Position numbers and translations under genes: made by a program. Source: Bacteroidaceae bacterium (GTDB lineage: Bacteria > Bacteroidota > Bacteroidia > Bacteroidales > Bacteroidaceae). From it: a DNA stretch of 64,000 bases. The notes beneath the pieces are model-generated. The model was not told the DNA's origin and did not search any database. It saw only the letters and a list, made by a program, of their open reading frames with translations. This document shows positions 1 to 64,000 of this stretch, in pieces (within the stretch, counting starts at the first letter, position 1; each line of letters opens with the position of its first letter). Location: NCBI GenBank assembly GCA_017534535.1, contig JAFXVZ010000028.1, forward strand, positions 31,873 to 95,872, in the 5' to 3' direction.

Positions 1-1
1 C

Positions 2-979
2 TTGGGCACAGTGATGATTGTTATTGTCTTATGGTTTGGTGGCATCTTGGTATTAAATCAACAAGTGCTTGATGGCTCTACCTTTGTGTATTATCTGGTA
101 ATTCTCTATAGCATCATCAACCCCCTGAAGGAGTTCTCTCGTGCCAGCTATAACATCCCCAAGGGTTTGGCATCTATGGAGCGAGTGGATAAGATTCTGA
201 TGGCAGAGAATAATATCCGTGAACCTGAGAATCCTGTGCATATTGCTGATTTCCAACACCAGATAGAGTTCCGTCATGTATCTTTCAAGTATGCCGATAA
301 GTGGGTATTGCGAGACATCAACCTCATTATCGAGAAGGGCAAGACCATCGCCTTGGTAGGTCAGAGTGGTGGTGGTAAATCCACGTTGGTGGATCTCATT
401 CCCCGCTATTATGATGTGCAAGAGGGTGAGGTGCTTATCGATGGTATCAATGTTAAGGACTTAGGCATCCACGACCTGCGCCAACTCATTGGCAATGTGA
501 ACCAGGAGGCGATTCTTTTCAATGATACTTTCTTCAACAACATCTCTTTTGGTGTGGATGGTGCTACCCAAGAGCAGGTAGAGCAAGCTGCTCGCATTGC
601 CAATGCCCACGAGTTCATCATGGCTTCCGAGCAGGGTTATGATACCAACATTGGTGATCGGGGTGGTCGTCTCTCTGGTGGCCAGCGTCAGCGTGTTAGC
701 ATTGCCAGAGCTATCCTCAAGAACCCACCTATCTTGATTCTTGATGAGGCAACCTCTGCCCTTGATACGGAAAGCGAACGTTTGGTACAAGATGCCCTTG
801 AGCGTTTGATGAAGACTCGCACTACCGTTGCTATTGCACACCGATTGAGTACCATCCGCAATGCAGATGAGATTTATGTGCTCCATGAGGGGCAGATTGT
901 GGAGCATGGCAAGCACGACGAACTCCTCCATCAAGATGGCTATTACAAGAAGCTAAATGATATGCAGTCGTTGGGATAA
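2..979 (+). CDS. ABC transporter, membrane-ATPase fusion, 5'-truncated by window edge
   Basis: C-terminal 325 residues of an exporter half-transporter of the MsbA/multidrug type; the first membrane helices lie outside the window. What remains is the last membrane segments (about residues 1-35 and a helix near 25-45), a linker, then a full ATPase domain: Walker A GQSGGGKST near residue 120, the ABC signature LSGGQRQR near 224, Walker B ILILDEATSALD near 245 and a switch His in IAHRLST. The family exports lipids or drugs across the inner membrane as a dimer; the substrate cannot be told from this part. The next gene starts about 110 bases downstream behind its own promoter, so this gene probably ends its transcription unit. 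The listed start is only the first in-frame TTG, not a true start. Confidence 0.93.
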   Translation: MGTVMIVIVLWFGGILVLNQQVLDGSTFVYYLVILYSIINPLKEFSRASYNIPKGLASMERVDKILMAENNIREPENPVHIADFQHQIEFRHVSFKYADKWVLRDINLIIEKGKTIALVGQSGGGKSTLVDLIPRYYDVQEGEVLIDGINVKDLGIHDLRQLIGNVNQEAILFNDTFFNNISFGVDGATQEQVEQAARIANAHEFIMASEQGYDTNIGDRGGRLSGGQRQRVSIARAILKNPPILILDEATSALDTESERLVQDALERLMKTRTTVAIAHRLSTIRNADEIYVLHEGQIVEHGKHDELLHQDGYYKKLNDMQSLG

Positions 980-1019
980 AGGACTTTTTTTAGGTATTTT
1001 CGCCTTTTGTCAACAAAAA

Positions 1020-1065
1020 GTGAACTGTTTGGGAACTGTTTTTCATTGCCTAAACCCTTATTTTG
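1020..1065 (+). promoter_or_regulatory. Direct-repeat operator and -7 box, site A
   Basis: Half-sites GTGAACT (1020-1026) and GGGAACT (1031-1037) lie 11 bp apart. Exactly 20 bp after the second is a -7-like box TTATTTTG (1058-1065), close to the Bacteroidota consensus TAnnTTTG. The same layout occurs upstream of five other genes here. No TTTG -33 box is present at the usual distance; the second half-site lies just upstream of that region, so an activator may be needed (inference). Confidence 0.6.
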
Positions 1066-1090
1066 TGGTGTTGAATTTAAAAATGAAGAA

Positions 1091-2290
1091 ATGAAGACAA
1101 TGAAAACGAAGATTTGGATGATGGCAACGCTCACTTTGATGGTGGTTGCTTGTACAGAGAAACCCGTGAGTCTTGATACACCTTATATAATAGAAGGAGA
1201 GCTGACGGGAGTAAGGGATGGGGTATCGATTCGTCTTTCCCAAATGGATGGCAATGTAGGTACTAACTTAGCCACTGATACCATTATTGGGGGAAAGTTC
1301 CGTTTCGAGCAACAAATGCAAGACCCTGAGTTGAACAAGTTAATGCTATTGGTTACTGATAATGATTTTCCTCTTTTGGGTAAGACAATTTATGTAAAGC
1401 CAGGTGCCCGAGTGAAAATAAAAGGAAATGGCAATCACATCATGACTTGGAAAGTGGAAAGCAAGGTGCCTGAACAACGGGCTTATGATGAATTGCAGGC
1501 GATACCCGAGTATGAAGCTTTCCAGGAGGTGGCACTTGAAAGAACGAAAATTATGAATGAATTGTTCGCAATCGACAGAAAGACAGAAAAGGAGCGTTAT
1601 CGTGAAGCCTATAACCGTTATGCAGCCAATGGTAAGCAGGCGGATTCTATCCAAAATATCATTACTGGCAAGCAAATTGAAATCATGAAGCGTACAAAGC
1701 CCTCTGAGCCTTGGCTCAGTGAGTTGTTTGATTTAGCAAGGATGTCAAACGCTTATTCTGAATATGCTTTTACTGAGGATGCCAAAGCATTGTATCAGTC
1801 TTTGCCTGAGGAAACGAAGCAGAGTAAGCAAGGTTTGGAGGTATATGCCAACCTTTATCCCCCCAAGCAGGCGTTGAATGGCGATGATTTCCCTGATGCT
1901 GACTTCTACGACCTCAATGGTAATCTGCATCACATAGCCGAGCACAAGGGCAAATACATTTTGCTCGACTTCTGGAGTAGTGGTTGTGGGCCTTGCATTA
2001 CTGCTTTTCCTGTTATGAAGCAACTTTATGAAGAATATGGTGACAGGTTGGCTATTGTGAGTATGAGCACTGACACAGAAAGACGTTGGCGCAAGGCTTC
2101 TGCAGAGCATGATATTACTTGGAGCAATTGGAATGAATTGAAAGGAGAGGGTGGTATCTATACCAATTATCGCATAAGCGTCACCCCTTACTATGTGTTG
2201 ATTAACCCCGAGGGTAAGATAGAACAACAGATTGAGGGCTTCAGAGAAGAACCATTCAGGGCTCTCTTCTCTGAACTATTTGAGAATTAA
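1091..2290 (+). CDS. DUF4369-TlpA thiol-disulfide lipoprotein, paralogue 1
   Basis: Predicted envelope lipoprotein of 399 residues: signal peptide with lipobox VVAC, an N-terminal beta-rich DUF4369-type region, a charged helical middle, and a C-terminal thioredoxin-like TlpA/AhpC domain with active-site CGPC (Cys299, Cys302). Such proteins reduce or isomerise disulfides in the periplasm; the partner is unknown. ATG 1091 or 1100 is preferred over upstream in-frame starts because the -7 box lies at 1058-1065 and the signal peptide begins here. A propeller lipoprotein follows after 15 bases and a TPR-HTH protein after that, suggesting a three-gene operon. The first 40 codons are nearly identical in DNA to the paralogue at 12824, a sign of recent duplication or conversion. 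Confidence 0.88.
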   Translation: MKTMKTKIWMMATLTLMVVACTEKPVSLDTPYIIEGELTGVRDGVSIRLSQMDGNVGTNLATDTIIGGKFRFEQQMQDPELNKLMLLVTDNDFPLLGKTIYVKPGARVKIKGNGNHIMTWKVESKVPEQRAYDELQAIPEYEAFQEVALERTKIMNELFAIDRKTEKERYREAYNRYAANGKQADSIQNIITGKQIEIMKRTKPSEPWLSELFDLARMSNAYSEYAFTEDAKALYQSLPEETKQSKQGLEVYANLYPPKQALNGDDFPDADFYDLNGNLHHIAEHKGKYILLDFWSSGCGPCITAFPVMKQLYEEYGDRLAIVSMSTDTERRWRKASAEHDITWSNWNELKGEGGIYTNYRISVTPYYVLINPEGKIEQQIEGFREEPFRALFSELFEN

Positions 2291-2305
2291 TTGAATTACT
2301 GAGGC

Positions 2306-3328
2306 ATGAAAGAAATAGGAATTGTTGGTTTGTTGCTTGGTTTGTTGGCATTGGTTTCTTGTCAGCATGAACAACAAGTGACTGACATTCAAGAAATCGT
2401 GCCATCAGATTCCATTGAATTGGAGATTGGTCGTCAAAATAACCTCTTTGTTTATGATGACAAACTGTTTGTTACTGATACCAAGTTGATGGATGGTGCC
2501 ATTCAAGTGTATGACCTCAATACAAATCAATTCTTGTTTTCTTTCGCCAATGAGATGGATCTTTATATTGACACAAATCAGGTCTCTCATTTAGATTTCT
2601 ATGAGGTGAATGGTGAGGAAAGAGTGGATATTTATGTGTTCAACAGAAAGATTGTGACCTATAACTATGAGGCTATCTTGCAAGAAAAATACAAAGCTAA
2701 GCCTTTGATGGAACGTAATGTTCATGAAAAGTTTCCACATTTCGGGCTTTTTTCTAAGACCAAGAATGGTTACATAATAACAGAAGCTCATCCTGAAGGT
2801 AAATTCCTATTACTCTCAGATTCTTTAGAACTTTTAAAACATGCAGGGAATTATCGTCCCAAGCCTGATGAATCTTATGGAGATGTAGTGCATGCTTTAG
2901 CAAACTGGGGTTATATAAGTTTATCGCCTGATAAGCGATATTTGGCTGATTGTCTGACGATGGCACCAATTATCACCCTTTATGAGTTGACCGAAAACGA
3001 TATGGTGAAGCGATGGGAGTATGTAGAAGAGGAGTTGAACTATGTTCCTTTTGATGAGAATAATTATATGCCTAATATTAAGGATGGATATGTGTCTGCT
3101 TCTTTCTCAGAAAGATATCTATATGCCCTCTATGGGGATGAGCCAGAGGATGATGAGATTGGTCATTACAGGCGAGAGGTGCATGTGTTTGATATTCTGA
3201 CGGGTGAAATAGTGAAGCAATATCTCCTGAATAGACCTTCTAAAGATATCGTATGGCATAGGGGTTGGTTATATGTCTTGACCTATGAGCATAGCCCCAT
3301 TGTGCAGATTTACAAACTTGAGGAATAG
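2306..3328 (+). CDS. Six-bladed-propeller-like lipoprotein (BF3164-like), paralogue 1
   Basis: 340-residue predicted lipoprotein: signal peptide ending in lipobox LVSC, then beta-strand repeats with recurring short YDL/VFDI strands, as in the TolB-like/BF3164 lipoproteins of Bacteroidales. No catalytic residues are recognised; such propellers usually bind ligands or proteins at the cell surface or in the periplasm. It lies between the TlpA-like gene (15-base gap) and the TPR-HTH regulator (5-base gap), so the three are probably co-transcribed. A sensor or input role is inference from that context. Sequence identity to the other propeller lipoproteins in the window is low by eye, so the family assignment is moderate. 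Confidence 0.72.
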   Translation: MKEIGIVGLLLGLLALVSCQHEQQVTDIQEIVPSDSIELEIGRQNNLFVYDDKLFVTDTKLMDGAIQVYDLNTNQFLFSFANEMDLYIDTNQVSHLDFYEVNGEERVDIYVFNRKIVTYNYEAILQEKYKAKPLMERNVHEKFPHFGLFSKTKNGYIITEAHPEGKFLLLSDSLELLKHAGNYRPKPDESYGDVVHALANWGYISLSPDKRYLADCLTMAPIITLYELTENDMVKRWEYVEEELNYVPFDENNYMPNIKDGYVSASFSERYLYALYGDEPEDDEIGHYRREVHVFDILTGEIVKQYLLNRPSKDIVWHRGWLYVLTYEHSPIVQIYKLEE

Positions 3329-3333
3329 ATGAA

Positions 3334-4923
3334 ATGTTAAAGCGAATCTTTTACATAGTATTGATGTGTTGCTTGATGTGTGGAGGCATCTGGTTGGTTT
3401 GGTATGGAAGCTATTCTCCTGCGATGAATCAAGCAGAGCAATTGTTTGCTGAGTCAAGATACATTGAATTAAGGCAGATGCTTGATAGCATCAAGGGCGA
3501 TATCTTGCAAGAGGGTAAGTCGGTAAGGATGCGTTATCATCTATTGAACATCAAGACAGACAATGTCTTAGGCATTCGTCCTGCATCAGATAGCCTTGCC
3601 CTTTCTGTGGTGGATTACTATGAGCATGGAGGAAGTAAGGCCTACTTGGGCGATGCCTATTACTATGTTGGTAATATCTACCACGATTTCAATGATGCCA
3701 ATAGGGCCTTGGAGTACTACCAGAAAGCCCTCGACACGATGGAGGGGATGCAAGATAAACCGACTTTGCTGGCTAAGGAGCATGTCTATGAGCAAATGGG
3801 GCATCTCTTCTATGGCCAACAACTTACTGAACAAGCCCATGAGTCGCTGAAGAAGGCACGCTCTATAGCCAAGCAATTGAATGACACCATCGGCATGATT
3901 CGCATTTATCGTGATGTTGGTAGAATATTCTTACAAAAGAAAAACTATTTGATGGCACATCATAACCTCAATGTGGCAAACAACCTGTCTTTACTCATCA
4001 AGCGTGATGGAGGACTTTATCGCTCTGTTCTTTTGCAGGAGTGCTTGCTTTATATGGCTGAAGATGAATGGTCTTCAGTTGAAAATCTGCTCAATATGTT
4101 CCTCAAACGGCCTCGTATTACAGATGATAAAGAAATGCTTTACACCATTGCTGGCGATTATCATGCCCACGAGCAACGTTATGACTCAGCTGCTTTTTAT
4201 TACAACAAGCTTTTGCAAATGGAGTCAGTGAAAGTAAAGCGAGAGGCAAGTGGTAAACTCTTGGATGTTGCAGCTCGGGCAGGCGATAAGCAAATGGTGT
4301 TACCCTACTTGTTGAAATATCAGCAATACACTGATTCTGTGCTGAATATCACCGATACAGAGAACATTGCCCGCATCAATGCCTTGTACAACAGTCGTCA
4401 GCTGGAACGTCAGAACGAGGCACTTCACAAGGAGAAGCAACGATATGCCTTCTATGTCATCGTCATTTCTTTACTGATGCTTATTTTGGTGGCTGGTGCC
4501 TTGGTGTATTATCGTATGTCGAAGGCTGAGATTCAGCAACTTCGTTCCAACAATGCCTTGCTGGATGAGTTCCGTATGAAGCAAACGGATGAACGCAAGC
4601 AGATTATCATGACAAGTGAGCTTTATAAGCGACTCCAGCACTCCCTAATGCCTGCAAAAGATGCTGATTGGGAGGAAATGACCAACCTGATTAACCAAGT
4701 TTATCCAGACTTCCTCACTCGCTTGGGTACTTTGGGTATCCTCAAAGAACAAGAGTTGAAAGTATGTATGGCCCTTAAGATGGGCTTCAAGCCAGCAGAA
4801 ATTGCTCGCTTGATATCGAGGGAGAAGAATACCGTCACCAATGCACGAGCCCGTATGTACAAGAAGGTGACAGGTAAGCCTGGCAAAGCTGAAGATTGGG
4901 ATGAAGTCATCATGAAGCTATAG
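3334..4923 (+). CDS. TPR-transmembrane-HTH regulator, paralogue 1
   Basis: 529 residues with an N-terminal hydrophobic segment (5-25), a long run of tetratricopeptide-type helical repeats (about 30-350), one strong membrane helix (about 372-394), a short coiled-coil-like stretch and a C-terminal helix-turn-helix resembling the LuxR type (about 480-520, containing GFKPAEIARLISREKNTV). This topology places the TPRs in the periplasm and the DNA-binding domain in the cytoplasm, a one-component membrane transcription factor without phosphorelay. The domain order is seen; the regulatory role is inferred. Two paralogues lie at 4997 and 17068. It is last in the TlpA-propeller operon. The DNA targets are unknown; the shared GTGAACT operators are candidates. 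Confidence 0.8.
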   Translation: MLKRIFYIVLMCCLMCGGIWLVWYGSYSPAMNQAEQLFAESRYIELRQMLDSIKGDILQEGKSVRMRYHLLNIKTDNVLGIRPASDSLALSVVDYYEHGGSKAYLGDAYYYVGNIYHDFNDANRALEYYQKALDTMEGMQDKPTLLAKEHVYEQMGHLFYGQQLTEQAHESLKKARSIAKQLNDTIGMIRIYRDVGRIFLQKKNYLMAHHNLNVANNLSLLIKRDGGLYRSVLLQECLLYMAEDEWSSVENLLNMFLKRPRITDDKEMLYTIAGDYHAHEQRYDSAAFYYNKLLQMESVKVKREASGKLLDVAARAGDKQMVLPYLLKYQQYTDSVLNITDTENIARINALYNSRQLERQNEALHKEKQRYAFYVIVISLLMLILVAGALVYYRMSKAEIQQLRSNNALLDEFRMKQTDERKQIIMTSELYKRLQHSLMPAKDADWEEMTNLINQVYPDFLTRLGTLGILKEQELKVCMALKMGFKPAEIARLISREKNTVTNARARMYKKVTGKPGKAEDWDEVIMKL

Positions 4924-4956
4924 CCAACTTGTATGTTGAAAAAAGCAACCTTTTGT

Positions 4957-4987
4957 TTTGTGCTCTCGTTGGCTATCCTTATCTTTG
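4957..4987 (+). promoter_or_regulatory. Promoter of TPR-HTH paralogue 2, giving a nearly leaderless mRNA
   Basis: TTTG (4957-4960), 19 bp, TATCTTTG (4980-4987): a textbook Bacteroidota -33/-7 pair. The ATG of the next gene is at 4997, so with a start site about 6-8 bases after the box the leader would be only a few bases. Unlike the neighbouring TlpA and propeller promoters, it has no GTGAACT repeat. Confidence 0.7.
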
Positions 4988-4996
4988 CATTAGTTA

Positions 4997-6316
4997 ATGA
5001 AACATCTATTATACATATTACTCTCTTTAATGCTCAGCTTCACCTCTTGCCACAGACAAATGGGGTTGGGGGAGGCTTTGGCATTGTCAGATAATTTGTA
5101 TAAAAATGGTAATGTTAGTGCGAAGGAAGAGTCCATGATGCAATCATTGCTGTACTACCAACGTGCCATCGATATATTACCTAACAAAGATACGGCTACA
5201 TTATACCGTAAGGTAAGGATATACACAGAGATGGGAAGCCTCTTTGCCAAACAACTGCTCTACCAAGAGGCCATCGACAGATACCAATTGGCTTATGAAT
5301 GTGCTGAAAAACTGCAAGATACCCTCAATATGATAAAGTCCTATCAAGGGGTAGGCGATATGTATCGCAAACTGCATGATGTGGGAGAATCTGTCCATTA
5401 CTACGACTTGGCAGAGCAATTGGCTGAACAAGCAGGATTGGAGAAAGTAAGAGTATCAACAGCTCTCCGCATAGCCGCATCTTTCCTCGATAATGGCAGG
5501 TTGAACTTAATCACAGAGCTCTTGCCCAAGCCTCCTTATGAGGTTGAACCTGAGGATGAAGACATCTATAACAATGTGATGTGGCATATCTATAGTTTTA
5601 CTGATCGTGAGGATAAGGATTCTGCCGACTATTTTATGCATAAGTTGATGGAATCTCCTGACACCTATTATAAAAACTATCTCATCAATTGGCAAATAGG
5701 GGTAATGCTTAGAAATTCAAATGGAGGTACTGGCTATCAGTTGTATAGACAGAAAGAAAGATTGGAAAGTGAAATGTCCAAAGAGCAAAGTGCCGAGGCA
5801 ACATCAGCAGTAAGTACCATGTATCAAGCCTTGAACATGGAACGCCAGAATGCCGAATTGCAGGCTCGCAATCAGCTTATCAAGTACTATGCCATCATCG
5901 TCATCCTGCTTTTGGTGTTGGTGGTGACCATCTCCGTTATCCTCATCTATCGCATCATCAACAAGCGTATTCTTTTCGAGCATACCACCACAATGACCAT
6001 TCGCGACTCAGACATCTATCAACGATTGCTTGCCACAGAGAAAGCCATGAGTGATGCCGATCAGGAGGAGGTGATGACCCTGCTGAATCAACTCTACCCA
6101 GATTTCTTCCCAAGCTTGAAGAAGCTGGGAGTGGAGAAAGAACAGGACATGAAGATTTGCCTTTTGCTTAAAATGGGCTTCAAGCCCTCTCGCATAGCCA
6201 GTCTCGTAAGTCGTACAGATAGTGCCATTGCCAACACCCGAGCCCGATTATACAAAAAGGTGTTTGGCACTGATGGCAAAGCGGAAGATTGGGATAAAGT
6301 GATTATGGAATTGTGA
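4997..6316 (+). CDS. TPR-transmembrane-HTH regulator, paralogue 2
   Basis: 439 residues: signal sequence with lipobox FTSC (Cys18), TPR-like helical repeats (about 25-280), membrane helix (about 298-320), and a LuxR-like HTH (about 390-430, GFKPSRIASLVSRTDSAI). The C-terminal GKAEDWDKVIMEL tail is shared with both paralogues. The lipobox plus an internal helix would anchor the TPR part in the periplasm and leave the HTH in the cytoplasm. It has its own strong promoter rather than the GTGAACT operator, as expected if it controls that regulon from outside (inference). The N-terminus could equally be a plain signal anchor. Confidence 0.8.
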   Translation: MKHLLYILLSLMLSFTSCHRQMGLGEALALSDNLYKNGNVSAKEESMMQSLLYYQRAIDILPNKDTATLYRKVRIYTEMGSLFAKQLLYQEAIDRYQLAYECAEKLQDTLNMIKSYQGVGDMYRKLHDVGESVHYYDLAEQLAEQAGLEKVRVSTALRIAASFLDNGRLNLITELLPKPPYEVEPEDEDIYNNVMWHIYSFTDREDKDSADYFMHKLMESPDTYYKNYLINWQIGVMLRNSNGGTGYQLYRQKERLESEMSKEQSAEATSAVSTMYQALNMERQNAELQARNQLIKYYAIIVILLLVLVVTISVILIYRIINKRILFEHTTTMTIRDSDIYQRLLATEKAMSDADQEEVMTLLNQLYPDFFPSLKKLGVEKEQDMKICLLLKMGFKPSRIASLVSRTDSAIANTRARLYKKVFGTDGKAEDWDKVIMEL

Positions 6317-6346
6317 ATCAGTGTATTGCTAAACCTCTCCTCTTTT

Positions 6347-6403
6347 GTGAAGTTTTTGTGAAGTCTATTTTGTACTATCATTCCATCACTTTTCATTACT
6401 TTG
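6347..6403 (+). promoter_or_regulatory. Direct-repeat operator and -7 box, site E
   Basis: GTGAAGT (6347-6353), TTTT, GTGAAGT (6358-6364), the same 11-bp period as site A with a C-to-G change in both half-sites. The -7-like TTACTTTG or TACTTTG lies at 6396-6403, about 31-32 bp after the second half-site, so this is a long-spacing version. Confidence 0.5.
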
Positions 6404-6419
6404 TGGCTAAAAAAATAAA

Positions 6420-7415
6420 GTGATGAAGAAGATGTTTTATTTATGTGTGGCTGTATGTCTAATGCTTTGTGGCTCAGCCTGCGATGGTACAAAGAAGTTC
6501 CAAAATGTGGTGAATGTACATGACAAGATTCAGGTTTTTGATCCTGAAGAAGTCATGTGTAGTAAGGTTGCTACTCTGAGTGTAATGGGCGATTACCTGA
6601 TTATCCGAGATTCTGGAGACCAAGGGAAACTTTTCCATTTGTTTGACAAACACAATCTGCAATATCTCTGTAGTACTGGCGATAAGGGACAAGGTCCTGG
6701 TGAGCTAAGTGGCGCATGGAGTACTATGTACGATGAGGCTCGTCATAAGTTCTATGTGCCAGATCCTAACTACCTGAAGATTTTCAGCTTCGATATTGAT
6801 AGCTTGATGAAAGATCCTGACTATTTACCTACTGTGAAACAAGAAATTAAGAAGGATGATGGAGGAAATTATCCCTTGGATGCCATTTATGTGAATGACA
6901 CCTTGGCTTATGGGAATGGGATTCAATTTTATGAAGAGAAGTATCGCTATATTGCTATGAAGTGGAATATGCAGACGGGTCAATTGTGGTTCAATCAGCA
7001 TCATCAAGGTAAAAGGACTTATGGCGCCTATGTGGCTTATTCAGAGAGGCATAATCTGTTGGTACAGAGTGATGGTGCCTATGATGAGCTGACCTTTTTA
7101 GATGGCGATATGAACCTGATTCGCTATGTGAAAGGTCCTCAATGGAGTGAAGAACGTGATGCTTTGTCTCATTTTGGGAGTGTGGACTTTTATAATGACT
7201 ACATCATTGTGGAGTATGATGGCACGGGATGGGCAGAAGGTCATTATGCTCGAATCTGTTATGTGTTTGACATTCAAGGCAATTATGTCAAGACTCTCAA
7301 TCTGGATTATAATATCAACACCATCAGCGTTGACGAAGAGAATGATCGTCTATACATCACTTTCATCGATGAAATCCAGTTTGGTTACTTGGATTTGAAG
7401 GGATTGTTGCCTTAA
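6420..7415 (+). CDS. Six-bladed-propeller-like lipoprotein, paralogue 2
   Basis: 331 residues (330 if the second ATG at 6423 is used): signal peptide with a lipobox ending GSAC, then a beta-rich body with the CSTGDKGQGPGEL-type turn found in BF3164/DUF5128-like propeller lipoproteins. Probable surface or periplasmic ligand-binding protein with no catalytic signature. It follows TPR-HTH paralogue 2 by about 100 bases, but that gap holds its own operator-promoter (site E), so it is probably a separate unit. A TlpA-like gene follows after about 100 bases, again with its own operator. Confidence 0.75.
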   Translation: MMKKMFYLCVAVCLMLCGSACDGTKKFQNVVNVHDKIQVFDPEEVMCSKVATLSVMGDYLIIRDSGDQGKLFHLFDKHNLQYLCSTGDKGQGPGELSGAWSTMYDEARHKFYVPDPNYLKIFSFDIDSLMKDPDYLPTVKQEIKKDDGGNYPLDAIYVNDTLAYGNGIQFYEEKYRYIAMKWNMQTGQLWFNQHHQGKRTYGAYVAYSERHNLLVQSDGAYDELTFLDGDMNLIRYVKGPQWSEERDALSHFGSVDFYNDYIIVEYDGTGWAEGHYARICYVFDIQGNYVKTLNLDYNINTISVDEENDRLYITFIDEIQFGYLDLKGLLP

Positions 7416-7435
7416 ATTTCCCTCAAGCCAAAAAA

Positions 7436-7481
7436 GGGAACTCTTTGGGAACTCTTTCAAGCCTTCAAAACCCTATATTTG
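7436..7481 (+). promoter_or_regulatory. Direct-repeat operator and -7 box, site B
   Basis: GGGAACT (7436-7442), CTTT, GGGAACT (7447-7453), 20 bp, then a perfect -7 box TATATTTG (7474-7481). The downstream ATG is at 7513. The layout matches site A base for base in spacing. Confidence 0.65.
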
Positions 7482-7512
7482 CCACAAAGTTTAACTAAAG
7501 AAGTGCGAGGTT

Positions 7513-8664
7513 ATGAAAATTAGATTTTTGATGCTGATGGTTTTGGCTTATGTGATGTTGGCTTGCAAGCCTGTGAGCCCTGATACTCCTTATTCAATAG
7601 AAGGGGAGTTGACAGGAGTAAGAGACAGTTTGGTAATCAGATTGGTTAGATGGGAGAATAACTTTGGTGAAACAATAGCCAAAGACACCATTCTGAATGG
7701 ACATTTCAAGTTTGAAGGAATCATTGATGATGTGAGCACTGACATTGAGCTATCGGTTAGAGATGAAGAGTTCCCGTCTATGAGCAGAAGGGTTTATGTA
7801 GCTCCAGGAGTAAAAGTCAAAGTGAAGGGAAGTGACAATTATATTGCTTCATGGAAGGTGGAGAGCCCACTGAAAGAACAACACATATACGATGAGATAG
7901 AAGCCCCTGCTAAGGAAGACAATCTGATACATCAAAAGGTGCTTATAGAGTATTACAAGAAGATGGGACTCTATAACCCTGAAAATTTTGATAGAGACGC
8001 ATTGCCTATACTTTCCAAACAATTTGATTCGATAAACAAAGTGATAGTGGATAAAGAGGTTCAACAGATGAAGAAGATGAAACCCTCTATTCCTTGGTTT
8101 GAAAAACTCTCGGCGTATGTGCGTTTGGTGAATAATGCTGAAGCCTATAGCGCACATAAACAGGAGTTTATAGATATGATCAACGCCATTCCTGATGATA
8201 TGAAGCAAGACCCTATGGCTATGGAGTTGCAGGCTTTTCTCTTCCCTCCCAAGCAAGCAAAGATTGGTGATGACTATCCTGATACCGATTTCTATGATCT
8301 GCAAGGTAACCTGCATCATATCAGTGAGCTCAAGGGTAAATACATCTTACTGGACTTTTGGAGTAGGGGTTGTGGTGGTTGCTTGCAGGCAATCCCCCAA
8401 ATGAAAGAAATGTATAGGGAGATGGGCGATAAGTTGGTGATGATTAGTATCAGTCTTGACCCTGAGAAACATTGGCGCACAGCTTCAAAACAGCATGAGA
8501 TTATTTGGAACAACTGGAATGAGATGAAAGGTAGAGCTGGTCTTTACACCAACTATCGCATCAATGCTATTCCGTATTATGTGCTCATCAACCCAGCAGG
8601 GAAAATCCAGGAAATCATCCTAGGCTTCAATAAAAACTATCTGATGGAGGCAATAGAATTGTAA
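7513..8664 (+). CDS. DUF4369-TlpA thiol-disulfide lipoprotein, paralogue 2
   Basis: 383 residues: lipobox VMLAC, DUF4369-like N-terminal domain, helical middle, and a TlpA-like thioredoxin domain with the active site changed to CGGC (Cys287, Cys290). The change from CGPC should shift redox potential and partner choice (inference from thioredoxin chemistry). The C-terminus is shorter than in paralogues 1 and 3. It appears monocistronic: a 560-base gap with a repeat element follows. The first nine residues are identical to the truncated copy at 10995. Confidence 0.88.
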   Translation: MKIRFLMLMVLAYVMLACKPVSPDTPYSIEGELTGVRDSLVIRLVRWENNFGETIAKDTILNGHFKFEGIIDDVSTDIELSVRDEEFPSMSRRVYVAPGVKVKVKGSDNYIASWKVESPLKEQHIYDEIEAPAKEDNLIHQKVLIEYYKKMGLYNPENFDRDALPILSKQFDSINKVIVDKEVQQMKKMKPSIPWFEKLSAYVRLVNNAEAYSAHKQEFIDMINAIPDDMKQDPMAMELQAFLFPPKQAKIGDDYPDTDFYDLQGNLHHISELKGKYILLDFWSRGCGGCLQAIPQMKEMYREMGDKLVMISISLDPEKHWRTASKQHEIIWNNWNEMKGRAGLYTNYRINAIPYYVLINPAGKIQEIILGFNKNYLMEAIEL

Positions 8665-8696
8665 CCTGAAAGGATAAACGACATGCAATCCAAGTT

Positions 8697-9070
8697 TGTA
8701 TATTTATGCGTAAAAATGCCTCAAAATAGGCACTCCGAGGGGTCGGCTCGATTAGTCCAAGTAATCGGGTCATCCTCCCGAAGTAAACGGCCCTTTTGCT
8801 TCAACTAATCGAGCCATTTGCTTCAAGCAAATTTTTGAGTAAAAAAGGTCTGTGTATATACGAATATTTATGCACAGTATTATTTCCTCGTGAGAGATTA
8901 TTCACTCCAGGAATAAGCCGATAATATGTAGATATGTCGGTATCATGTCGGCATCTTGTCGGTATCTTTCTTTTGGCAAAAGAGTTATATCTATCAGTAT
9001 ATTAGTTATTTACCGTAATGTGTCGGTATGTCGGGATGTTTTTTTTTAATTTGTGTCGTTTTTTATAGCG
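8697..9070. repeat. Intergenic repeat element A, copy 1, in a 560-base gap
   Basis: This gap carries no gene. Its left part holds 22-bp units (8778-8798, 8799-8820, partial 8821-8839) of the form CTTCAACTAATCGAGCCATTTG in slightly varied copies, and an inverted pair GGCTCGATTAGT (8745-8756) / ACTAATCGAGCC (8804-8815) that could form a hairpin. The right part holds repeated TGTCGGTATC-like decamers (about 8934-8970) and a conserved end near 9027-9065 (TGTCGGTATGTCGGGATG followed by a T-run). Left and right ends both recur at 27700-28178 in the same order; the middle differs. Confidence 0.7.
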
Positions 9071-9178
9071 TGAATAAGAAACGTAAAAAATGTGAGGCTT
9101 CTTTGGCTGTTTCTGCTAAGATAGCAATGGCTTATTTTCTTGTTTAACATTAATTAACCACCTAATATTTTGATTAAT

Positions 9179-9199
9179 TACGAAAAGTTCGTACGTTTG
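9179..9199 (+). promoter_or_regulatory. BlaI-type operator overlapping the M56 promoter
   Basis: Perfect inverted repeat TACGAA-AAG-TTCGTA (9179-9193) whose right arm overlaps a -7 box TACGTTTG (9192-9199). BlaI/MecI dimers repress by binding such dyads at promoters. A related ACGAA/TTCGT dyad sits at the other BlaI operon (32312-32328), which supports an autoregulatory role. Confidence 0.6.
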
Positions 9200-9226
9200 C
9201 ATCGTAGAATTTAATCAAATTGAATT

Positions 9227-10504
9227 ATGAACGTTATTATCACCATATTAATAAAGACGAATGCCATTTTGGGAGTTCTCTGCTTACTCTATTTGGCGTT
9301 ATTCCGCAAAGATACCTTCTTCTGTTTGCGTAGGGCATCGTTGTGGCTGATTTATGCTTTTGTTGCCATTTTACCGTTGGCAAGTAATCTGAATTGGAAT
9401 GTTGCCTCTCCTGTAGCTGGTAGTGTGGATGAAAGTATCAAAACGATTTGGACACAAGCAGTGGAAGTGGGTGTATATCCAGAAAAAACGGTATTTGATT
9501 TCAAAGCACTGTTCGTGTATATTTGGTTAATTGTTGTTGGTTTGCTGGTCTTCAGACTTTTATGGCAACTTGGCATGATTTGTTGGTTGGCCTGGAAATC
9601 AAAGGCAGGTGTTGTTGAAGGCGTGCATATCAGACAAACGGACGTAAAAGGCAGTCCGTTCTCTTTCTTTCGTTGGATATTCATTCATCAGGAAATGATG
9701 GATGAGCCTTGCCTGCATGAGGTGTTGCTACACGAGCACACCCATGTAAGGCAGTGGCACTCTGTAGATGTGTTGCTCAGTGAGGTGTTTTGCATACTCT
9801 GTTGGTTCAATCCCTTTGCGTGGATATTAAGGCGCGAGGTGCGTGTTAATCTGGAATACCTGGCAGATCAGAGCGTGGTGGACAAGGGGCATGATGCCCG
9901 TTCCTACCAGTATCATCTACTGGCTCTTACTTATCAAGGAAGTGTAGCTACTCTCAGTAATAATTTTAATGTTTTACCTCTTAAACAAAGAATCAAGATG
10001 ATGAACAAAGAACGTACCAAAAAGATTGGCAGAATGAAGTATCTGTTGCTTCTGCCTGTGTGCGCCCTGCTGTTTATGATGAGCAGTACACCTGTAAGTG
10101 CACAACAAGTAAAGAAATCTATCATTCATGAAGATGGCTCTGTTACAACGATGTACGGAGACAAGGAAGTGGAAATCAAGAAAGCCGGTGAAGATTTCTA
10201 TATAGTGGTGGAAGAAATGCCTGAGTTCCCTGGTGGTATGCAGGCGTTAATAGATTTTTTGAAGGCGAATGTACAATATCCTGAAGCTGCCAAGCAAGCA
10301 GGGGCGAGTGGTCGTGTTACCACCTCGTTCGTAGTAGGTGAAGATGGCGTTTGCCGAGATTTCAAGGTGTTGCGTGGTGTATCTCCAGAACTGGATGCTG
10401 AGGCATTGCGTGTTTTAGGACTCATGCCTAAGTGGAGTCCTGGCAAGCAGGATGGCAAACCTGTCCCTGTGAGATATACAGTGCCTGTTACATTTAACTT
10501 ATGA
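9227..10504 (+). CDS. M56 (BlaR1-like) membrane peptidase with C-terminal TonB domain
   Basis: 425 residues. N-terminal membrane helices (about 5-25, 35-55, 95-120), then the M56 zinc peptidase domain with HEHTH (His169, Glu170, His173), a further membrane helix (about 265-285), and a C-terminal TonB-type domain (about 320-425) starting with MPEFPGGMQALIDFL. BlaR1/MecR1 proteins sense an envelope signal and cleave or inactivate the partner repressor; the TonB domain replaces the penicillin-binding sensor, so the signal is probably not a beta-lactam (inference). The repressor gene lies downstream, the reverse of the usual order, separated by a strong hairpin. Confidence 0.88.
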   Translation: MNVIITILIKTNAILGVLCLLYLALFRKDTFFCLRRASLWLIYAFVAILPLASNLNWNVASPVAGSVDESIKTIWTQAVEVGVYPEKTVFDFKALFVYIWLIVVGLLVFRLLWQLGMICWLAWKSKAGVVEGVHIRQTDVKGSPFSFFRWIFIHQEMMDEPCLHEVLLHEHTHVRQWHSVDVLLSEVFCILCWFNPFAWILRREVRVNLEYLADQSVVDKGHDARSYQYHLLALTYQGSVATLSNNFNVLPLKQRIKMMNKERTKKIGRMKYLLLLPVCALLFMMSSTPVSAQQVKKSIIHEDGSVTTMYGDKEVEIKKAGEDFYIVVEEMPEFPGGMQALIDFLKANVQYPEAAKQAGASGRVTTSFVVGEDGVCRDFKVLRGVSPELDAEALRVLGLMPKWSPGKQDGKPVPVRYTVPVTFNL

Positions 10505-10515
10505 TCTATGAACCA

Positions 10516-10541
10516 GGAGGGTATGCTTCTGCATACCCTCC
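10516..10541 (+). terminator. Perfect 11-bp hairpin between peptidase and repressor genes
   Basis: GGAGGGTATGC, TTCT loop, GCATACCCTCC. There is no T-run after it, so it may be an attenuator or RNA-processing hairpin that sets the relative amounts of the two proteins rather than a full terminator. It ends 15 bases before the blaI-like ATG. Confidence 0.6.
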
Positions 10542-10556
10542 GCTAAACGTAAAAAG

Positions 10557-10922
10557 ATGGAGAAACTAACCAAACAAGAAGAAGATGTAATGATGCTCTT
10601 CTGGCAATTGGGTAAGGCGTGTTATATCCGTGAGGTGATGGACATATATCCTGACCCCAAGCCACCTTATACCTCTGTGGCATCAACGGTGAAGAATTTG
10701 GAGCGTAAGGGCTATCTGAAATCTACCGCCAAGGGGGTGTCTTATCTCTATAGCATCAATATCTCGAAAGACAAATATCGCAAGGCGTTCATGCAGACTT
10801 GGGTAAAGGACTATTTCCATGACTCTTATCGCCAAATGGTATCCTTTTTTGCCAAAGAACAAGCTATTTCTGCCGAAGATTTACGAGAAATCCTAAAAGA
10901 GATTGAGAAAGGCAAAATGTGA
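10557..10922 (+). CDS. BlaI/MecI-family repressor, copy 1
   Basis: 121 residues, the usual length. N-terminal winged helix (about 1-75: TKQEEDVMMLFWQLG, then VASTVKNLERKGYL as the recognition part) and a C-terminal dimerisation tail. The family represses its own operon until the M56 partner inactivates it. It is co-directional with the M56 gene 52 bases upstream. The last codons (ATG TGA) form part of the first half-site of operator C, so the stop codon doubles as regulatory DNA. Confidence 0.9.
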   Translation: MEKLTKQEEDVMMLFWQLGKACYIREVMDIYPDPKPPYTSVASTVKNLERKGYLKSTAKGVSYLYSINISKDKYRKAFMQTWVKDYFHDSYRQMVSFFAKEQAISAEDLREILKEIEKGKM

Positions 10923-10964
10923 ACTTTTTGTGAACTGCTTAAAGCCTTCCAAGCCCTATCTTTG
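10919..10964 (+). promoter_or_regulatory. Direct-repeat operator and -7 box, site C
   Basis: GTGAACT (10919-10925), TTTT, GTGAACT (10930-10936), 20 bp, TATCTTTG (10957-10964). This is the cleanest copy of the motif, yet it now drives only a 41-codon gene remnant. The first half-site contains the repressor stop codon. Confidence 0.65.
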
Positions 10965-10994
10965 CCAAGAAGTTTCACGAAAAACAATTAAGTT

Positions 10995-11120
10995 ATGAAG
11001 ATTAGATTTTTGATGCTGATGGCTTTGGACTGTATTTTAGTGGCATGTGGGTTGAAGCCAGTGAGCCCTGATACTCTTTATATAATTGGGGGAAATGAAT
11101 GGGTGGAGTTGGTGTCGTAG
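10995..11120 (+). pseudogene. Truncated DUF4369-TlpA gene (5' end only)
   Basis: An open frame of 41 codons encodes a lipoprotein signal (MKIRFLMLM start, lipobox LVAC) and the KPVSPDTLYII opening of the DUF4369 domain, then ends at TAG. It matches the first 33 or so codons of the gene at 7513, including the upstream operator. The thioredoxin domain is absent. The break is near 11095. It could still make a short lipopeptide because promoter, start and lipobox are intact, but decay of a duplicated gene is the simpler reading. Confidence 0.75.
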
Positions 11121-11235
11121 ATGTCATTCTTCAAACCTTTCCCTTCGAAGTGGAATCCCTTGCCATTAGCCTTGTTGTGCATCTTTTTAAACTCTTTCTC
11201 GTGGAGAAAAGAAAAACATTTCCTATATTTGTGCG
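11095..11235 (-). other. Possible coding remnant on the minus strand
   Basis: Reading leftwards from about 11230, one frame stays open for roughly 40 codons with protein-like composition (EFKKMHNKANGKGFHFEGKG and onwards) and ends at the junction with the TlpA remnant. I do not recognise the family. It may be a fragment of another gene joined to the broken TlpA copy, or chance. Confidence 0.25.
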
Positions 11236-11322
11236 ATGAAATGAAACTTTTAACACTTTTATGTGCAAGGTTTCATGTTTTTGGAATTTATGAGGCAGAA
11301 AACAGTTTAATATTTTGGCATT

Positions 11323-12672
11323 ATGAAGACAAGATATCTTTTAATGACTTTGATGGTGGCACTTTGTTTGGGTGCTTGTGGTACTGACAATGATGACCAA
11401 GTGATAGGGGGTAAGCCTTCGAATGAACTGAAAACAGATGATCCTGTACCTGTAAAACCTGAAGAGCCTGAAGAACCCGAAGAACCAAGTGAACCTGAAG
11501 AACCTGTGACTCGTCATAGCTATAAACCTGTGGTACTGAATGAGGTACAGCAGGCCATCCATGTTAAGTTGCAGGCTTTTTCGTGGAAACTGTTCAAAGA
11601 GGTTTATATTAACCGTGAGCCAGGTACTAACCTGATGATTTCTCCCATCAGTTTGGAGGTAGATTTGGGTATGTTCATCAATGGCTTGGAGGGTGAGACC
11701 TTGCAAGAAGTGTTGAAGACTTTGGGCTTGGAAAGCTTCACCAAAGATCAAATCAACGATTTCTTCAAGACGATGATGAAAGGTATAGAGAGTGCCGATG
11801 AAGCGGCCATCTTCAAGAGTGCCAACGCATTCTGGCATAATCAAAATAAGAAGGCAACGCAGGATTTTTTGTCTGTCATCAAAGACAAATATGATGCTAA
11901 GGCGGAAGCTGTGAATTTCAGTGACCCCACCACCAAGGACATCATCAACGCTTGGTGTTCAGAGAAGACCAATAAACGTATTGAGAAGATGGTGGATGAA
12001 ACCGATGAACTTCATTTGTTCCATCTCATGAATGCTGTGTATTTCAAGGCACAATGGGAAGATCAGTTTGTGAAGGAATTCACTCAAAAACAGCCCTTCC
12101 ATTATGCCGATGGGATAAAAGCGGATGTGGATATGATGTTTCAGCAATTCAATACCTCATACGCAGAGACCGACAAATATCAGCAATGTGTGAAACCTTT
12201 TGTTGATGGGTCTTTCCAGATGGTATTCATCTTGCCGAAGGAAGGTGTGGATTTGGTGGATGCGATACCTGATTCCATTGACTATAAGGTAAGAGCAACA
12301 GCTGAGGTATATCCAGGGAAGCCCGAGTGGGAAGAAGTGGCGTTGTCTGTACCGAAATTCACGTCTGAATATACAGAAGAGAATCTGTTTCCTTATATGG
12401 GTAACATCAATCCTTCGCTTGTATTCTTGCCAGAAGATATGAAGTTCTTTGAGAATCCTTCGCCGGAAGTGGAATTGAAGGCCTTGCAGAAAACATTTTT
12501 CCTGATGGATGAGGAAGGTGCTGAAGCAGCTGCTATAACTGACATTATGATGAAAGATACTGCCTTTTTCCCAGATAAAGTGTTTAATATGACGCTCGAC
12601 CGTCCTTTCATCTATGCCATCATAGAGAGCAACACCCAATGCCCACTCTTCATTGGCTATTATGGAAACTAA
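11323..12672 (+). CDS. Serpin lipoprotein (serine/cysteine protease inhibitor)
   Basis: 449 residues. Lipobox LGAC (Cys19), a Pro/Glu-rich spacer (about 42-64, PEEPEEPEEPSEPEEP) that would hold the fold away from the membrane, then a full-length serpin domain. The hinge of the reactive loop is EEGAEAAAITD (397-407), followed by IMMKDTAFF and the C-terminal signature DRPFIYAIIE. Counting from the hinge puts the scissile bond near Thr413-Ala414, with uncertainty of a few residues. P14 is Ala where Thr or Ser is usual, but small residues at P12-P10 fit an inhibitory serpin. It probably protects the cell surface from host or competitor proteases. A TATATTTG box lies at 11224-11231. Confidence 0.93.
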   Translation: MKTRYLLMTLMVALCLGACGTDNDDQVIGGKPSNELKTDDPVPVKPEEPEEPEEPSEPEEPVTRHSYKPVVLNEVQQAIHVKLQAFSWKLFKEVYINREPGTNLMISPISLEVDLGMFINGLEGETLQEVLKTLGLESFTKDQINDFFKTMMKGIESADEAAIFKSANAFWHNQNKKATQDFLSVIKDKYDAKAEAVNFSDPTTKDIINAWCSEKTNKRIEKMVDETDELHLFHLMNAVYFKAQWEDQFVKEFTQKQPFHYADGIKADVDMMFQQFNTSYAETDKYQQCVKPFVDGSFQMVFILPKEGVDLVDAIPDSIDYKVRATAEVYPGKPEWEEVALSVPKFTSEYTEENLFPYMGNINPSLVFLPEDMKFFENPSPEVELKALQKTFFLMDEEGAEAAAITDIMMKDTAFFPDKVFNMTLDRPFIYAIIESNTQCPLFIGYYGN

Positions 12673-12756
12673 TGCTGTAAGCATTTCGTTAGCTTGTACA
12701 TCGGGGGGCATCAGCTAAGACTAATTAACGGCTAAAAGTACTTGAAAATTGAAATA

Positions 12757-12812
12757 GTGAATTTTTTGTGAACTCTTTTTTGCCATCAAAAGAAGTTTTA
12801 TTCGTATTTTTG
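12757..12812 (+). promoter_or_regulatory. Direct-repeat operator and -7 box, site D
   Basis: GTGAATT (12757-12763), TTTT, GTGAACT (12768-12774), then 30 bp to TATTTTTG (12805-12812). The gap is one helical turn longer than in sites A-C, and it contains a TTTG (12779-12782) near the -33 position. Confidence 0.6.
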
Positions 12813-12823
12813 ACCGTTAAATC

Positions 12824-14026
12824 ATGAAATTGTCAGAAATGAAAGCAAATTATTTGATGACAGCAGTCCTGACTTTAATGCTGACTGCTTGTACAGAGAA
12901 ACCCGTGAGTCCTGATACACCTTATATCATAGATGGTGAGGTGACTGGGGTAAAAGATGGTGTTGAGTTAGTGCTTGCCTCGTTTGACGGTGATGTGGGT
13001 AACCTCATTGCAAGAGACACCATTTTTGGTGGGAAGTTCCATTTCGAGAGTCAGATGGAAGACATTGAGGTAAACAGGTTGGGCTTATTTGCTGTGGATG
13101 ACGATTTCTCAAGTCTAAAAAGATACATATATGTAGCACCTGGTGCCCATGTGAAGGTTACAGGAAATGGCACACACATTATGTCTTGGAAGGTTCAGAG
13201 CAAAGTGCCTGAGCAAAAAGCCCTTGATGAACTGTATGCGATTCATGAATATGATTTTACACAAGATGTGCTTGTGGCAGAGAAGAAAGCACTCAAGGAA
13301 ATGCGGAGCATAGACCGCAATGCGGAACCAGAGCGTTATGCGGAAGCAAGGAGTCGTTATAATACTTTTTTTAATCAGCAAGATTCTATGTATTATGTTG
13401 TTCAAGAGAAACGTGCTTTGCTGATGAAAAACCTGAAACCATCTATGCCTTGGATGACAGAATTGAATTATCTAGCCAGGATGGTTCGTACTATGCCAGA
13501 ATTGACTTATGCAGAAGATGTGAAGGAGATGTTTCAAACTTTGTCTGAGGAATGGAAGCAAACCAAGTTGGGGAAGGAGATTTATGCCAACCTCTATCCT
13601 CCTCAGGAAGTGAAAGTTGGCGATGATTGTCCGGATGCTGATTTCTACGACCTTGAGGGCAATCTGCACCATCTGACAGAGCACAAGGGTAAGTATATCC
13701 TGCTTGACTTCTGGAATAGTGGATGTGCAGGTTGCATCCAAGCATTCCCTAAAATGAAGAAGCTTTATGAAAAGTATAATGACAAATTAGCCATTGTGAG
13801 TATGAGCATTGATACTGATCGTCGTTGGCGTATGGCATCAGAGAAGCACAACCTCACTTGGAGCAACTGGAACGAAGGTAAAGGCGAGGGTGGCTTATAT
13901 ACCAATTTCCGTACCAATGGCATACCTTTTTATGTATTGGTGAATCCAGAGGGCAAGGTCATAAAGATGGAGCTTGGCTATTTGGAAGATAATTTCAGTG
14001 CCCTCTTCACCGAATTGTTTGATTAA
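12824..14026 (+). CDS. DUF4369-TlpA thiol-disulfide lipoprotein, paralogue 3
   Basis: 400 residues (395 from the second in-frame ATG at 12839): signal with lipobox LTAC, DUF4369-like domain, helical middle, and a TlpA thioredoxin domain with CAGC (Cys301, Cys304). The N-terminal CTEKPVSPDTPYII stretch is almost identical to paralogue 1. The -7 box ends at 12812, so a start at 12824 would leave a very short leader and 12839 is a fair alternative. Monocistronic; a hairpin follows at 14087. Disulfide reductase or isomerase in the periplasm is the expected role. Confidence 0.88.
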   Translation: MKLSEMKANYLMTAVLTLMLTACTEKPVSPDTPYIIDGEVTGVKDGVELVLASFDGDVGNLIARDTIFGGKFHFESQMEDIEVNRLGLFAVDDDFSSLKRYIYVAPGAHVKVTGNGTHIMSWKVQSKVPEQKALDELYAIHEYDFTQDVLVAEKKALKEMRSIDRNAEPERYAEARSRYNTFFNQQDSMYYVVQEKRALLMKNLKPSMPWMTELNYLARMVRTMPELTYAEDVKEMFQTLSEEWKQTKLGKEIYANLYPPQEVKVGDDCPDADFYDLEGNLHHLTEHKGKYILLDFWNSGCAGCIQAFPKMKKLYEKYNDKLAIVSMSIDTDRRWRMASEKHNLTWSNWNEGKGEGGLYTNFRTNGIPFYVLVNPEGKVIKMELGYLEDNFSALFTELFD

Positions 14027-14086
14027 CGCTACAACAGAAACTAATGCTTCTTTCAGATACCTTTTCTATTCCTAATCAGTGAATGG

Positions 14087-14110
14087 CAGGCAGGGCTATG
14101 GCTCTGCCTG
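14087..14110. terminator. Hairpin between convergent genes
   Basis: CAGGCAGGGC-TATG-GCTCTGCCTG: a 10-bp stem with one G-T pair. It lies between the 3' ends of the convergent genes at 14026 and 14211. No T-run follows on either strand, so its strength is uncertain. Confidence 0.5.
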
Positions 14111-14210
14111 TTATGACTTGTCAATCTCACTAAATATATTTTCTTTCGTTATGATAATGCATATATACATAGCTTATCAAGATTTAGCGGGAGAGCGGAA
14201 GAAACATTCC

Positions 14211-15359
14211 TTATTTAGCTGTGAGTATCATCAATACAGGATTGGAGTCTTCATTTAGTGAAGAGGCGATTTCCTTCAGTTTGCCCTTGAGCTCCCCCTT
14301 CTCGTATGCCTCTATTAACTTGTGAGGCTGCAGGGCTCCTGCGCACAATATCGTTCTGTTTTGGGCAAGCCTAACCATATCCACTTGTTGTTTGGAAGTA
14401 TAGTCGGCATTCAGCACCACAGACAAATAAACCCCATTAGTTAGTTTATCATACACCAGTTCACGGAAAGGGAATCCCCTGCCTGTTTTGGGGTTGAACG
14501 TCTTGTCGATGGTTTGGAAGAAACAATAACGAGGTGTTACTGTGCCGATGGTCATCAGTCTTTCAGGGTCAGATGAAGGAATCTTCACCAAGAATGGCAC
14601 TGTTTTGTGATCTTTAGCGGTAAAGCGATAGATGGTATCTGAAGAGTTTTGAATAATCAGCATATCGTTGTGCAGAGGCATAATCGCATTGACATTGCCG
14701 ATAGAGGTTATTCCGCCTTCCTGAATCATGGGAATGTTCAGTTTCTTGTAAGGCACAGCAATCTCCTGCACAATACTCCCATCTTGCTTGGATACCAAGA
14801 AATGATAAGAACGACTGTTGTCTATCTCTGCTTTCTCTGCATCCATGAAGATGTTTTCATCATAACAAACCAAGTAGTCTCTGTCGAAACCCTTTACGTT
14901 CACGAACTTGTGCTCGTTGCTGTGCTTGAAACTACGTTTGAAGTTGCCCTCCAGGTCATATACCAGGATTTTTTTGATAGTAGGGTCATTCACAATAAGC
15001 TCATTGTTCACTTCATCAAGCACCACTTCATACGCATAGGTAAATTCCTCAGCCCCTTGTCCCACACGGTTTATCACCCTGATGCCTTTGCCTGTATGTC
15101 TGTCGAACAAGAGGAGCTTTCTGTCTGAAGCCATCACGAAATACTTTTCTCCCACCGCTTTGATGGTGGCAGAAGTAATGAACTCGTCTGAGCTCTCCAA
15201 AGGCACATACTCCACTTCCATGAAATCCTGCAAAATCAGTTCTTTCTCAGGATAAAACTGGTTCAAGTCAATGGTCATCAGTACATTGGGATTCTCATTG
15301 TTTTGGCAAGCAGTCAGCAATACTCCAGCCAAAATCCAACCTGTCAATCGTTTCATCAT
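14211..15359 (-). CDS. Six-bladed-propeller lipoprotein (DUF5128/BF3164-like), paralogue 3
   Basis: 382 residues: signal with lipobox LLTAC, then a propeller-type body with FMEVEYVPLESSDEFIT, VINRVGQGAEEFTYAYE and YDLEGNFKRSF, typical of the Bacteroidales 6-bladed beta-propeller family. It is strongly similar to the gene at 15817, and the last ~35 residues are almost the same. It follows the half-receiver gene by 26 bases on the same strand, so it is the third gene of the operon driven from site F. Surface ligand binding is likely; the ligand is unknown. Confidence 0.85.
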   Translation of the reverse strand: MMKRLTGWILAGVLLTACQNNENPNVLMTIDLNQFYPEKELILQDFMEVEYVPLESSDEFITSATIKAVGEKYFVMASDRKLLLFDRHTGKGIRVINRVGQGAEEFTYAYEVVLDEVNNELIVNDPTIKKILVYDLEGNFKRSFKHSNEHKFVNVKGFDRDYLVCYDENIFMDAEKAEIDNSRSYHFLVSKQDGSIVQEIAVPYKKLNIPMIQEGGITSIGNVNAIMPLHNDMLIIQNSSDTIYRFTAKDHKTVPFLVKIPSSDPERLMTIGTVTPRYCFFQTIDKTFNPKTGRGFPFRELVYDKLTNGVYLSVVLNADYTSKQQVDMVRLAQNRTILCAGALQPHKLIEAYEKGELKGKLKEIASSLNEDSNPVLMILTAK

Positions 15360-15385
15360 TCAGTTTTTTTATAAAATGTTAGTGT

Positions 15386-15820
15386 CTATTTCAAGCAAAG
15401 CTGATAGCCAACACCTCTGATATTCTCTATCCTTATATTGGGGTCTGCTTTGAGTATCTTTCTTAACTGACAGATAAGGTTATTGATAGACTGGTCGATG
15501 ACGATGACATCAGGCCACAGCATGCGGCAAATCTCTTCACGAGTCACCGTCATGTTCATGCAGACATAAAGGAGTGTAAGCAACTTGGTTTGGTAGGCAG
15601 AGAGGCGAGTGATTTGACCGTTTCCCTCTAATATCATGCTATTTGGCTGGAAGGTGAACAAGCCAATACTGATGTGCTTGTCCATCAAAATTACATCAGG
15701 TGCTATTTCCCTTACCTGCTGACCGAGCTCATTGGGACTACCTGTCTGCATGTCTTTATCTTGCAAGGCTCGCTCTAAGCTTACCTGCATATCCTTATCT
15801 TCTATTATTAGTATCTTCAT
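15386..15820 (-). CDS. Half-receiver winged-helix regulator, copy 1
   Basis: 144 residues. The first ~53 look like the first half of a response-regulator receiver: beta1 ILIIED (Glu7, Asp8), two helices, beta3 PDVILMD with the phospho-acceptor Asp47. The second half of the receiver (including the conserved Thr/Ser and Lys) is missing; residues 54-144 are a complete OmpR/PhoB winged helix (REEICRMLW, LRKILKADP, IRGVGYQL). A normal protein of this kind is about 220-240 residues. The start overlaps the stop of the upstream lipoprotein gene (ATGA). No kinase gene is adjacent. A second copy lies at 28176 with the same truncation, so this is a conserved form and not random damage. Confidence 0.8.
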   Translation of the reverse strand: MKILIIEDKDMQVSLERALQDKDMQTGSPNELGQQVREIAPDVILMDKHISIGLFTFQPNSMILEGNGQITRLSAYQTKLLTLLYVCMNMTVTREEICRMLWPDVIVIDQSINNLICQLRKILKADPNIRIENIRGVGYQLCLK

Positions 15821-16974
15821 TTGGCTGTCAGTATCATCAAAACAGGGTTGGAGTCTTCATTCAATGTAGAGGCGATTTCCTTCAGTTTGCCTTTGAGCTC
15901 CCCTTTCTCGTATGCTTCTATCAGCTTGTGGGCTTGCAAAGCCTTGATGCAAGTTTCCTTACCGTTGATAATACCCCTCATTAAATCCACTTGCTCAGGT
16001 CGGGTATAATCGTCGTTCAGCACCTCCACCTTGAAGAATTCGTTCATCTCTCTGTCATACACTAATTTGTTACGTGGAAAACCCTTGCCTGTCTGGGCAT
16101 CAAATATTCTGTCCATCGTTTCCATGAATATATAGCGAGGGGTGATGGCACCAATGGCCAACAGCCTTTCCGGCTCTTCCTTGGGAATCTTCACCAAGAA
16201 AGGTTCTTTCTGATAATCTTTGGCGGAAAATCGATAGATGGTGTCAGACGAGTTTTGTACAATCAGCACATCATCTTCTATGGGGATCACTGTGCGCAAA
16301 GCATCCATAGCCACTACATCGCCTTCTATTACCATGGGCACTCTAATCTTCTCAAATGGTATAGGTATCTCCTGTACAATGCTTCCATCTTGCTTAGAAA
16401 GCATATAATGATAGATGCGGGTTGTGTCTATCTCTTTGTTCTCCATTATCATGCTTGCCACATCGTACATAATGGCATCGTCGAGGCAAACTAAATAGTC
16501 TTTGTCGAAAAGGGTGATGTCGTCATAGTGGTGGTCTTCACCATAATTGAAACTGCGTTTGAAGTTGCCTTGCAGGTCATAAACCAACATCCTTTGTGTG
16601 TTTGTGTCGCTCACAAACAGCTCATTGTTCGCTTCGTCCATCTCCACATCGTATGGGAAGGTATATTCTTCTGCCCCTTGTCCTTTGCGGTCTATCACAC
16701 TGATACCCTTTCCTGTTTGCTTGTCGAAGAGTTTCAAAGTGCTACTATTGACCATTACGATAAACTTTTCCCCAATTGTTTTTATATTAGTAGTGATAAA
16801 CTCGTCCGAGCTCTCCAAGGGTACATATTGCACCTCCATGAAGTCCTGTAAGATTAGTTCCTTTTCTGGGTAATCCAGATTTAAGTCGATGGTGATTAAT
16901 CCATCGGTTTTGATGTTACTTTGGCAAGAGGCCATCAGTAATCCTATCAACATCCATACAATAATTCGTTTCAT
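15817..16974 (-). CDS. Six-bladed-propeller lipoprotein (DUF5128/BF3164-like), paralogue 4
   Basis: 385 residues from the ATG at 16974, chosen over an in-frame ATG 30 bases upstream because the signal peptide (lipobox LMASC) starts here. The body carries FMEVQYVPLESSDEFIT, IDRKGQGAEEYTFPYD and YDLQGNFKRSF, the same blades as paralogue 3. It is first in an operon with the half-receiver regulator and paralogue 3, behind a TACTTTTG promoter and the GTAAATT/GTAAACC operator (site F). Translational coupling to the regulator suggests that sensor and regulator are made in fixed ratio (inference). Confidence 0.86.
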   Translation of the reverse strand: MKRIIVWMLIGLLMASCQSNIKTDGLITIDLNLDYPEKELILQDFMEVQYVPLESSDEFITTNIKTIGEKFIVMVNSSTLKLFDKQTGKGISVIDRKGQGAEEYTFPYDVEMDEANNELFVSDTNTQRMLVYDLQGNFKRSFNYGEDHHYDDITLFDKDYLVCLDDAIMYDVASMIMENKEIDTTRIYHYMLSKQDGSIVQEIPIPFEKIRVPMVIEGDVVAMDALRTVIPIEDDVLIVQNSSDTIYRFSAKDYQKEPFLVKIPKEEPERLLAIGAITPRYIFMETMDRIFDAQTGKGFPRNKLVYDREMNEFFKVEVLNDDYTRPEQVDLMRGIINGKETCIKALQAHKLIEAYEKGELKGKLKEIASTLNEDSNPVLMILTAK

Positions 16975-17001
16975 CTTTTCAGCGTTTTTGGTTAGTTGCT
17001 G

Positions 17002-17057
17002 CAAAAGTAATTGTTAGTGTGTATAGATGCAAAAAAGAAGGTTTACAAAAAATTTAC
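17002..17057 (-). promoter_or_regulatory. Direct-repeat operator and -7 box, site F
   Basis: On the minus strand: GTAAATT (17057-17051), TTTT, GTAAACC (17046-17040), 30 bp, TACTTTTG (17009-17002). The half-sites diverge from GTGAACT but keep the 11-bp period and the spacing of site D. A TTTTTTG tract stands 20 bp before the -7 box. Confidence 0.5.
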
Positions 17058-17067
17058 AAATTGTAAC

Positions 17068-18468
17068 TTACAGGCTCATAATGACTTTATCCCAATCCTC
17101 GCCTTTGCCAGGTTGACCAAACACTTTCTTGTACAATCGCATACGTCCATTGCTGATGGCACTGTCTGTACGACTGAGTAGGGTAGCAATGCGTGAGGTC
17201 TTGAAGCCCATTTTGATGAGATAGCACATCTTGACCTCATGCTCTTTGACAACGCCAAAGGTGGTAAGTCGAGTCTTGAAAACGGGATAGTGTGAGTCAA
17301 CCAATGCCATCATAGTGGTGGCATCCGCTTCGTTCATCGGCTTCTCTGAGGTCAACAATCTCTGGTAGATGTCTGCTTCACGGATGGCCATAGTTTTTAC
17401 ATCGGAGTCAGGTTGAGGAATCATGCTCTTGTTGCGCTCAGCCTCCAAGTCCGCCTGCAAGGACTTATTGTACTTCTCCAATAATGACTGGTTGTATGAC
17501 AAGCGTATCTTCTCGTTTCTCATGCGATAAAGCAGGATGATAATGATGGCGATGATGAGCACTAGGGTCAGGATAGCTATGACGGTATATAACATGGTCT
17601 GCTTGTTCTTCATTTGCAGGTCTGCTTTCTCCTTTTCTGCATGAAGTGCCTGATATACAGCTCCTATGGTGCCTGTAGCCTCATATTGGGCATCCGCTTC
17701 ATTGTCCAAATCCATTGCTTCTTTCTGACGAAGCAATTGCATGATTTGGTTGTAGTCCTTTCGTTGGATAGCTTGTTTCAGCTGATGGTTGATGGCGTGT
17801 TGTTGGTAATAAGCCGACTTCGATTCCATCAAACTGGCATAGTGTTCATCGGCCTGTTCACTTTGGTTAAGCCATTCCAACACATGAGCCATCACAAAAT
17901 GAAACACATCCACGTCTGCCTCTTCAATATGGTAAGGTGGTTGGGGCAATTGTTTTTTGGCTTGTTCCATTTGATCGGCGTCTATGTATGCAGCTGCTCT
18001 GCGAAAGGCAATGGATACCTGCATCTGCTCGTCTTTTAGTTGGATGGCCAGTTGGTCGGCTAAATTATAATGATGCACTGCTTGCCGGGTGTCATTCGCT
18101 CGTTGGTAGGCATCGCCCATCCCCTTGTGGGCTATCAACATATCCAAGGTGTCGTGTGTCAGTTCCGCACAGGTCAGCGAAAGCTCATAACGGTTGATGG
18201 CTTCAACATAGAGTTGTCGCTTGGCATACAATCTGCCCATCTCTGCAAATATCTTCGTCTTTCGGATTAGTGTAGCACTGTCGTTACCCTGCAAAACATC
18301 CAAAGCACGCTGAAAGTAGAGGATAGAGCGCATGGTGGGGTATTTGTCAAGGCTTTGCTGCCCAACAGCATACAGGCTGTCAGACACCATCAGTGCCTCC
18401 TTACCCCCTTGTTGCTTTTGGCATGATACAAGGCAAGTTGCTATCAGTAAAGCCACAATCGTTCTCAT
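17068..18468 (-). CDS. TPR-transmembrane-HTH regulator, paralogue 3
   Basis: 466 residues from ATG 18468; an ATG eight codons earlier lies too close to the -7 box (TACTTTTG, 18497-18490) to be in the mRNA. Signal with lipobox CLVSC (Cys16), TPR-type repeats (about 20-280), membrane helix (about 291-313), a charged coiled-coil-like segment, then a LuxR-like HTH with GFKTSRIATLLSRTDSAI near the end. Same architecture as the genes at 3334 and 4997. Its own promoter lacks the direct-repeat operator, but its 3' end is just beyond operator F. A membrane-bound transcription factor is the likely role. Confidence 0.82.
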   Translation of the reverse strand: MRTIVALLIATCLVSCQKQQGGKEALMVSDSLYAVGQQSLDKYPTMRSILYFQRALDVLQGNDSATLIRKTKIFAEMGRLYAKRQLYVEAINRYELSLTCAELTHDTLDMLIAHKGMGDAYQRANDTRQAVHHYNLADQLAIQLKDEQMQVSIAFRRAAAYIDADQMEQAKKQLPQPPYHIEEADVDVFHFVMAHVLEWLNQSEQADEHYASLMESKSAYYQQHAINHQLKQAIQRKDYNQIMQLLRQKEAMDLDNEADAQYEATGTIGAVYQALHAEKEKADLQMKNKQTMLYTVIAILTLVLIIAIIIILLYRMRNEKIRLSYNQSLLEKYNKSLQADLEAERNKSMIPQPDSDVKTMAIREADIYQRLLTSEKPMNEADATTMMALVDSHYPVFKTRLTTFGVVKEHEVKMCYLIKMGFKTSRIATLLSRTDSAISNGRMRLYKKVFGQPGKGEDWDKVIMSL

Positions 18469-18609
18469 TTCGAATAACCCATGTTGGGACAAAAGTAGTA
18501 AAAGCTGGTTGAAAATAATGTAATTCGATTATAATTTCTGTTTCTTTATGCTTTCATACATACATTTTTAGAAATAATTACTTATATTTGCATCAGTATA
18601 ATAATAAAA

Positions 18610-19749
18610 ATGAAAGCAATGAAAAAGATTTTTACTTTACTGGCATTTGCCACATTGACAGTGCTTTCTCTGGGTTCTTGTTCAAGTCAACAGGGAGATG
18701 GAGTGAATAACTTCAACATCAAGCGAGGTACCAACCTGAGCCACTGGTTGTCACAATCAAGGGTGATGGGTGAGGAACGCAGGAAGCACATCCAGGAAGA
18801 CGATTTTGCTCGCTTGGAGCAGTTAGGCTTCGACTTTGTTCGCATCCCCATTGATGAGGTGCAATTCTGGGATGAGAATGGTAATAAGTTACCTGAGGCA
18901 TGGGATTTGCTTACCAATGCCATCAACTTGGCAGAGAAGCATCACTTACGTGTGGTGGTTGATTTGCATATCATCCGTTCACATGCCTTCATTGACAACA
19001 ACAATAATAACACCTTGTTTACCTCTGAAGAGTCACAGCAAAAGCTTATTGATATGTGGTATCAATTGTCTGATGTGATGAAGGGCTATAGTAACGACTC
19101 TGTGGCATACGAGTTCATGAATGAGCCTATTGCTCCTGAACATGAACAATGGAACGTGGTGGTGGAGAAGGTACACAAGGCTTTGCGTGCCATCGAACCA
19201 CAACGTACTTTGGTGATAGGATCTAATCGTTGGCAAGACTATGAAACGATCAAGTACCTGCGTGTTCCTGAGGGGGATAAGAACATCATCCTTTCCTTCC
19301 ACTATTATCATCCTATGCTCATCACCCATCGTGGTGCTTTCTGGACTTCATTAGGTAGATTTAAAGGTAGCATCAATTATCCAGGTGTACTCATCACCCA
19401 GGAGGATTATGATGCTGCGCCTGAGGAGATTAAGGAAGAACTGAAGCCTTTCCTTACCCAGGTTTGGAACAAGGACAAGATTCGTGCTGATTTCAAGGAT
19501 GCCATCGCTGCTGCTAAGAAATATGGTCTTCAGTTGTTCTGTGGCGAATGGGGTGTATATGAGCCTGTTGAGCGCGACTTGGCATATAAGTGGTATAAGG
19601 ATATGATTGAGGTGTTCGATGAGTTCGACATTGCTTGGACTACTTGGTGCTATGATGGCGACTTCGGCTTCTATGATCAGCGCACAGAATCCTATAAAGA
19701 CAAACCTTTGGTGGATATCCTGATGTCCGGCAAGGCTTTAGCCGAGTAA
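18610..19749 (+). CDS. Glycoside hydrolase family 5 (cellulase-like) lipoprotein
   Basis: 379 residues: lipobox LGSC, then a (beta/alpha)8 GH5 barrel with RGTNLSHWL at the start, the acid/base in FMNEP (Glu172) and the nucleophile in FCGEWG (Glu313). Likely an extracellular or surface endo-beta-glucanase or mannanase; the substrate cannot be set by eye. A TATATTTG box (18593-18600) is 10 bases before the first ATG, so ATG 18619 (MKKIFTLL) is an alternative start. It is not near a susC/susD pair. A strong hairpin terminator follows. Confidence 0.92.
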   Translation: MKAMKKIFTLLAFATLTVLSLGSCSSQQGDGVNNFNIKRGTNLSHWLSQSRVMGEERRKHIQEDDFARLEQLGFDFVRIPIDEVQFWDENGNKLPEAWDLLTNAINLAEKHHLRVVVDLHIIRSHAFIDNNNNNTLFTSEESQQKLIDMWYQLSDVMKGYSNDSVAYEFMNEPIAPEHEQWNVVVEKVHKALRAIEPQRTLVIGSNRWQDYETIKYLRVPEGDKNIILSFHYYHPMLITHRGAFWTSLGRFKGSINYPGVLITQEDYDAAPEEIKEELKPFLTQVWNKDKIRADFKDAIAAAKKYGLQLFCGEWGVYEPVERDLAYKWYKDMIEVFDEFDIAWTTWCYDGDFGFYDQRTESYKDKPLVDILMSGKALAE

Positions 19750-19765
19750 ACCTCTTACCTATATC

Positions 19766-19806
19766 CAAAACAATAGAGCAGTCAATCTAACTGCTCTATT
19801 GTTTTG
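19766..19806. terminator. 17-bp perfect hairpin, bidirectional terminator
   Basis: CAAAACAATAGAGCAGT and its exact reverse complement, separated by a 7-base loop and with T- and A-rich flanks on both sides, between the convergent genes ending at 19749 and 19844. Confidence 0.85.
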
Positions 19807-19843
19807 TTATTTTAGACAAGTCTGAGTAATCACATACATTAAT

Positions 19844-20560
19844 CTAATACTTCCTTTTATCACTACCCCTCATCGTTCTGATAATCACTACACCATTGGC
19901 TCCACGAGCACCATAGCCCATGCCATCACGATCGACAGTAATTTCTGCTACATCCTCAATAGGTAGGAAATCATCAACCTGCGACACATCGTATGGTACA
20001 CCATCAATGACATACAGAGGAGGTTCAGGCAATCGCATGGAGTTGCGACCTCGGATAATGCTAAGCACTGATGAACTTCCACCAACTTGCATCGCTCCTG
20101 GTACAAATCGCCTGATGGCAGAGGAAACATCCTTGATATTCTCCCGCATAATCGCATCATGGTTAATAATTCTCATCTTCTTTAAGGTAATCACAGAGGT
20201 GTATTCATTCCTTAATGTCGATGGAGCTGAAGCTGTGGCAGTTACCTCTCCCAATCCTGCCTCTACCGTAAAACCATCATCTTCCAGATGAACAACGATA
20301 TTGCTATGATCACCTATGGCCAATTGGGCATCATACTTTGTGCTAATGCCCATTACCAATGTATCAGAGGGCAAGACATCCTTCAATACAAATATCCCTT
20401 CCCTGTCTGTCTTGGCACTACCTTTATTATGTTTCAGCCAAACCCTGACGTTCTTCTGAGGCTTGCCATCCTTTAGGATAGTGCCTGTCAGCTCTTGAGC
20501 CTGAAGCCCTTGGCACATCAGCATTGCCAACAATCCCATAAGTCCGATTATCCGTTTCAT
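19844..20560 (-). CDS. Stand-alone TonB-plug protein with carboxypeptidase-like domain, copy 1
   Basis: 238 residues: signal peptide ending ...LQAQ, a carboxypeptidase-regulatory-like beta domain (about 22-95, ELTGTILKDGKPQKNVRVW), then a SusC-type plug domain (about 125-235) ending in VDRDGMGYGARGANGVVIIR. SusC receptors continue for another 700 or more residues with a beta-barrel; here the gene stops after the plug. Two more copies of the same length lie at 22935 and 32372, so this is a family and not a broken receptor. It may bind a TonB-box partner or the TonB domains of the nearby M56 proteins (inference). The 5' end forms an inverted repeat with the copy at 22935. Confidence 0.85.
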   Translation of the reverse strand: MKRIIGLMGLLAMLMCQGLQAQELTGTILKDGKPQKNVRVWLKHNKGSAKTDREGIFVLKDVLPSDTLVMGISTKYDAQLAIGDHSNIVVHLEDDGFTVEAGLGEVTATASAPSTLRNEYTSVITLKKMRIINHDAIMRENIKDVSSAIRRFVPGAMQVGGSSSVLSIIRGRNSMRLPEPPLYVIDGVPYDVSQVDDFLPIEDVAEITVDRDGMGYGARGANGVVIIRTMRGSDKRKY

Positions 20561-20579
20561 AGCTTTGCGTTTTTATTGT
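20508..20579 (-). repeat. Left arm of 72-bp inverted repeat
   Basis: The first 53 coding bases and 19 leader bases of this plug gene match the corresponding part of the copy at 22916-22987 with one mismatch, in inverted orientation. The two arms flank the two-component system. Confidence 0.85.
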
Positions 20580-20724
20580 AAATATGCACAAATATACAAA
20601 TAAACTTGGTTGCAAATATAATCCATTTATAATAATTGTTTGTAATAAGAGTTTTTTAACGGTAAAATGGGGGTTATGATGCCTCAAAATGCTTATCTTC
20701 GCATCAAGATAAAAGAAAAGAAAC

Positions 20725-21390
20725 ATGAAGATTCTGATAATAGACGATGATATAGCCCTATGCACTCTCATCAAGAACCATTTGGAAAAAGGTGACGATG
20801 AGTGTGTCTGCCTGTATGATTTGGATAATGTTAGTACGCGTGTTAAGGAAGCACAACCAGATATTATCTTGCTCGACATTGGCTTTGAGGGCGATGATGG
20901 TGTGTGGGCATTGCCCACCATTGAGAACGCTGCTCCATTTGCTTCCATCATCTTCATTACTTCCCATACTGAGAGTTCCGAGATGGTGAGGGCTCTTAAT
21001 GCAGGAGGTAACTACTTTGTGAGGAAACCTTTGCAGATGAATGAGTTGACAGCCATCATCAATAGCCAGAAACGTAATCTGATTACCAATAATCCAGCCA
21101 TCAGCATTAGCTCGTTTATCTTTAATCGGAAGAATCAGACCCTAAGCGATGGGAACATTACCCATCAACTCACGGCTTTCGAAAGTCGCTTGCTGAACTT
21201 GTTGGCTATGAATAGAGGCAACGCGGTGATGCGCAAGGAGATATATCAGCATTTATGGAAGAATGACGATTATACAGCTGCAAGTTTGAATAATTTGGTG
21301 TGTCATCTCAGGGATTACTTTCCTCCAGAGAGTGGGGTAGAGATAGAAACAATTTGGGGTATGGGATATAAACTGACGGTAAAGGAATGA
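20725..21390 (+). CDS. OmpR-family response regulator
   Basis: 221 residues, normal length. Receiver domain (1-118) with acidic pocket Asp7-Asp9, phospho-acceptor Asp51 in ILLDIGF, and conserved Lys in VRKPLQM; winged-helix domain (about 125-221) ending WGMGYKL. It overlaps the kinase gene by 4 bases (ATGA), so the pair is translationally coupled. Flanked on both sides by divergent copies of a plug protein gene, which are likely targets (inference). Useful as the intact comparison for the two half-receivers. Confidence 0.93.
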   Translation: MKILIIDDDIALCTLIKNHLEKGDDECVCLYDLDNVSTRVKEAQPDIILLDIGFEGDDGVWALPTIENAAPFASIIFITSHTESSEMVRALNAGGNYFVRKPLQMNELTAIINSQKRNLITNNPAISISSFIFNRKNQTLSDGNITHQLTAFESRLLNLLAMNRGNAVMRKEIYQHLWKNDDYTAASLNNLVCHLRDYFPPESGVEIETIWGMGYKLTVKE

Positions 21391-22760
21391 AGAAGTATTA
21401 TGTCATAGCATTGGTGGCGATAGTTGCCATCCTGGTGTTGCTGATTGGTAACATCAAGGGGAAATACGATGGTTATGTGCAGGAGGTGTCGAAGCAAATT
21501 GACAAATCTTTGGATATAGCTATGGAAGAAGAAATGGGCATCAGGCAAAAGAGCATTCGTTTAAATGATTTGGAAGGTCCTATATTTGGAATCAGGTTGC
21601 ACCTTACTACCCAAGACGTAGTTGATAGCATAATGAATTTGCCTCAGGTCAAGGATGGCACTTATCGGGTTGACATTGTTGATGGCAGGAAAGAGCGTGC
21701 GGAAGGTATTCCTGAATTGGAGATTACCAGAATGCACAATCAAGATAGGTACATCAAACATCAGATTTATATTGACTTACCAGTGCTCGATAGCATATTC
21801 TGTTATTGGCTTAAAGCCGATATTCCTCATCTTTTTACTTTATTGGATCATGACACCATTCAAATAAAAAGCTATGGAGATGTTGGAATAAAAAAGGGTA
21901 ACTATACAAAACTGAAGCGAGTGGGTTTACATGAAAAGCAGACGCTAAAGGTACAAGCTTCTATTCCTGTGGAAGATTTTGTGCGAGCAGAAGTCATCCC
22001 TTTGTTACTAAGCTTTTTATTGATGCTTCTGGCTTTGGCTTGTGTCTTGATACAGCTTACTGTTATCCGCAGAAAAGAATTGGAACTGAAACAGAGGGAG
22101 ATGGCCACAGGTGGCATCATCCATGATTTGCGAGGGCCTGTTACTACCGCCATCTCAATAGTGGAGAGTTTGCAAGAAGGACAAACGGATGAGGGCATGA
22201 AAGCCATTGAGAGCCGAAATGAGGTGATGCTGAGGCATGTGCTACATGAGATTGAGACCTTGGGTGATACCATTCGTGAGGAGAGGATGCAGACAACCAT
22301 TCACCGCAAGCCTACTGATTTAGTCGCATTAGCTGAAACGGTGAGGCGAGAAGTGGATGTGGTGTTTCAATCCAAGCATCATACCATTATCATTGATAAT
22401 CAATTGCCTCAGGACAAGAAGCTGATGTTGGATGCCGATAAGGTAGAACGCATCTTGCGTAATTTAGTGGAGAATGCCGTAAAGTATGCTGATGCTGGGG
22501 TTGAGGTACGGGTAAGGCTTGCTTGGCAGAATAATATGCCTGTGGTTTCTGTACAGGATAATGGTTGGGGCATTGCTCCCCAACATCTCAAAAAGATTTT
22601 CAAGCAGTATTATCGCATCGAGCAACCTTCAGGTCGTCATCGCAATGGGCATGGTATGGGTCTCACCAATGTACAGCATCTGGTCAAGGCTCATGGTGGC
22701 AAGATTTGGGTGCAAAGCCATCCAGGTAAAGGCAGTACCTTTAGCTTTACATTGGCATAA
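21387..22760 (+). CDS. Sensor histidine kinase
   Basis: 457 residues: membrane helix at 5-23, a periplasmic sensor domain (about 24-205) with no recognised fold, a second membrane helix (about 208-230), a HisKA-like domain with phospho-accepting His246 in GGIIHDLRGPV, and a C-terminal HATPase with NLVENAVKYAD (N box), DNGWGI (G1) and GHGMGLTNV (G2). Partner of the upstream response regulator. The H box is GGIIHDLRGP, where most HisKA kinases have FxxxxSHELRTP. Confidence 0.93.
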   Translation: MKKYYVIALVAIVAILVLLIGNIKGKYDGYVQEVSKQIDKSLDIAMEEEMGIRQKSIRLNDLEGPIFGIRLHLTTQDVVDSIMNLPQVKDGTYRVDIVDGRKERAEGIPELEITRMHNQDRYIKHQIYIDLPVLDSIFCYWLKADIPHLFTLLDHDTIQIKSYGDVGIKKGNYTKLKRVGLHEKQTLKVQASIPVEDFVRAEVIPLLLSFLLMLLALACVLIQLTVIRRKELELKQREMATGGIIHDLRGPVTTAISIVESLQEGQTDEGMKAIESRNEVMLRHVLHEIETLGDTIREERMQTTIHRKPTDLVALAETVRREVDVVFQSKHHTIIIDNQLPQDKKLMLDADKVERILRNLVENAVKYADAGVEVRVRLAWQNNMPVVSVQDNGWGIAPQHLKKIFKQYYRIEQPSGRHRNGHGMGLTNVQHLVKAHGGKIWVQSHPGKGSTFSFTLA

Positions 22761-22915
22761 AATCCAGATTATTTTTGGCGGATTCATTTTATTGTTTTAA
22801 CCCTCTCCTATCAGCACAGACCTCATCGCACTAACAAATTATCACAGCGAGGGACAAAAATTAGAATTCGATTATATATGTTTTGAAATGGTTTTTTTAT
22901 CTTTGCCTTTGCTAA

Positions 22916-22987
22916 ACAATAAAAACACAAAGCTATGAAACGGATAATCGGACTTATGGGATTGTTGGCAATGCTGATGTGCCAAGG
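22916..22987 (+). repeat. Right arm of 72-bp inverted repeat
   Basis: Leader and first 53 coding bases of the plug gene at 22935; matches 20508-20579 inverted, with one mismatch in the leader. It is long and exact enough for homologous recombination to invert the 2.3-kb segment between the arms. Confidence 0.85.
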
Positions 22988-23651
22988 ACTTCAAGCTCAA
23001 GAGTTGACAGGCACCATCTTGAAGGATGGGAAGCCTCAGAAAAATATCAGGGTGTGGCTGAAGCATAATAGAGGTGTAGCTAAGACAGATAAAGAGGGAC
23101 AATTTTGGTTGCCCAGGGTGTTGCCTACCGATACTTTGGTAATGGGGGTAAGCACCAAATATGATGCGCAATTATTGGTTGGTGAGCATAAAGACATTAT
23201 TGTCAACTTGGAGGAAGATGGCTTTACGGTTTCTGGTGGTTTGGAGGAACTGACAGTAACAGCTCCCTCAAGTAAGAAAACTGAATATATCTCGGTGATT
23301 ACCCTGAAGAAAATGCAGGTGGTGAATCACGATGTCATTATGAGAAACAGTATCAAAACTGTGCTTGAGGCCATCAGACGGATCGTGCCTGGGGCTCAGT
23401 ATATCGAAGATCCACTGTCTAATGAGAGAATTATATCTATCGTACGAGGTCCTAACTCCATGCGTAATCAATTAGGCCCACCTCTGTTTATCATCGATGA
23501 CATTCCATATGAGTCTGGAGTATGGGTTGATGATTTCCTCTCAATGGACGATGTGGCAGAGTTGAGGGTTGACCGAGATGGTAGTGGCTATGGCGCTCGT
23601 GGTGCCAATGGTGTGGTAATTATCAGAACTTTGAGAGGAAGCGATAGATAA
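22935..23651 (+). CDS. Stand-alone TonB-plug protein with carboxypeptidase-like domain, copy 2
   Basis: 238 residues with the same plan as the copy at 19844: signal peptide, carboxypeptidase-regulatory-like domain (about 22-95), plug domain ending in VDRDGSGYGARGANGVVIIR. The first 17 residues are identical to copy 1, and similarity then falls, mostly in the plug. The promoter has TATCTTTG at about 22899-22906. It is divergently placed relative to copy 1 around the two-component pair. A UUCG-loop terminator follows. Confidence 0.85.
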   Translation: MKRIIGLMGLLAMLMCQGLQAQELTGTILKDGKPQKNIRVWLKHNRGVAKTDKEGQFWLPRVLPTDTLVMGVSTKYDAQLLVGEHKDIIVNLEEDGFTVSGGLEELTVTAPSSKKTEYISVITLKKMQVVNHDVIMRNSIKTVLEAIRRIVPGAQYIEDPLSNERIISIVRGPNSMRNQLGPPLFIIDDIPYESGVWVDDFLSMDDVAELRVDRDGSGYGARGANGVVIIRTLRGSDR

Positions 23652-23707
23652 TATTTTTGTTGTTTTTAACCAAAAAGGAGGGACAATCAATTCTCCATAT
23701 CTAATAA

Positions 23708-23741
23708 TAATAGGTGGGGCTTCGGCTCTGCCTATTTTTTT
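23708..23741 (+). terminator. Rho-independent terminator with TTCG loop
   Basis: AATAGGTGGGGC-TTCG-GCTCTGCCTATT followed by a T-run; the stem includes G-T pairs. Ends the plug gene copy 2 transcript. Confidence 0.8.
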
Positions 23742-23891
23742 AGAGAGAATTAATGAATCCATTTCGAGGGACTATTTTTTATCATTTCATCACGCCATAG
23801 GTATAACACCAAAGGTGTGATGAAAAGAGCTAAACATTTGTGTTATATTCCAACAATTGTTGTATATTTGCCAAAAATTAGATTTAATGCC

Positions 23892-25328
23892 ATGAATAAA
23901 AACTTTCTATTCGCAGCAATTGTGGCTCTGGGCTTTGCCTCATGTGCCGACAATACCCCTGAGCCTGCGCCCGTCTATCCTATCCCTGCACCCAAGCAGG
24001 TGGAATGGCAACAAATGGAAACCTACGCCTTTATCCATTTCGGACTCAACACCTTCAATGATATGGAGTGGGGATATGGAGATACTGACCCTAAGACATT
24101 CAACCCCAAGCATCTGGATGCCAAGCAATGGGCTCGCACATTCGTGGAGGCTGGTATGAAGGGAGTTATAATCACAGCCAAGCATCACGATGGTTTCTGT
24201 CTGTGGCCAACAGAGTTGACTGATTATAATATCACTCATTCATCATACAATGGTGATGTGGTGGGCGAATTGGCGAGTGCCTGCAGAGAATACGGGTTGA
24301 AGTTTGGGGTGTATCTATCGCCTTGGGACAGAAACCGTTCCGATTATGGTGAGCCCTCATACGTGGAATACTATCATGCCCAATTGCGTGACTTACTGAC
24401 ACGCTATGGCGATATCTTCGAGGTGTGGTTCGATGGTGCCAATGGTGGCGATGGCTATTATGGTGGAGCTAAGGAACGCAGGAGCATCGACCGTAGGAAT
24501 TATTATAACTTCCCCAAAGCTTGGGCGATGGTGGAGGAGTTACAACCCAATGCCATCTGCTTCTCGGATGGAGGACCTGGATGCCGATGGGTGGGTAATG
24601 AAAGTGGTCATGTAGGCACTACCAACTGGGCTTTCCTGCGTGGTGCAGAGGTCTATCCTGGCTATCCGAATGGTGACGAACTATTCATAGGTCATGCTGA
24701 TGGCGATGCCTGGATACCAGCTGAATGTGATGTTTCTATCCGACCAGGTTGGTTCTATCACGAGAGTGAGGATGATAAGGTGAAAACTCCTGATGATTTG
24801 GTAGATATCTACTATCAAAGCGTGGGGCATAATGGTAATATGTTGCTGAACTTCCCTGTCAATAAGGAGGGCTTGATTTCAAAAACTGACTCTATCAATG
24901 CTGTACGCTTTCATCAACGCATTACGCAGGAGTTGGGGCATAACCTGTTGCTGGATGCCAAGGTGGAGGCATCCGATGTGCGAGGCAAACGCTTTGATGC
25001 CACCCTTGCCAATGATGGTGATTTCGATACCTATTGGGCTACGTCTGATGAAATGACTACAGGTTCTCTTACTTTCACTTTCAATCAGCCACAACAAGTT
25101 TCTCGTCTGATGTTGCAAGAATACATCCCTTTGGGGCAACGAGTGAAAAACTTCCAAGTTGAATACCAGAATGGTAGTGTATGGGTGCCTTTGCCTTTGG
25201 ATGAGGAGACCACTACCATCGGCTATAAACGTATTTTGCGTTTCCCTGAGATTACCTCTTCAGCTATTAGAATCAACTTTACCGATGCCCGTGGACCTCT
25301 GTGCATCAGTGAGGTAGCCGCATTCTGA
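23892..25328 (+). CDS. Alpha-L-fucosidase (GH29) with C-terminal F5/8-type domain
   Basis: 478 residues from ATG 23892; an in-frame ATG 75 bases earlier precedes the TATATTTG box (23863-23870) and lacks a signal peptide. Lipobox FASC, then the GH29 barrel with the nucleophile Asp181 in VWFDGANG, HFGLNTFN near the start and the AKHHDGFCLWPT motif, followed by a discoidin/F5-8-like carbohydrate-binding domain (about 360-478). Removes terminal fucose from glycans, probably host or plant glycoconjugates. The GH92 gene follows after 26 bases, so the two are likely one operon. Confidence 0.93.
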   Translation: MNKNFLFAAIVALGFASCADNTPEPAPVYPIPAPKQVEWQQMETYAFIHFGLNTFNDMEWGYGDTDPKTFNPKHLDAKQWARTFVEAGMKGVIITAKHHDGFCLWPTELTDYNITHSSYNGDVVGELASACREYGLKFGVYLSPWDRNRSDYGEPSYVEYYHAQLRDLLTRYGDIFEVWFDGANGGDGYYGGAKERRSIDRRNYYNFPKAWAMVEELQPNAICFSDGGPGCRWVGNESGHVGTTNWAFLRGAEVYPGYPNGDELFIGHADGDAWIPAECDVSIRPGWFYHESEDDKVKTPDDLVDIYYQSVGHNGNMLLNFPVNKEGLISKTDSINAVRFHQRITQELGHNLLLDAKVEASDVRGKRFDATLANDGDFDTYWATSDEMTTGSLTFTFNQPQQVSRLMLQEYIPLGQRVKNFQVEYQNGSVWVPLPLDEETTTIGYKRILRFPEITSSAIRINFTDARGPLCISEVAAF

Positions 25329-25354
25329 ATATTGAAAAAATAAAACATACCATC

Positions 25355-27694
25355 ATGAAGAAGAACATCTTGTTTGCAATGATTGTCGGGTTGTCGTTTC
25401 TTACGGCACATGCTGACCAGATAAAAGATAAGGTTTCCTATGTGAATCCGATGATCGGTACTGAGGGCATGGGGCATACGTTCCCTGGTGCCTGTGCCCC
25501 TTTTGGCATTGTACAACTTAGTCCTGACACTGATACCATCCCCCACAATATCAATGGGGTATATCAAGGCAAGGTCTATGAGTATTGTGCTGGCTATCAG
25601 CATACTGACAATACTATCGTGGGCTTCAGTCATACGCATCTGAGTGGTACGGGTCATTCTGACTTGGGTGACATTATGATTATGCCACAGACAGGTGCTT
25701 TGCAACTCAATCCTGGTACAAAGGATAATCCCGACAGTGGCTATCGTCAGCGTTTCTCACACGATACCGAAAAAGCGTCGCCTGGCTATTATGCCGTGAA
25801 ATTGGCAGATAGTGGGGTGGAGGTGCAACTCACTGCTACCCAGCGAGTAGGTGTTCACAAATATACCTATCCTAAGGGCTCTGAGCAACGTATCATCCTC
25901 GACCTTTTACATGGGCTCTATAACTATGATGGTAAAGTTTTGTGGTCAACTTTGCGTGTTGAGAACGATACCCTGCTCACTGGCTTACGAATGACAGATG
26001 GTTGGGCTCGAACGAATTATACTTATTTTGCCATCTCTTTCTCGAAGCCCATCAGCAGTTATGGTTATCGGGACAGGAAGCCTGAGAATTATGTGGGTTT
26101 CTGGCGTAAGTTCGACAGGTATCACAACTTCCCAGATATGGCAGGGCGAAGCATGGTGGCATATTTTAATTTTGACGGGAATCAATCCACAGAGTTGGTG
26201 GTAAAAGTAGCATTATCAGCAGTATCTACCGAAGGCGCATTGAAGAATCTGCAAGCAGAAGCTTCAGGCAAATCTTTCGAGACCATTTGTCAAGAAACCA
26301 GAAATGCTTGGAATCGCGAGTTGTCTGTCATTGATTGTGAAGGCACTGACGACCAAAGGGCGATGCTCTACACTTCACTCTATCATACCATGATTAACCC
26401 TTCCATCTATATGGATGTGGATAGACAATATCGTGGTGTGGATGGTAATATCCACATGGCCAAAGACTTTGATAACTATACCGTCTTTTCCGTATGGGAC
26501 ACCTATCGAGCTGAGCATCCTTTGTTGGGTTTGTTGAAACCCTCCAGGAATACCAATATGGTGAAGTCGATGATTCAGCATCAGCGTCAGCAGACTTTGG
26601 GCATGCTTCCTGTGTGGAGTTTGATGGGCAATGAGGGTTGGTGCATGACTGGCTATCATGCTGTGACCGTTTTGGCGGATGCCATCGTTAAAGGTGCTAA
26701 TATAAACAAGGAAGAAGCCCTGAATGCGATGGTCAAGACGGCCACCAATCGTTATTTCCCCAGTGTACAGGACTATATGCGATTGGGCTATGCCCCTTAC
26801 GATACGGATAACACAGCTGCTTCTAACACGTTGGAATATAGCTTCGATGACTGGACCATCTATGCAGCTGCTAAGGCGATGGGTAATGAGCAAGTAGCAT
26901 CTGAGTTTGCGAAGCGTGCCCTGTATTATCGCAATACTTACGATACTTCCATAGGTTTTGCCTCACCTCGTTATCTGAATGGAGAGTTCAAGAAGGACCT
27001 CGACCCTTACCAGACTTACGATGAGGGTTTCATTGAGGGCAATTCATGGAACTTCTCTTTCCAAGCACCACAGGATGTATTTGGCTTGATACAAATCATG
27101 GGAGGGGAGAAGGCTTTCCTCGACAAGCTTGACAATCTCTTTGTGATGGACTTGCCTGAGAAATATTATGTAGATAATGAGGACATTACCTCTGAATGCC
27201 TGGTAGGGGGCTATGTGCACGGAAATGAACCTTCGCATCATGTGCCTTATCTCTATGCGTGGACTTCCACCCCTTGGAAGACGCAAGAGTGGCTTCGCAC
27301 TATCATGAACAAGATGTATCGAAACCACATTCGTGGCTTGGGTGGCAATGACGATTGTGGTCAGATGTCGGCTTGGTACATCTTCTCCGCTATGGGCTTC
27401 TATCCTGTGGCTCCTGGTACTGACCAGTATGTCTTGGGTGCTCCTTATCTGCCATCCATGAAGGTGACACTTGAAAATGGCAAGGTGGTGGAAATCAAGG
27501 CGCCGAAGGTGAGTGACAAGAATCGCTATGTGCAAAGCGTTCGCATCAACGGTAAGCCTTACTCGAAGCTCTATATCACCCATAGCCAACTTACGGATGG
27601 TTGTGTCATTGAGTTCGAGATGGGTTCTAAGCCGAACAAGAAGCGTGGCCTCGCCTTGGCTGATAAGCCTTATTCGATGACGCAATCCAAATAA
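25355..27694 (+). CDS. Alpha-mannosidase, GH92 family
   Basis: 779 residues with a signal peptide. N-terminal beta-sandwich beginning VNPMIGTEGMGHTFPGAC, then the (alpha/alpha)6 catalytic domain with the family signature GNDDCGQMSAWYIFSAMGFY and an ALGAP-like YVLGAPYLPS near the end. GH92 enzymes are calcium-dependent exo-alpha-mannosidases, mostly alpha-1,2. Together with the fucosidase just upstream this suggests N-glycan or mannoglycan trimming. The gene ends against repeat element A, copy 2. Confidence 0.95.
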   Translation: MKKNILFAMIVGLSFLTAHADQIKDKVSYVNPMIGTEGMGHTFPGACAPFGIVQLSPDTDTIPHNINGVYQGKVYEYCAGYQHTDNTIVGFSHTHLSGTGHSDLGDIMIMPQTGALQLNPGTKDNPDSGYRQRFSHDTEKASPGYYAVKLADSGVEVQLTATQRVGVHKYTYPKGSEQRIILDLLHGLYNYDGKVLWSTLRVENDTLLTGLRMTDGWARTNYTYFAISFSKPISSYGYRDRKPENYVGFWRKFDRYHNFPDMAGRSMVAYFNFDGNQSTELVVKVALSAVSTEGALKNLQAEASGKSFETICQETRNAWNRELSVIDCEGTDDQRAMLYTSLYHTMINPSIYMDVDRQYRGVDGNIHMAKDFDNYTVFSVWDTYRAEHPLLGLLKPSRNTNMVKSMIQHQRQQTLGMLPVWSLMGNEGWCMTGYHAVTVLADAIVKGANINKEEALNAMVKTATNRYFPSVQDYMRLGYAPYDTDNTAASNTLEYSFDDWTIYAAAKAMGNEQVASEFAKRALYYRNTYDTSIGFASPRYLNGEFKKDLDPYQTYDEGFIEGNSWNFSFQAPQDVFGLIQIMGGEKAFLDKLDNLFVMDLPEKYYVDNEDITSECLVGGYVHGNEPSHHVPYLYAWTSTPWKTQEWLRTIMNKMYRNHIRGLGGNDDCGQMSAWYIFSAMGFYPVAPGTDQYVLGAPYLPSMKVTLENGKVVEIKAPKVSDKNRYVQSVRINGKPYSKLYITHSQLTDGCVIEFEMGSKPNKKRGLALADKPYSMTQSK

Positions 27695-27699
27695 TGCAT

Positions 27700-28178
27700 A
27701 TTTATGCATAAAATGTCCTCAAAATAGGAGTTTTTAGAGGTAATTTTATTTAGTCCAAGTAAAAGGGTCGATTACTCCAAGTAAACGGCCCTTTTACTTG
27801 AAGCAATCGAGCCGTTTGCTTCAAGCGGATTTATAGGCCAAAATCAGGGTTGTATATACGGATATTTATGCGTTTGGAGATTGAAAAAATAGCGGAGAAT
27901 TTTTTAAAAACATCCCGACATCCCGACATCTTTTTGTAATGTACTGGAATATTGCGTCTTAGAGTGTTTTTTACAAATTAAACATACCGACAACATCCCG
28001 ATTATATCCCGACAAGATGCCGACAAAAAGCCAATATGTCGGTATGTTGTCGGCATCTAAACGGCATCTTGTCGGCATCTTCTTTTTAATAAACTGTGCA
28101 TATATGTCAGAATGTCAATTGATTATAATATCCTGTCGGTATGTCGGGATGTTTTTTTTATATTTGTGTCGGTTTTTA
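27700..28178. repeat. Intergenic repeat element A, copy 2
   Basis: No gene is visible in this ~480-base gap between convergent genes. 22-bp units lie at 27754-27774, 27775-27796, 27797-27818 and 27819 onwards, related to those at 8778-8839. A dense cluster of GATGCCGACA/TGTCGGCATC decamers in both orientations (about 27920-28080) could fold into long hairpins. The right end (TGTCGGTATGTCGGGATG and a T-run) matches copy 1 near 9027-9050. The middle is longer than in copy 1. Confidence 0.7.
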
Positions 28179-28613
28179 TTCTGTAAGTTGTAGTTGATAC
28201 CCCACACCTCGGATGGTTTCTATGCTGATGCGAGGGTCAGCACTGAGGTGTTTGCGGAGTTGATAAATAAGGTTGTTAAGTGATTGGTCGATGACGATGA
28301 CTTCTGGCCAGAGCATACGACAGATTTCCTCACGAGTCACCGTGATGTTCATGCAGACACAAAGCAGATAAAGTAACTTGTTCTGGGAAATAGAGAGGTG
28401 TGTTACCTCTCCATTTCGCTCTAATGTCATGCTGATAGGGGAATAGTTGAAAGAACCCAACTTGACGCTCTGATCCATGAGGATGACATCTGGCTTAATC
28501 TCCTTCAGTTGCCCATCGAGCACACCAAGTTTATCTGCCCTAATACCCTTGTCCTGCAAAGCATATTGCACACTGCTCAGCATATCCTCGTTTTCTATAA
28601 TCACAATCTTCAT
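28176..28613 (-). CDS. Half-receiver winged-helix regulator, copy 2
   Basis: 145 residues, same layout as the gene at 15386: beta1 IVIIENED (Glu7, Asn8), helix, helix, beta3 PDVILMD with Asp47, then a direct jump to the OmpR-type winged helix (about 54-145, REEICRMLW, IRGVGYQL). The second half of the receiver is missing. One of the acidic pocket residues is Asn here, so phosphorylation is doubtful. It starts 5 bases after a propeller lipoprotein gene, the same pairing as copy 1. No kinase is adjacent. Confidence 0.8.
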   Translation of the reverse strand: MKIVIIENEDMLSSVQYALQDKGIRADKLGVLDGQLKEIKPDVILMDQSVKLGSFNYSPISMTLERNGEVTHLSISQNKLLYLLCVCMNITVTREEICRMLWPEVIVIDQSLNNLIYQLRKHLSADPRISIETIRGVGYQLQLTE

Positions 28614-28618
28614 GATGC

Positions 28619-30211
28619 TTATTGCTTTTCAACACCCACTGCCATTGCGTATTTGGAGCGGACAGATTTGCCATCTTTTTTGGCAGGTGTCCATTTAGGC
28701 ATACTCTTGAATGCTTGGATAACTTGCTCATCAAGGGCAGGGTTAAGGCCTTTACGCAGTTGGATATCCGTTAAAGTTCCATCCGCATTGACTATAAATG
28801 AAACCTGGACAAGACCTTTGATATCGGCACTGACGTTGTCAGGATAGTGTACTCTATCTCTGACATATTTCAATGCCCCCTGTACGTCACCATCTGGGAA
28901 CATTGCCCAATTATCCAAATCATCGTATTCATAAACAGTGGTGTCTGCTTCTGCTACATCAACTACTTGGCTTACTGGCTTTTTCTTTACTATGCCATTA
29001 GGGTCAAAGTTCATGTCTTTCAGGGTAAAGCCCTCGTCCTTGTTTTGTTTGAGTTTGCCAATCAGTACTATATTGTTCATGTCTTCAGCGTCCTCTGTTT
29101 GGATGTACTTCACGAACTTGGCCACACCAGTAGGTAGGGCAGAGAGATCTTCCCAGTTCATCCACTGCTCCTGCAGATAGAAAGGAGGAATATTCAAAGT
29201 ATAGTTTCCATCCACAAAGCCAGTATTAGTTACATCTATATTACCCATCATGTCGAGAATGAGGCGAACATAGCTACCCTTGAGTGTCTGCTTGTCTATC
29301 ATAGCCAACATTGACTTAGGTGGATTGGACTGAAAACGTGAAACCAAGTAATAATTAGGTAGTTCAATGTAATTATGCATATTATCTATGCTATTTAAGT
29401 TGGTACTAAACTTAGGCACCATTCTATTAGTAGCTTCATCGTAATGATAAAGAGAATCCAATCGGTCTTGTCCCCACCAGAACATGGAATAATCCAAAGC
29501 TGAGGTGTTTTGCTGAGAATAGACTTCGTTGCTGAAATCCATCACTTGCGAAGCCAAGTGATTGGATGGGAATTCCTGGATTATATTACCCTCAAAGTCC
29601 TGAATATAGAAAGCAGGTTCTGTTTTCTCAAAGCATAAAGCAGCCATATAAACCCGCTTTTTCTCTGTATCAATGTGGAACTTGCCTTTCTTCACTTGCT
29701 TTGCCAAAGGGATATGCTGTTGAGCATTACCTTGCAGGTCGAAGGTCATTATCTTGTTGGCATTGAAATTGACAAAGTACAAACGATTATTCGAATCGTC
29801 AATCTGAGCATCGTATAATCCATTACGATATTCATCAGGGCCATTGCCTTTCTTAGAAACAGAGGTGATGAAACTACCATCTCTATTGAACAGCTTCACA
29901 CCTGACTGGTAAGCCAAGGAAACGATGTGATTAGGGCTGACAAAGGTATAGCCGTCACCTATCAATGCTTCTTGGCTATCATCCAACTTCACTATCTCCA
30001 AATCGGAGAGAAGGAGAGACATCGGGAAATCGATGGTGTCAGTCATCAAATCCATATTGGTTACCACCACTTCATCCCCTTGTGGAGTCATAATTCGTTG
30101 TGCCACCACAGGACTATTGTCTAAGCCCACAGGCTGATTACTTGTTGGGCCACAAGCGCATAGGATACCCAGAGCAGCCACTGTTGTGGTTGCTAAATAA
30201 ATGGTTTTCAT
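28619..30211 (-). CDS. Propeller lipoprotein with C-terminal TonB domain
   Basis: 530 residues: lipobox ILCAC, a six-bladed-propeller-type region (about 60-390: FNRDGSFITSVSKKGNGPDEY, FDLQGNAQQHI), a linker (about 410-440), then a TonB C-terminal domain (about 445-530, FPDGDVQGALKYVRDRVHYP, GLNPALDEQVIQAF, MPKWTPAKKDGKSV). This fusion joins the two domain types that recur in the region, a ligand-binding propeller and a TonB periplasmic module. Third gene of a four-gene operon with the BlaI-like repressor, the M56-TonB peptidase and the half-receiver. Confidence 0.82.
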   Translation of the reverse strand: MKTIYLATTTVAALGILCACGPTSNQPVGLDNSPVVAQRIMTPQGDEVVVTNMDLMTDTIDFPMSLLLSDLEIVKLDDSQEALIGDGYTFVSPNHIVSLAYQSGVKLFNRDGSFITSVSKKGNGPDEYRNGLYDAQIDDSNNRLYFVNFNANKIMTFDLQGNAQQHIPLAKQVKKGKFHIDTEKKRVYMAALCFEKTEPAFYIQDFEGNIIQEFPSNHLASQVMDFSNEVYSQQNTSALDYSMFWWGQDRLDSLYHYDEATNRMVPKFSTNLNSIDNMHNYIELPNYYLVSRFQSNPPKSMLAMIDKQTLKGSYVRLILDMMGNIDVTNTGFVDGNYTLNIPPFYLQEQWMNWEDLSALPTGVAKFVKYIQTEDAEDMNNIVLIGKLKQNKDEGFTLKDMNFDPNGIVKKKPVSQVVDVAEADTTVYEYDDLDNWAMFPDGDVQGALKYVRDRVHYPDNVSADIKGLVQVSFIVNADGTLTDIQLRKGLNPALDEQVIQAFKSMPKWTPAKKDGKSVRSKYAMAVGVEKQ

Positions 30212-30237
30212 AATGTTATATTATTAGGGTTATTACT

Positions 30238-31911
30238 TCATAGGCGGAATGTTATTGGTATGGTATAACGCACTGCTACTGCTTCTCCATGCTGCATACC
30301 GGGGATCCATGTTGGCATAGAGGCAACTATTCGCAACGCTTCTTCATCCAATGAAGGCTCCAAACCACGTAACTTAAAGATATTACTGATGGAGCCGTCT
30401 TTGTTTACTACAAACTGCACAGTAACTCGTCCCGTGATACCAGCAGCTTTAGCTTCCTCGGGGTAGCGTATGTTGTCATTAATATATTTCATTAAAGCTT
30501 GCATCCCCCCTGGGAATTGTGGCATCTTCTCCACAACCTGGTAGATGCCGTCTTCGTCTATAAAGGGTGGAGGATTAAACTGCGAAGTCTTTTTCGAGCT
30601 TTGAATCCTGAAATTCACAGGCACTGTATATCGAGTACGTACCGGTTTGTCTCCTTGCCTGCCAGGTTTCCATACAGGCATAGAGCGGATGACACGCAGC
30701 GCCTCTGCATCTAATGACGGTTCCAAGCCACGCAATATTTGGATATTGCTGAGTGTACCGTCTCTTTCAACAATAAACATGGTGGTGACTCGTCCCTCAA
30801 TGCCTGCAGCTAACGCTTCAGCAGGATAGCGTACATTACTGCTGATATAATTCATCAGCTCCACCATACCCCCAGGGAATTCAGGCATGAACTGTACTAC
30901 TGGGTAGATTGCAGTATCTTCTGGATTTATCTGAGGAGCTGGTTCTTCCAATGGTGGAGTGTCAGGCAATATGTTATTCAGTTGTACTGCTTCCAAGTCA
31001 TGGGAGGCAGACTTCACCTCTGGCCTTGCGAATGCGGCGATTGCCACAATTGCCAATGGTAAAACGAAAAGACTCCTCAATACTGTCCATTTGCCAGATT
31101 TTGGTTTAAGCATCATCAGGATACGCCTTTGCAGGTTGCTTTGGTTAAGGCTATTGGCGATAGTTACCAATCGAGTGCCCACTGCTTTGCGGATTAACAT
31201 CATTTGGTATTGCTGGGCATTGACACCAGCTGAAAGTACGGCATCATCTGCTTCATATTCATGCAAGGTCATCAAGTCCTGCTTCGCCAACCAAGCCGCA
31301 GGGTTGAACCATTGCAAGCAAAGGCACAGTTCGCAGAAAAGCAAGTCCCACGAATGGCGATGCGCCAAGTGAGCATACTCATGTATCAAAATCTCACGAG
31401 GGTGTTGGTAATCTTCCTCTGAAATAAAAATATAGTGTATCCAACTGAAAGGAGATACATTGATTGGCAGTACCACAAGTTGCACACCTTCCTGTGTATA
31501 GCCCTCGGGCATCTTGACCTTTCTGCCTTGACGAAGCAAACCCCGTATCTGCCACAAGGATGCTATGTTAAATACCAGCATACTGAGTACACCTAAAATA
31601 TATACTAATACCACTCCTTGTGTCCAAGTGAAAGCAGGGATAGTGGGGGCGGCAATGGCATCAGTAGGCAAGGCCTCTACCTCATCAATGAACCAGTCTT
31701 CAGCATAGATCAAAGCCGTATTCACTTGTACAGGTTTCGAGGTATGTACTTGTATCAAAGGCAACACAAAGCTGAATACCAAGAGCGAGAGCAACAAGAA
31801 TCGGTTGAATCGCCAGATGGTCTCACGATTCAACAGCAAGCGGTAGAACAGGTAGAACAAAGCCAGGCAAACCGCTGATTTGAGGATATAGATTAAAAAA
31901 GCTCCCATCAT
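30238..31911 (-). CDS. M56 (BlaR1-like) membrane peptidase with two TonB domains
   Basis: 557 residues. Membrane helices (about 5-25, 35-55, 98-120), M56 peptidase with HEYAH (His177, Glu178, His181), a fourth helix (about 280-300), then two tandem TonB-type domains (about 345-445 and 460-557), each beginning MPEFPGGM or MPQFPGGM and containing LRGLEPSLD. The paralogue at 9227 has one such domain, so an internal duplication occurred. The repressor gene lies 9 bases upstream. Start at 31911 or the next codon. Signal sensing by the TonB domains and repressor inactivation by the peptidase are inferred from the BlaR1 family. Confidence 0.88.
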   Translation of the reverse strand: MMGAFLIYILKSAVCLALFYLFYRLLLNRETIWRFNRFLLLSLLVFSFVLPLIQVHTSKPVQVNTALIYAEDWFIDEVEALPTDAIAAPTIPAFTWTQGVVLVYILGVLSMLVFNIASLWQIRGLLRQGRKVKMPEGYTQEGVQLVVLPINVSPFSWIHYIFISEEDYQHPREILIHEYAHLAHRHSWDLLFCELCLCLQWFNPAAWLAKQDLMTLHEYEADDAVLSAGVNAQQYQMMLIRKAVGTRLVTIANSLNQSNLQRRILMMLKPKSGKWTVLRSLFVLPLAIVAIAAFARPEVKSASHDLEAVQLNNILPDTPPLEEPAPQINPEDTAIYPVVQFMPEFPGGMVELMNYISSNVRYPAEALAAGIEGRVTTMFIVERDGTLSNIQILRGLEPSLDAEALRVIRSMPVWKPGRQGDKPVRTRYTVPVNFRIQSSKKTSQFNPPPFIDEDGIYQVVEKMPQFPGGMQALMKYINDNIRYPEEAKAAGITGRVTVQFVVNKDGSISNIFKLRGLEPSLDEEALRIVASMPTWIPGMQHGEAVAVRYTIPITFRL

Positions 31912-31920
31912 GCCTAAAGT

Positions 31921-32283
31921 TTAAAGACTACCTTTCTCCACCATCTTAATGAGCTTCTTCAACTCATCTATTGAGATATCTTCCTCCTTGACAAGGGCAG
32001 ATACGGCTCGCAGGTAAGAATTGTCGAAGTACTTGCCGATGACTCCCTTGAAAGTTTGCTGACCAAACTCTTCACGAGTCATGGCAGGGCTGTAACGGAA
32101 ACTCCCTCCAAAGGCCTCATGGGTGAGCAGACCTTTCTCTTCAAGTGAACGTACTACAGATGATAAAGTGTTGATGTGAGGCTTGGGTTCCTCGTAGAAA
32201 TCCATCAACTCCTTCACGAACAACGGACCTTTCTCCCAGAACAGATCCATTGCGAATTCTTCTTTTTGGGTAAGTTTTATCAT
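31921..32283 (-). CDS. BlaI/MecI-family repressor, copy 2
   Basis: 120 residues. Winged helix (about 1-75, LTQKEEFAMDLFWEKG; recognition part TLSSVVRSLEEKGLL) and C-terminal dimer tail. First gene of the operon to the M56-TonB peptidase, TonB-propeller lipoprotein and half-receiver. A palindrome (32312-32328) overlaps its promoter, fitting autorepression. Confidence 0.9.
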   Translation of the reverse strand: MIKLTQKEEFAMDLFWEKGPLFVKELMDFYEEPKPHINTLSSVVRSLEEKGLLTHEAFGGSFRYSPAMTREEFGQQTFKGVIGKYFDNSYLRAVSALVKEEDISIDELKKLIKMVEKGSL

Positions 32284-32311
32284 AGCTCCAACGATTTTGT
32301 GTGTGCAAATA

Positions 32312-32328
32312 AACGAAATAATTTCGTT
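32312..32328 (-). promoter_or_regulatory. BlaI-type operator at the second BlaI operon
   Basis: AACGAAA-TAA-TTTCGTT, a perfect 7-3-7 dyad about 30-45 bases upstream of the repressor start, next to a -7-like TTATTTG on the minus strand. It shares ACGAA/TTCGT arms with the dyad at 9179, although the arm spacing differs by 2. Confidence 0.55.
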
Positions 32329-32371
32329 GAAGCAAACATTTTCTTTGTTAAATAATGCAAAAGGGGAGAAA

Positions 32372-33049
32372 TTATGGTTGTCCTCCCCTCAAAGTCTTAA
32401 TAATCACCACGCCATTGGCACCGCGAGCACCATAGGCAGTTCCGTCACGATCAACGGAAAGCTCGGCGATATCCTCTACTGCTACGATATCGTTTGGATT
32501 GTTCACCTCAAAGGGGATGTCATCCACCACATAAAGCGGGGGCTCAGGGCCTCGCATGGAATTACTGCCTCGCGTGATAGAGAGCACCTTCTCGCCAAAT
32601 GAAGACGACTCCTGGGCACCTGGGACGAAGCGGCGGATGATGTCGGAAACTGTCTTCAAACCACTGCGCATGATGACATCATGGGTAATCTTACTGCCTC
32701 GTTTTATCTGTGGCACAGGTGTATAAGCTGCCGTCACTTCTTCCAGCCCGCCTTCAACGGTAAATCCTTCCTTGCCCAGATTGATGGTGATGTTCTTCAG
32801 CTCACCCACCACAATCTTGGCATCATACTTCGAGCTGACAGATACCTGTAGAGTATCTTCAGGCATGACACCAGACAGGGTGAACTGTCCGGTTTTATCC
32901 GTCAGGGCTGAGGCTTTGCCTATCTTCAGCCACACACTCACATTCTTCTGTGGTTTGCCATCCTTCAAGATGGTACCAGTCAGGTCTTGTGCCTGTATCA
33001 GTTGGCAACAAAGTACCAATGCTGCTATGATTCCAACTAACTTTTTCAT
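32372..33049 (-). CDS. Stand-alone TonB-plug protein with carboxypeptidase-like domain, copy 3
   Basis: 225 residues: signal peptide, carboxypeptidase-regulatory-like domain (about 20-95, DLTGTILKDGKPQKNVSVW) and plug domain ending VDRDGTAYGARGANGVVIIK. No barrel. More diverged than the other two copies, and directly upstream of the BlaI/M56-TonB operon, so all three copies sit near a signalling module. A long beta-barrel does not follow in any frame. Confidence 0.83.
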   Translation of the reverse strand: MKKLVGIIAALVLCCQLIQAQDLTGTILKDGKPQKNVSVWLKIGKASALTDKTGQFTLSGVMPEDTLQVSVSSKYDAKIVVGELKNITINLGKEGFTVEGGLEEVTAAYTPVPQIKRGSKITHDVIMRSGLKTVSDIIRRFVPGAQESSSFGEKVLSITRGSNSMRGPEPPLYVVDDIPFEVNNPNDIVAVEDIAELSVDRDGTAYGARGANGVVIIKTLRGGQP

Positions 33050-33075
33050 TTTTTATAGTTTTTATGGTTTTAACC

Positions 33076-33103
33076 GTCGATGGTCAATTGTCAATTGTCA
33101 ATC
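33076..33103. repeat. Heptamer tandem repeat, GTCAATN type
   Basis: GTCGATG, GTCAATT, GTCAATT, GTCAATC: four 7-base units that run into the stop codon of the minus-strand gene at 33102. Same type as the array at 42493. Confidence 0.75.
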
Positions 33104-34055
33104 ATCTTCCTTCCATCGCTTGAATCAGTTCTATATTCAATCGCTCAATCAGCGAGAGCTTAGGATAAACCTCGTCATTCGAAGCAGCAGGGCGATACCA
33201 AGCCTGATTACCGAAATACTCCTGCAAGTCGGCTGATGAAAAGACATAGCCGTTATGTGCCAAGATAGAGTTCCGTATAATGCGCAGGGTTGGTTTGTCG
33301 AACTCCCTGAACTGCTTGTCGTTCAGCAATACCAGACTTGCGTAGGCAAAGCGGTCAGTATCTTCGTCGTTATACCAGAACTCATAGAATAGCTCACCCT
33401 TCTTTCTGTCGAATAAGGAGGTAAAATCCATGTCATCATACTCAACCTCATGCAGGCGAAAGCCCTCCAGTGTTGGTTCCACCTGCCACAAACCCATCAG
33501 GAAAGTGCCACCTGTCTCTTCCACATTGATATAACCTGTGGGGGTACCATTGAATGTTTCTGCCTCATAAGGTACCATGATGCCACCAATATTCAAGACA
33601 TCATCTTCCCATTCCAGATTATAGACATCTCCGTCAAACTCAATTACATAATAACCTTTCATCTGCTGAATCCATCTTTTTCTGTTCAGCACCTCGCTAT
33701 CATCCTCATCCTCTTTCGATATAACATCCTCCAGCTGATTCTTATCATTGTAGAAGCAAAGCACATCCACATTGCCCTCCTGCAGGTGCTTCACCGTCTT
33801 CGCACTTTCGTACATATTCACATAACCATTAGGGCTGTCCTTCACCTGGAAGGTATCAGGCTTTCCAGCCACAGGAGCCAGCACGAACTCTATCTCTTCG
33901 CCCTCAGCCATACCATTCATCAAAACCTGACCATTCCCTATATTACGAGCCGAGAAAAGCAGCTGTCCACTATACCAGTTGCCACTCGTATCAATCTGAG
34001 CCAATATACTTTGGCACATCAGTATCAATACTCCTAAGATAAATGTCTTCTTCAT
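33102..34055 (-). CDS. Exported protein with C-terminal YARHG domain
   Basis: 317 residues: cleavable signal peptide (ends SILAQ), a beta-rich central part of unknown fold (about 20-240), and a C-terminal YARHG-type domain (about 255-300: LRIIRNSILAHNGYVF, LQEYFGNQAWYRP). The name-giving YARHG is here LAHNG, a degenerate copy. YARHG domains occur in extracellular bacterial proteins, often with lipoprotein or peptidase partners; the function is unknown. A TATCTTTG box lies about 40 bases upstream of the start. The stop codon sits inside a heptamer repeat. Confidence 0.75.
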   Translation of the reverse strand: MKKTFILGVLILMCQSILAQIDTSGNWYSGQLLFSARNIGNGQVLMNGMAEGEEIEFVLAPVAGKPDTFQVKDSPNGYVNMYESAKTVKHLQEGNVDVLCFYNDKNQLEDVISKEDEDDSEVLNRKRWIQQMKGYYVIEFDGDVYNLEWEDDVLNIGGIMVPYEAETFNGTPTGYINVEETGGTFLMGLWQVEPTLEGFRLHEVEYDDMDFTSLFDRKKGELFYEFWYNDEDTDRFAYASLVLLNDKQFREFDKPTLRIIRNSILAHNGYVFSSADLQEYFGNQAWYRPAASNDEVYPKLSLIERLNIELIQAMEGR

Positions 34056-34109
34056 ATTATTTACTGCTTAATTTATGAGCAAAGATAATGATAAATCTGA
34101 AAAGTTGAA

Positions 34110-34793
34110 CTATTTTCTCCCAAAATCCGCTGGAGTTTCGCCCCAAAGCCCTTTATCCCACTTTAAGATGGGTGTTTCGTAGGTGTTTTCGCAAAGCCAT
34201 TTCTCCGCGCGCTCGATGAGTTGGAATAACTCCTCCGTCTTGGCATTTCGCTCCAGCTTTGTGCGACATTTCTTCTGCTTCACCCAACTCATGGCATTAC
34301 GGCTATCACTATAGATAGGCATACTGATGTTCTGTTTCTTCATGAGAGCCAAACCATGAACGATAGCGAGGAACTCCCCAATGTTGTTAGTGCCGAACAT
34401 AGGGCCAAAGTGGAAGATACGTTGACCAGTCGCCACATACACCCCTTGATATTCCATCATCCCTGGATTACCACTGCAAGCTGCATCCACTGCCAAAGCA
34501 TTGAGCAATAAGCCACCCTTCACGGCTTGGTCAATCAAATCCTCCTTTCCTTCCTTTATTGACTTCATTACCTCAATCTTTGATTTCTTAGGCGCCAAAG
34601 GTTCACCATTCCCCTGTTTGCCTAAAGGATAATCAGGATCTGCAAAAGCAATCTTTGCCTCCTCCTCAGTATTGAAAGCCTTGTATTTGGGATTTGGGAA
34701 GCCCTTCACCAGTGGCTCACATTCCTCCCATGAGAGGTAGATACCTGGCTCTGAGCCACGCCATACCACATAATATTTCTGTCTTTTACCCAT
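34110..34793 (-). CDS. Ribonuclease HI with N-terminal viroplasmin-type domain
   Basis: 227 residues from ATG 34793; the in-frame upstream extension lacks family similarity. N-terminal RNA/DNA-hybrid binding domain (about 1-50, YYVVWRGSEPGIYLSWEECE), a linker, and an RNase H fold (about 85-225) with AVDAACSGN carrying the first catalytic Asp, the next carboxylate expected in NNIGEFLAIVHGL, then YSDSRNAMSWV. Degrades RNA in RNA-DNA hybrids during replication and repair, in the cytoplasm. Divergent from aroK with a ~95-base shared promoter region. Confidence 0.9.
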   Translation of the reverse strand: MGKRQKYYVVWRGSEPGIYLSWEECEPLVKGFPNPKYKAFNTEEEAKIAFADPDYPLGKQGNGEPLAPKKSKIEVMKSIKEGKEDLIDQAVKGGLLLNALAVDAACSGNPGMMEYQGVYVATGQRIFHFGPMFGTNNIGEFLAIVHGLALMKKQNISMPIYSDSRNAMSWVKQKKCRTKLERNAKTEELFQLIERAEKWLCENTYETPILKWDKGLWGETPADFGRK

Positions 34794-34887
34794 CTTTTTC
34801 GCCTGTAAATGCAAACTTTTCGCTGCGAAGATACACAAAACAAAAACATTTCGCTAACTTTACGCCCAAATTATTGCGAATTATTAG

Positions 34888-35415
34888 ATGGTTAGGATAT
34901 TTCTCATTGGATATATGTGTTCTGGCAAGACCACTTTAGGCAGAGCATATGCCCTCAAGATGGGGTTGCAGTTCATTGACTTAGATTGGTACATCGAGGG
35001 GCGTTTCCACAAAACGGTGAAGCAGATATTTGCCGAGAAGGGCGAACAGGCTTTCCGGGAGATGGAACGCAAGATGCTCCACGAGGTAGGCGATTTCGAG
35101 GACGTGATGATTTCTACGGGTGGTGGTACTGCCTGCTTCTTCGACAACGTGGAATACATGAACCAGCAAGGCCAAACCGTTTATATGAAAGCCGATGTGG
35201 ATACCCTGTACGATAGATTGGAAATTGGCAAGGCAAAGCGTCCGTTGCTGATGAACATGGGTGGTGAAGAGATGAAAAACTATATCCGTGAGCAGTTGGC
35301 ATATCGTGAGCAGTTCTATAGCCAAGCCACCTATGTGTTCGACAGCAATCGCTTGGAAAGTCGCACCCAAATAGACAAATCCATAGAGGAACTCCACAAG
35401 TTGCTGGGGTATTAA
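34888..35415 (+). CDS. aroK: Shikimate kinase
   Basis: 175 residues, the usual length. Phosphorylates shikimate at the 3-hydroxyl with ATP in the chorismate pathway. P-loop GYMCSGKTT (about 8-16), shikimate-binding DLDWYIE (DxD-type, about 32-36), and STGGG (about 78-82); the lid Arg is in KRPLL. Followed after 25 bases by a deacetylase gene that is probably unrelated in function. Confidence 0.93.
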   Translation: MVRIFLIGYMCSGKTTLGRAYALKMGLQFIDLDWYIEGRFHKTVKQIFAEKGEQAFREMERKMLHEVGDFEDVMISTGGGTACFFDNVEYMNQQGQTVYMKADVDTLYDRLEIGKAKRPLLMNMGGEEMKNYIREQLAYREQFYSQATYVFDSNRLESRTQIDKSIEELHKLLGY

Positions 35416-35440
35416 TTTTGCAAACCTAATTCCAAAAACT

Positions 35441-36226
35441 ATGAAAAAGCTATTGACATTCATTTTGTTCTTTTGCCTTCCCCTTTTGGCGATGGCACAG
35501 ATACAATGGCCAGCAGGCAAGAAAGCTGCCATTATGCTCACCTATGACGACGGATTGCAGTCGCAACTGCAAAATGTGGTTCCCGCCTTGAACGAGCACA
35601 ATTTCAAGGGTACCTTCTTCCTGATGGGATATTATCTGGATGCGAAAGACTTATCCCAGTGGAGGGAAGTGAGCCAGCAGGGGCATGAACTGGGCAACCA
35701 CTCCATCTATCACCCTTGTAATGAAGCCCAAGCCGATACCCTATCAAGCCATTGTCGAGCCCTCAATTGCTATACCGTTGAGGAGATGCTCAACGAAATC
35801 AAAATCATGAATACTTTCCTGAGTGCCATCGATGGCAAGAGTCAACATAGCTATGCCTATCCTTGTGGGCAATACAAGGCAGGTGGGCATGACTATGGCA
35901 CACCAATGATATCACAGGGCATCTGCACCTTTGCCCGTATGAGCGACTCAGAAGAGGTTATTACCTCCCCCTCTCAGCTTATGCCCAATAATGTACCATC
36001 TTTTACTGCCCTTCCTGGCTATAAGGCCGAGCAACTGACATCTTATATAGAAAAGGTACTGGCAAGTGGAGGAGCAGGTGTCATCCTCTTTCATGGCATT
36101 GGGGGCGACTGGATCAGTGTGGATGTGGAGGAGCACCAGAAGATGATTGATTTCTTGGCTTCTCATTCTGAAATATGGGTAGGTACTTTCTCTGATGTTT
36201 TGTCATATATCCAACAACAAAAATGA
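35441..36226 (+). CDS. Secreted polysaccharide deacetylase (NodB homology)
   Basis: 261 residues: signal peptide (ends LAMAQ), NodB-type domain with the motif-1 catalytic Asp pair in LTYDDG (about 37-42), the zinc histidines in HELGNHSIYHP (about 86-96), and a C-terminal FHGIGGDW motif. Removes N- or O-acetyl groups from a polysaccharide in the envelope or outside the cell. It overlaps the next gene by 4 bases (ATGA), so the pair probably works on the same glycan. Confidence 0.88.
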   Translation: MKKLLTFILFFCLPLLAMAQIQWPAGKKAAIMLTYDDGLQSQLQNVVPALNEHNFKGTFFLMGYYLDAKDLSQWREVSQQGHELGNHSIYHPCNEAQADTLSSHCRALNCYTVEEMLNEIKIMNTFLSAIDGKSQHSYAYPCGQYKAGGHDYGTPMISQGICTFARMSDSEEVITSPSQLMPNNVPSFTALPGYKAEQLTSYIEKVLASGGAGVILFHGIGGDWISVDVEEHQKMIDFLASHSEIWVGTFSDVLSYIQQQK

Positions 36227-38232
36227 AAAGGAGTATCATTCTTTGCCTTTGTGGTTTATTGTGCTGTACCATGTCGGCACAAGTAGATTCCACCCAGGTT
36301 AGAATAGATCGGGGTGGAGAGTTCATAACCTTTGTATCTCCCTATTATGCGGTGGCTTGGGCAAAGGCCTTTCCCATGATGTCATATTTAGGTGTGGAGG
36401 CAGGTGCCAGAAGTACGCGTTATACCGACCGTTCTCTGCTTCGCCCCGGAAAGGGTGGAGTACTCGTTGCCAATCAGGAAGATTCTTTTGGCAAGCGTGA
36501 GGCATCAGCCACTTACCTCGATGGAAACATCTGCTATGAGCAAGTAGTTTTTGGAAACGGAGAGCATCGCAGTTGCACCATCTATCCGCAAGGAGCCCAT
36601 ACGTTTGCTATGGACATCAAAGCTGAAGGAAGCATGGAGGGAGAGCTATTCCGCCTTCATACGGCTCCTGATGTATCACCTGTATCTGTGTGGTCACAAA
36701 AGACAGCAGACGAACCATCTGCCCAATACGATACTCCTGAAACTTTCTATACACCTCGCATAGTGAAAGCTTCCTTCCAACTTCCTGCTGTGCTGCATTT
36801 CCCGGATTATGGCTTGGTAAAGATTGAAGCTGATGACCCCGATGTCTATCTGCAGGAACATTTCCTGCCCGACTATGATAACACAGGCCTCTCTTTAGGT
36901 CCTTTCAATCGTGGGGGACATACCTATCGCAAGTCGGTGCATCTAGGTAGTGTAGCACTATCATTTCATGCTCGGAAACCTATTAGGGGAACCACCATCA
37001 AGTTTACTGTTTTGGAAGACAACTATCCCCATCTGCCAGGTGTTGACCTGAGTGACAAAAAGTTTGATGGCTTGCGTCGATGCTGGCAGAATGCCTTTAC
37101 CTTGAATCCAGAGACGATGACGATGGGTGATAACATCATGCTCTCTGGCATCGGACATTTGGCTTTGGCTTTTCGGGCCGATTTATTGCCCTTCACCCCT
37201 GCATTGGATGCCTCGTTCTCTATGATTGATGGATTAAAAAACTCTATCGAGATAGCGTTGCAAGAACGCATTGACCCACAAACAAACCGCATAGCCGACT
37301 TTGGTTACGAGTGTACGGAAATAACCCTGATTGCTTTATATGACTACCTCATTACTACCAGCGACTGGTCTTTCATCCGTCAGTATCTGCCTGAGATTAA
37401 GCGATTGGTGAAGGGTGTTTTGGATAGGGACATCGACCATGATGGCATTTTCGAGGCTCCCTTTCATGGTAATAAGTTGGAAGATGGCAGAACCAGTTTT
37501 AATTGGTGGGACGATTTTGCCTTTGGGCATAAGGATGCCTACTTGAATTTACAAGCTTATAGGGCTTTGGGAGGTGTACAGAAGATTTTCCAGAAACTAC
37601 ATGAAAATACGGAGCCAATAGAGCAAGCTTTGAAACAATTCAAACAAGCTTTCCACCAAACCTTCTACAATCCTGAAACGGGCGTCTATGCCGGTTGGGT
37701 AAGTCAAGACGGACGGATGCACGATTATATGTTTACCTTCATTACTTCGATGGCGATTAATGAGGACTTAGTACCTCAAGCACAAGGTGAGAAGATGATG
37801 CGCATCATGCTCGCCAAGATGCAGGAACAAGGATATGATGGGGTGTATGGTGTGCCAGGACCATTGTTGCCTGTGGCAAAAGAAGATAAAGGCACTTGGG
37901 ACGAGATGACTCGCTGGGGTCGCTATGAGAATGGTGGACTTTGTGGGCAAGCAGCTTGTCATTTCCTCAATGCCCTCTATCATGTGGGGCTTAGGAATGA
38001 AGCTGATGACATCCTTTTCAAAATGCTTGCCACATTTGAAAGGGAATACACCCATTCAGGCGTATTCCCCGGATATGTTCAGAGTGTGGATTGGCGCACG
38101 AAAGGAGGCGCTCCCTCTGGCTATAATTATTTGGCGGATAACTATTACTTCCTCTTAGCCGCCATCACTGGTCACTTTGGCGTAAAGTATCCTGAGCTTA
38201 CTGATCCCAATCGTCCGTACGGAAAGGAATAA
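36223..38232 (+). CDS. Putative six-hairpin (alpha/alpha)6 glycosidase
   Basis: 669 residues with a signal peptide. N-terminal beta-sandwich (about 20-270) and C-terminal helical toroid (about 275-650) with DIDHDGIFEAPFHGNKLED, SFNWWDDFAFGHKDAYLN, and WDEMTRWGRYENGG, the Trp/Asp/Glu-rich motifs of helical-barrel glycosidases. I cannot assign the family; GH78/GH63-like or a DUF4450-type protein are options. Translationally coupled to the deacetylase. The last 35 bases overlap the 3' end of the convergent esterase gene. Confidence 0.6.
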   Translation: MKRSIILCLCGLLCCTMSAQVDSTQVRIDRGGEFITFVSPYYAVAWAKAFPMMSYLGVEAGARSTRYTDRSLLRPGKGGVLVANQEDSFGKREASATYLDGNICYEQVVFGNGEHRSCTIYPQGAHTFAMDIKAEGSMEGELFRLHTAPDVSPVSVWSQKTADEPSAQYDTPETFYTPRIVKASFQLPAVLHFPDYGLVKIEADDPDVYLQEHFLPDYDNTGLSLGPFNRGGHTYRKSVHLGSVALSFHARKPIRGTTIKFTVLEDNYPHLPGVDLSDKKFDGLRRCWQNAFTLNPETMTMGDNIMLSGIGHLALAFRADLLPFTPALDASFSMIDGLKNSIEIALQERIDPQTNRIADFGYECTEITLIALYDYLITTSDWSFIRQYLPEIKRLVKGVLDRDIDHDGIFEAPFHGNKLEDGRTSFNWWDDFAFGHKDAYLNLQAYRALGGVQKIFQKLHENTEPIEQALKQFKQAFHQTFYNPETGVYAGWVSQDGRMHDYMFTFITSMAINEDLVPQAQGEKMMRIMLAKMQEQGYDGVYGVPGPLLPVAKEDKGTWDEMTRWGRYENGGLCGQAACHFLNALYHVGLRNEADDILFKMLATFEREYTHSGVFPGYVQSVDWRTKGGAPSGYNYLADNYYFLLAAITGHFGVKYPELTDPNRPYGKE

Positions 38233-39667
38233 GTGGTAAGCCAGCCATATTCGCCACATTACCCAACTGGAAATTGCGGAAGCAATAGCGCACAGCTACA
38301 GGCTCCTTCACCTCGTCACTCGAGATGGTGATGCTCAGCTCACCTGTAAACCAAGAGTATTGTGATTGGGTTTGGGTAGCTTTGTGGAACACCCTGTCGG
38401 CACCAGCAATCTCAAAACCCTCGAAACCATATTGACGAGTCAAGCCGTTATAAGTATCGTTGAAAGACAAAGAAACCTGATTATCCTTAATCTTCATTTC
38501 CTTATAAGAAGGACTCTTGCAACGGAAAGCCTCCATGCCGTAGGTTTCGTTCAGTGCGATGAAAGCCAAGCGCTCACCTACTTTCTGCTTCTGCGTAGGA
38601 TGGATATTGTGTGTCTCACTGGGATATACCGCATCGTTGGTACACACCATATCACTATTAGGTATCAAGCTCAAAGCCTTGAATTGCTGCTCACGCAACA
38701 AAGCACCGTTGACACCATCCACGCCATTCTTATTGTCTTGGAAATAAGGTGCAATTTGCACATAATAGAAAGGTATCTCACCCAAGCCAAACTGCTCTCG
38801 CCACTGCTTTGCTAAGATAGCTAAGCGTTCGGCATACTGCTCACGATGGTCATCGGTATTAGAGCAACCTTGGTAGAACACAATGCCCTTGACGGTGTAG
38901 TTCAGGATGGGATGGAAGGTACCATTGCCCCACATCATCGGGCGATGGAAATCCATCGGATACTTCTTTACATTGGCCAATGAGTCGAGTGTTTCATCTG
39001 TATACTTGCGAAGATTCTCCTCGCTGAACCAACTTTCCACACGCGTACCACCCTTGTTTGCCTCGATGATGCCCACCGGAATCTGCAATGTCTTGCTCAC
39101 CATACGGGCAAAGAAGTAACCTGTGGCACTGAAGTCGGGCACCGTATTGGGGTTACACTCAATCCATTCGGTATCGGCATCTTCTTGAGGTCGCATACGC
39201 ATGATGCTTGGAATTTTGGCATGACGGATGCCCTTTGAGTTAATGGCATCTGCCACCACATTGTTATATCCCTCCACAGGACAATCGTTATAGCCCTTCA
39301 GAGGCATTTCCATATTACTCTGTCCTGCACACACCCAAACCTCTCCACTCAGGATATTGCTCAGGGTGGTTTTCTCGCCATCGTCGAAGGTGATGCTCAG
39401 AGGAGTAAACGAGGCAGCTGGTGTCTTTACGCTTACCATCCACTTGCCTTGTGCATCAGCCTTAGCAGTATAGGTGTCGTTGTTCCAAGAAACAGTCACC
39501 TTCACCGTCTTGCCGGCATCTGCCCATCCCCACAGGCGAGCTTCCGTCTGCTGTTGTAAAACCATGTTGTCACCTACCAAGTGTGGCAACCTAACCTTTG
39601 CTTCTGTGTTGAGACTCAGCATACAAGCCAAAGCCATCAGCCCTAACAACTTACTTTTCATAGTCAT
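38198..39667 (-). CDS. Sialate O-acetylesterase-like SGNH hydrolase
   Basis: 489 residues (487 from the second ATG at 39661): signal peptide, an N-terminal beta domain (about 25-110, VGDNMVLQQQTEARLWGWA), then the esterase domain with the nucleophile Ser in VCAGQSNMEMPL and the catalytic Asp/His in ETHNIHPTQK. Removes O-acetyl esters from sialic acid or from plant or bacterial polysaccharides; which one is not visible. Convergent with the glycosidase gene and overlapping it by 35 bases. Confidence 0.9.
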   Translation of the reverse strand: MTMKSKLLGLMALACMLSLNTEAKVRLPHLVGDNMVLQQQTEARLWGWADAGKTVKVTVSWNNDTYTAKADAQGKWMVSVKTPAASFTPLSITFDDGEKTTLSNILSGEVWVCAGQSNMEMPLKGYNDCPVEGYNNVVADAINSKGIRHAKIPSIMRMRPQEDADTEWIECNPNTVPDFSATGYFFARMVSKTLQIPVGIIEANKGGTRVESWFSEENLRKYTDETLDSLANVKKYPMDFHRPMMWGNGTFHPILNYTVKGIVFYQGCSNTDDHREQYAERLAILAKQWREQFGLGEIPFYYVQIAPYFQDNKNGVDGVNGALLREQQFKALSLIPNSDMVCTNDAVYPSETHNIHPTQKQKVGERLAFIALNETYGMEAFRCKSPSYKEMKIKDNQVSLSFNDTYNGLTRQYGFEGFEIAGADRVFHKATQTQSQYSWFTGELSITISSDEVKEPVAVRYCFRNFQLGNVANMAGLPLIPFRTDDWDQ

Positions 39668-39668
39668 T

Positions 39669-39717
39669 GTTCATTATTCATTGTTCATTATTCATTGTTC
39701 ATTATTCATTGTTCATT
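39669..39717. repeat. Heptamer tandem repeat, GTTCATT/ATTCATT type
   Basis: Seven contiguous 7-base units alternating GTTCATT and ATTCATT between the esterase start and the cutC stop. The last units encode the final residues of CutC (MNNE). Confidence 0.85.
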
Positions 39718-40463
39718 CTCCTTAATTCTTCCATCGCTGCCTTCACCACCTCTGGGTCAGTCACCAACTTACTATATTCGTCGATATGCACAGTGCCTCC
39801 CATCGATACCTTAGGGTTGCGGTATTGCATCCGACTTTCAATCGCCTTACGGCCAGAGAAATGAAACTCTGTAGCACCTGTTTCCTCGGCAATCTTGCGG
39901 ATATTCTGCGGATTGATTCCACCGCACGGCATGATGATGATACGTCCAGCTGCTTGTTCTACCAATCGCTTAATCAGCGGAATACCCTCCACAGCAGTAG
40001 CTTGTTGCCCAGAGGTCAGGATGCGGTCACATCCCAAGCTAATAATATCCTCCAATGCCTGGAAAGGGTCTCTGCACATATCGAAAGCCCGATGGAAGGT
40101 CACACTCTTCCCTCGCGTATCTTCCATCAGAAACTTCATCGCCACCTCATCTACATCGCCTTCTGTCGTCAGACAGCCAAACACAAAGCCGTCCACTTTA
40201 TGCGTTTGAGCCATGGAAATGTCCATTGACATGATATGCAACTCCATAGTTGAATAGCAGAAATCACCCCCACGTGGGCGAATGATGACATGCAGCTTGG
40301 TATCTTTTATCAGACGTGCAACCATGAAAATCTCACCTGATGATGGAGTGGTGCCACCCTCGGGGATGCCGGCACAAAGTTCCACCCTATGAGCCCCTCC
40401 AAGTTCTGCTTTTAAGGCACTCTCAGCCGAATTGGCGCAAATTTCAATCTGATAATTCTTCAT
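39702..40463 (-). CDS. cutC: CutC-family protein
   Basis: 253 residues from ATG 40463; the in-frame upstream stretch lies across the promoter (TATATTTG, 40488-40481). A TIM-barrel protein starting YQIEICANSAESALKA, with RVELCAGIPEGGTTPS and IIRPRGGDFCYS, both family signatures. Named for a proposed role in copper tolerance in E. coli, which is not settled; a metabolic enzyme role is possible. Located in the cytoplasm. The C-terminus is encoded by the heptamer repeat. Confidence 0.9.
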   Translation of the reverse strand: MKNYQIEICANSAESALKAELGGAHRVELCAGIPEGGTTPSSGEIFMVARLIKDTKLHVIIRPRGGDFCYSTMELHIMSMDISMAQTHKVDGFVFGCLTTEGDVDEVAMKFLMEDTRGKSVTFHRAFDMCRDPFQALEDIISLGCDRILTSGQQATAVEGIPLIKRLVEQAAGRIIIMPCGGINPQNIRKIAEETGATEFHFSGRKAIESRMQYRNPKVSMGGTVHIDEYSKLVTDPEVVKAAMEELRRMNNE

Positions 40464-40557
40464 ATTTGTTGTTTTTCCTGCAAATATAGTGATTTTATTC
40501 TTATTTTTATTACTTTTGCCATCCAATTAACAACCTAATAGTAAGATAACAGTAGAA

Positions 40558-42450
40558 ATGAGAAAATGGCGTATTGAAGATTCTGAAGAACTCTACAACA
40601 TAAAGGGGTGGGGAGCTTCATACTTTGGTATCAATGACAAGGGTCATGTGGTCGTTACTCCGTTGAAAGACGGGGTGGAGGTCGATTTGAGAGAACTGGT
40701 TGATGAGCTGGCGTTGCGTGACGTCACCGCTCCCATGCTGGTGCGTTTCCCCGATATCCTCGACAACCGTATCGAGAAGATTTCGCATTGCTTCAAGCGT
40801 GCGGCAGAGGAATATGACTATAAGGCTCAGAATTTTATCATCTATCCCATCAAGGTGAACCAGATGAGGCCCGTGGTGGAGGAGGTGGTGAGTCACGGTA
40901 AGAAATACAACCTCGGATTGGAGGCAGGTTCGAAGCCTGAACTGCATGCCGTGATAGCTACGAACATGGACTCTGATTCACTGATTATCTGCAACGGATA
41001 TAAGGACGAGAGTTACATCGAGCTGGCACTGTTGGCGCAGAAGATGGGCAAGCGCATCTTCCTTGTGGTGGAGAAGATGAACGAGCTCCGCCTGATTGCG
41101 AAGATAGCAAAGACACTCGACCTACGTCCCAATATCGGTATCCGCATCAAGTTGGCTTCCTCTGGCAGTGGCAAGTGGGAGCAGAGTGGAGGCGATGCCA
41201 GCAAGTTCGGTTTGACATCCAGCGAGTTGCTCGAAGCCCTCGATTTCTTGAAAGAGAAGAAGATGGAGGATTGCCTGAAGCTGATTCACTTCCACATTGG
41301 TAGTCAGGTAACGAAGATTCGCCATATCCAGACGGCTCTCGTTGAATCCTCGCAGTTCTACGTACAGCTGCATCGCTTGGGCTTCAACGTGGAGTTTGTG
41401 GATATTGGTGGTGGCTTGGGTGTGGATTACGACGGCACCCGTTCGGGCACCAATGAAGGTAGTGTGAACTACTCCATCCAGGAGTATGTGAACGATGCCA
41501 TCTCTACCTTGGTAGATATCAGTAACAAGAATAACATCCCTCATCCTAATATCATCACCGAGAGCGGTCGAGCTCTGTCGGCTTACCACTCCGTACTGAT
41601 TTTCGATGTGTTGGAAACAGCTCACCTGCCTGAGTGGGACGATGATGTGGACATCAAGCCCGAAGATCATGAGTTGGTGCGTGAGCTTTATAGCATCTGG
41701 GACAAGCTGAACCAGAATACCATGCTCGAGGCCTTCCACGATGCCGAGCAGATTCGTGACGAGTCACTGAACCTGTTCAGTCACGGCTTGGTGGATTTGC
41801 AGACGCGTGCACAGATTGAGTGCCTCTATTGGAGTGTGATGCGTGAGGTGAATCATATTGCACAGAGCTTAAAGCATACCCCAGACGAATTGCGTGGCTT
41901 GCCAAAGCTGTTGGCAGATAAGTATTTCTGCAACTTCTCTCTGTTCCAGTCGTTGCCTGACTCATGGTCAATCGACCAGATATTCCCCATCATGCCTCTG
42001 CAGCGCTTGGATGAGAAACCCGACAAGGAGGCAACCCTTCAGGATATTACTTGCGACTCTGATGGTAAGATTGCCAGCTTCATCACCACACGCAGTGTAT
42101 CGAACTACCTGCCTGTACACTCCATCAAGACGAAGGAACATTATTACTTAGGTGTGTTCCTCGTGGGTGCTTATCAAGAGATCTTGGGTGATATGCACAA
42201 CCTCTTTGGTGATACCAATGCGGTGCATATATCTGTGGATGAGAAGGGTTACTCCATCGACCAGGTGATTGATGGTGAAACGGTGGCTGAGGTGCTCGAC
42301 TATGTTCAATTCAGCCCTAAGAAACTGGTGCGCACGTTGGAGACATGGGTTAGCAAGAGTGTGAAGGAGGGTAAGATTACGGTAGATGAGGGTAAGGAAT
42401 TCCTCTCCAACTATCGCTCAGGCCTCTATGGTTACACTTATTTAGAATGA
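40558..42450 (+). CDS. speA: Biosynthetic arginine decarboxylase
   Basis: 630 residues, the standard SpeA length. Converts arginine to agmatine and CO2, the first step of spermidine synthesis. PLP-binding Lys in YPIKVNQM (about 98-105), the phosphate-binding VDIGGGLGVDYDG (about 281-293), a C-terminal Cys-containing active-site region near 505-520. A TACTTTTG -7 box lies at 40511-40518. argB follows after a heptamer-repeat gap; both act on arginine metabolism but in opposite directions. Confidence 0.95.
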   Translation: MRKWRIEDSEELYNIKGWGASYFGINDKGHVVVTPLKDGVEVDLRELVDELALRDVTAPMLVRFPDILDNRIEKISHCFKRAAEEYDYKAQNFIIYPIKVNQMRPVVEEVVSHGKKYNLGLEAGSKPELHAVIATNMDSDSLIICNGYKDESYIELALLAQKMGKRIFLVVEKMNELRLIAKIAKTLDLRPNIGIRIKLASSGSGKWEQSGGDASKFGLTSSELLEALDFLKEKKMEDCLKLIHFHIGSQVTKIRHIQTALVESSQFYVQLHRLGFNVEFVDIGGGLGVDYDGTRSGTNEGSVNYSIQEYVNDAISTLVDISNKNNIPHPNIITESGRALSAYHSVLIFDVLETAHLPEWDDDVDIKPEDHELVRELYSIWDKLNQNTMLEAFHDAEQIRDESLNLFSHGLVDLQTRAQIECLYWSVMREVNHIAQSLKHTPDELRGLPKLLADKYFCNFSLFQSLPDSWSIDQIFPIMPLQRLDEKPDKEATLQDITCDSDGKIASFITTRSVSNYLPVHSIKTKEHYYLGVFLVGAYQEILGDMHNLFGDTNAVHISVDEKGYSIDQVIDGETVAEVLDYVQFSPKKLVRTLETWVSKSVKEGKITVDEGKEFLSNYRSGLYGYTYLE

Positions 42451-42492
42451 ACAATGAAGAATAATGACTTTTTGTTCTAATAAGTTTCAATC

Positions 42493-42548
42493 GTCAATCG
42501 TCAATAGTCAATCGTCAATGGTCAATGGTCAATCGTCAATTGTCAATC
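42493..42548 (+). repeat. Heptamer tandem repeat covering the argB start
   Basis: Eight contiguous units GTCAATN (N = C, A, C, G, G, C, T, C). The two units ending in G create ATG codons at 42518 and 42525, in different frames. Only 42525 reads into argB, so gain or loss of a unit changes which ATG, if any, is in frame. Confidence 0.9.
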
Positions 42549-43298
42549 ATCAAAGTCGGTGGTAAGATTGTAGAAGAGCCGGAAAGCTTGCAGCAACTGC
42601 TGGATGACTTTGCCACCATCGAAGGTCCTAAAGTACTGGTTCATGGTGGAGGCCGTTCAGCTACCAAGTTGGCTTCTACACTCGGTATCGAGAGCAAGAT
42701 GGTCAATGGCCGTCGCATCACCGATGCCGAAACGCTGAAGGTGGTCACGATGGTTTATGGAGGCTTGGTCAACAAAAACATTGTGGCAGGCTTACAGGCG
42801 CGTGGCGTCAATGCTGTTGGCCTCACAGGTGCCGATATGAATGTCATCCTCTCCGACAAACGCCCTGTCAAGGACATCGACTATGGCTTTGTGGGCGATG
42901 TGAAGCAGGTGGATGGCAAACGACTGGCCGACCTGTTGCAAGCGGGCATCATCCCCGTGATGGCTCCCCTCACCCACGATGGCAAGGGTAACATCCTCAA
43001 CACCAATGCTGACACCATTGCAGGAGAAACAGCCAAAGGCCTTGCCCCCTATTTCGACGTCACCCTCATCTATTGTTTTGAGAAGAAGGGAGTCTTGCGT
43101 GATGAGAACGATGACGATAGTGTCATCCCCACCATCACTCGTCAGCAATTCACTGATTTGGTGGCACAAGGCGTCATCCAGGGAGGCATGATTCCCAAGC
43201 TTGAAAATGCCTTTCAAGCCCTTCACGCTGGTGTCAAACAGGTGGTCATCACCTCTGCCAATGATGTCAGCGGCCAGCAAGGAACGAAAATTTTTTGA
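42525..43298 (+). CDS. argB: Acetylglutamate kinase-type enzyme
   Basis: 257 residues, normal length. Phosphorylates N-acetylglutamate (or N-succinylglutamate, given the succinyl-type carbamoyltransferase at 61602) in arginine synthesis. IIKVGGKIV (about 8-16) is the phosphate-binding strand, HGGGRSATKLA binds the substrate, and NTNADTIAGE (about 160-170) is the family signature. The first eight residues (MVNRQLSI) come from the heptamer repeat, so the native start has been replaced by repeat sequence. An ECF sigma gene follows after 36 bases. Confidence 0.93.
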   Translation: MVNRQLSIIKVGGKIVEEPESLQQLLDDFATIEGPKVLVHGGGRSATKLASTLGIESKMVNGRRITDAETLKVVTMVYGGLVNKNIVAGLQARGVNAVGLTGADMNVILSDKRPVKDIDYGFVGDVKQVDGKRLADLLQAGIIPVMAPLTHDGKGNILNTNADTIAGETAKGLAPYFDVTLIYCFEKKGVLRDENDDDSVIPTITRQQFTDLVAQGVIQGGMIPKLENAFQALHAGVKQVVITSANDVSGQQGTKIF

Positions 43299-43334
43299 GA
43301 GAAACTGTAACTTTTTCCAGTTTCATCCGTCTAT

Positions 43335-43856
43335 ATGTATAAAGAGATGAAAGAAATCAGCTTTCGTGACGACATCCTTCCCTTGAAGGACAAACTCTTC
43401 CGGGTTGCCCTGCGAATAACCTTCGACAGAGCCGAAGCAGAGGATATCGTTCAGGAAACACTCATCAAGGTCTGGAACAAAAGGCAAGAGTTGAGCAAGC
43501 TGGATTCCATCGAGGCCTATTGCCTCACACTAACGAAAAACCTCGCCATCGACCAGCGCGAGAAGATGGATTCCCGGACAGAAGAACTTACGCCTGAGCA
43601 TGACAGATTGCAGAATGAGCCAAATCCACACGAAGTGCTGGAGCAAAAGGAGCGACTCAAGCTCGTGCATCAACTAATTGAGGAATTGCCCGATAAGCAA
43701 CGACAGATTATGCAGATGCGCGACATTGAGGAAAAAAGCTATAAGGAGATTGCCGATGCGCTGGACATCACCGAAGAACAAGTGAAGATTAACCTGTTCA
43801 GGGCAAGGCAGAAAGTGAAGCAAGGTTTTTTAAGATTGAATGCTTATGGACTCTAA
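43335..43856 (+). CDS. ECF-type RNA polymerase sigma factor
   Basis: 173 residues (169 if ATG 43347 is the start). Sigma2 region (about 15-80, FDRAEAEDIVQETLIKVWNKR) and sigma4 region (about 110-165, LPDKQRQIMQMRDIEEKSYKEIA... EEQVKINLFRARQKV). Redirects RNA polymerase to envelope or stress genes; the regulon is unknown. Overlaps the next gene, which encodes a single-pass membrane protein with the expected size of an anti-sigma factor. Confidence 0.9.
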   Translation: MYKEMKEISFRDDILPLKDKLFRVALRITFDRAEAEDIVQETLIKVWNKRQELSKLDSIEAYCLTLTKNLAIDQREKMDSRTEELTPEHDRLQNEPNPHEVLEQKERLKLVHQLIEELPDKQRQIMQMRDIEEKSYKEIADALDITEEQVKINLFRARQKVKQGFLRLNAYGL

Positions 43857-44334
43857 ACAGGTTGAACAACTTTTGAAGCGGTACTGGGATTGCCAAACCA
43901 CCGTGAGCGAAGAACGTGAGTTACGCCAGTTCTTCTGCAGCGACGAGGTGCCCCAGCACTTGATGCCCTACAAGGACCTGTTCGTCTATCAGGAGTTCCT
44001 GCAGGATGAGCATCTCGGCGACGACTTCGATGAGCGTATGCTCAAGATGGCAGAGGCGCCTGTGGTTAAGGCCAAGAGCGTGTCAATCTTCAGCCGTTTG
44101 GCTCCCATCCTCAGAGCTGCTGCTGCGGTGGCTGTGCTGCTGGCACTGGGAAACCTCGCTGAGCGTACCTTATTGCAAGACAACCGGCAGATGGCGGTGA
44201 ACGATACCATCGGACAACAGATTTCCTCTCCTTCAGTAGCTTTGGGGGATGATCTCGACGGTATCGAGCTGCAAACCAAAGACAGTTTAAGCCGCAAGCT
44301 GAAACCGGTTGAACAACAAGAGAAAATAAAATAA
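43846..44334 (+). CDS. Probable membrane anti-sigma factor
   Basis: 162 residues from ATG 43846 (an ATG two codons earlier is possible). N-terminal cytoplasmic helical part (about 1-80, QVEQLLKRYWDCQTTVSEE), one membrane helix (about 85-105, Ala/Val/Leu-rich), and a short, poorly conserved periplasmic tail. No recognised anti-sigma motif; the role is inferred from overlap with the sigma gene, size and topology. A strong terminator follows. Confidence 0.65.
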   Translation: MDSKQVEQLLKRYWDCQTTVSEERELRQFFCSDEVPQHLMPYKDLFVYQEFLQDEHLGDDFDERMLKMAEAPVVKAKSVSIFSRLAPILRAAAAVAVLLALGNLAERTLLQDNRQMAVNDTIGQQISSPSVALGDDLDGIELQTKDSLSRKLKPVEQQEKIK

Positions 44335-44450
44335 GAGTTTTTTCATTTGCTTTATTAAAATAACATTTTCATTTGCTTTAAACATTATATAGTTAGTGAT
44401 AAACGAAACTGCGAAGTTTCTTTCTCTCAAAATCTCATTGAACTAACTAA

Positions 44451-44486
44451 CAGACAGGGACACTGCGTGAGCAGCGTCCCTGTCTG
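44451..44486 (+). terminator. Rho-independent terminator
   Basis: CAGACAGGGAC (44451-44461) pairs exactly with GTCCCTGTCTG (44476-44486), and TTTTT follows within two bases. Ends the sigma/anti-sigma transcript. The rest of the 238-base gap to the next gene shows a small hairpin at 44405-44420 and no gene. Confidence 0.88.
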
Positions 44487-44572
44487 CGTTTTTCCCCACA
44501 ACGCTCTTGTATAATTCAGAATATCTCAATACCTTTGCCTATTGATTGAATGAACCCTTATAAACATCTAAC

Positions 44573-45934
44573 ATGAAAACCATGAACAACCTGAATCTGA
44601 AATATGTCGCATTGGCATTGTTAACCCCTCTTGCATGTGCTGTGTTATCGGCATGTTCCAACAAAGACAATACCATCTTACCTGAACCTGTTCAGCCCGT
44701 GAATCCAACGCCAACACCTGTGGCAGAAACGAAAATTCCGGTGGTGACAATTGAGACTGAAAATCATGCTACCATCAATGATAAAGAGAACTACATCAAC
44801 TGCTCTGTAATCATCAATGATGACGGCAAACTGTACACTGATGGCACACCTTTCTCAGGATCAGGACGCATCCGAGGGCGAGGCAACTCCACATGGATCA
44901 TGCCCAAGAAACCTTATAAAATCAAGCTTGACAACAAAGCAAAGTTATTGGGTATGAGTACCGACAATGAATGGGTGCTACTGGCGAACTATAGCGACAG
45001 GTCATTGCTGAGAAATTCCACAGCTTTTGAAATCTCACGCATTGTGGGAATGGACTGGACCCCTCGTTCACGCAATGTCGAGCTATACCTCAACAACACG
45101 TATCTCGGGGTCTATCAGTTGGCTGAGCATGTAAAAGTGTCTGAGGAGAGGTGCAACCTCAACCTGGTGGATGTTAGCGCAACTGAAACAGCTGACTTGC
45201 AGGCAGACTATCTCATGGAATTGGATTTCCACTTCGATGCTTCTCACCAGTTCCACACAAGTTATGCCAGCCTGCCTTTGATGTTCAAGAATCCTGAGAC
45301 ACCAAATGAGGCACAGTTTGAGTATGTAAGGAGTTGTTTCAATCGTGCCGAAGCTGTGCTGTATGGCGACTCTTTCCTCGATCCAGAAGCAGGCTATAGC
45401 CAATACATTGATGTTGATTCTTTCTTGAAATACTATATTGTTCAAGAGCTCTCGAAGAATTGCGACGGCAACATGCGAGGCAGCTGCTACCTGGCACTTA
45501 AGGGTGATGGCAAGGTTTATCAGCCTTTCGTGTGGGACTTCGACATCGCCTTTGGCAATGCCAACCATATCACTTGGGAGCAAGGAGCCAGTTCCACAGG
45601 ACCTGACGGATGGTATATCAAGACCTGCTCTCCTTGGTTCAACCGCTTCTTCCTTGACCCGACTTTCGTCAGTGCGCTGAAGCAGAAGTGGAACACCCTG
45701 AAGCCCCAGCTCGACAAACTTCCCGATTTCATCCAAGAGCAGGTAAATCAGATGAAATATGCCATTGGCCGCAACTTCAGCAGCACAGGAACAGGTGGTG
45801 CAGGCTGGTCAATTCATGGCGAGATATGGCCCAACTACGAAGATCGTGGCTCGTATGATGCCGAAGTGAGATTCCTGAAGAACTTCATCACCACCCGTCT
45901 CCACTGGCTTGACGAACATATCAATGCGCTATAA
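44573..45934 (+). CDS. CotH-like kinase-fold lipoprotein
   Basis: 453 residues: lipobox LSAC, a Pro-rich spacer (about 38-55), then a CotH domain (about 60-450) with GRIRGRGNSTW, KKPYKIKLDNKAKLLGM, LANYSDRSLLRN, LGVYQLAEHVKV and the later VWDFDIAFGN, which holds the metal-binding Asp in the spore-coat CotH fold. CotH proteins are atypical secreted or surface kinases in Bacillus; a bacterial surface protein or phosphotransferase role is probable here. Start at 44573 or 44582. A 17-bp hairpin follows at 46047. Confidence 0.88.
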   Translation: MKTMNNLNLKYVALALLTPLACAVLSACSNKDNTILPEPVQPVNPTPTPVAETKIPVVTIETENHATINDKENYINCSVIINDDGKLYTDGTPFSGSGRIRGRGNSTWIMPKKPYKIKLDNKAKLLGMSTDNEWVLLANYSDRSLLRNSTAFEISRIVGMDWTPRSRNVELYLNNTYLGVYQLAEHVKVSEERCNLNLVDVSATETADLQADYLMELDFHFDASHQFHTSYASLPLMFKNPETPNEAQFEYVRSCFNRAEAVLYGDSFLDPEAGYSQYIDVDSFLKYYIVQELSKNCDGNMRGSCYLALKGDGKVYQPFVWDFDIAFGNANHITWEQGASSTGPDGWYIKTCSPWFNRFFLDPTFVSALKQKWNTLKPQLDKLPDFIQEQVNQMKYAIGRNFSSTGTGGAGWSIHGEIWPNYEDRGSYDAEVRFLKNFITTRLHWLDEHINAL

Positions 45935-46046
45935 TGGTAGAAGTCTTGGGGGACACATTATGGGTATGATTTAGTATTTTTATGTCAAATATACCCTCTC
46001 TAATCAGAAAAGTCTGATATTCTCTTGATGTTTGCGGCATATATCG

Positions 46047-46085
46047 TGATAGCTCCCTGCCGGTTTTACCGGCAGGGAGCTATCA
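46047..46085. terminator. Perfect 18-bp hairpin
   Basis: TGATAGCTCCCTGCCGGT, three-base loop, and its exact complement. The longest perfect dyad in the window. It lies about 110 bases after the CotH-like stop and probably ends that transcript, although no long T-run follows. Confidence 0.8.
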
Positions 46086-46302
46086 TCATGCTGTTATTTA
46101 AACAGCTTCAAAACATTAAAACAGAAAAAATTTTCTTTACTACATCTTTCTGCCGTTCGTTCGATTTGTAATCCAAACGTAAAGCAGTATGAGCAATTGT
46201 AATGTAATAGATCTCATTTTTGCGTAGCACGATATCAATCTTCATAGTCGCAAAGCGACTTCTCAATCAAAATCGTACTGGCACGATTATAGATATCCTT
46301 CC

Positions 46303-46364
46303 CTTCAACCAATCGAGCCATTTGCTTCAACTAATCGGGGCATTTGCTTCAAGCAATTAATTTG
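46303..46364. repeat. Repeat element A, partial copy 3 (22-bp units)
   Basis: CTTCAACCAATCGAGCCATTTG (22 bp, 46303-46324), a second unit with four changes (46325-46346) and an 18-bp partial unit (46347-46364). The TGTCGG half of the element is absent. It abuts the esterase remnant. Upstream (46086-46302) I see only small hairpins and no gene. Confidence 0.75.
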
Positions 46365-46719
46365 TTGGACACAGGATGATATGCCTGGTATGCAACCAGG
46401 TGAGCAACGGTTTGCCGAGGTTCGTGACAGTCTTTCCACTCATTCTACTTTCCTTTACCTCTTTAACAGACCATTGCCTATTGATGGCCGTAAGGCATTG
46501 GAGGGTTCGTTCCATAGCTCAGAATTGTGGTATGTGTTCCATACACTTGACCGCAGTTGGCGCCCATTTACAGAGGGTGACTATAACTTGAGTGACGAGA
46601 TGCTAGATGCATGGACTAACTTCTGCAAATTTGGTAACCCGAACGGTGATAAAGCAGGAAATTGGAAACCTTCTACCAAAGAATCTCCATTTGTCTTTGA
46701 GTTTAAAGTCAAAGAATAG
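46363..46719 (+). pseudogene. C-terminal remnant of a type-B carboxylesterase
   Basis: About 118 codons that align with the end of para-nitrobenzyl-esterase-type proteins: MQPGEQRFAEVRDSL, GSFHSSELWYVFHTL (the catalytic His region), SDEMLDAWTNFCKFGNPNGD and WKPSTKESPF. The other ~400 residues, with the catalytic Ser and Glu, are missing, and the frame begins exactly where the 22-bp repeat ends. No start signal is convincing. A decayed gene is the likely reading; loss by recombination at the repeat is inference. Confidence 0.82.
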
Positions 46720-46748
46720 GTTGGACAAACTAGTATCCTAAACAAAGA

Positions 46749-46772
46749 AACCCACTCTGTTGCAGAGGGGGT
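46749..46772. terminator. Imperfect hairpin after esterase remnant
   Basis: AACCCACTCTG / CAGAGGGGGTT with a TTG loop and one mismatch. It serves the convergent remnant and the lipoprotein gene ending at 46794. Confidence 0.45.
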
Positions 46773-46793
46773 TCTTGCTTAGTGAAAGATACC

Positions 46794-47246
46794 TTATTGT
46801 TCTTTCATGTCTTTCTCAAGTTCCTTCAGAGCTTCATTTAGTTCGTCTTCAATTTCTTTCATGTTTTCTTCATTGAAGATTTCCTGAAAGCCTTCCTGGA
46901 ACTCCTTGGCAATTGAACCAAACTCTTTCATGAAGGAGGATGCCTCTTTACCTAATGCTTTGGCGCCCTCTTTTGCTACAACGGCAGAAATCTTACCATC
47001 GGCACGCGCCACTTGCTTGAGTTGCTCACTGCTGAAATCACAGCTTTCCATGTCTTTGTGGATGTCCTCAAGATCTCTGAAGGCTTGCAGCCAATCGTCT
47101 GAGTCGAACTTGGCCCCATTCTTGTCGATGCGCTCCGTCAGTTTCTCGAGTCGGCTAATTACTGCCTCCTCTGATGTCTTACATGATGTAAAGGAGAGAG
47201 AAATGGTGGCTAAGAACGCGATTGTAAGAATCAATTTTTTGTTCAT
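46794..47246 (-). CDS. Small helical lipoprotein of unknown function
   Basis: 150 residues from ATG 47246; upstream in-frame codons run through the tRNA region and are not coding. Signal with lipobox FTSC, then a charged, helical body (about 30-150) rich in Glu, Lys and Phe, such as SFMKEFGSIAKEFQEGFQEI, with a likely coiled-coil at the end. No family recognised. The gene lies about 90 bases downstream of the tRNA-Leu gene on the same strand, beyond the tRNA terminator. Confidence 0.7.
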   Translation of the reverse strand: MNKKLILTIAFLATISLSFTSCKTSEEAVISRLEKLTERIDKNGAKFDSDDWLQAFRDLEDIHKDMESCDFSSEQLKQVARADGKISAVVAKEGAKALGKEASSFMKEFGSIAKEFQEGFQEIFNEENMKEIEDELNEALKELEKDMKEQ

Positions 47247-47283
47247 AATGCTGTTTTTATTAGTAAAATGAATTTCTTGTTTA

Positions 47284-47322
47284 AAAAGAAAACCACCTGT
47301 AATTGTTTGAATTGCAGGCGGT
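47284..47322 (-). terminator. Terminator of tRNA-Leu
   Basis: On the minus strand AACCGCCTGCAATT pairs with AATTACAGGTGGTT (one mismatch, one G-T), followed by TTTCTTTTT. Placed right after the tRNA 3' end. Confidence 0.75.
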
Positions 47323-47339
47323 TCTGTTGTTAAGTGTGG

Positions 47340-47424
47340 TACCCGGAGTGGGACTTGAACCCACACAGCTGCAATAGCCAAGGGATTTTAAGTCCCTCGT
47401 GTCTACCGATTCCACCATCCGGGC
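47340..47424 (-). tRNA. tRNA-Leu (anticodon UAA)
   Basis: 85 bases on the minus strand with acceptor stem GCCCGGA / TCCGGGT, D-arm, anticodon stem GGGAC / TCCC around TTAA AA (anticodon TAA), a class II long variable arm, and the T-arm GTGGGTTCAAGTCCCAC. The following CCA (47339-47337) is encoded. The acceptor stem ends with a G-U pair. Confidence 0.93.
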
Positions 47425-47490
47425 ATCAGCTATATTTGCGGTGCAAAGATAGTCGGTATTTTTCAATCTGCAAAAAATATCAGCAACTTT

Positions 47491-48834
47491 TTATATGTCT
47501 AATAGCCGTTGCTGCGCTTTCTCCACCTGAGAGAAGTTGAATTTCTGCATCTCCTGCTGCATCAAGGTGGCGATTTCAGCATTGCAGAGGTTGCCGATGC
47601 TGCCCTCGTGGGTGTGGTGCACCTCTCCCGAATGCTGGAACTTGCCTGCCTCGAATTCCAAACCCACTTGCTTGTAGGCATCACGGAAGGGCACTCCCTG
47701 CAGTACCAGCTCGTTGACACGCTCAACGGTGAAGATGGGTTGGTAACGAGGGTCGTCGAGGATATGTTCGTTTACCTTCAGGCGACTGATGATGTAGATG
47801 GTCATCTTCAGGCAATCTTTCAACTCATCGAAGGCTGGCAGGAACACTTCCTTGAGTATCTGATAGTCACGGAAGTAGCCGCTGGGCAGGTTGTTGCTGA
47901 TGAGCATCATCTGCTGAGGCAATGCCTGCAGTTTGTTGCACTTGGCACGTGTGAGTTCGAACACATCGGGGTTCTTCTTGTGTGGCATGATGCTGGAACC
48001 TGTGGTGCACTCGTCAGGGAGTTTCACGAAGCCGAAGTTCTGGCTGTTGAACATGCAGGCATCGAATGCCAGCTTGGCGATGGTGCCTGCTATGCTGGCG
48101 AGGGCAAATGACACGTTGCGTTCCATCTTGCCTCGTCCCATCTGCGCATAAACCACGTTGTAATCCATCGAGTCAAAGCCCAGGAGTTGGGTGGTCATGG
48201 TGCGATTCAGGGGGAACGATGAGCCATAGCCAGCCGCAGAACCCAAAGGGTTGCGGTTCACCATGCGATAGGCCGCTTGCAGCATCGTCATGTCATCTAC
48301 GAGGCTCTCGGCGTATGCACCTAACCACAAGCCGAACGATGAGGGCATAGCAATCTGCAGGTGTGTATAACCTGGCATGAGTACATCTTTGTAACGCTCG
48401 CTCTGCTCTATCAAAGTGTCAAACAGCTGACGGGTGAGTTCTGCTACCTCTTGCAGTTGGGCACGCGTAAAGAGCTTGAGGTCAAGAAGTACCTGGTCGT
48501 TGCGTGAACGTCCGCTGTGGATTTTCTTGCCGATGTCACCCAAGGCACGGGTAAGCATCAGTTCCACCTGAGAATGTACATCCTCGATGCCTTCCTCGAT
48601 GACAAACTCGCCCTTGATGGCTATCTGGTATATCTTTTTGAGTTCCTGGAGCAGGACTTTAAGTTCATCAGCCGTGAGGAGGCCGATGCTCTCAAGCATG
48701 GTGATGTGCGCCATGCTGCCCAGCACGTCGTAGGGAGCAAGATAGAGATCCATCTCACGATCTCTTCCTACGGTAAATCGCTCTATCTCCTGATCTATCT
48801 TTGTGGATTTTTCCCAAAGTTTCATTTCATTCAA
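47491..48834 (-). CDS. argH: Argininosuccinate lyase
   Basis: 447 residues. Cleaves argininosuccinate to arginine and fumarate, the last step of arginine synthesis. Contains the signature GSSIMPHKKNPD (about 285-296), SGRSRNDQV and a HTHEGSIGN-type C-terminal loop. ATG 48834 or 48825 are both possible starts; the region just upstream is heptamer repeat. Last gene of a minus-strand cluster with prmC, recX, pyrE and an SRPBCC gene, so arginine and pyrimidine synthesis sit together. Confidence 0.95.
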   Translation of the reverse strand: MNEMKLWEKSTKIDQEIERFTVGRDREMDLYLAPYDVLGSMAHITMLESIGLLTADELKVLLQELKKIYQIAIKGEFVIEEGIEDVHSQVELMLTRALGDIGKKIHSGRSRNDQVLLDLKLFTRAQLQEVAELTRQLFDTLIEQSERYKDVLMPGYTHLQIAMPSSFGLWLGAYAESLVDDMTMLQAAYRMVNRNPLGSAAGYGSSFPLNRTMTTQLLGFDSMDYNVVYAQMGRGKMERNVSFALASIAGTIAKLAFDACMFNSQNFGFVKLPDECTTGSSIMPHKKNPDVFELTRAKCNKLQALPQQMMLISNNLPSGYFRDYQILKEVFLPAFDELKDCLKMTIYIISRLKVNEHILDDPRYQPIFTVERVNELVLQGVPFRDAYKQVGLEFEAGKFQHSGEVHHTHEGSIGNLCNAEIATLMQQEMQKFNFSQVEKAQQRLLDI

Positions 48835-48845
48835 TGAATGGATAA

Positions 48846-48940
48846 TAATGAAGAATGAATAGTGAATAGTGAATAATGAAGAATGGGATGCTCTAATTAT
48901 TCATTGTTCATCGTTCATCGTTCATTGTTCTTTGTTCATT
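48846..48940. repeat. Two opposing heptamer arrays between argH and SRPBCC gene
   Basis: 48846-48887 holds units TAATGAA, GAATGAA, TAGTGAA, TAGTGAA, TAATGAA. 48899-48940 holds ATTCATT, GTTCATC, GTTCATC, GTTCATT, GTTCTTT, GTTCATT. The arrays are roughly inverse complements, so the transcript could fold into a long imperfect hairpin. They fill the whole gap and reach the SRPBCC stop codon. Confidence 0.82.
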
Positions 48941-49352
48941 AATAAGGAACTTGTGCGAGGGCTTCAACGATGCGATTCAAGCCATCGCGGATGGGTTTCT
49001 GCACCATACCCAGCATGAAAGGATTGAGTTGGAGGCCGGCAATCAGTTTCATCTCACATGCTTCGGGACCCTTGGGAATCAGTTCCATGCGGATGTCGAA
49101 CGGGATGGGTGACTGCACTGTGCCATAGGTCACACTGTGGAAAGGCTCCGTATCTTTGATTTGCATGGATACGGCACCCATGGGAGTCTTGAAGGTCAGC
49201 ATACCGTTGTCGAGGCTGATGTTATCCAGTTTCTCGGCTGGGATGCGTTCCTTCAGTTTCTCCAGGTTGTCGGCGTCAGACAATTTCTCGAACACCTTGC
49301 GTTGGGGTGCTTCGATGAGCTTGCTGTCGCTCTCGAAATTCGTGGTACTCAT
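48939..49352 (-). CDS. SRPBCC-fold protein
   Basis: 137 residues with the START/Bet v 1-like pattern: an N-terminal strand-helix (TNFESDSKLIEAPQRKVFEK), curved sheet strands (FKTPMGAVSMQI, VTYGTVQSP) and a long C-terminal helix (LGMVQKPIRDGLNRIVEAL). The fold binds hydrophobic ligands; the ligand and role are unknown. It follows pyrE by 12 bases, so the two are probably co-transcribed. Confidence 0.82.
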   Translation of the reverse strand: MSTTNFESDSKLIEAPQRKVFEKLSDADNLEKLKERIPAEKLDNISLDNGMLTFKTPMGAVSMQIKDTEPFHSVTYGTVQSPIPFDIRMELIPKGPEACEMKLIAGLQLNPFMLGMVQKPIRDGLNRIVEALAQVPY

Positions 49353-49364
49353 ATTTCAAATAGT

Positions 49365-50006
49365 TTACTTCAAATCATCTCCCCAATGAGCAGGGTCTTT
49401 GCGCCACTCGTTCAGGGTAGGAATGTCTTCTTCCTCAATATAGCCAGTTTTCAGTGCTGCTTCAATCACGGCATCATAGTTGGTGAGGGTTATCAGCTGC
49501 ACCTTTGCTTCCTTAAATGCTTTCTCTGCCACTGGGAAGCCGTAAGTATAGCTTGCCACCATACCAATCACCTCGCAACCATCTCGGCGGATGGCCTCTA
49601 CAGCCTTCAAGCTACTACCGCCTGTGGAGATGAGGTCTTCTACTACCACCACTTTCATTCCTGGACGCAACTCGCCCTCGATGAGGTTCTCCAAACCATG
49701 ATCCTTTGGTTTTGAACGCACATACACGAATGGCAGGTCAAGGGCATCTGCCACCAATGCTCCTTGAGGGATGGCACCAGTCGCCACACCTGCAATGGCA
49801 TCAGCTTGTGGGAAATGCTCCAGAATGAGACGGGTAATCTCAAACTTCACGAAACTGCGCAAGGCAGGATAAGACAGTGTCTTGCGGTTGTCGCAATAAA
49901 ATGGTGACTTCCAGCCGGATGCCCAAGTGAACGGGTTGGCTGGCTGCAATTTAATCGCCTTGATCTTCAGCAGTTTCTCAGCGAACAATCTCTCTAACGT
50001 CTTCAT
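49365..50006 (-). CDS. pyrE: Orotate phosphoribosyltransferase
   Basis: 213 residues from ATG 50006, which gives the family-typical N-terminus; an upstream in-frame extension of 29 residues is hydrophobic and not conserved. Makes OMP from orotate and PRPP in pyrimidine synthesis. PRPP motif VVVVEDLISTGGSS (about 117-130), plus the SGWKSPFYCDNR loop and KPKDHG lid. The recX gene lies 80 bases upstream. Cytoplasmic enzyme, functional as a dimer. Confidence 0.95.
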   Translation of the reverse strand: MKTLERLFAEKLLKIKAIKLQPANPFTWASGWKSPFYCDNRKTLSYPALRSFVKFEITRLILEHFPQADAIAGVATGAIPQGALVADALDLPFVYVRSKPKDHGLENLIEGELRPGMKVVVVEDLISTGGSSLKAVEAIRRDGCEVIGMVASYTYGFPVAEKAFKEAKVQLITLTNYDAVIEAALKTGYIEEEDIPTLNEWRKDPAHWGDDLK

Positions 50007-50085
50007 AATACTTATTTGTTTTTCTAAAAAATCAAATGCAAAAGTAAACAAAAGAATGATAATCCGAAAATGATTATGCGTTTTT

Positions 50086-50541
50086 TCAATCATCTATGTT
50101 GCAAAACACCTCTTCATAGGTAAAGCCACGCTGAAGGGCAAAGCGCACGAGCTTGGCACGGAGTTGGTAATTGTCCTCATCTTTCAAGGTCTTGCGCTTC
50201 TGTGCCAAGAGGTCACGGAGGTTTTGGTTGTATTCCTCATTGTCAATCACTTCATCCATTTGCTGGTGGATGGTTTCAGCGTTGATTTGCTTCAGTCGGA
50301 GGGCTTGTTCTATCTTGATGCGCCCCCATTTGGCGAAGCGGTATTTGTCGTGGATGAAGGCACGGGCATAGCGGGCTTCGTTGATGAAGTCTTGCTGTGT
50401 GAGCTTGTCGATGATGCCATCGGCATTGTCCTCAAAACCCCATTGGCGGAGTTTCTCTCGAATGTCAGTGGCGCAATGCTCACCCTTTGCACAATAGGTA
50501 GCTGCCTTTGACAGGGCTTCGGTTGATGATAATGGTTTCAT
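50086..50541 (-). CDS. recX: RecX regulatory protein
   Basis: 151 residues, three-helix repeat protein with AATYCAKGEHCATDIREKL, LTQQDFINEARYARAFIHDKYRFAKWG and GFTYEEV, all RecX hallmarks. RecX modulates RecA filaments. No recA gene is in this window. Its ATG overlaps the prmC stop (TAATG), and a GTTCATT-type heptamer tract covers this junction. Confidence 0.9.
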   Translation of the reverse strand: MKPLSSTEALSKAATYCAKGEHCATDIREKLRQWGFEDNADGIIDKLTQQDFINEARYARAFIHDKYRFAKWGRIKIEQALRLKQINAETIHQQMDEVIDNEEYNQNLRDLLAQKRKTLKDEDNYQLRAKLVRFALQRGFTYEEVFCNIDD

Positions 50542-50561
50542 TATTTATTGTTCATTGTTCC
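50536..50561. repeat. Heptamer repeat at prmC/recX junction
   Basis: TTTCATT, ATTTATT, GTTCATT, GTTCC: three and a half 7-base units. They contain the recX start codon and encode the C-terminal residues of PrmC. Confidence 0.6.
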
Positions 50562-51392
50562 AAATGCAAAACGATTATTGTCAAATAAGTCTTGCTCGAT
50601 GCGGACATTCTGGTAACCTTGCTCTTCCAGCAACTGTTTTACCTCCCCACCGTAGGCACGATTGATTTCAAATGCCAGATGGCCGTGGGGCTTTAGCAAG
50701 GTCTTACCCAGGGTGGCTATCCTGCGATAGAACAACAGGGCATCATCGCCTGGTACAAACAAAGCCAAATGGGGCTCGTATTGCAACACATTCGGTTCCA
50801 TAGTGCTTGCCTCACTTCTTGTTATATAAGGAGGGTTGCTCACCAGGGCATCATATGATCCTGTCTCTGAAGACGAAGGCTCATAGTTGAGGATATTTAT
50901 CTGAAAGAAAGATACTTGAGCCTGCATGCGTTCGTTGTTTATTCGTGCTATTTTCAAGGCTTCTTCTGAGATATCGCAAGCCGACACCTGTGCTTCAGGC
51001 AATGCCAATGCCAATGAGATGGCGATGCATCCACTGCCTGTGCCGATGTCCAAAACGTGGGCATCAGAGGGTAACAGCTTCGTCAAATGTTCCACTAGTT
51101 CCTCTGTCTCAGGACGAGGGATGAGTACCCCAGGTGCCACAAAAAACCTGCGTCCCATAAAGGGCGCTTCTTGTTGGATGTACTGAATAGGCTCAAAAAC
51201 CTGCAACCTTTCGAGGATAGCTTGCAGAAAAGTTTTCTGATTTGCAGATAATTCTATATCTTTGCCGAGGAAAAAATCGGTAGCTGTCTGTCCCAGCATC
51301 TCACAGCAGATAATGCGGGTCAGTGCTGCAGCTTCTTTCTGTCCGTAAAGCGGCAGCAAAGTCTGGCGTATGTGGGCAATGACGTTTGGCAT
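50541..51392 (-). CDS. prmC: Peptide chain release factor N5-glutamine methyltransferase
   Basis: 283 residues from ATG 51392 (the longer frame starts inside ribD and is not conserved). Methylates the GGQ glutamine of release factors. N-terminal helical domain, then a Rossmann-like domain with VLDIGTGSGCIAISLAL (about 118-134) and the NPPYI substrate motif (about 191-195). Divergent from ribD across only 35-38 bases, so the two promoters must overlap. Confidence 0.95.
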   Translation of the reverse strand: MPNVIAHIRQTLLPLYGQKEAAALTRIICCEMLGQTATDFFLGKDIELSANQKTFLQAILERLQVFEPIQYIQQEAPFMGRRFFVAPGVLIPRPETEELVEHLTKLLPSDAHVLDIGTGSGCIAISLALALPEAQVSACDISEEALKIARINNERMQAQVSFFQINILNYEPSSSETGSYDALVSNPPYITRSEASTMEPNVLQYEPHLALFVPGDDALLFYRRIATLGKTLLKPHGHLAFEINRAYGGEVKQLLEEQGYQNVRIEQDLFDNNRFAFGTMNNK

Positions 51393-51429
51393 AATGTTTG
51401 CAAAAATACGTAAAAATGCAGAAAAGATG

Positions 51430-52470
51430 ATGACAAATGACGAAAAATATATGATGCGATGCATCCAACTGGCCAAAAATGGACGTTTGGGTGCTGCTCC
51501 CAATCCAATGGTGGGAGCAGTGGTGGTGTGTGACGGACAGATTATCGGTGAGGGCTATCATGCCAAATGCGGGGAGGCACATGCTGAGGTACATGCCATA
51601 GGCAGTGTGAAAGACCCCTCGTTGCTGAGGCGAAGCACCCTCTATGTGAGCTTGGAGCCTTGTGCCCATTATGGCAAAACACCTCCATGTGCCAACCTGA
51701 TTGTGGAGAAGGGCATTCCCAAGGTGGTGATAGGTTGCCAGGATCCTTATAGTCAGGTGGCTGGCAAGGGCATCAAGATTCTGCAAGAGGCAGGATGCGA
51801 AGTGGTTGTGGGTGTGTTGGAGGAGGAGTGCATAAACCTAAACAAAGCTTTCTTCACCGTACAGTTGAAGCATCGCCCTTTCATCACATTGAAGTGGGCA
51901 CAGTCGGCAGATGGTTTTATGGATGTGGTGCGTGAGGATGGAGAGGCAGTGAAACTTTCGTCGCCTTTGACGCAGATGCTGGTGCATAAACGCAGGGCAG
52001 AACATCAGGCCATTTTGGTAGGCACCCGTACAGCTCTGTTTGACAATCCCTCTTTGAATGTGCGGGTTTGGAGTGGACAACAACCTTTGCGTATCGTAAT
52101 AGACAGAACACTGAGCTTGCCACGTGGGTTGCACCTCTTCGATGGCTCACAACCAACGTTGGTGGTGACTGAAAAAGAGGAGACAGTTCAAGGAACTGAA
52201 ACCTTGCATGCCGATTTCAGTAGGAGCATCCTGCCCCAACTGATGGAGGAGCTGATGAGGCGGAAAATACAGTCGGTGTTGGTCGAAGGTGGGGCAAAAT
52301 TGTTACAGTCTTTCCTTGATGAGGGATTGTGGGATGAAGCATATGTGGAGCATTGTCCGCAGGTTTTGGGACAAGGTGTTTTGGCTCCAAGTATATTTTT
52401 TTCTAAAAAATCATCCAAAAAAAAGCTAATTATGGGGCGAAACTACCATATATTCCATAATTTTGTATAA
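51430..52470 (+). CDS. ribD: Bifunctional riboflavin deaminase-reductase
   Basis: 346 residues from ATG 51430 (ATG 51427 adds one Met). N-terminal deaminase (about 1-145) with the zinc motif HAE (51-53) and PCAHYGKTPPCAN; C-terminal reductase (about 146-346) with KWAQSADGFM, VLVEGGAKL and the QVLGQGV loop. Converts the ring-opened GTP product to 5-amino-6-ribitylamino-uracil phosphate in riboflavin synthesis. No FMN riboswitch fits in the short gap to prmC. No other rib gene is in view. Confidence 0.94.
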   Translation: MTNDEKYMMRCIQLAKNGRLGAAPNPMVGAVVVCDGQIIGEGYHAKCGEAHAEVHAIGSVKDPSLLRRSTLYVSLEPCAHYGKTPPCANLIVEKGIPKVVIGCQDPYSQVAGKGIKILQEAGCEVVVGVLEEECINLNKAFFTVQLKHRPFITLKWAQSADGFMDVVREDGEAVKLSSPLTQMLVHKRRAEHQAILVGTRTALFDNPSLNVRVWSGQQPLRIVIDRTLSLPRGLHLFDGSQPTLVVTEKEETVQGTETLHADFSRSILPQLMEELMRRKIQSVLVEGGAKLLQSFLDEGLWDEAYVEHCPQVLGQGVLAPSIFFSKKSSKKKLIMGRNYHIFHNFV

Positions 52471-52545
52471 AACTTCGCGAGAAATCTGCTCATAAGAAAA
52501 TTGTTTTTTAATTTTGCAGGTTGTAAATAAGAAAAGAAGACTTTC

Positions 52546-53859
52546 ATGAGAACAAAACTCTTAATGGCCATAGCCTGCTTGCTGGGTGTCTGCATCGGAT
52601 TCGGTGCATGTGTGAAGGGCAATGATGAAGACTATGAGATGAACGTGAGCACCGTTGTGACGGCTTTTGCCATTGATACGATATATGGAACAAATTATCC
52701 TTTCACCATTGATCAGGTGAACCACAGGATTTTTAATACCGATTCCCTGCCAGTGGGGTCGGACACATTGTTGAGCAAAATTAGAATCCGCACTTTCTCG
52801 GCTTCCGGCATTATTGCTTCTGGCTTGCTCGACTCTATTTTCGTGGCTGGACAGGTATCCGACCTGACGCCTGCCATCAATAAACCTGGTATGACTTTCA
52901 AGATTGTGGCAAATGACGGTAGTCGTTCTCAGGAATATTCCTTACAGGTGAATGTGCATAAGGAAGACCCCAATGCGGCTAAGTGGAAGGCGATGCCTAA
53001 CTTGCCTGCTGATTTTTTGGAGGCTAACTATGCTACCGACTTTCAGATGTTGAAGCGTGGTCATGAGCTGATGGTGATGCTGGAGGGCAATCTGCTGATG
53101 AAGGCTGATGTGAGCCAGAGCGATTATGTTTGGGAGACCTTCACTATGGAGGGTTTGCCTGAGGATGCCATGCTTCATTCAGCTCGCAATTTCCAAGGAA
53201 CACTCTGTATGGCAACAGCATCGGGTGATGTCTATACCAGTGAGTTTGGCGAGTATTGGGAGAAAAATGAGGTGTTGAGTGGAGGCGTAATATCGCTCTT
53301 GGCAGCATTCAGTGACAAACTGACTGCCATCAAAGAAGTGGAGATAGACAGCTTATATTCTGTTGATAGCTATTGCCTGACTTATTCACTTGACGAGCCT
53401 TGGATTATTGGTGAGCCTGTACAAGCGGGATTCCCCGTGGGTAGGGTGAATGCTGATACTTATATCTCTAGTACAGGTGTGGAACGAGCTATCTTGGTGG
53501 GCGATATAGATGAGCTTACTGACAGAATTGTGCCTTGGATGAGTATTGATGGAGACGACTGGGGTGGCATGACTACCAATACGGAGTTCTTCTGTCCGCT
53601 GTTGAATAACCCTACCGTGATGTTCTACAATAAGTTCTTTTATATGGTAGGTAGTGGGTTGGATGTGATGTATGAGTCGATGGGTGGCCTGGTTTGGGCC
53701 AAATGCGTAGGTAAGTTCCAGTTGCCGGAAGCGGTAAGTGAGCATGATTATTATGCCATGATTGCTGATGAGGCCGATTTCATCTGGCTGCTCGTGATTG
53801 GTAACGAGGGCGAGAACAATCAGCTGTGGAGAGGTCGTCTGAATAAGTTATCTATATAA
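52546..53859 (+). CDS. DUF6242-type lipoprotein
   Basis: 437 residues: lipobox GFGAC, an N-terminal beta domain with VVTAFAIDTIYG and TFKIVANDGSRSQEYSL, which resembles a cadherin-like or Ig-like fold, and a propeller-like C-terminal part (about 145-437). This family is common in Bacteroidales next to uppS and bamA, as here. Function unknown, probably surface exposed. uppS starts 9 bases downstream. Confidence 0.78.
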   Translation: MRTKLLMAIACLLGVCIGFGACVKGNDEDYEMNVSTVVTAFAIDTIYGTNYPFTIDQVNHRIFNTDSLPVGSDTLLSKIRIRTFSASGIIASGLLDSIFVAGQVSDLTPAINKPGMTFKIVANDGSRSQEYSLQVNVHKEDPNAAKWKAMPNLPADFLEANYATDFQMLKRGHELMVMLEGNLLMKADVSQSDYVWETFTMEGLPEDAMLHSARNFQGTLCMATASGDVYTSEFGEYWEKNEVLSGGVISLLAAFSDKLTAIKEVEIDSLYSVDSYCLTYSLDEPWIIGEPVQAGFPVGRVNADTYISSTGVERAILVGDIDELTDRIVPWMSIDGDDWGGMTTNTEFFCPLLNNPTVMFYNKFFYMVGSGLDVMYESMGGLVWAKCVGKFQLPEAVSEHDYYAMIADEADFIWLLVIGNEGENNQLWRGRLNKLSI

Positions 53860-53868
53860 AATAGGTGT

Positions 53869-54621
53869 ATGGAGAAAGATGTTCAGTTGGATTTGAATCG
53901 CATACCGAGGCACGTGGCCATCATTATGGATGGCAATGGCCGATGGGCAAAGCAACGTGGATTAGAACGTTCGCTGGGGCATCAGGTGGGTGCTGAGACG
54001 GTGCATCAAATAACAGAGGAGGCTGTCAGATTGGGCATCGAATATTTGACTCTCTATACATTTTCTACTGAGAATTGGAACCGTCCCGAGCAAGAGGTGA
54101 CGGCACTGATGGGGTTGCTCTTCCAGCATATTGAGGAGGAAACCTTTATGAAGAATAACGTCAGTTTCAAAGTGATTGGAGATATCGGGAAGTTGCCTGA
54201 CTTCGTGAAGGGTAAGCTGATGAATTGCATGGAGCATACTTCAAAAAATACCGGTATGTCGCTGGTGCTAGCGCTGAGCTACTCGTCGAAGTGGGAGCTT
54301 ACCGAAGCTACTCGCCAGATAGCGGCAGAGGTAAAAGCAGGAAAATTGGAGCTGTCGGACATCGACAGTGACACCATACAGCAACATCTGGCTACGAGAG
54401 ACATGCCGGATGTGGATTTGTTGATTCGTACAGGTGGGGAACAGCGATTGAGCAACTACCTGCTTTGGCAGTGCGCCTACGCAGAGCTTTATTTCTGCGA
54501 TACGTATTGGCCAGATTTTAAGGAGCCCGAGCTGAGGAAGGCGATAGCTGACTATCAGAATCGTGAGCGTCGGTACGGATTGACCAGTGAACAAGTTAAT
54601 GAATTAGAAATTAAGAGTTAG
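53869..54621 (+). CDS. uppS: Isoprenyl transferase (undecaprenyl diphosphate synthase)
   Basis: 250 residues. Builds the C55 lipid carrier used for peptidoglycan and glycan assembly. [11 protein letters not shown] (about 19-29, the catalytic Asp and diphosphate site), [13 protein letters not shown], and the C-terminal [15 protein letters not shown]. Membrane-associated, cytoplasmic side. Overlaps bamA's region by the shared stop, followed directly by the outer membrane assembly genes. Confidence 0.96.
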
Positions 54622-54623
54622 TG

Positions 54624-57311
54624 ATGAAGATAAGAAATAGCATATTCATGCGAGTGGCATTGCTGCTGATGCTGTTTAATGTGCCATGTGCCATGTTCAA
54701 TGTTGCCCGTGCTCAGGAAGAGGTGGCGGTTGATGCGCTGAATGACGGAACACCGGTGATTATGTATTCCGGTGAACCTAAGAAATATGTCATTGCCGAC
54801 ATCGCTGTGGAGGGTGCAGATAACTATGAGGATAATATTATTATTAATATTTCGGGTTTACGAGTAGGTGAGACCGTTGAGGTGCCTGGCGACGACATTA
54901 CTGATGCTGCGAAACGATACTGGAAACATGGCTTGTTCTCTGATGTGAGTATCTCGGCAGATAAGATTGTGGGCGACCGCATTTGGCTGAGAATCAAAGT
55001 GTCAATGCGTCCACGTGTAAGTGAGGTGAATTATAATGGTATCAAGAAATCTGAGCAGGAAGACTTGCAGGCGCGCATCGGTATGATTAAAGGTAGTCAG
55101 ATTACACCAAATGCTATAAGTCGTGCGGAAACCATCATCAAACGCTATTTCGATGACAAGGGCTTCAAGAATGCCGAGGTGAAACTGGTGCAACGTGATG
55201 ATCCCGAGAGGAAGAATGAGATTATTGTGGACGTGAATGTGGATAAAAAGGAGAAGGTGAAAGTGCATCAGATTACGTTTGAGGGTAACGAGGCCATCTC
55301 GACCAATAAACTGAAACGTGTGATGAAGAAGACCAACGAGAAGAATAAGTTGGTGAATATTTTCCGCACAAAGAAATTCATCCCTGAGAAGTATGAGGAA
55401 GATAAGCAACTGATTATTGATAAGTATAACGAGTTGGGTTATCGCGATGCGGTCATCCTAGAGGATAGCGTAACCAACTTCGATGATAACACGGTGGATG
55501 TGTATATCAAGGTGGAAGAAGGTGATAAGTATTATATCCGCAACATTACTTGGGTGGGTAATACGGTGTATCCTTCTGATATTTTGGCGCAAGTGCTACA
55601 GATGAAGTCGGGTGACGTGTATAATCAGAAAAAGTTGGAGGAGCGTACAGTAACCGACGATGAATCAGTGGGCAACCTGTATTATAACAATGGTTATCTG
55701 TTCTATAGCCTTGACCCCGTTGAAGTAAATATTGTGGGCGACTCTATCGATTTGGAGATGCGCATTTACGAAGGGCAGCAGGCAACGGTGAATAAGGTGA
55801 CCATCAGCGGTAACGACCGTTTGTATGAGGATGTAGTGCGAAGAGAGTTGTATGTGAAGCCGGGTAAGTTGTTCAGCAAGGATGATATCATGACGTCTTT
55901 GCGTGAGATTCAGCAAATGGGTCACTTCGATCCTGAGCAGTTGCAGCCAGATGTGCAACCTCGTCCTGAGGATGGTACGGTGGATATTGGTTTCCCTTTG
56001 GTGTCAAAGCCTAATGATCAGGTTGAGCTTTCTGCCGGTTGGGGTCAGACGGGTGTCATCGGTAAGCTGAGTTTGAAGTTCACGAACTTCTCTATGAAGA
56101 ATTTGCTGCATCCTGATAGAAAACACCGTGGTTTGTTGCCACAGGGTGAGGGACAGACCTTGACATTGAGCGGTCAAACCAATGGTAGTTATTACCAAAG
56201 CTACAGTATCTCATTCCTTGACCCATGGTTTGGTGGCAAGCGCCCTAACGCTTTCCAGGTATCGGCTTATTATTATGTGCAAACCGATATCAGTAGCCGT
56301 TATTACAATACTGCCATGATGGACATGTATAACTATGGTTATGGCATGGGTAGTATGTATGGTGGGTACGGCGGTTATGGTGGCTATGGCTATGGCGGTT
56401 ATGGATACTCTAACTATGAAAACTACTATGACCCCGATAAGTATATGAAGATGATTGGCGCGTCTGTGATGTTTGGTAAGCGTCTGAATTGGCCTGACAA
56501 TTATTTTCAGATCTCTGCTGAACTGTCGTTCAACCGCTATATGTTGAGTCAGTGGATGTATTTCCCTGTGACAGATGGTAGCTCTAATGAGGTTGCGCTG
56601 AACTTTACTTTGGCTCGTCGCTCTACCGATAACCCTATCTACACGCGTCAGGGTTCGGAGTTTAGTTTCTCTTTACAGTTGACACCTCCATGGAGCTCAT
56701 TTGATGGAAAGGATTATAGCAAGTATGACCAGAGTAACCAGGACGATTATAATAGCATGTACCGCTGGATTGAATATCACAAGTGGAAGTTCAAGTCAAA
56801 GGTGTTCATCCCATTGGCCGATCCTTATACCGTTAAGCGTACACCAGTGCTGATGGTACGTGCAGAATTTGGTTTGTTAGGACATTATAACAAATATAAA
56901 AAGTCACCATTCCAAACTTTTGATGTAGGTGGTGACGGTATGACGGGTTACACCACTTATGCTACTGAAAGTGTGGCACTTCGTGGATATGAGAATAGCT
57001 CTTTGACTATGTCGAGAAGCCAGGCAGGATATGCTTATACCCGCTTTGGATTAGAATTAAGGTATCCTTTAATGCTCGAGACAAGCAGTACTATCTATGC
57101 TATTGCGTTCTTAGAAGGAGGAAACGCTTGGCATGACGTTTCCAAATTCAACCCATTCGACATGAAACGCTCTGCCGGCTTAGGCGTGCGCATCTATCTG
57201 CCAATGATTGGTATGATGGGTATCGACTGGGGTTATGGATTTGACAAGATTAATGGATCAAAGTCGTATAGTGGTAGTAATTTCCACTTTGTGCTGGGTC
57301 AAGAGTTTTGA
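54624..57311 (+). CDS. bamA: Outer membrane protein assembly factor BamA
   Basis: 895 residues from ATG 54624, which directly follows the uppS stop; a GTG one codon earlier is less likely. Signal peptide, five POTRA domains (about 45-450: YVIADIAVEGADNYED, RVSEVNYNGIKKSE, KVHQITFEGNEAIST, YYIRNITWVGNTVY, TVNKVTISGNDRLYE), then a 16-stranded barrel ending in Phe. The barrel carries a Gly/Tyr-rich insertion (about residues 568-603, with GGYGGYGGYGYGGYGY) that is not part of the usual fold. Folds and inserts outer membrane proteins. Confidence 0.95.
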   Translation: MKIRNSIFMRVALLLMLFNVPCAMFNVARAQEEVAVDALNDGTPVIMYSGEPKKYVIADIAVEGADNYEDNIIINISGLRVGETVEVPGDDITDAAKRYWKHGLFSDVSISADKIVGDRIWLRIKVSMRPRVSEVNYNGIKKSEQEDLQARIGMIKGSQITPNAISRAETIIKRYFDDKGFKNAEVKLVQRDDPERKNEIIVDVNVDKKEKVKVHQITFEGNEAISTNKLKRVMKKTNEKNKLVNIFRTKKFIPEKYEEDKQLIIDKYNELGYRDAVILEDSVTNFDDNTVDVYIKVEEGDKYYIRNITWVGNTVYPSDILAQVLQMKSGDVYNQKKLEERTVTDDESVGNLYYNNGYLFYSLDPVEVNIVGDSIDLEMRIYEGQQATVNKVTISGNDRLYEDVVRRELYVKPGKLFSKDDIMTSLREIQQMGHFDPEQLQPDVQPRPEDGTVDIGFPLVSKPNDQVELSAGWGQTGVIGKLSLKFTNFSMKNLLHPDRKHRGLLPQGEGQTLTLSGQTNGSYYQSYSISFLDPWFGGKRPNAFQVSAYYYVQTDISSRYYNTAMMDMYNYGYGMGSMYGGYGGYGGYGYGGYGYSNYENYYDPDKYMKMIGASVMFGKRLNWPDNYFQISAELSFNRYMLSQWMYFPVTDGSSNEVALNFTLARRSTDNPIYTRQGSEFSFSLQLTPPWSSFDGKDYSKYDQSNQDDYNSMYRWIEYHKWKFKSKVFIPLADPYTVKRTPVLMVRAEFGLLGHYNKYKKSPFQTFDVGGDGMTGYTTYATESVALRGYENSSLTMSRSQAGYAYTRFGLELRYPLMLETSSTIYAIAFLEGGNAWHDVSKFNPFDMKRSAGLGVRIYLPMIGMMGIDWGYGFDKINGSKSYSGSNFHFVLGQEF

Positions 57312-57339
57312 TTGTATCACTTAATAAAAAGAAGGAATT

Positions 57340-57846
57340 ATGAAGAAGTTTGTGTTATTGATGTTTGCTTTGTGTGCCATGAGCCTGGGTGCCAGTGCAC
57401 AGCGTTTTGCATTGATTGACATGGAGTACATTTTGCAGAATGTTCCTGCTTATGAGAATGCAAACAGTGAAATAGAACAATTGTCAAAGAAATGGCAGGC
57501 GGAAGTACAGAAGGCCTCTGAAGAGGCTAAGACGCTATATGAGAGCTATCAGTCAGCTAAGAACTTGACAGAGGCTCAGCGTACGCAACGTGAGAATGCC
57601 ATTGTGGAGAAGGAGAAAGCTGCCGCAGAACTTCGTCGCAAATATTTTGGACAGGAAGGCGAACTGGCTAAGAAACAGCAGGAGCTGATGCAACCTATCA
57701 TGGATGATATCTATGAGGTAGTAAAGGCTATTGCACAAAATAAGGGTTACAGCATGGTAATTGACCGTGCTTCAGCCTCTAGTATTATCTTCGCATCACC
57801 AAATATTGACATTAGTGATGAAGTATTGGCGGAATTAGGTGAATAA
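57340..57846 (+). CDS. OmpH/Skp-family periplasmic chaperone, copy 1
   Basis: 168 residues: signal peptide (ends GASAQ), then a Skp-type fold with a beta core (RFALIDMEYILQNVP ... YSMVIDR) flanking a long coiled-coil hairpin (about 45-130). Carries unfolded outer membrane proteins to BamA. It lies 28 bases after bamA, and a second copy follows, an arrangement often seen in this order. Confidence 0.92.
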   Translation: MKKFVLLMFALCAMSLGASAQRFALIDMEYILQNVPAYENANSEIEQLSKKWQAEVQKASEEAKTLYESYQSAKNLTEAQRTQRENAIVEKEKAAAELRRKYFGQEGELAKKQQELMQPIMDDIYEVVKAIAQNKGYSMVIDRASASSIIFASPNIDISDEVLAELGE

Positions 57847-57861
57847 TTCAAAATTATTTCC

Positions 57862-57869
57862 TACATTTG
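57862..57869 (+). promoter_or_regulatory. -7 box of second ompH gene
   Basis: TACATTTG, a perfect match to TAnnTTTG, 54 bases before the next ATG. It suggests an internal promoter for the second chaperone gene and the genes after it. I see no clear TTTG 19-20 bp upstream. Confidence 0.45.
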
Positions 57870-57922
57870 CAGCCGATAAGCTAAAAGACAAATAAATAAT
57901 AACAATAAAAAAGGAATTTAAG

Positions 57923-58426
57923 ATGTTTAAGAAAATCGTTTTGGCCGTTGCTTTGATCGCCCTACCAGTGCTGGGTGCAATGGCTCAGCAGAAGTTCGCT
58001 CATGTGAATCCACAGGCTATTATCGTTGAGATGGCTGAATACAAGAAGGCTGTTGCTGACATTGAGGCAATGCAGAAGAACTACCAGGATGAACTGCAGC
58101 GTACAGAAGAGGAGTTCAATAAGAAGTATCAAGAGCTTGTAGCTCAGCAAGATTCACTGCCACGTAATATCTTAGAGCGCCGTCAGAAAGAAGTTCAGGA
58201 TATGTATCAGCGCCAGCAGCAGTTCCAGCAGGAGGCAGCACAGTCACTGCAGCAGGCTCAGCAGGAAGCTATGACCCCTATTCAGGAGAAGGTGCTGAAG
58301 GCTGTACAGGAAATTGCTGATGCAGAGGGATACGCTTATGTCTTTGATGTCACTGGCATTGTTGCCGTAGGTCCTCAGAGCGTGGATATCACAGACAAGG
58401 TTAAGGCCAAGGTGGGCGTAAAATAG
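57923..58426 (+). CDS. OmpH/Skp-family periplasmic chaperone, copy 2
   Basis: 167 residues: signal peptide (ends GAMAQ), beta strand KFAHVNPQAII, a Gln/Glu-rich coiled-coil hairpin (about 45-125, with QRQQQFQQEAAQSLQQAQQE), and a C-terminal strand YAYVFDVTG. Same role as copy 1; the two differ mainly in the helical arms, which may reflect different clients. An internal -7 box at 57862 may drive it separately. Confidence 0.92.
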   Translation: MFKKIVLAVALIALPVLGAMAQQKFAHVNPQAIIVEMAEYKKAVADIEAMQKNYQDELQRTEEEFNKKYQELVAQQDSLPRNILERRQKEVQDMYQRQQQFQQEAAQSLQQAQQEAMTPIQEKVLKAVQEIADAEGYAYVFDVTGIVAVGPQSVDITDKVKAKVGVK

Positions 58427-58433
58427 GATAGTT

Positions 58434-59273
58434 ATGAACCACCGGTTGTCAAGCATACCTGGCCCTATCGGGGTGTTTGATTCAGGTTATGGAGGCCTCA
58501 CGATCTTAAGCAAGATACGTGAGGCCTTGCCTGCTTATGACTATATCTATCTGGGCGATAATGCCCGTAATCCTTATGGTACTCGTTCTTTCCAGATTGT
58601 GTATGAGTTTACGTTACAGGCTGTGACGAAGTTGTTTGAACTGGGTTGCCATTTAGTGATTTTGGGTTGTAACACAGCCTCGGCAAAGGCTTTGCGTAGT
58701 ATCCAGATGAATGATTTGCACAGGCTGGATGCCAATCGCAGGGTGCTGGGTGTGATTCGCCCTACGGTGGAGTGTATCGGTGGATTAACCCATACTCGTC
58801 ATATAGGTTTGGTGGCAACCCCAGGCACGGTGAAGAGTGAATCATATCCCTTGGAAATTAAGAAGCTCTTTCCAGATGTGGTGGTAAATAGTCAGGCGTG
58901 TCCCATGTGGGTGCCTTTGGTGGAGAACAATGAAGCCAATGATGAAGGTGCTGATTATTTCGTACAGAAATATCTGAATGAGTTGCTAGCGCAGGATGAT
59001 CGCATTGATACCATCATATTGGGTTGTACACATTATCCGCTATTGTTGAATAAGATTAAGCAATATGCCCCAGAGCATATCAATATTGTTACACAAGGTG
59101 AACTGGTGGCAGAGAGTCTTAAGGATTATTTGTACCGACATCCAGAGATGGATGCCAAGTGCACCCGTGGACAAAGCTGCATATATTATACAACTGAATC
59201 AGAAGAGAAATTCTCGGAATCTGCTTCCATTTTCCTTAATGAATCGGTTAGCGTAAAGCACATCGAATTATGA
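58434..59273 (+). CDS. murI: Glutamate racemase
   Basis: 279 residues. Converts L- to D-glutamate for peptidoglycan. GVFDSGYGGLTIL (about 13-25) with the first catalytic Asp/Ser, LGCNTASA with the catalytic Cys (about 80), and LGCTHYPLL with the second Cys (about 198-206). Located 7 bases after the second ompH gene. Overlaps proB by 4 bases (ATGA), which couples cell-wall and proline genes through glutamate. Confidence 0.95.
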   Translation: MNHRLSSIPGPIGVFDSGYGGLTILSKIREALPAYDYIYLGDNARNPYGTRSFQIVYEFTLQAVTKLFELGCHLVILGCNTASAKALRSIQMNDLHRLDANRRVLGVIRPTVECIGGLTHTRHIGLVATPGTVKSESYPLEIKKLFPDVVVNSQACPMWVPLVENNEANDEGADYFVQKYLNELLAQDDRIDTIILGCTHYPLLLNKIKQYAPEHINIVTQGELVAESLKDYLYRHPEMDAKCTRGQSCIYYTTESEEKFSESASIFLNESVSVKHIEL

Positions 59274-60340
59274 AACGAATGGTGATTAAGGTGGGCAGCA
59301 ATGTGCTCACACGAAAGGACGGCACGCTGGATGTTACTCGCATGTCGGCCTTAGTCGACCAAATAGCTCAGCTTCGAAAAGAGGGAGTTGAAGTCATCTT
59401 GGTGTCTTCTGGTGCTGTGGCTTCAGGACGCAGTGAGATGAAGTTGCCTTCGCATCACTTGGATACTACCTCACAACGCCAATTGTTTTCTGCAGTAGGA
59501 CAGGCAAAACTTATTAATCGCTATTATGAGTTGTTTCGTGATCACGGCATTGTAGTGGGTCAGGTACTTACAATGAAAGAGAACTTCAGCACTCGAAGAC
59601 ATTACCTGAATCAGAAAAATTGTATGACGGTAATGCTGGAACATGGGGTTATTCCTATAGTGAACGAGAATGACACCATCAGTGTAACGGAACTGATGTT
59701 TACCGATAATGATGAGTTAAGTGGTTTGATTGCATCGATGATGGATGCTGATGCGTTGATTATCTTGAGCAATATTGATGGCATTTATAATGGCTCTCCT
59801 TCAGAACCAAACTCACAGGTGATTCGTGAAATTGACAGGCGGATGGATTTGACTGACTATATACAGACTTCCAAGTCCAGCTTTGGCCGTGGTGGTATGC
59901 TGACGAAGACGAGTATTGCTCGTAAGGTTTCGGATGAAGGAATCGAAGTAATTATTGCCAATGGCAAGCGCGATGATATATTGTTACATCTTTTACACGA
60001 TACTGATACTGTGTGTACACGTTTTGTGCCAAAGGCAAAACCTATCAGTGGAGTGAAGAAGTGGATTGCCCATAGCGAAGGATTTGCTAAAGGTGAAATC
60101 ACTATCAACGCAAAGGCTTTGGAGGCGTTACGAGGTGATAAGGCTGTTAGTATTTTGCCAATTGGCATCATAGATGTGTCAGGAGATTTCGAGAAAGATG
60201 ATATCATCCGCATTATGGATGCTGATGGAACTCAGATAGGAGTGGGTAAGGCTAACTGTACAGCTGCTCAGGCAAAAGCGACGATGGGTCAACATGCAGG
60301 TAAGTATGTGGTGCATTATGATTACTTATATATGGAATAA
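59270..60340 (+). CDS. proB: Glutamate 5-kinase with PUA domain
   Basis: 356 residues: amino-acid kinase domain (about 1-255) with [39 protein letters not shown], and a C-terminal PUA domain (about 275-350). First step of proline synthesis; the kinase is usually feedback-inhibited by proline. Translationally coupled to murI upstream, followed after 5 bases by proA. Confidence 0.95.
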
Positions 60341-60345
60341 AGGCT

Positions 60346-61593
60346 ATGGATATAATAACACAACTAAAGCAAGTGCGTGAGGCTTCAAGGTCTCTTTTGC
60401 ATCTCAGTGACAAGACGATTGCCCAAGTGCTTTGTGCGGTTGCAGATGAGATGGTAGCTCAGACAACTGTAATCTTGAAAGCGAATGATGAGGATTTGTC
60501 ACGTATGGATCCTGATAATCCGAAGTTTGATCGTTTGAAGTTGACACAGGAACGTATTGAGGGTATCGCAGCTGATATGCGTAATGTGGCATTGTTGCCA
60601 TCACCTGTTGGAAAAGTGCTAAGAGATACTGTCCGCCCCAATGGATTAAAGATAAAACAAGTGAGTGTCCCGTTTGGCGTTATAGGTATAATCTACGAGG
60701 CTCGCCCTAATGTAAGTTTTGATGTGTTCTCACTCTGTTTGCGTAGCCACAATGCATGTGTACTAAAAGGTGGTAGTGATGCGCAGATTACGAATATGGC
60801 TTCTGTGGGCATCATCCATAGCGTGTTGCGACGTTTTGGCATCGATGAGCATGTGGTGGAGTTGTTGTCCGCCGATCGTGAGGCAACTGCTGCTTTACTT
60901 CATGCCAGAGGGTTGGTGGATTTGATTATTCCTCGTGGGAGCAGTGGCTTGATTCACTTTGTACGCGATAATGCAACCGTTCCTGTGATTGAAACAGGTG
61001 CAGGTATCTGTCATACCTATTTTGATGCTTCTGGTGATGTGGCAAAAGGTGCACTTATCATTAATAATGCCAAGACACGCCGAGTGTCTGTTTGCAACGC
61101 GCTGGATTGCGTGTTGCTAAATCGCAGTCGTTTAGGCTCTTTATCTGAGTTGTGCGCTCCGTTAGCTGATAGTAAGGTGATTATTTATGCCGACAAGGAA
61201 GCATTTGTTTCATTGCAAGGGCATTATCCTGCAGATTTGTTGCAACCAGCAACAGAAGATAGCTTTGGCACTGAATTTTTGGATTATAAGATGGCTATTA
61301 AGACTGTGGGTTCTTTGGAGGAGGCTATCGCTTGGATTAACAAGGTGGCTTCTGGACATAGCGAGTGTATAGTTACGGAAGATAAGGATGCAGCTGGCAG
61401 GTTCTGTAGTGAGGTGGATGCAGCCTGTGTATATTGGAATGCGCCTACATCTTTTAGTGATGGCGCTCAGTTCGGGTTGGGTGCTGAGATAGGTATCAGC
61501 ACCCAGAAACTGCATGCACGTGGACCTATGGCGCTGGAGGCTATTACCACTTATAAATGGATGATTGAGGGAGATGGACAAATTAGAAAATAA
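60346..61593 (+). CDS. proA: Gamma-glutamyl phosphate reductase
   Basis: 415 residues, normal length. Reduces gamma-glutamyl phosphate with NADPH to glutamate semialdehyde. [16 protein letters not shown] (about 113-128), the [14 protein letters not shown] catalytic Cys region (about 216-229) and [18 protein letters not shown] near the end. Follows proB by 5 bases and precedes the carbamoyltransferase by 8, in one operon. Confidence 0.96.
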
Positions 61594-61601
61594 TTAGTAG
61601 T

Positions 61602-62567
61602 ATGAGATATTTCAGCAGTGTAAATGATTTGGGCAGCCTTCAGCTAGCTTTGCATGAGGCCATAGAGATAAAGAATGACAGGTTCAAGTATGTGGAATTG
61701 GGCAAGAATAAAACCTTGCTGATGGTTTTCTTTAACTCAAGTTTGAGGACGCGTTTGAGTACCCAGAAAGCTGCGATGAATCTGGGTATGAATGTAATAG
61801 TGTTGGATGTAAACCAGGGTGCCTGGAAACTGGAAACGGAGCATGGCGTGGTGATGGATGGCGACAAGAGCGAGCATTTGCTGGAGGCAATTCCTGTGAT
61901 GGGTTGCTATTGTGACATCATTGGCGTGCGTTCTTTTGCAGGACTGAAGGATCGTGAGTATGATTATGCCGAGACAGTATTTAATCAGTTTGTCAAGTAT
62001 AGCGGTCGTCCTGTTTTTGCTATGGAAACGGCAACGGTACATCCTTTACAGGCTTTTGCAGACTTGATTACTATCGAGGAACATAAGGAGGTGAAGCGTC
62101 CAAAGGTAGTGCTTACATGGGCCCCTCATCCTAAGGCTTTGCCACAGGCAGTGCCTAATTCTTTTGCTGAGTGGATGAATGCTGCTGATGTGGATTTTGT
62201 GGTGACTCATCCTGAAGGCTATGAGTTGGATCCTCGTTTTGTGGAGAATGCTGTAGTGGAATATAACCAGATGAAGGCTTTGTCAGGTGCTGATTTTGTG
62301 TATGCCAAGAATTGGAGTTGTCCTGGTGTGACAAGTCCTGCTAACTACGGACAGGTAATCTGCAAAGATATGGGTTGGACCATTGACGAGGAGCACATGA
62401 GTTGGACGAATGATGCGCATTTCATGCACTGTTTGCCTGTGCGTCGTAACATGATTGTTACTGACAATGTGATTGAAGGTCCTCGTTCTTTGGTAATTCC
62501 TGAGGCTGCCAATCGTGAGATATCTGCTACGGTGGTATTGAAACGCATGTTGGAGGACTTAAAGTAA
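61602..62567 (+). CDS. argF': N-succinylornithine-type carbamoyltransferase
   Basis: 321 residues. Carbamoyl phosphate motif SLRTRLSTQ (about 47-55), AIPVMGCYCDIIGVRSFAG with a Pro where the acetyl-specific enzymes have Glu (about residue 97), METATVHPLQAFADL, and HCLPVRRNMI with catalytic Cys (about 275). In Bacteroides fragilis this type uses N-succinyl-L-ornithine and not ornithine in arginine synthesis. The Pro and overall pattern fit that type; substrate choice is inference. Last of the murI-proB-proA-argF' chain before a barrel-like protein. Confidence 0.93.
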   Translation: MRYFSSVNDLGSLQLALHEAIEIKNDRFKYVELGKNKTLLMVFFNSSLRTRLSTQKAAMNLGMNVIVLDVNQGAWKLETEHGVVMDGDKSEHLLEAIPVMGCYCDIIGVRSFAGLKDREYDYAETVFNQFVKYSGRPVFAMETATVHPLQAFADLITIEEHKEVKRPKVVLTWAPHPKALPQAVPNSFAEWMNAADVDFVVTHPEGYELDPRFVENAVVEYNQMKALSGADFVYAKNWSCPGVTSPANYGQVICKDMGWTIDEEHMSWTNDAHFMHCLPVRRNMIVTDNVIEGPRSLVIPEAANREISATVVLKRMLEDLK

Positions 62568-62575
62568 TACTATTT

Positions 62576-63643
62576 ATGAGGAAATTGCTGTTATTTCTGT
62601 TGCTGTCATCTGTGGCTCTTTTTGCTGCTGCTCAAAAGTTGGAGTGGAGATTAGGGGCTGAAGGATTCTTTGACAATGGAGAGGGCGATGATACTTACCG
62701 TACCACAATGACTTATAGTGGGCTTCGTGCAACACCTGAAATAGGTCTGAGTTGGGGTGAAGGTAAACATAGCTTGATGGGTGGTTATAGCGGACTTCTG
62801 GAGTTTGGCAAGAAACATGGCTATGCTGATGGTACACCTATTTTATATTATAATTATAAAACAATTCCTTTGACTTTCACCTTTGGTAGTTTCCAACGTG
62901 ATAAATTGTTGGGCGACTATCCCTCATTTTTGTTTAGTGATACCATTCGTTACTATCGTCCTACTATTCAGGGTATCGCTTTCCAGCATCAACATTCCAG
63001 AGGCTATTTTGAAGCATTCTTGGATTGGACGGGGCTCCGATCTGATACTGAACGCGAGCAGTTCATGGTGGGATTAAGCGTTAAGCATGCTATAGGTAAG
63101 GTAAACCAAGATGCTTTTGATAAATATGCAACTCGTTTTTATGTGGGCTTGGAGGGGTACTATTATCATTATGCACTTACTTGGCATGCTGATGATAAGC
63201 AGCATATCCATGATAACTTGGTGGGACATCCTTTTGTGGGTTATCGATTGCAAAGTCGTGTTACAGATGCAGCTTTGGATGTAAGGGCAGGAGCTTTGGT
63301 AAGCTTTGACCGCGAGCGTGGCTTGGACGATGGGAAGCGCACGCCTGTTGGGTTCTTGGGTGAGATTAATGCGAATTATAAGCGTTTTTCCTTTGAGGAG
63401 ATTATATATGCAGGTAACCATCAACAACCTTTTGGCAACCGTTTCTTTGGAGAATATTATTGGGGTGACACCTATTACCAGGCTTCTGCTTATAGCCGTA
63501 CAGATATCAAGTATCAGTTTATCGTGAATGAGTATGTGTCAGCTTACGCAGGTGCTATTTTCAACGTTACTAAAGCAGGGCTGAACTGGCATCAAGTATT
63601 AACTTTGCAGGTTAATTTAGGTGGCTCTTTGGGCAGAAAGTAG
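62576..63643 (+). CDS. Exported beta-barrel-like protein of unknown function
   Basis: 355 residues: signal peptide (ends FAAAQ), then alternating aromatic/hydrophobic strands throughout (LEWRLGAEGFF, SLMGGYSGLLEFG, TFTFGSF, FYVGLEGYYYHY, YKFSFEE-type strands) ending in a short Gly-rich VNLGGSLGRK, without the usual terminal Phe. Probably an outer membrane barrel of 12-16 strands. No family recognised. It is the last gene of the operon, 8 bases after argF'. The rRNA operon begins about 320 bases later. Confidence 0.65.
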   Translation: MRKLLLFLLLSSVALFAAAQKLEWRLGAEGFFDNGEGDDTYRTTMTYSGLRATPEIGLSWGEGKHSLMGGYSGLLEFGKKHGYADGTPILYYNYKTIPLTFTFGSFQRDKLLGDYPSFLFSDTIRYYRPTIQGIAFQHQHSRGYFEAFLDWTGLRSDTEREQFMVGLSVKHAIGKVNQDAFDKYATRFYVGLEGYYYHYALTWHADDKQHIHDNLVGHPFVGYRLQSRVTDAALDVRAGALVSFDRERGLDDGKRTPVGFLGEINANYKRFSFEEIIYAGNHQQPFGNRFFGEYYWGDTYYQASAYSRTDIKYQFIVNEYVSAYAGAIFNVTKAGLNWHQVLTLQVNLGGSLGRK

Positions 63644-63645
63644 TG

Positions 63646-63690
63646 CTTATCGCGCGTATTATAGATAAGGTATCAATTTTTTTGAAAAAT
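63646..63690 (+). terminator. Weak terminator before rRNA promoter
   Basis: CTTATC (63647-63652) and GATAAG enclose a 12-base loop, followed within ten bases by a T-run. The short stem makes this tentative. Confidence 0.4.
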
Positions 63691-63703
63691 TTTCCCGAAA
63701 TTA

Positions 63704-63735
63704 TTTGGTAGGAATTTAAAAAGTGTGTACCTTTG
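63704..63735 (+). promoter_or_regulatory. rRNA operon promoter
   Basis: TTTG (63704-63707), 20 bp, TACCTTTG (63728-63735), the Bacteroidota -33/-7 pair. The leader of about 225 bases before the 16S start contains a GGCACC/GGTGTC hairpin near 63811-63837. No other gene is visible in this 320-base stretch. Confidence 0.8.
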
Positions 63736-63965
63736 CATCCGCTTTCCGAGAGGGGAGCTTATTTGAAGAGTTCTATGAATGATTGATGGACAGAGGACAG
63801 GCAGCGTCCGGCACCGTTCTTTTGTATGGTGTCGGGTCGGTCTGAAGATAAGGTTTGTACATATAATGTTATGTGAACCGTCAAGTTTCAATTTGATTTG
63901 AATACGGTGCATCCTGACTATTGAAGCAGATATTCCCCTTTTTGGGGTTATCAGAGATATTATTT

Positions 63966-64000
63966 TACAATGAAGAGTTTGATCCTGGCTCAGGATGAAC
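63966..64000 (+). rRNA. 16S ribosomal RNA, 5' end only
   Basis: The sequence AGAGTTTGATCCTGGCTCAG (63974-63993) and the following GATGAAC are the universal 5' end of bacterial 16S rRNA. The mature start is placed at about 63966 by comparison with the usual offset. The gene runs off the right edge. Confidence 0.97.

Follow-up and report, generated by a model that had tools for sequence, protein, structure and literature searches.

Judged from their sequences, the six paired repeats (sites A-F) found in the window, i.e. the 64,000 nucleotides of DNA analysed here, are one instance of a genus-wide rule, according to which half-sites that differ by regulator lie just behind the gene of a TPR-membrane-HTH protein. 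The best explanation, and in our opinion a very probable one, is that the sites are operators of these proteins, a large and hardly studied family in Bacteroides-type gut bacteria, acting as one-component regulators. The sites, their phasing, the family-wide association, the co-variation and the predicted protein architecture are computed, and from these we infer binding, activation, regulation in trans and a signal.

All six GTGAACT-like pairs of the original prediction, with half-sites 11 bp apart, exist at the promoters named, and a matrix built from other genomes places them first to sixth in the window. The genes behind them are likewise largely those claimed, namely three TlpA-type genes, a TlpA remnant, propellers and a receiver-less winged-helix protein (the half-receiver), although DUF4369 is matched in the first TlpA-type protein only, and below its cut-off. 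The distance to the TTTG of the -7 box is 24 nt for A, B and C, 34 for D and E and 35 for F, so that the two spacing classes do hold for the window; contrary to the original prediction, however, E and D have equal spacing, and it is F that is 1 nt longer. Furthermore, the short spacing is found at A, B and C only, and in close relatives the long class alone was seen. The flanks of B and C are visibly alike, and the short class may therefore be one event that was then copied. In the long class a TTTG often occurs close behind the second half-site, and we considered whether a degenerate third unit might lie at position -33. Half-site types are mixed among the six sites, with at least two of them, GTGAANT-like at A-D and F and GTAAAYY at E, and since these match different regulator subclasses, the notion of one shared operator and one regulon is too simple, although a promoter-phased direct repeat with envelope targets stands.

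Table. Paired sites and surrounding genes in the window
Feature	Position	Strand	Details
Site A	1009..1037	+	Three 11-bp units GTCAACA-GTGAACT-GGGAACT starting at 1009, 1020 and 1031; pair 1020-1037; TTTG of -7 box 1062-1065; upstream of TlpA-type gene (ATG 1112)
TlpA-type thioredoxin-fold lipoprotein gene behind A	1112..2290	+	DUF4369 match under its cut-off
TPR-membrane-HTH paralogue	3334..4923	+	Recognition helix NTVTNAR; no recognisable repeat behind; next gene is paralogue 4997-6316
TPR-one membrane helix-HTH regulator	4997..6316	+	Recognition helix SAIANTR
Site F	6347..6364	+	GTGAAGT-N4-GTGAAGT; TTTG 6400-6403; 3' of TPR-HTH gene 4997-6316, 5' of propeller lipoprotein gene
TolB-like 6-bladed propeller lipoprotein gene behind F	6420..7415	+	ATG at 6423
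Site B	7436..7453	+	GGGAACT-N4-GGGAACT; TTTG 7478-7481; upstream of TlpA-type gene 7513-8664
TlpA-type gene behind B	7513..8664	+	
Site C	10919..10936	+	GTGAACT-N4-GTGAACT; TTTG 10961-10964; upstream of TlpA remnant (ATG 10995)
Site D	12757..12774	+	GTGAATT-N4-GTGAACT; TTTG 12809-12812; upstream of TlpA-type gene 12824-14026
TlpA-type gene behind D	12824..14026	+	
Second propeller gene, E operon	14211..15359	-	
Receiver-less OmpR-type winged-helix protein (half-receiver), E operon	15386..15820	-	
6-bladed propeller gene behind E	15817..17004	-	ATG at 16974 more likely start, since TTG 17004 falls inside the -7 box
Site E	17040..17057	-	GTAAATT-N4-GTAAACC; TTTG 17005-17002; 3' of TPR-HTH gene 17068-18468, 5' of propeller/half-receiver operon
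TPR-one membrane helix-HTH regulator	17068..18468	-	Recognition helix SAISNGR

Counts of a loose consensus were rejected as evidence, being at chance level in the window and noisy across genomes. With up to 3 mismatches the window holds 8 matches against 5.76 expected, which is not significant alone; in the whole genome, up to 1 mismatch gives 6 matches against 0 in a reversed control (one, on C31, left aside) and up to 2 mismatches give 22 against 14, so that loose matching is mostly noise. Indeed 47 of 100 genomes match the consensus, and outside close relatives most of the matches look random. The matrix, which was derived from 14 sites that all lie in other genomes, orders the window sites D, C, F, E, A, B, but on score alone B (14.1) does not rise above noise and A (18.8) just reaches the maximum of 20 shuffles (18.7). 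When a score of at least 11 is combined with a TTTG at 24, 25, 34, 35 or 36, however, 7 matches are obtained (the six sites and a second register of A) as compared to 0.15 per shuffle. Two strong matches elsewhere in the genome, L033 (22.4) and L034 (24.3), lack a TTTG in the next 40 nt. In seven comparison genomes without close regulators the long pattern is matched once or twice each, 13 times in total, with the right spacing in 2 of the 13; the long-pattern spacing count in the same comparison is 19 of 27, where one of the 19 (C20) resembles coding sequence.

At least one TPR-HTH protein is found in 65 of the 158 genomes of the searched genus, with up to ten per genome. When exact 7-mers with at least two G/C and three letters are sought downstream of the regulator genes, lag-11 repeats occur behind 44 of 106 distinct genes as compared to 1.0 in shuffles, and, with four genes of identical downstream DNA collapsed, behind 44 of 102 as compared to 13 of 269 other ORFs; lag 11 is seen upstream of regulators as well (8 of 67). 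The 58 of 102 regulators that have no exact lag-11 7-mer behind them, together with the paralogue 3334-4923 and its lack of a visible site, do however speak against the TPR-HTH explanation, and at one locus (L098) the regulator is present and the site absent. Among 20 held-out loci, taken from 22 leftover genus matches and including two near duplicates, 11 show lag 11, two show lag 12 and any other lag is seen at most once. Repeats picked without regard to the promoter are furthermore phased to it: of 79 TTTG words that occur within 70 nt downstream of the repeats of 58 genes, 25 start at 34-36. For one regulator (L072 2186), the repeat is followed by no TTTG at the usual distance. The gene next after the regulator encodes a DUF3244 protein in 34 of 90 cases. 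Conservation in relatives, which the original prediction implied, is likewise seen, since the order of regulator and site is kept for F in G026, G132 and G141 and for E in G028, G006 and G141. The prediction that TPR-HTH genes lack the site themselves holds in the window, where no site was found upstream of any of the three, but a fourth paralogue on the same contig and outside the window (C44:2734-4056) has a perfect one upstream.

Half-site classes follow HTH subclasses, where it should be mentioned that in two of the three class comparisons a spaced box earned a bonus. In the 55 regulators with a clear enough repeat, and with permutation over alignment columns 60-112 only, the association between residue and base is strongest in the recognition helix, in columns 94, 95, 99, 102 and 103, which map to helix 78-93 of the predicted model (pLDDT 95.5), and columns 65, 67 and 85 outside this helix score too. 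A Q at one recognition-helix position goes with GT and an E with AC in 16 of 18 regulators, a rule derived from the same data prior to testing, and in 11 of the 12 Q/E carriers among 23 regulators of less than 50% HTH identity. In the held-out set a call was obtained for 12 of the 20 loci and Q or E is present in 7 of these 12; the rule holds in 5 of the 7, with E going with AC in just 2 of 4. Half-site similarity shows a partial r of 0.374 with the N-terminal part of the protein as compared to 0.335 with the recognition helix, and shared descent thus accounts for part of the association. A whole-domain Mantel test was dropped on account of excessive confounding by descent, and within-genome orthogonality was likewise abandoned, since 13 of 15 paralogue pairs differ, yet no more than HTH identity predicts. 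The matching of protein to DNA thus looks partly readable from the sequence, and the regulator 4997-6316 is likely the reader of F-type sites and perhaps of A-D-type sites too, while site E is likely read by the regulator 17068-18468. It could be argued that the repeats are by-products of promoters copied along with TlpA and propeller genes and read by no protein, given that the B and C flanks are similar, that the targets are paralogous and that half-site similarity follows overall protein relatedness. This is very improbable, however, in view of the 11-bp phase being kept while the letters change (GCGTACT, CCGCACA, GCACACT, GTGAACT) and the gene families differ, of the held-out replication and of a residue-base rule that persists below 50% HTH identity.

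Direct repeats of 7+4 bp are typical of PhoB/OmpR proteins, and since the 11-bp direct repeats are PhoB-like, the half-receiver, or a full RprY-like response regulator, was first favoured as the general binder, in agreement with the head-to-tail spacing, with its location in the E operon and with its Trans_reg_C domain being closest to RprY. This candidate was rejected as the sites turned out to follow TPR-HTH genes and is now considered very unlikely, since lag-11 repeats do so genus-wide, half-sites track the TPR-HTH recognition helix, relatives of the half-receiver (E<=1e-15) occur in just 8 of the 158 genus genomes, and G026 has both site and regulator but no half-receiver at this threshold. 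In addition, the Response_reg match of the half-receiver has an E of just 0.049 over residues 3-48, so that next to its Trans_reg_C it does not have the complete receiver of an OmpR/PhoB response regulator. It is probably a target in the E operon rather than a hub, and the genus-wide repeat association and the recognition-helix co-variation make the TPR-membrane-HTH proteins, as originally suggested, the probable binders.

The full-length predicted model of such a protein comprises TPR, a single long helix (246-337) and HTH. Exactly one TM-like segment beyond the N-terminus is present in 83 of 93 regulators, and the N-terminus is hydrophobic and often lipobox-like, with the TPR solenoid being predicted periplasmic. 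Among the proteins covered by Pfam scans the TPR part alone is recognised confidently; HTH domains give few and weak matches at E<=0.1, to GerE (PF00196) in 3 of 103 (best 5.9e-5) and to Sigma70_r4_2 in 3 of 103, and an HTH profile search of the PDB is likewise weak (archaeal regulator 8hno, E 0.018; PdeL 7pk5, E 0.33). The HTH domain model is confident and helical. Trans_reg_C was reported neither for the three TPR-HTH proteins of the window nor for seven distant ones. The distant likeness to sigma region 4, and the fact that the second unit of A-C coincides in spacing with a -33 element, might suggest that the half-site serves an alternative sigma factor as its -35-like element and is not the operator of an activator. 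This is very improbable, however, since the usual site lies about 10 bp further upstream and is repeated, the promoters keep a TAnnTTTG-like box, and no sigma-factor family was reported in the ten TPR-HTH proteins scanned whole.

As operators of TPR-HTH regulators, the sites would be read by a cytoplasmic, C-terminal and putatively LuxR/sigma-4-like HTH, joined through one membrane helix to an N-terminal periplasmic TPR solenoid. Each HTH would read a half-site of 7-8 bp, and the head-to-tail arrangement of two or more half-sites with a period of one helical turn (11 or at times 12 bp) suggests that the protein binds as an oligomer or side-by-side dimer. As a rule the operator would lie about 34-36 nt upstream of TTTG in the promoter that serves the next gene after the regulator, additional copies such as A-D would recruit further promoters in trans, and binding would most likely activate genes for envelope proteins (TlpA-type, propeller, DUF3244, NVEALA and RND adaptor) upon an envelope signal sensed by the TPR domain.

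ToxR/CadC regulators have an N-terminal winged-helix DNA-binding domain and a C-terminal sensor. They resemble the present proteins in that an envelope sensor and a cytoplasmic DNA-binding domain are joined by one membrane helix, but here the TPR is N-terminal and the HTH C-terminal and putatively LuxR/sigma-4-like, which places the family outside ToxR/CadC. RRNPP regulators of Firmicutes are cytosolic peptide sensors with N-terminal HTH and C-terminal TPR; they share the TPR sensor joined to an HTH and the neighbouring genes for small secreted proteins or peptides, but the domain order is reversed here, according to alignment and model, and the TPR is predicted periplasmic, so the family is not of RRNPP type either. 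The nearest named model is the BT3442 family (NF053779), matched near full length by all seven distant regulators tested (E 1e-20 to 1e-31), although the three window proteins (18-47 bits) and the seven distant ones (74-110 bits) stay far below its cut-off of 940 bits. BT_3442 of Bacteroides thetaiotaomicron heads a cluster with BT_3441 (Ig-like, homologous to PDB 3d33), MACPF and lipoproteins, an order much like that of regulator and secreted protein here; in the accessible part of that report it is presented as a TPR protein with a role in protein interaction, and neither the word "transcription" nor an operator is found there (PMC2954219). In B. thetaiotaomicron, direct repeats near the regulator's genes are likewise the predicted operators of SusR-like and hybrid two-component regulators, but with spacings of 67 or 77 bp for SusR and about 21 bp for HTCS as opposed to 11 bp, and in the accessible main text the terms tetratricopeptide, TPR and LuxR are absent (PMC3878776). 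A literature search covering titles and abstract openings, with most subscription papers and preprints outside its coverage, found no description of the regulator-operator rule.

The operator rule would assign the TPR-HTH family a function as DNA-bound regulators and supply a regulator for uncharacterised secreted families such as DUF3244, along with testable DNA-binding predictions, and locally it corrects the picture in that the half-receiver looks like a target. A more far-reaching and rather doubtful notion is that Bacteroidales use a large family of private channels for envelope signalling, each with a membrane TPR regulator, an operator predictable from its recognition helix and a periplasmic TPR that senses the small secreted protein (DUF3244/NVEALA type) encoded directly behind; if true, this would be a periplasmic counterpart of RRNPP sensors, with paralogous channels separated by a readable protein-DNA code. 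A plasmid search gave no match. An order-wide search gave a match in 55 of 295 genomes, and by eye matches below 57 bits resemble other LuxR-type families and have no repeats. Part of the matching genomes yielded at least 29 loci outside this genome, 28 with a readable homologue; exact lag 11 and lag 22 are each found in 5 of these 28, and by eye repeats are seen in the high scorers L201-L205.

All six direct-repeat sites (A-F) of the original prediction are found in place, each consisting of two 7-bp units 11 bp apart, so that the observation is confirmed, while its interpretation is partly supported and enlarged. With three mismatches allowed, the bare consensus does not exceed chance in the window; a matrix built from 14 sites, all from other genomes, places the six sites at ranks 1-6 there. 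With 20 shuffles as control, five matches in the window score at least 15 versus 0.1 per shuffle, and seven, namely the six sites and a second register of A, combine a score of at least 11 with a correctly spaced TTTG versus 0.15 per shuffle. By score alone site B (14.1) is within noise and site A (18.8) about equals the best shuffle match (18.7), and outside the window the source genome has two strong matches, in L033 and in L034, for which no TTTG lies within 40 nt. Furthermore, the long pattern GTGAANT-N4-GTGAA-N(15-45)-TTTG gave 27 matches versus 3 for the reversed control pattern in seven genomes with close regulators, 19 of the 27 with a spacing of 36-37 after GTGAA (34-35 after the half-site), and 13 versus 2 in seven comparison genomes, all larger, where 2 of the 13 had this spacing.

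Direct-repeat sites and neighbouring features (plain positions refer to the window, C44:31873-95872 of the 2.7 Mb, 49-contig source genome G000; L, loci taken from the source genome and those compared)
Feature	Position	Strand	Remark
Site A	1020	+	24 nt to TTTG; third unit at 1009
Site F	6347	+	35 nt to TTTG
Site B	7436	+	24 nt to TTTG
Site C	10919	+	24 nt to TTTG
Site D	12757	+	34 nt to TTTG
Site E	17057	-	34 nt to TTTG
Perfect repeat	C44:2672		outside window, same contig; 5' of fourth TPR-membrane-HTH gene
Repeat site	C44:4086		outside window, same contig; 5' of TlpA-like gene
Repeat site	contig C13		5' of RND-type adaptor gene
Double operator	L102 4354 + 4396
Double operator	L074 9693 + 9734
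Double operator	L074 16241 + 16282
Receiver-less winged-helix gene	15386-15820	-	E operon
Receiver-less winged-helix gene	28176-28613	-
NVEALA gene	L072 4089-4313		G006 C13
NVEALA gene	L072 6313-6543		G006 C13
NVEALA gene	L074 17717-17950
NVEALA gene	L093 7534-7776
Adaptor and pump region	L032 5607-10863		G000 C13
Adaptor and pump region	L072 14528-18998
Non-coding stretch	8664-9226
M56/BlaI pair	9227-10922
M56/BlaI pair	30238-32283		translation only

The sites had been taken for a local envelope regulon, and of this the conservation in relatives and the envelope-type targets hold, but the regulon is one case of a rule found across the genus. Homologues of the regulators were found by HTH profile search in 65 of 158 genus genomes (E<=1e-15), and the 200 bp 3' of the stop codon of 106 distinct regulator genes were examined for exact 7-mer repeats, which occur at a lag (distance between copies) of 11 in 44, of 12 in 20 and of 22 in 12, shuffles giving about 1 per lag. 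With duplicates collapsed, lag 11 follows 44 of 102 regulators versus 13 of 269 other ORFs in these loci; it is also found upstream of regulators (8/67). Among 20 held-out loci lag 11 occurs in 11, lag 12 in 2 and any other lag in at most one. When the repeat was picked blind to the promoter (58 genes), 25 of the 79 TTTG words in the 70 nt past it started at 34-36. The half-sites themselves are strongly divergent (GCGTACT, CCGCACA, GCACACT, GTACACT, GCGCAGT, GTGAACT).

Two predicted spacing classes are indeed seen in the window, but among the sites listed for it and for close relatives the short one occurs only at A, B and C. In these relatives, repeats 3' of regulators lie 34-35 nt from TTTG, except for the outer pairs of double operators and the repeat at L072:2186, which has no box at that distance. 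The flanks are common to B and C and the additional unit of A occupies the long-class position; gain or loss of one 11-bp unit would account for a class difference of about a helical turn. The double operators, found 3' of TPR-HTH genes, have two half-site pairs with an offset of 41-42 bp, or about four helical turns, and L105 looks similar.

The TPR-membrane-HTH proteins, said to lack the site themselves, which does not hold for the fourth gene, are the probable binders, as sites are found directly 3' of their genes (F after 4997-6316, E after 17068-18468), and this arrangement is equally present in five other genomes (G006, G026, G028, G132 and G141). No site lies 3' of gene 3334-4923 or of its relative L104, nor was an operator found 3' of the L098 regulator (G162 C244); there only 27 bp separate the regulator stop codon from the start of the propeller gene (2575-2606), so that the two genes may form an operon. 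An OmpR/PhoB-type binder was suspected at first, given the likeness of 7+4 repeats to pho boxes and the presence of a receiver-less winged-helix gene in the E operon, but relatives of this gene are scarce (8/158 genus genomes, E<=1e-15) and missing from G026, which has regulator and site, and this speaks against such a protein. Both receiver-less genes of the window are RprY-like and adjoin a propeller gene, and some of their relatives have full response-regulator length.

As for the favored TPR-membrane-HTH proteins, those with a SAIANTR recognition helix pair with GTGAANT-like sites and those with SAISNGR with GTAAANY-like sites, and a protein-DNA code appears to be partly readable. For the 55 regulators whose repeat is clear (42 clusters at 75% HTH identity), the mutual information of half-site positions with HTH alignment columns 60-112 peaks at columns 94, 95, 99, 102 and 103 (z 7 to 10), with p at the floor of 200 permutations and uncorrected for 357 tests. 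By alignment these are residues 78, 79, 83, 86 and 87, in helix 78-93 of the model (pLDDT 95.5). At column 95, Q pairs with GT and E with AC at half-site positions 4-5 in 16 of 18 cases, and in 11 of the 12 Q/E cases among 23 domains less than 50% identical, the rule having been read from the same data; the held-out set gave 5/7 (Q 3/3, E 2/4). Against such a code, however, half-site similarity is also predicted by overall relatedness, and columns 65, 67 and 85, which are not in the recognition helix, score too.

Judged by simple hydropathy, the 93 regulators long enough mostly have a hydrophobic N-terminus (84) and exactly one further TM-like segment (83), and 54 a lipobox-like Cys, and in the full-length model (mean pLDDT 84.9, pTM 0.57) a TPR-like solenoid of helices is followed by a single uninterrupted helix (246-337) and then by the HTH. 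The TPR part would thus be a periplasmic sensor and the C-terminal HTH cytoplasmic, probably binding head-to-tail as a dimer or more. Judged by eye, most of the promoters downstream of operators have no TTTG at the spacing usual for a -33 element, which suggests that the operators act in activation. The half-sites of A-D resemble those of SAIANTR regulators 4997-6316 and C44:2734-4056, which may control these sites in trans.

Transmembrane one-component regulation is of a known kind, and a literature search did not find the operator rule of these regulators in titles or abstract openings. Among named models BT3442_fam comes closest; BT_3442, a TPR protein, heads a cluster that also encodes an Ig-like protein and MACPF, and the text describing it (PMC2954219) nowhere uses the word "transcription". 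SusR-like and hybrid two-component regulators likewise have direct-repeat motifs, but with longer spacing than the 11 bp here (PMC3878776), and DUF3244 and TPR genes appear in expression tables of PMC10434189.

The gene after the regulator is of DUF3244 type in 34 of 90 cases, propeller (DUF5128) in 7 and redoxin/TlpA-type in 5, by crude next-ORF calls, some incomplete, and in relatives the site is also borne by genes for NVEALA proteins and for RND adaptors. The NVEALA-family small proteins are found near TPR-HTH genes, and both members of the L072 pair have the operator in the promoter, with propeller, serpin and signal peptidase I genes also nearby. In L032 a signal-peptidase-like gene is followed by operator, RND adaptor and pump, and in L072 the gene ahead of operator, adaptor and pump is TlpA-type, not signal-peptidase-like (pump identified from translation). 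Within the window, the long non-coding stretch that separates an M56/TonB gene from a TlpA gene holds repeated GTCGGTATC-like words, and the two pairs of BlaR1-type M56 peptidase/TonB-C protein and BlaI-type repressor are perhaps another envelope-signalling system of the cluster.
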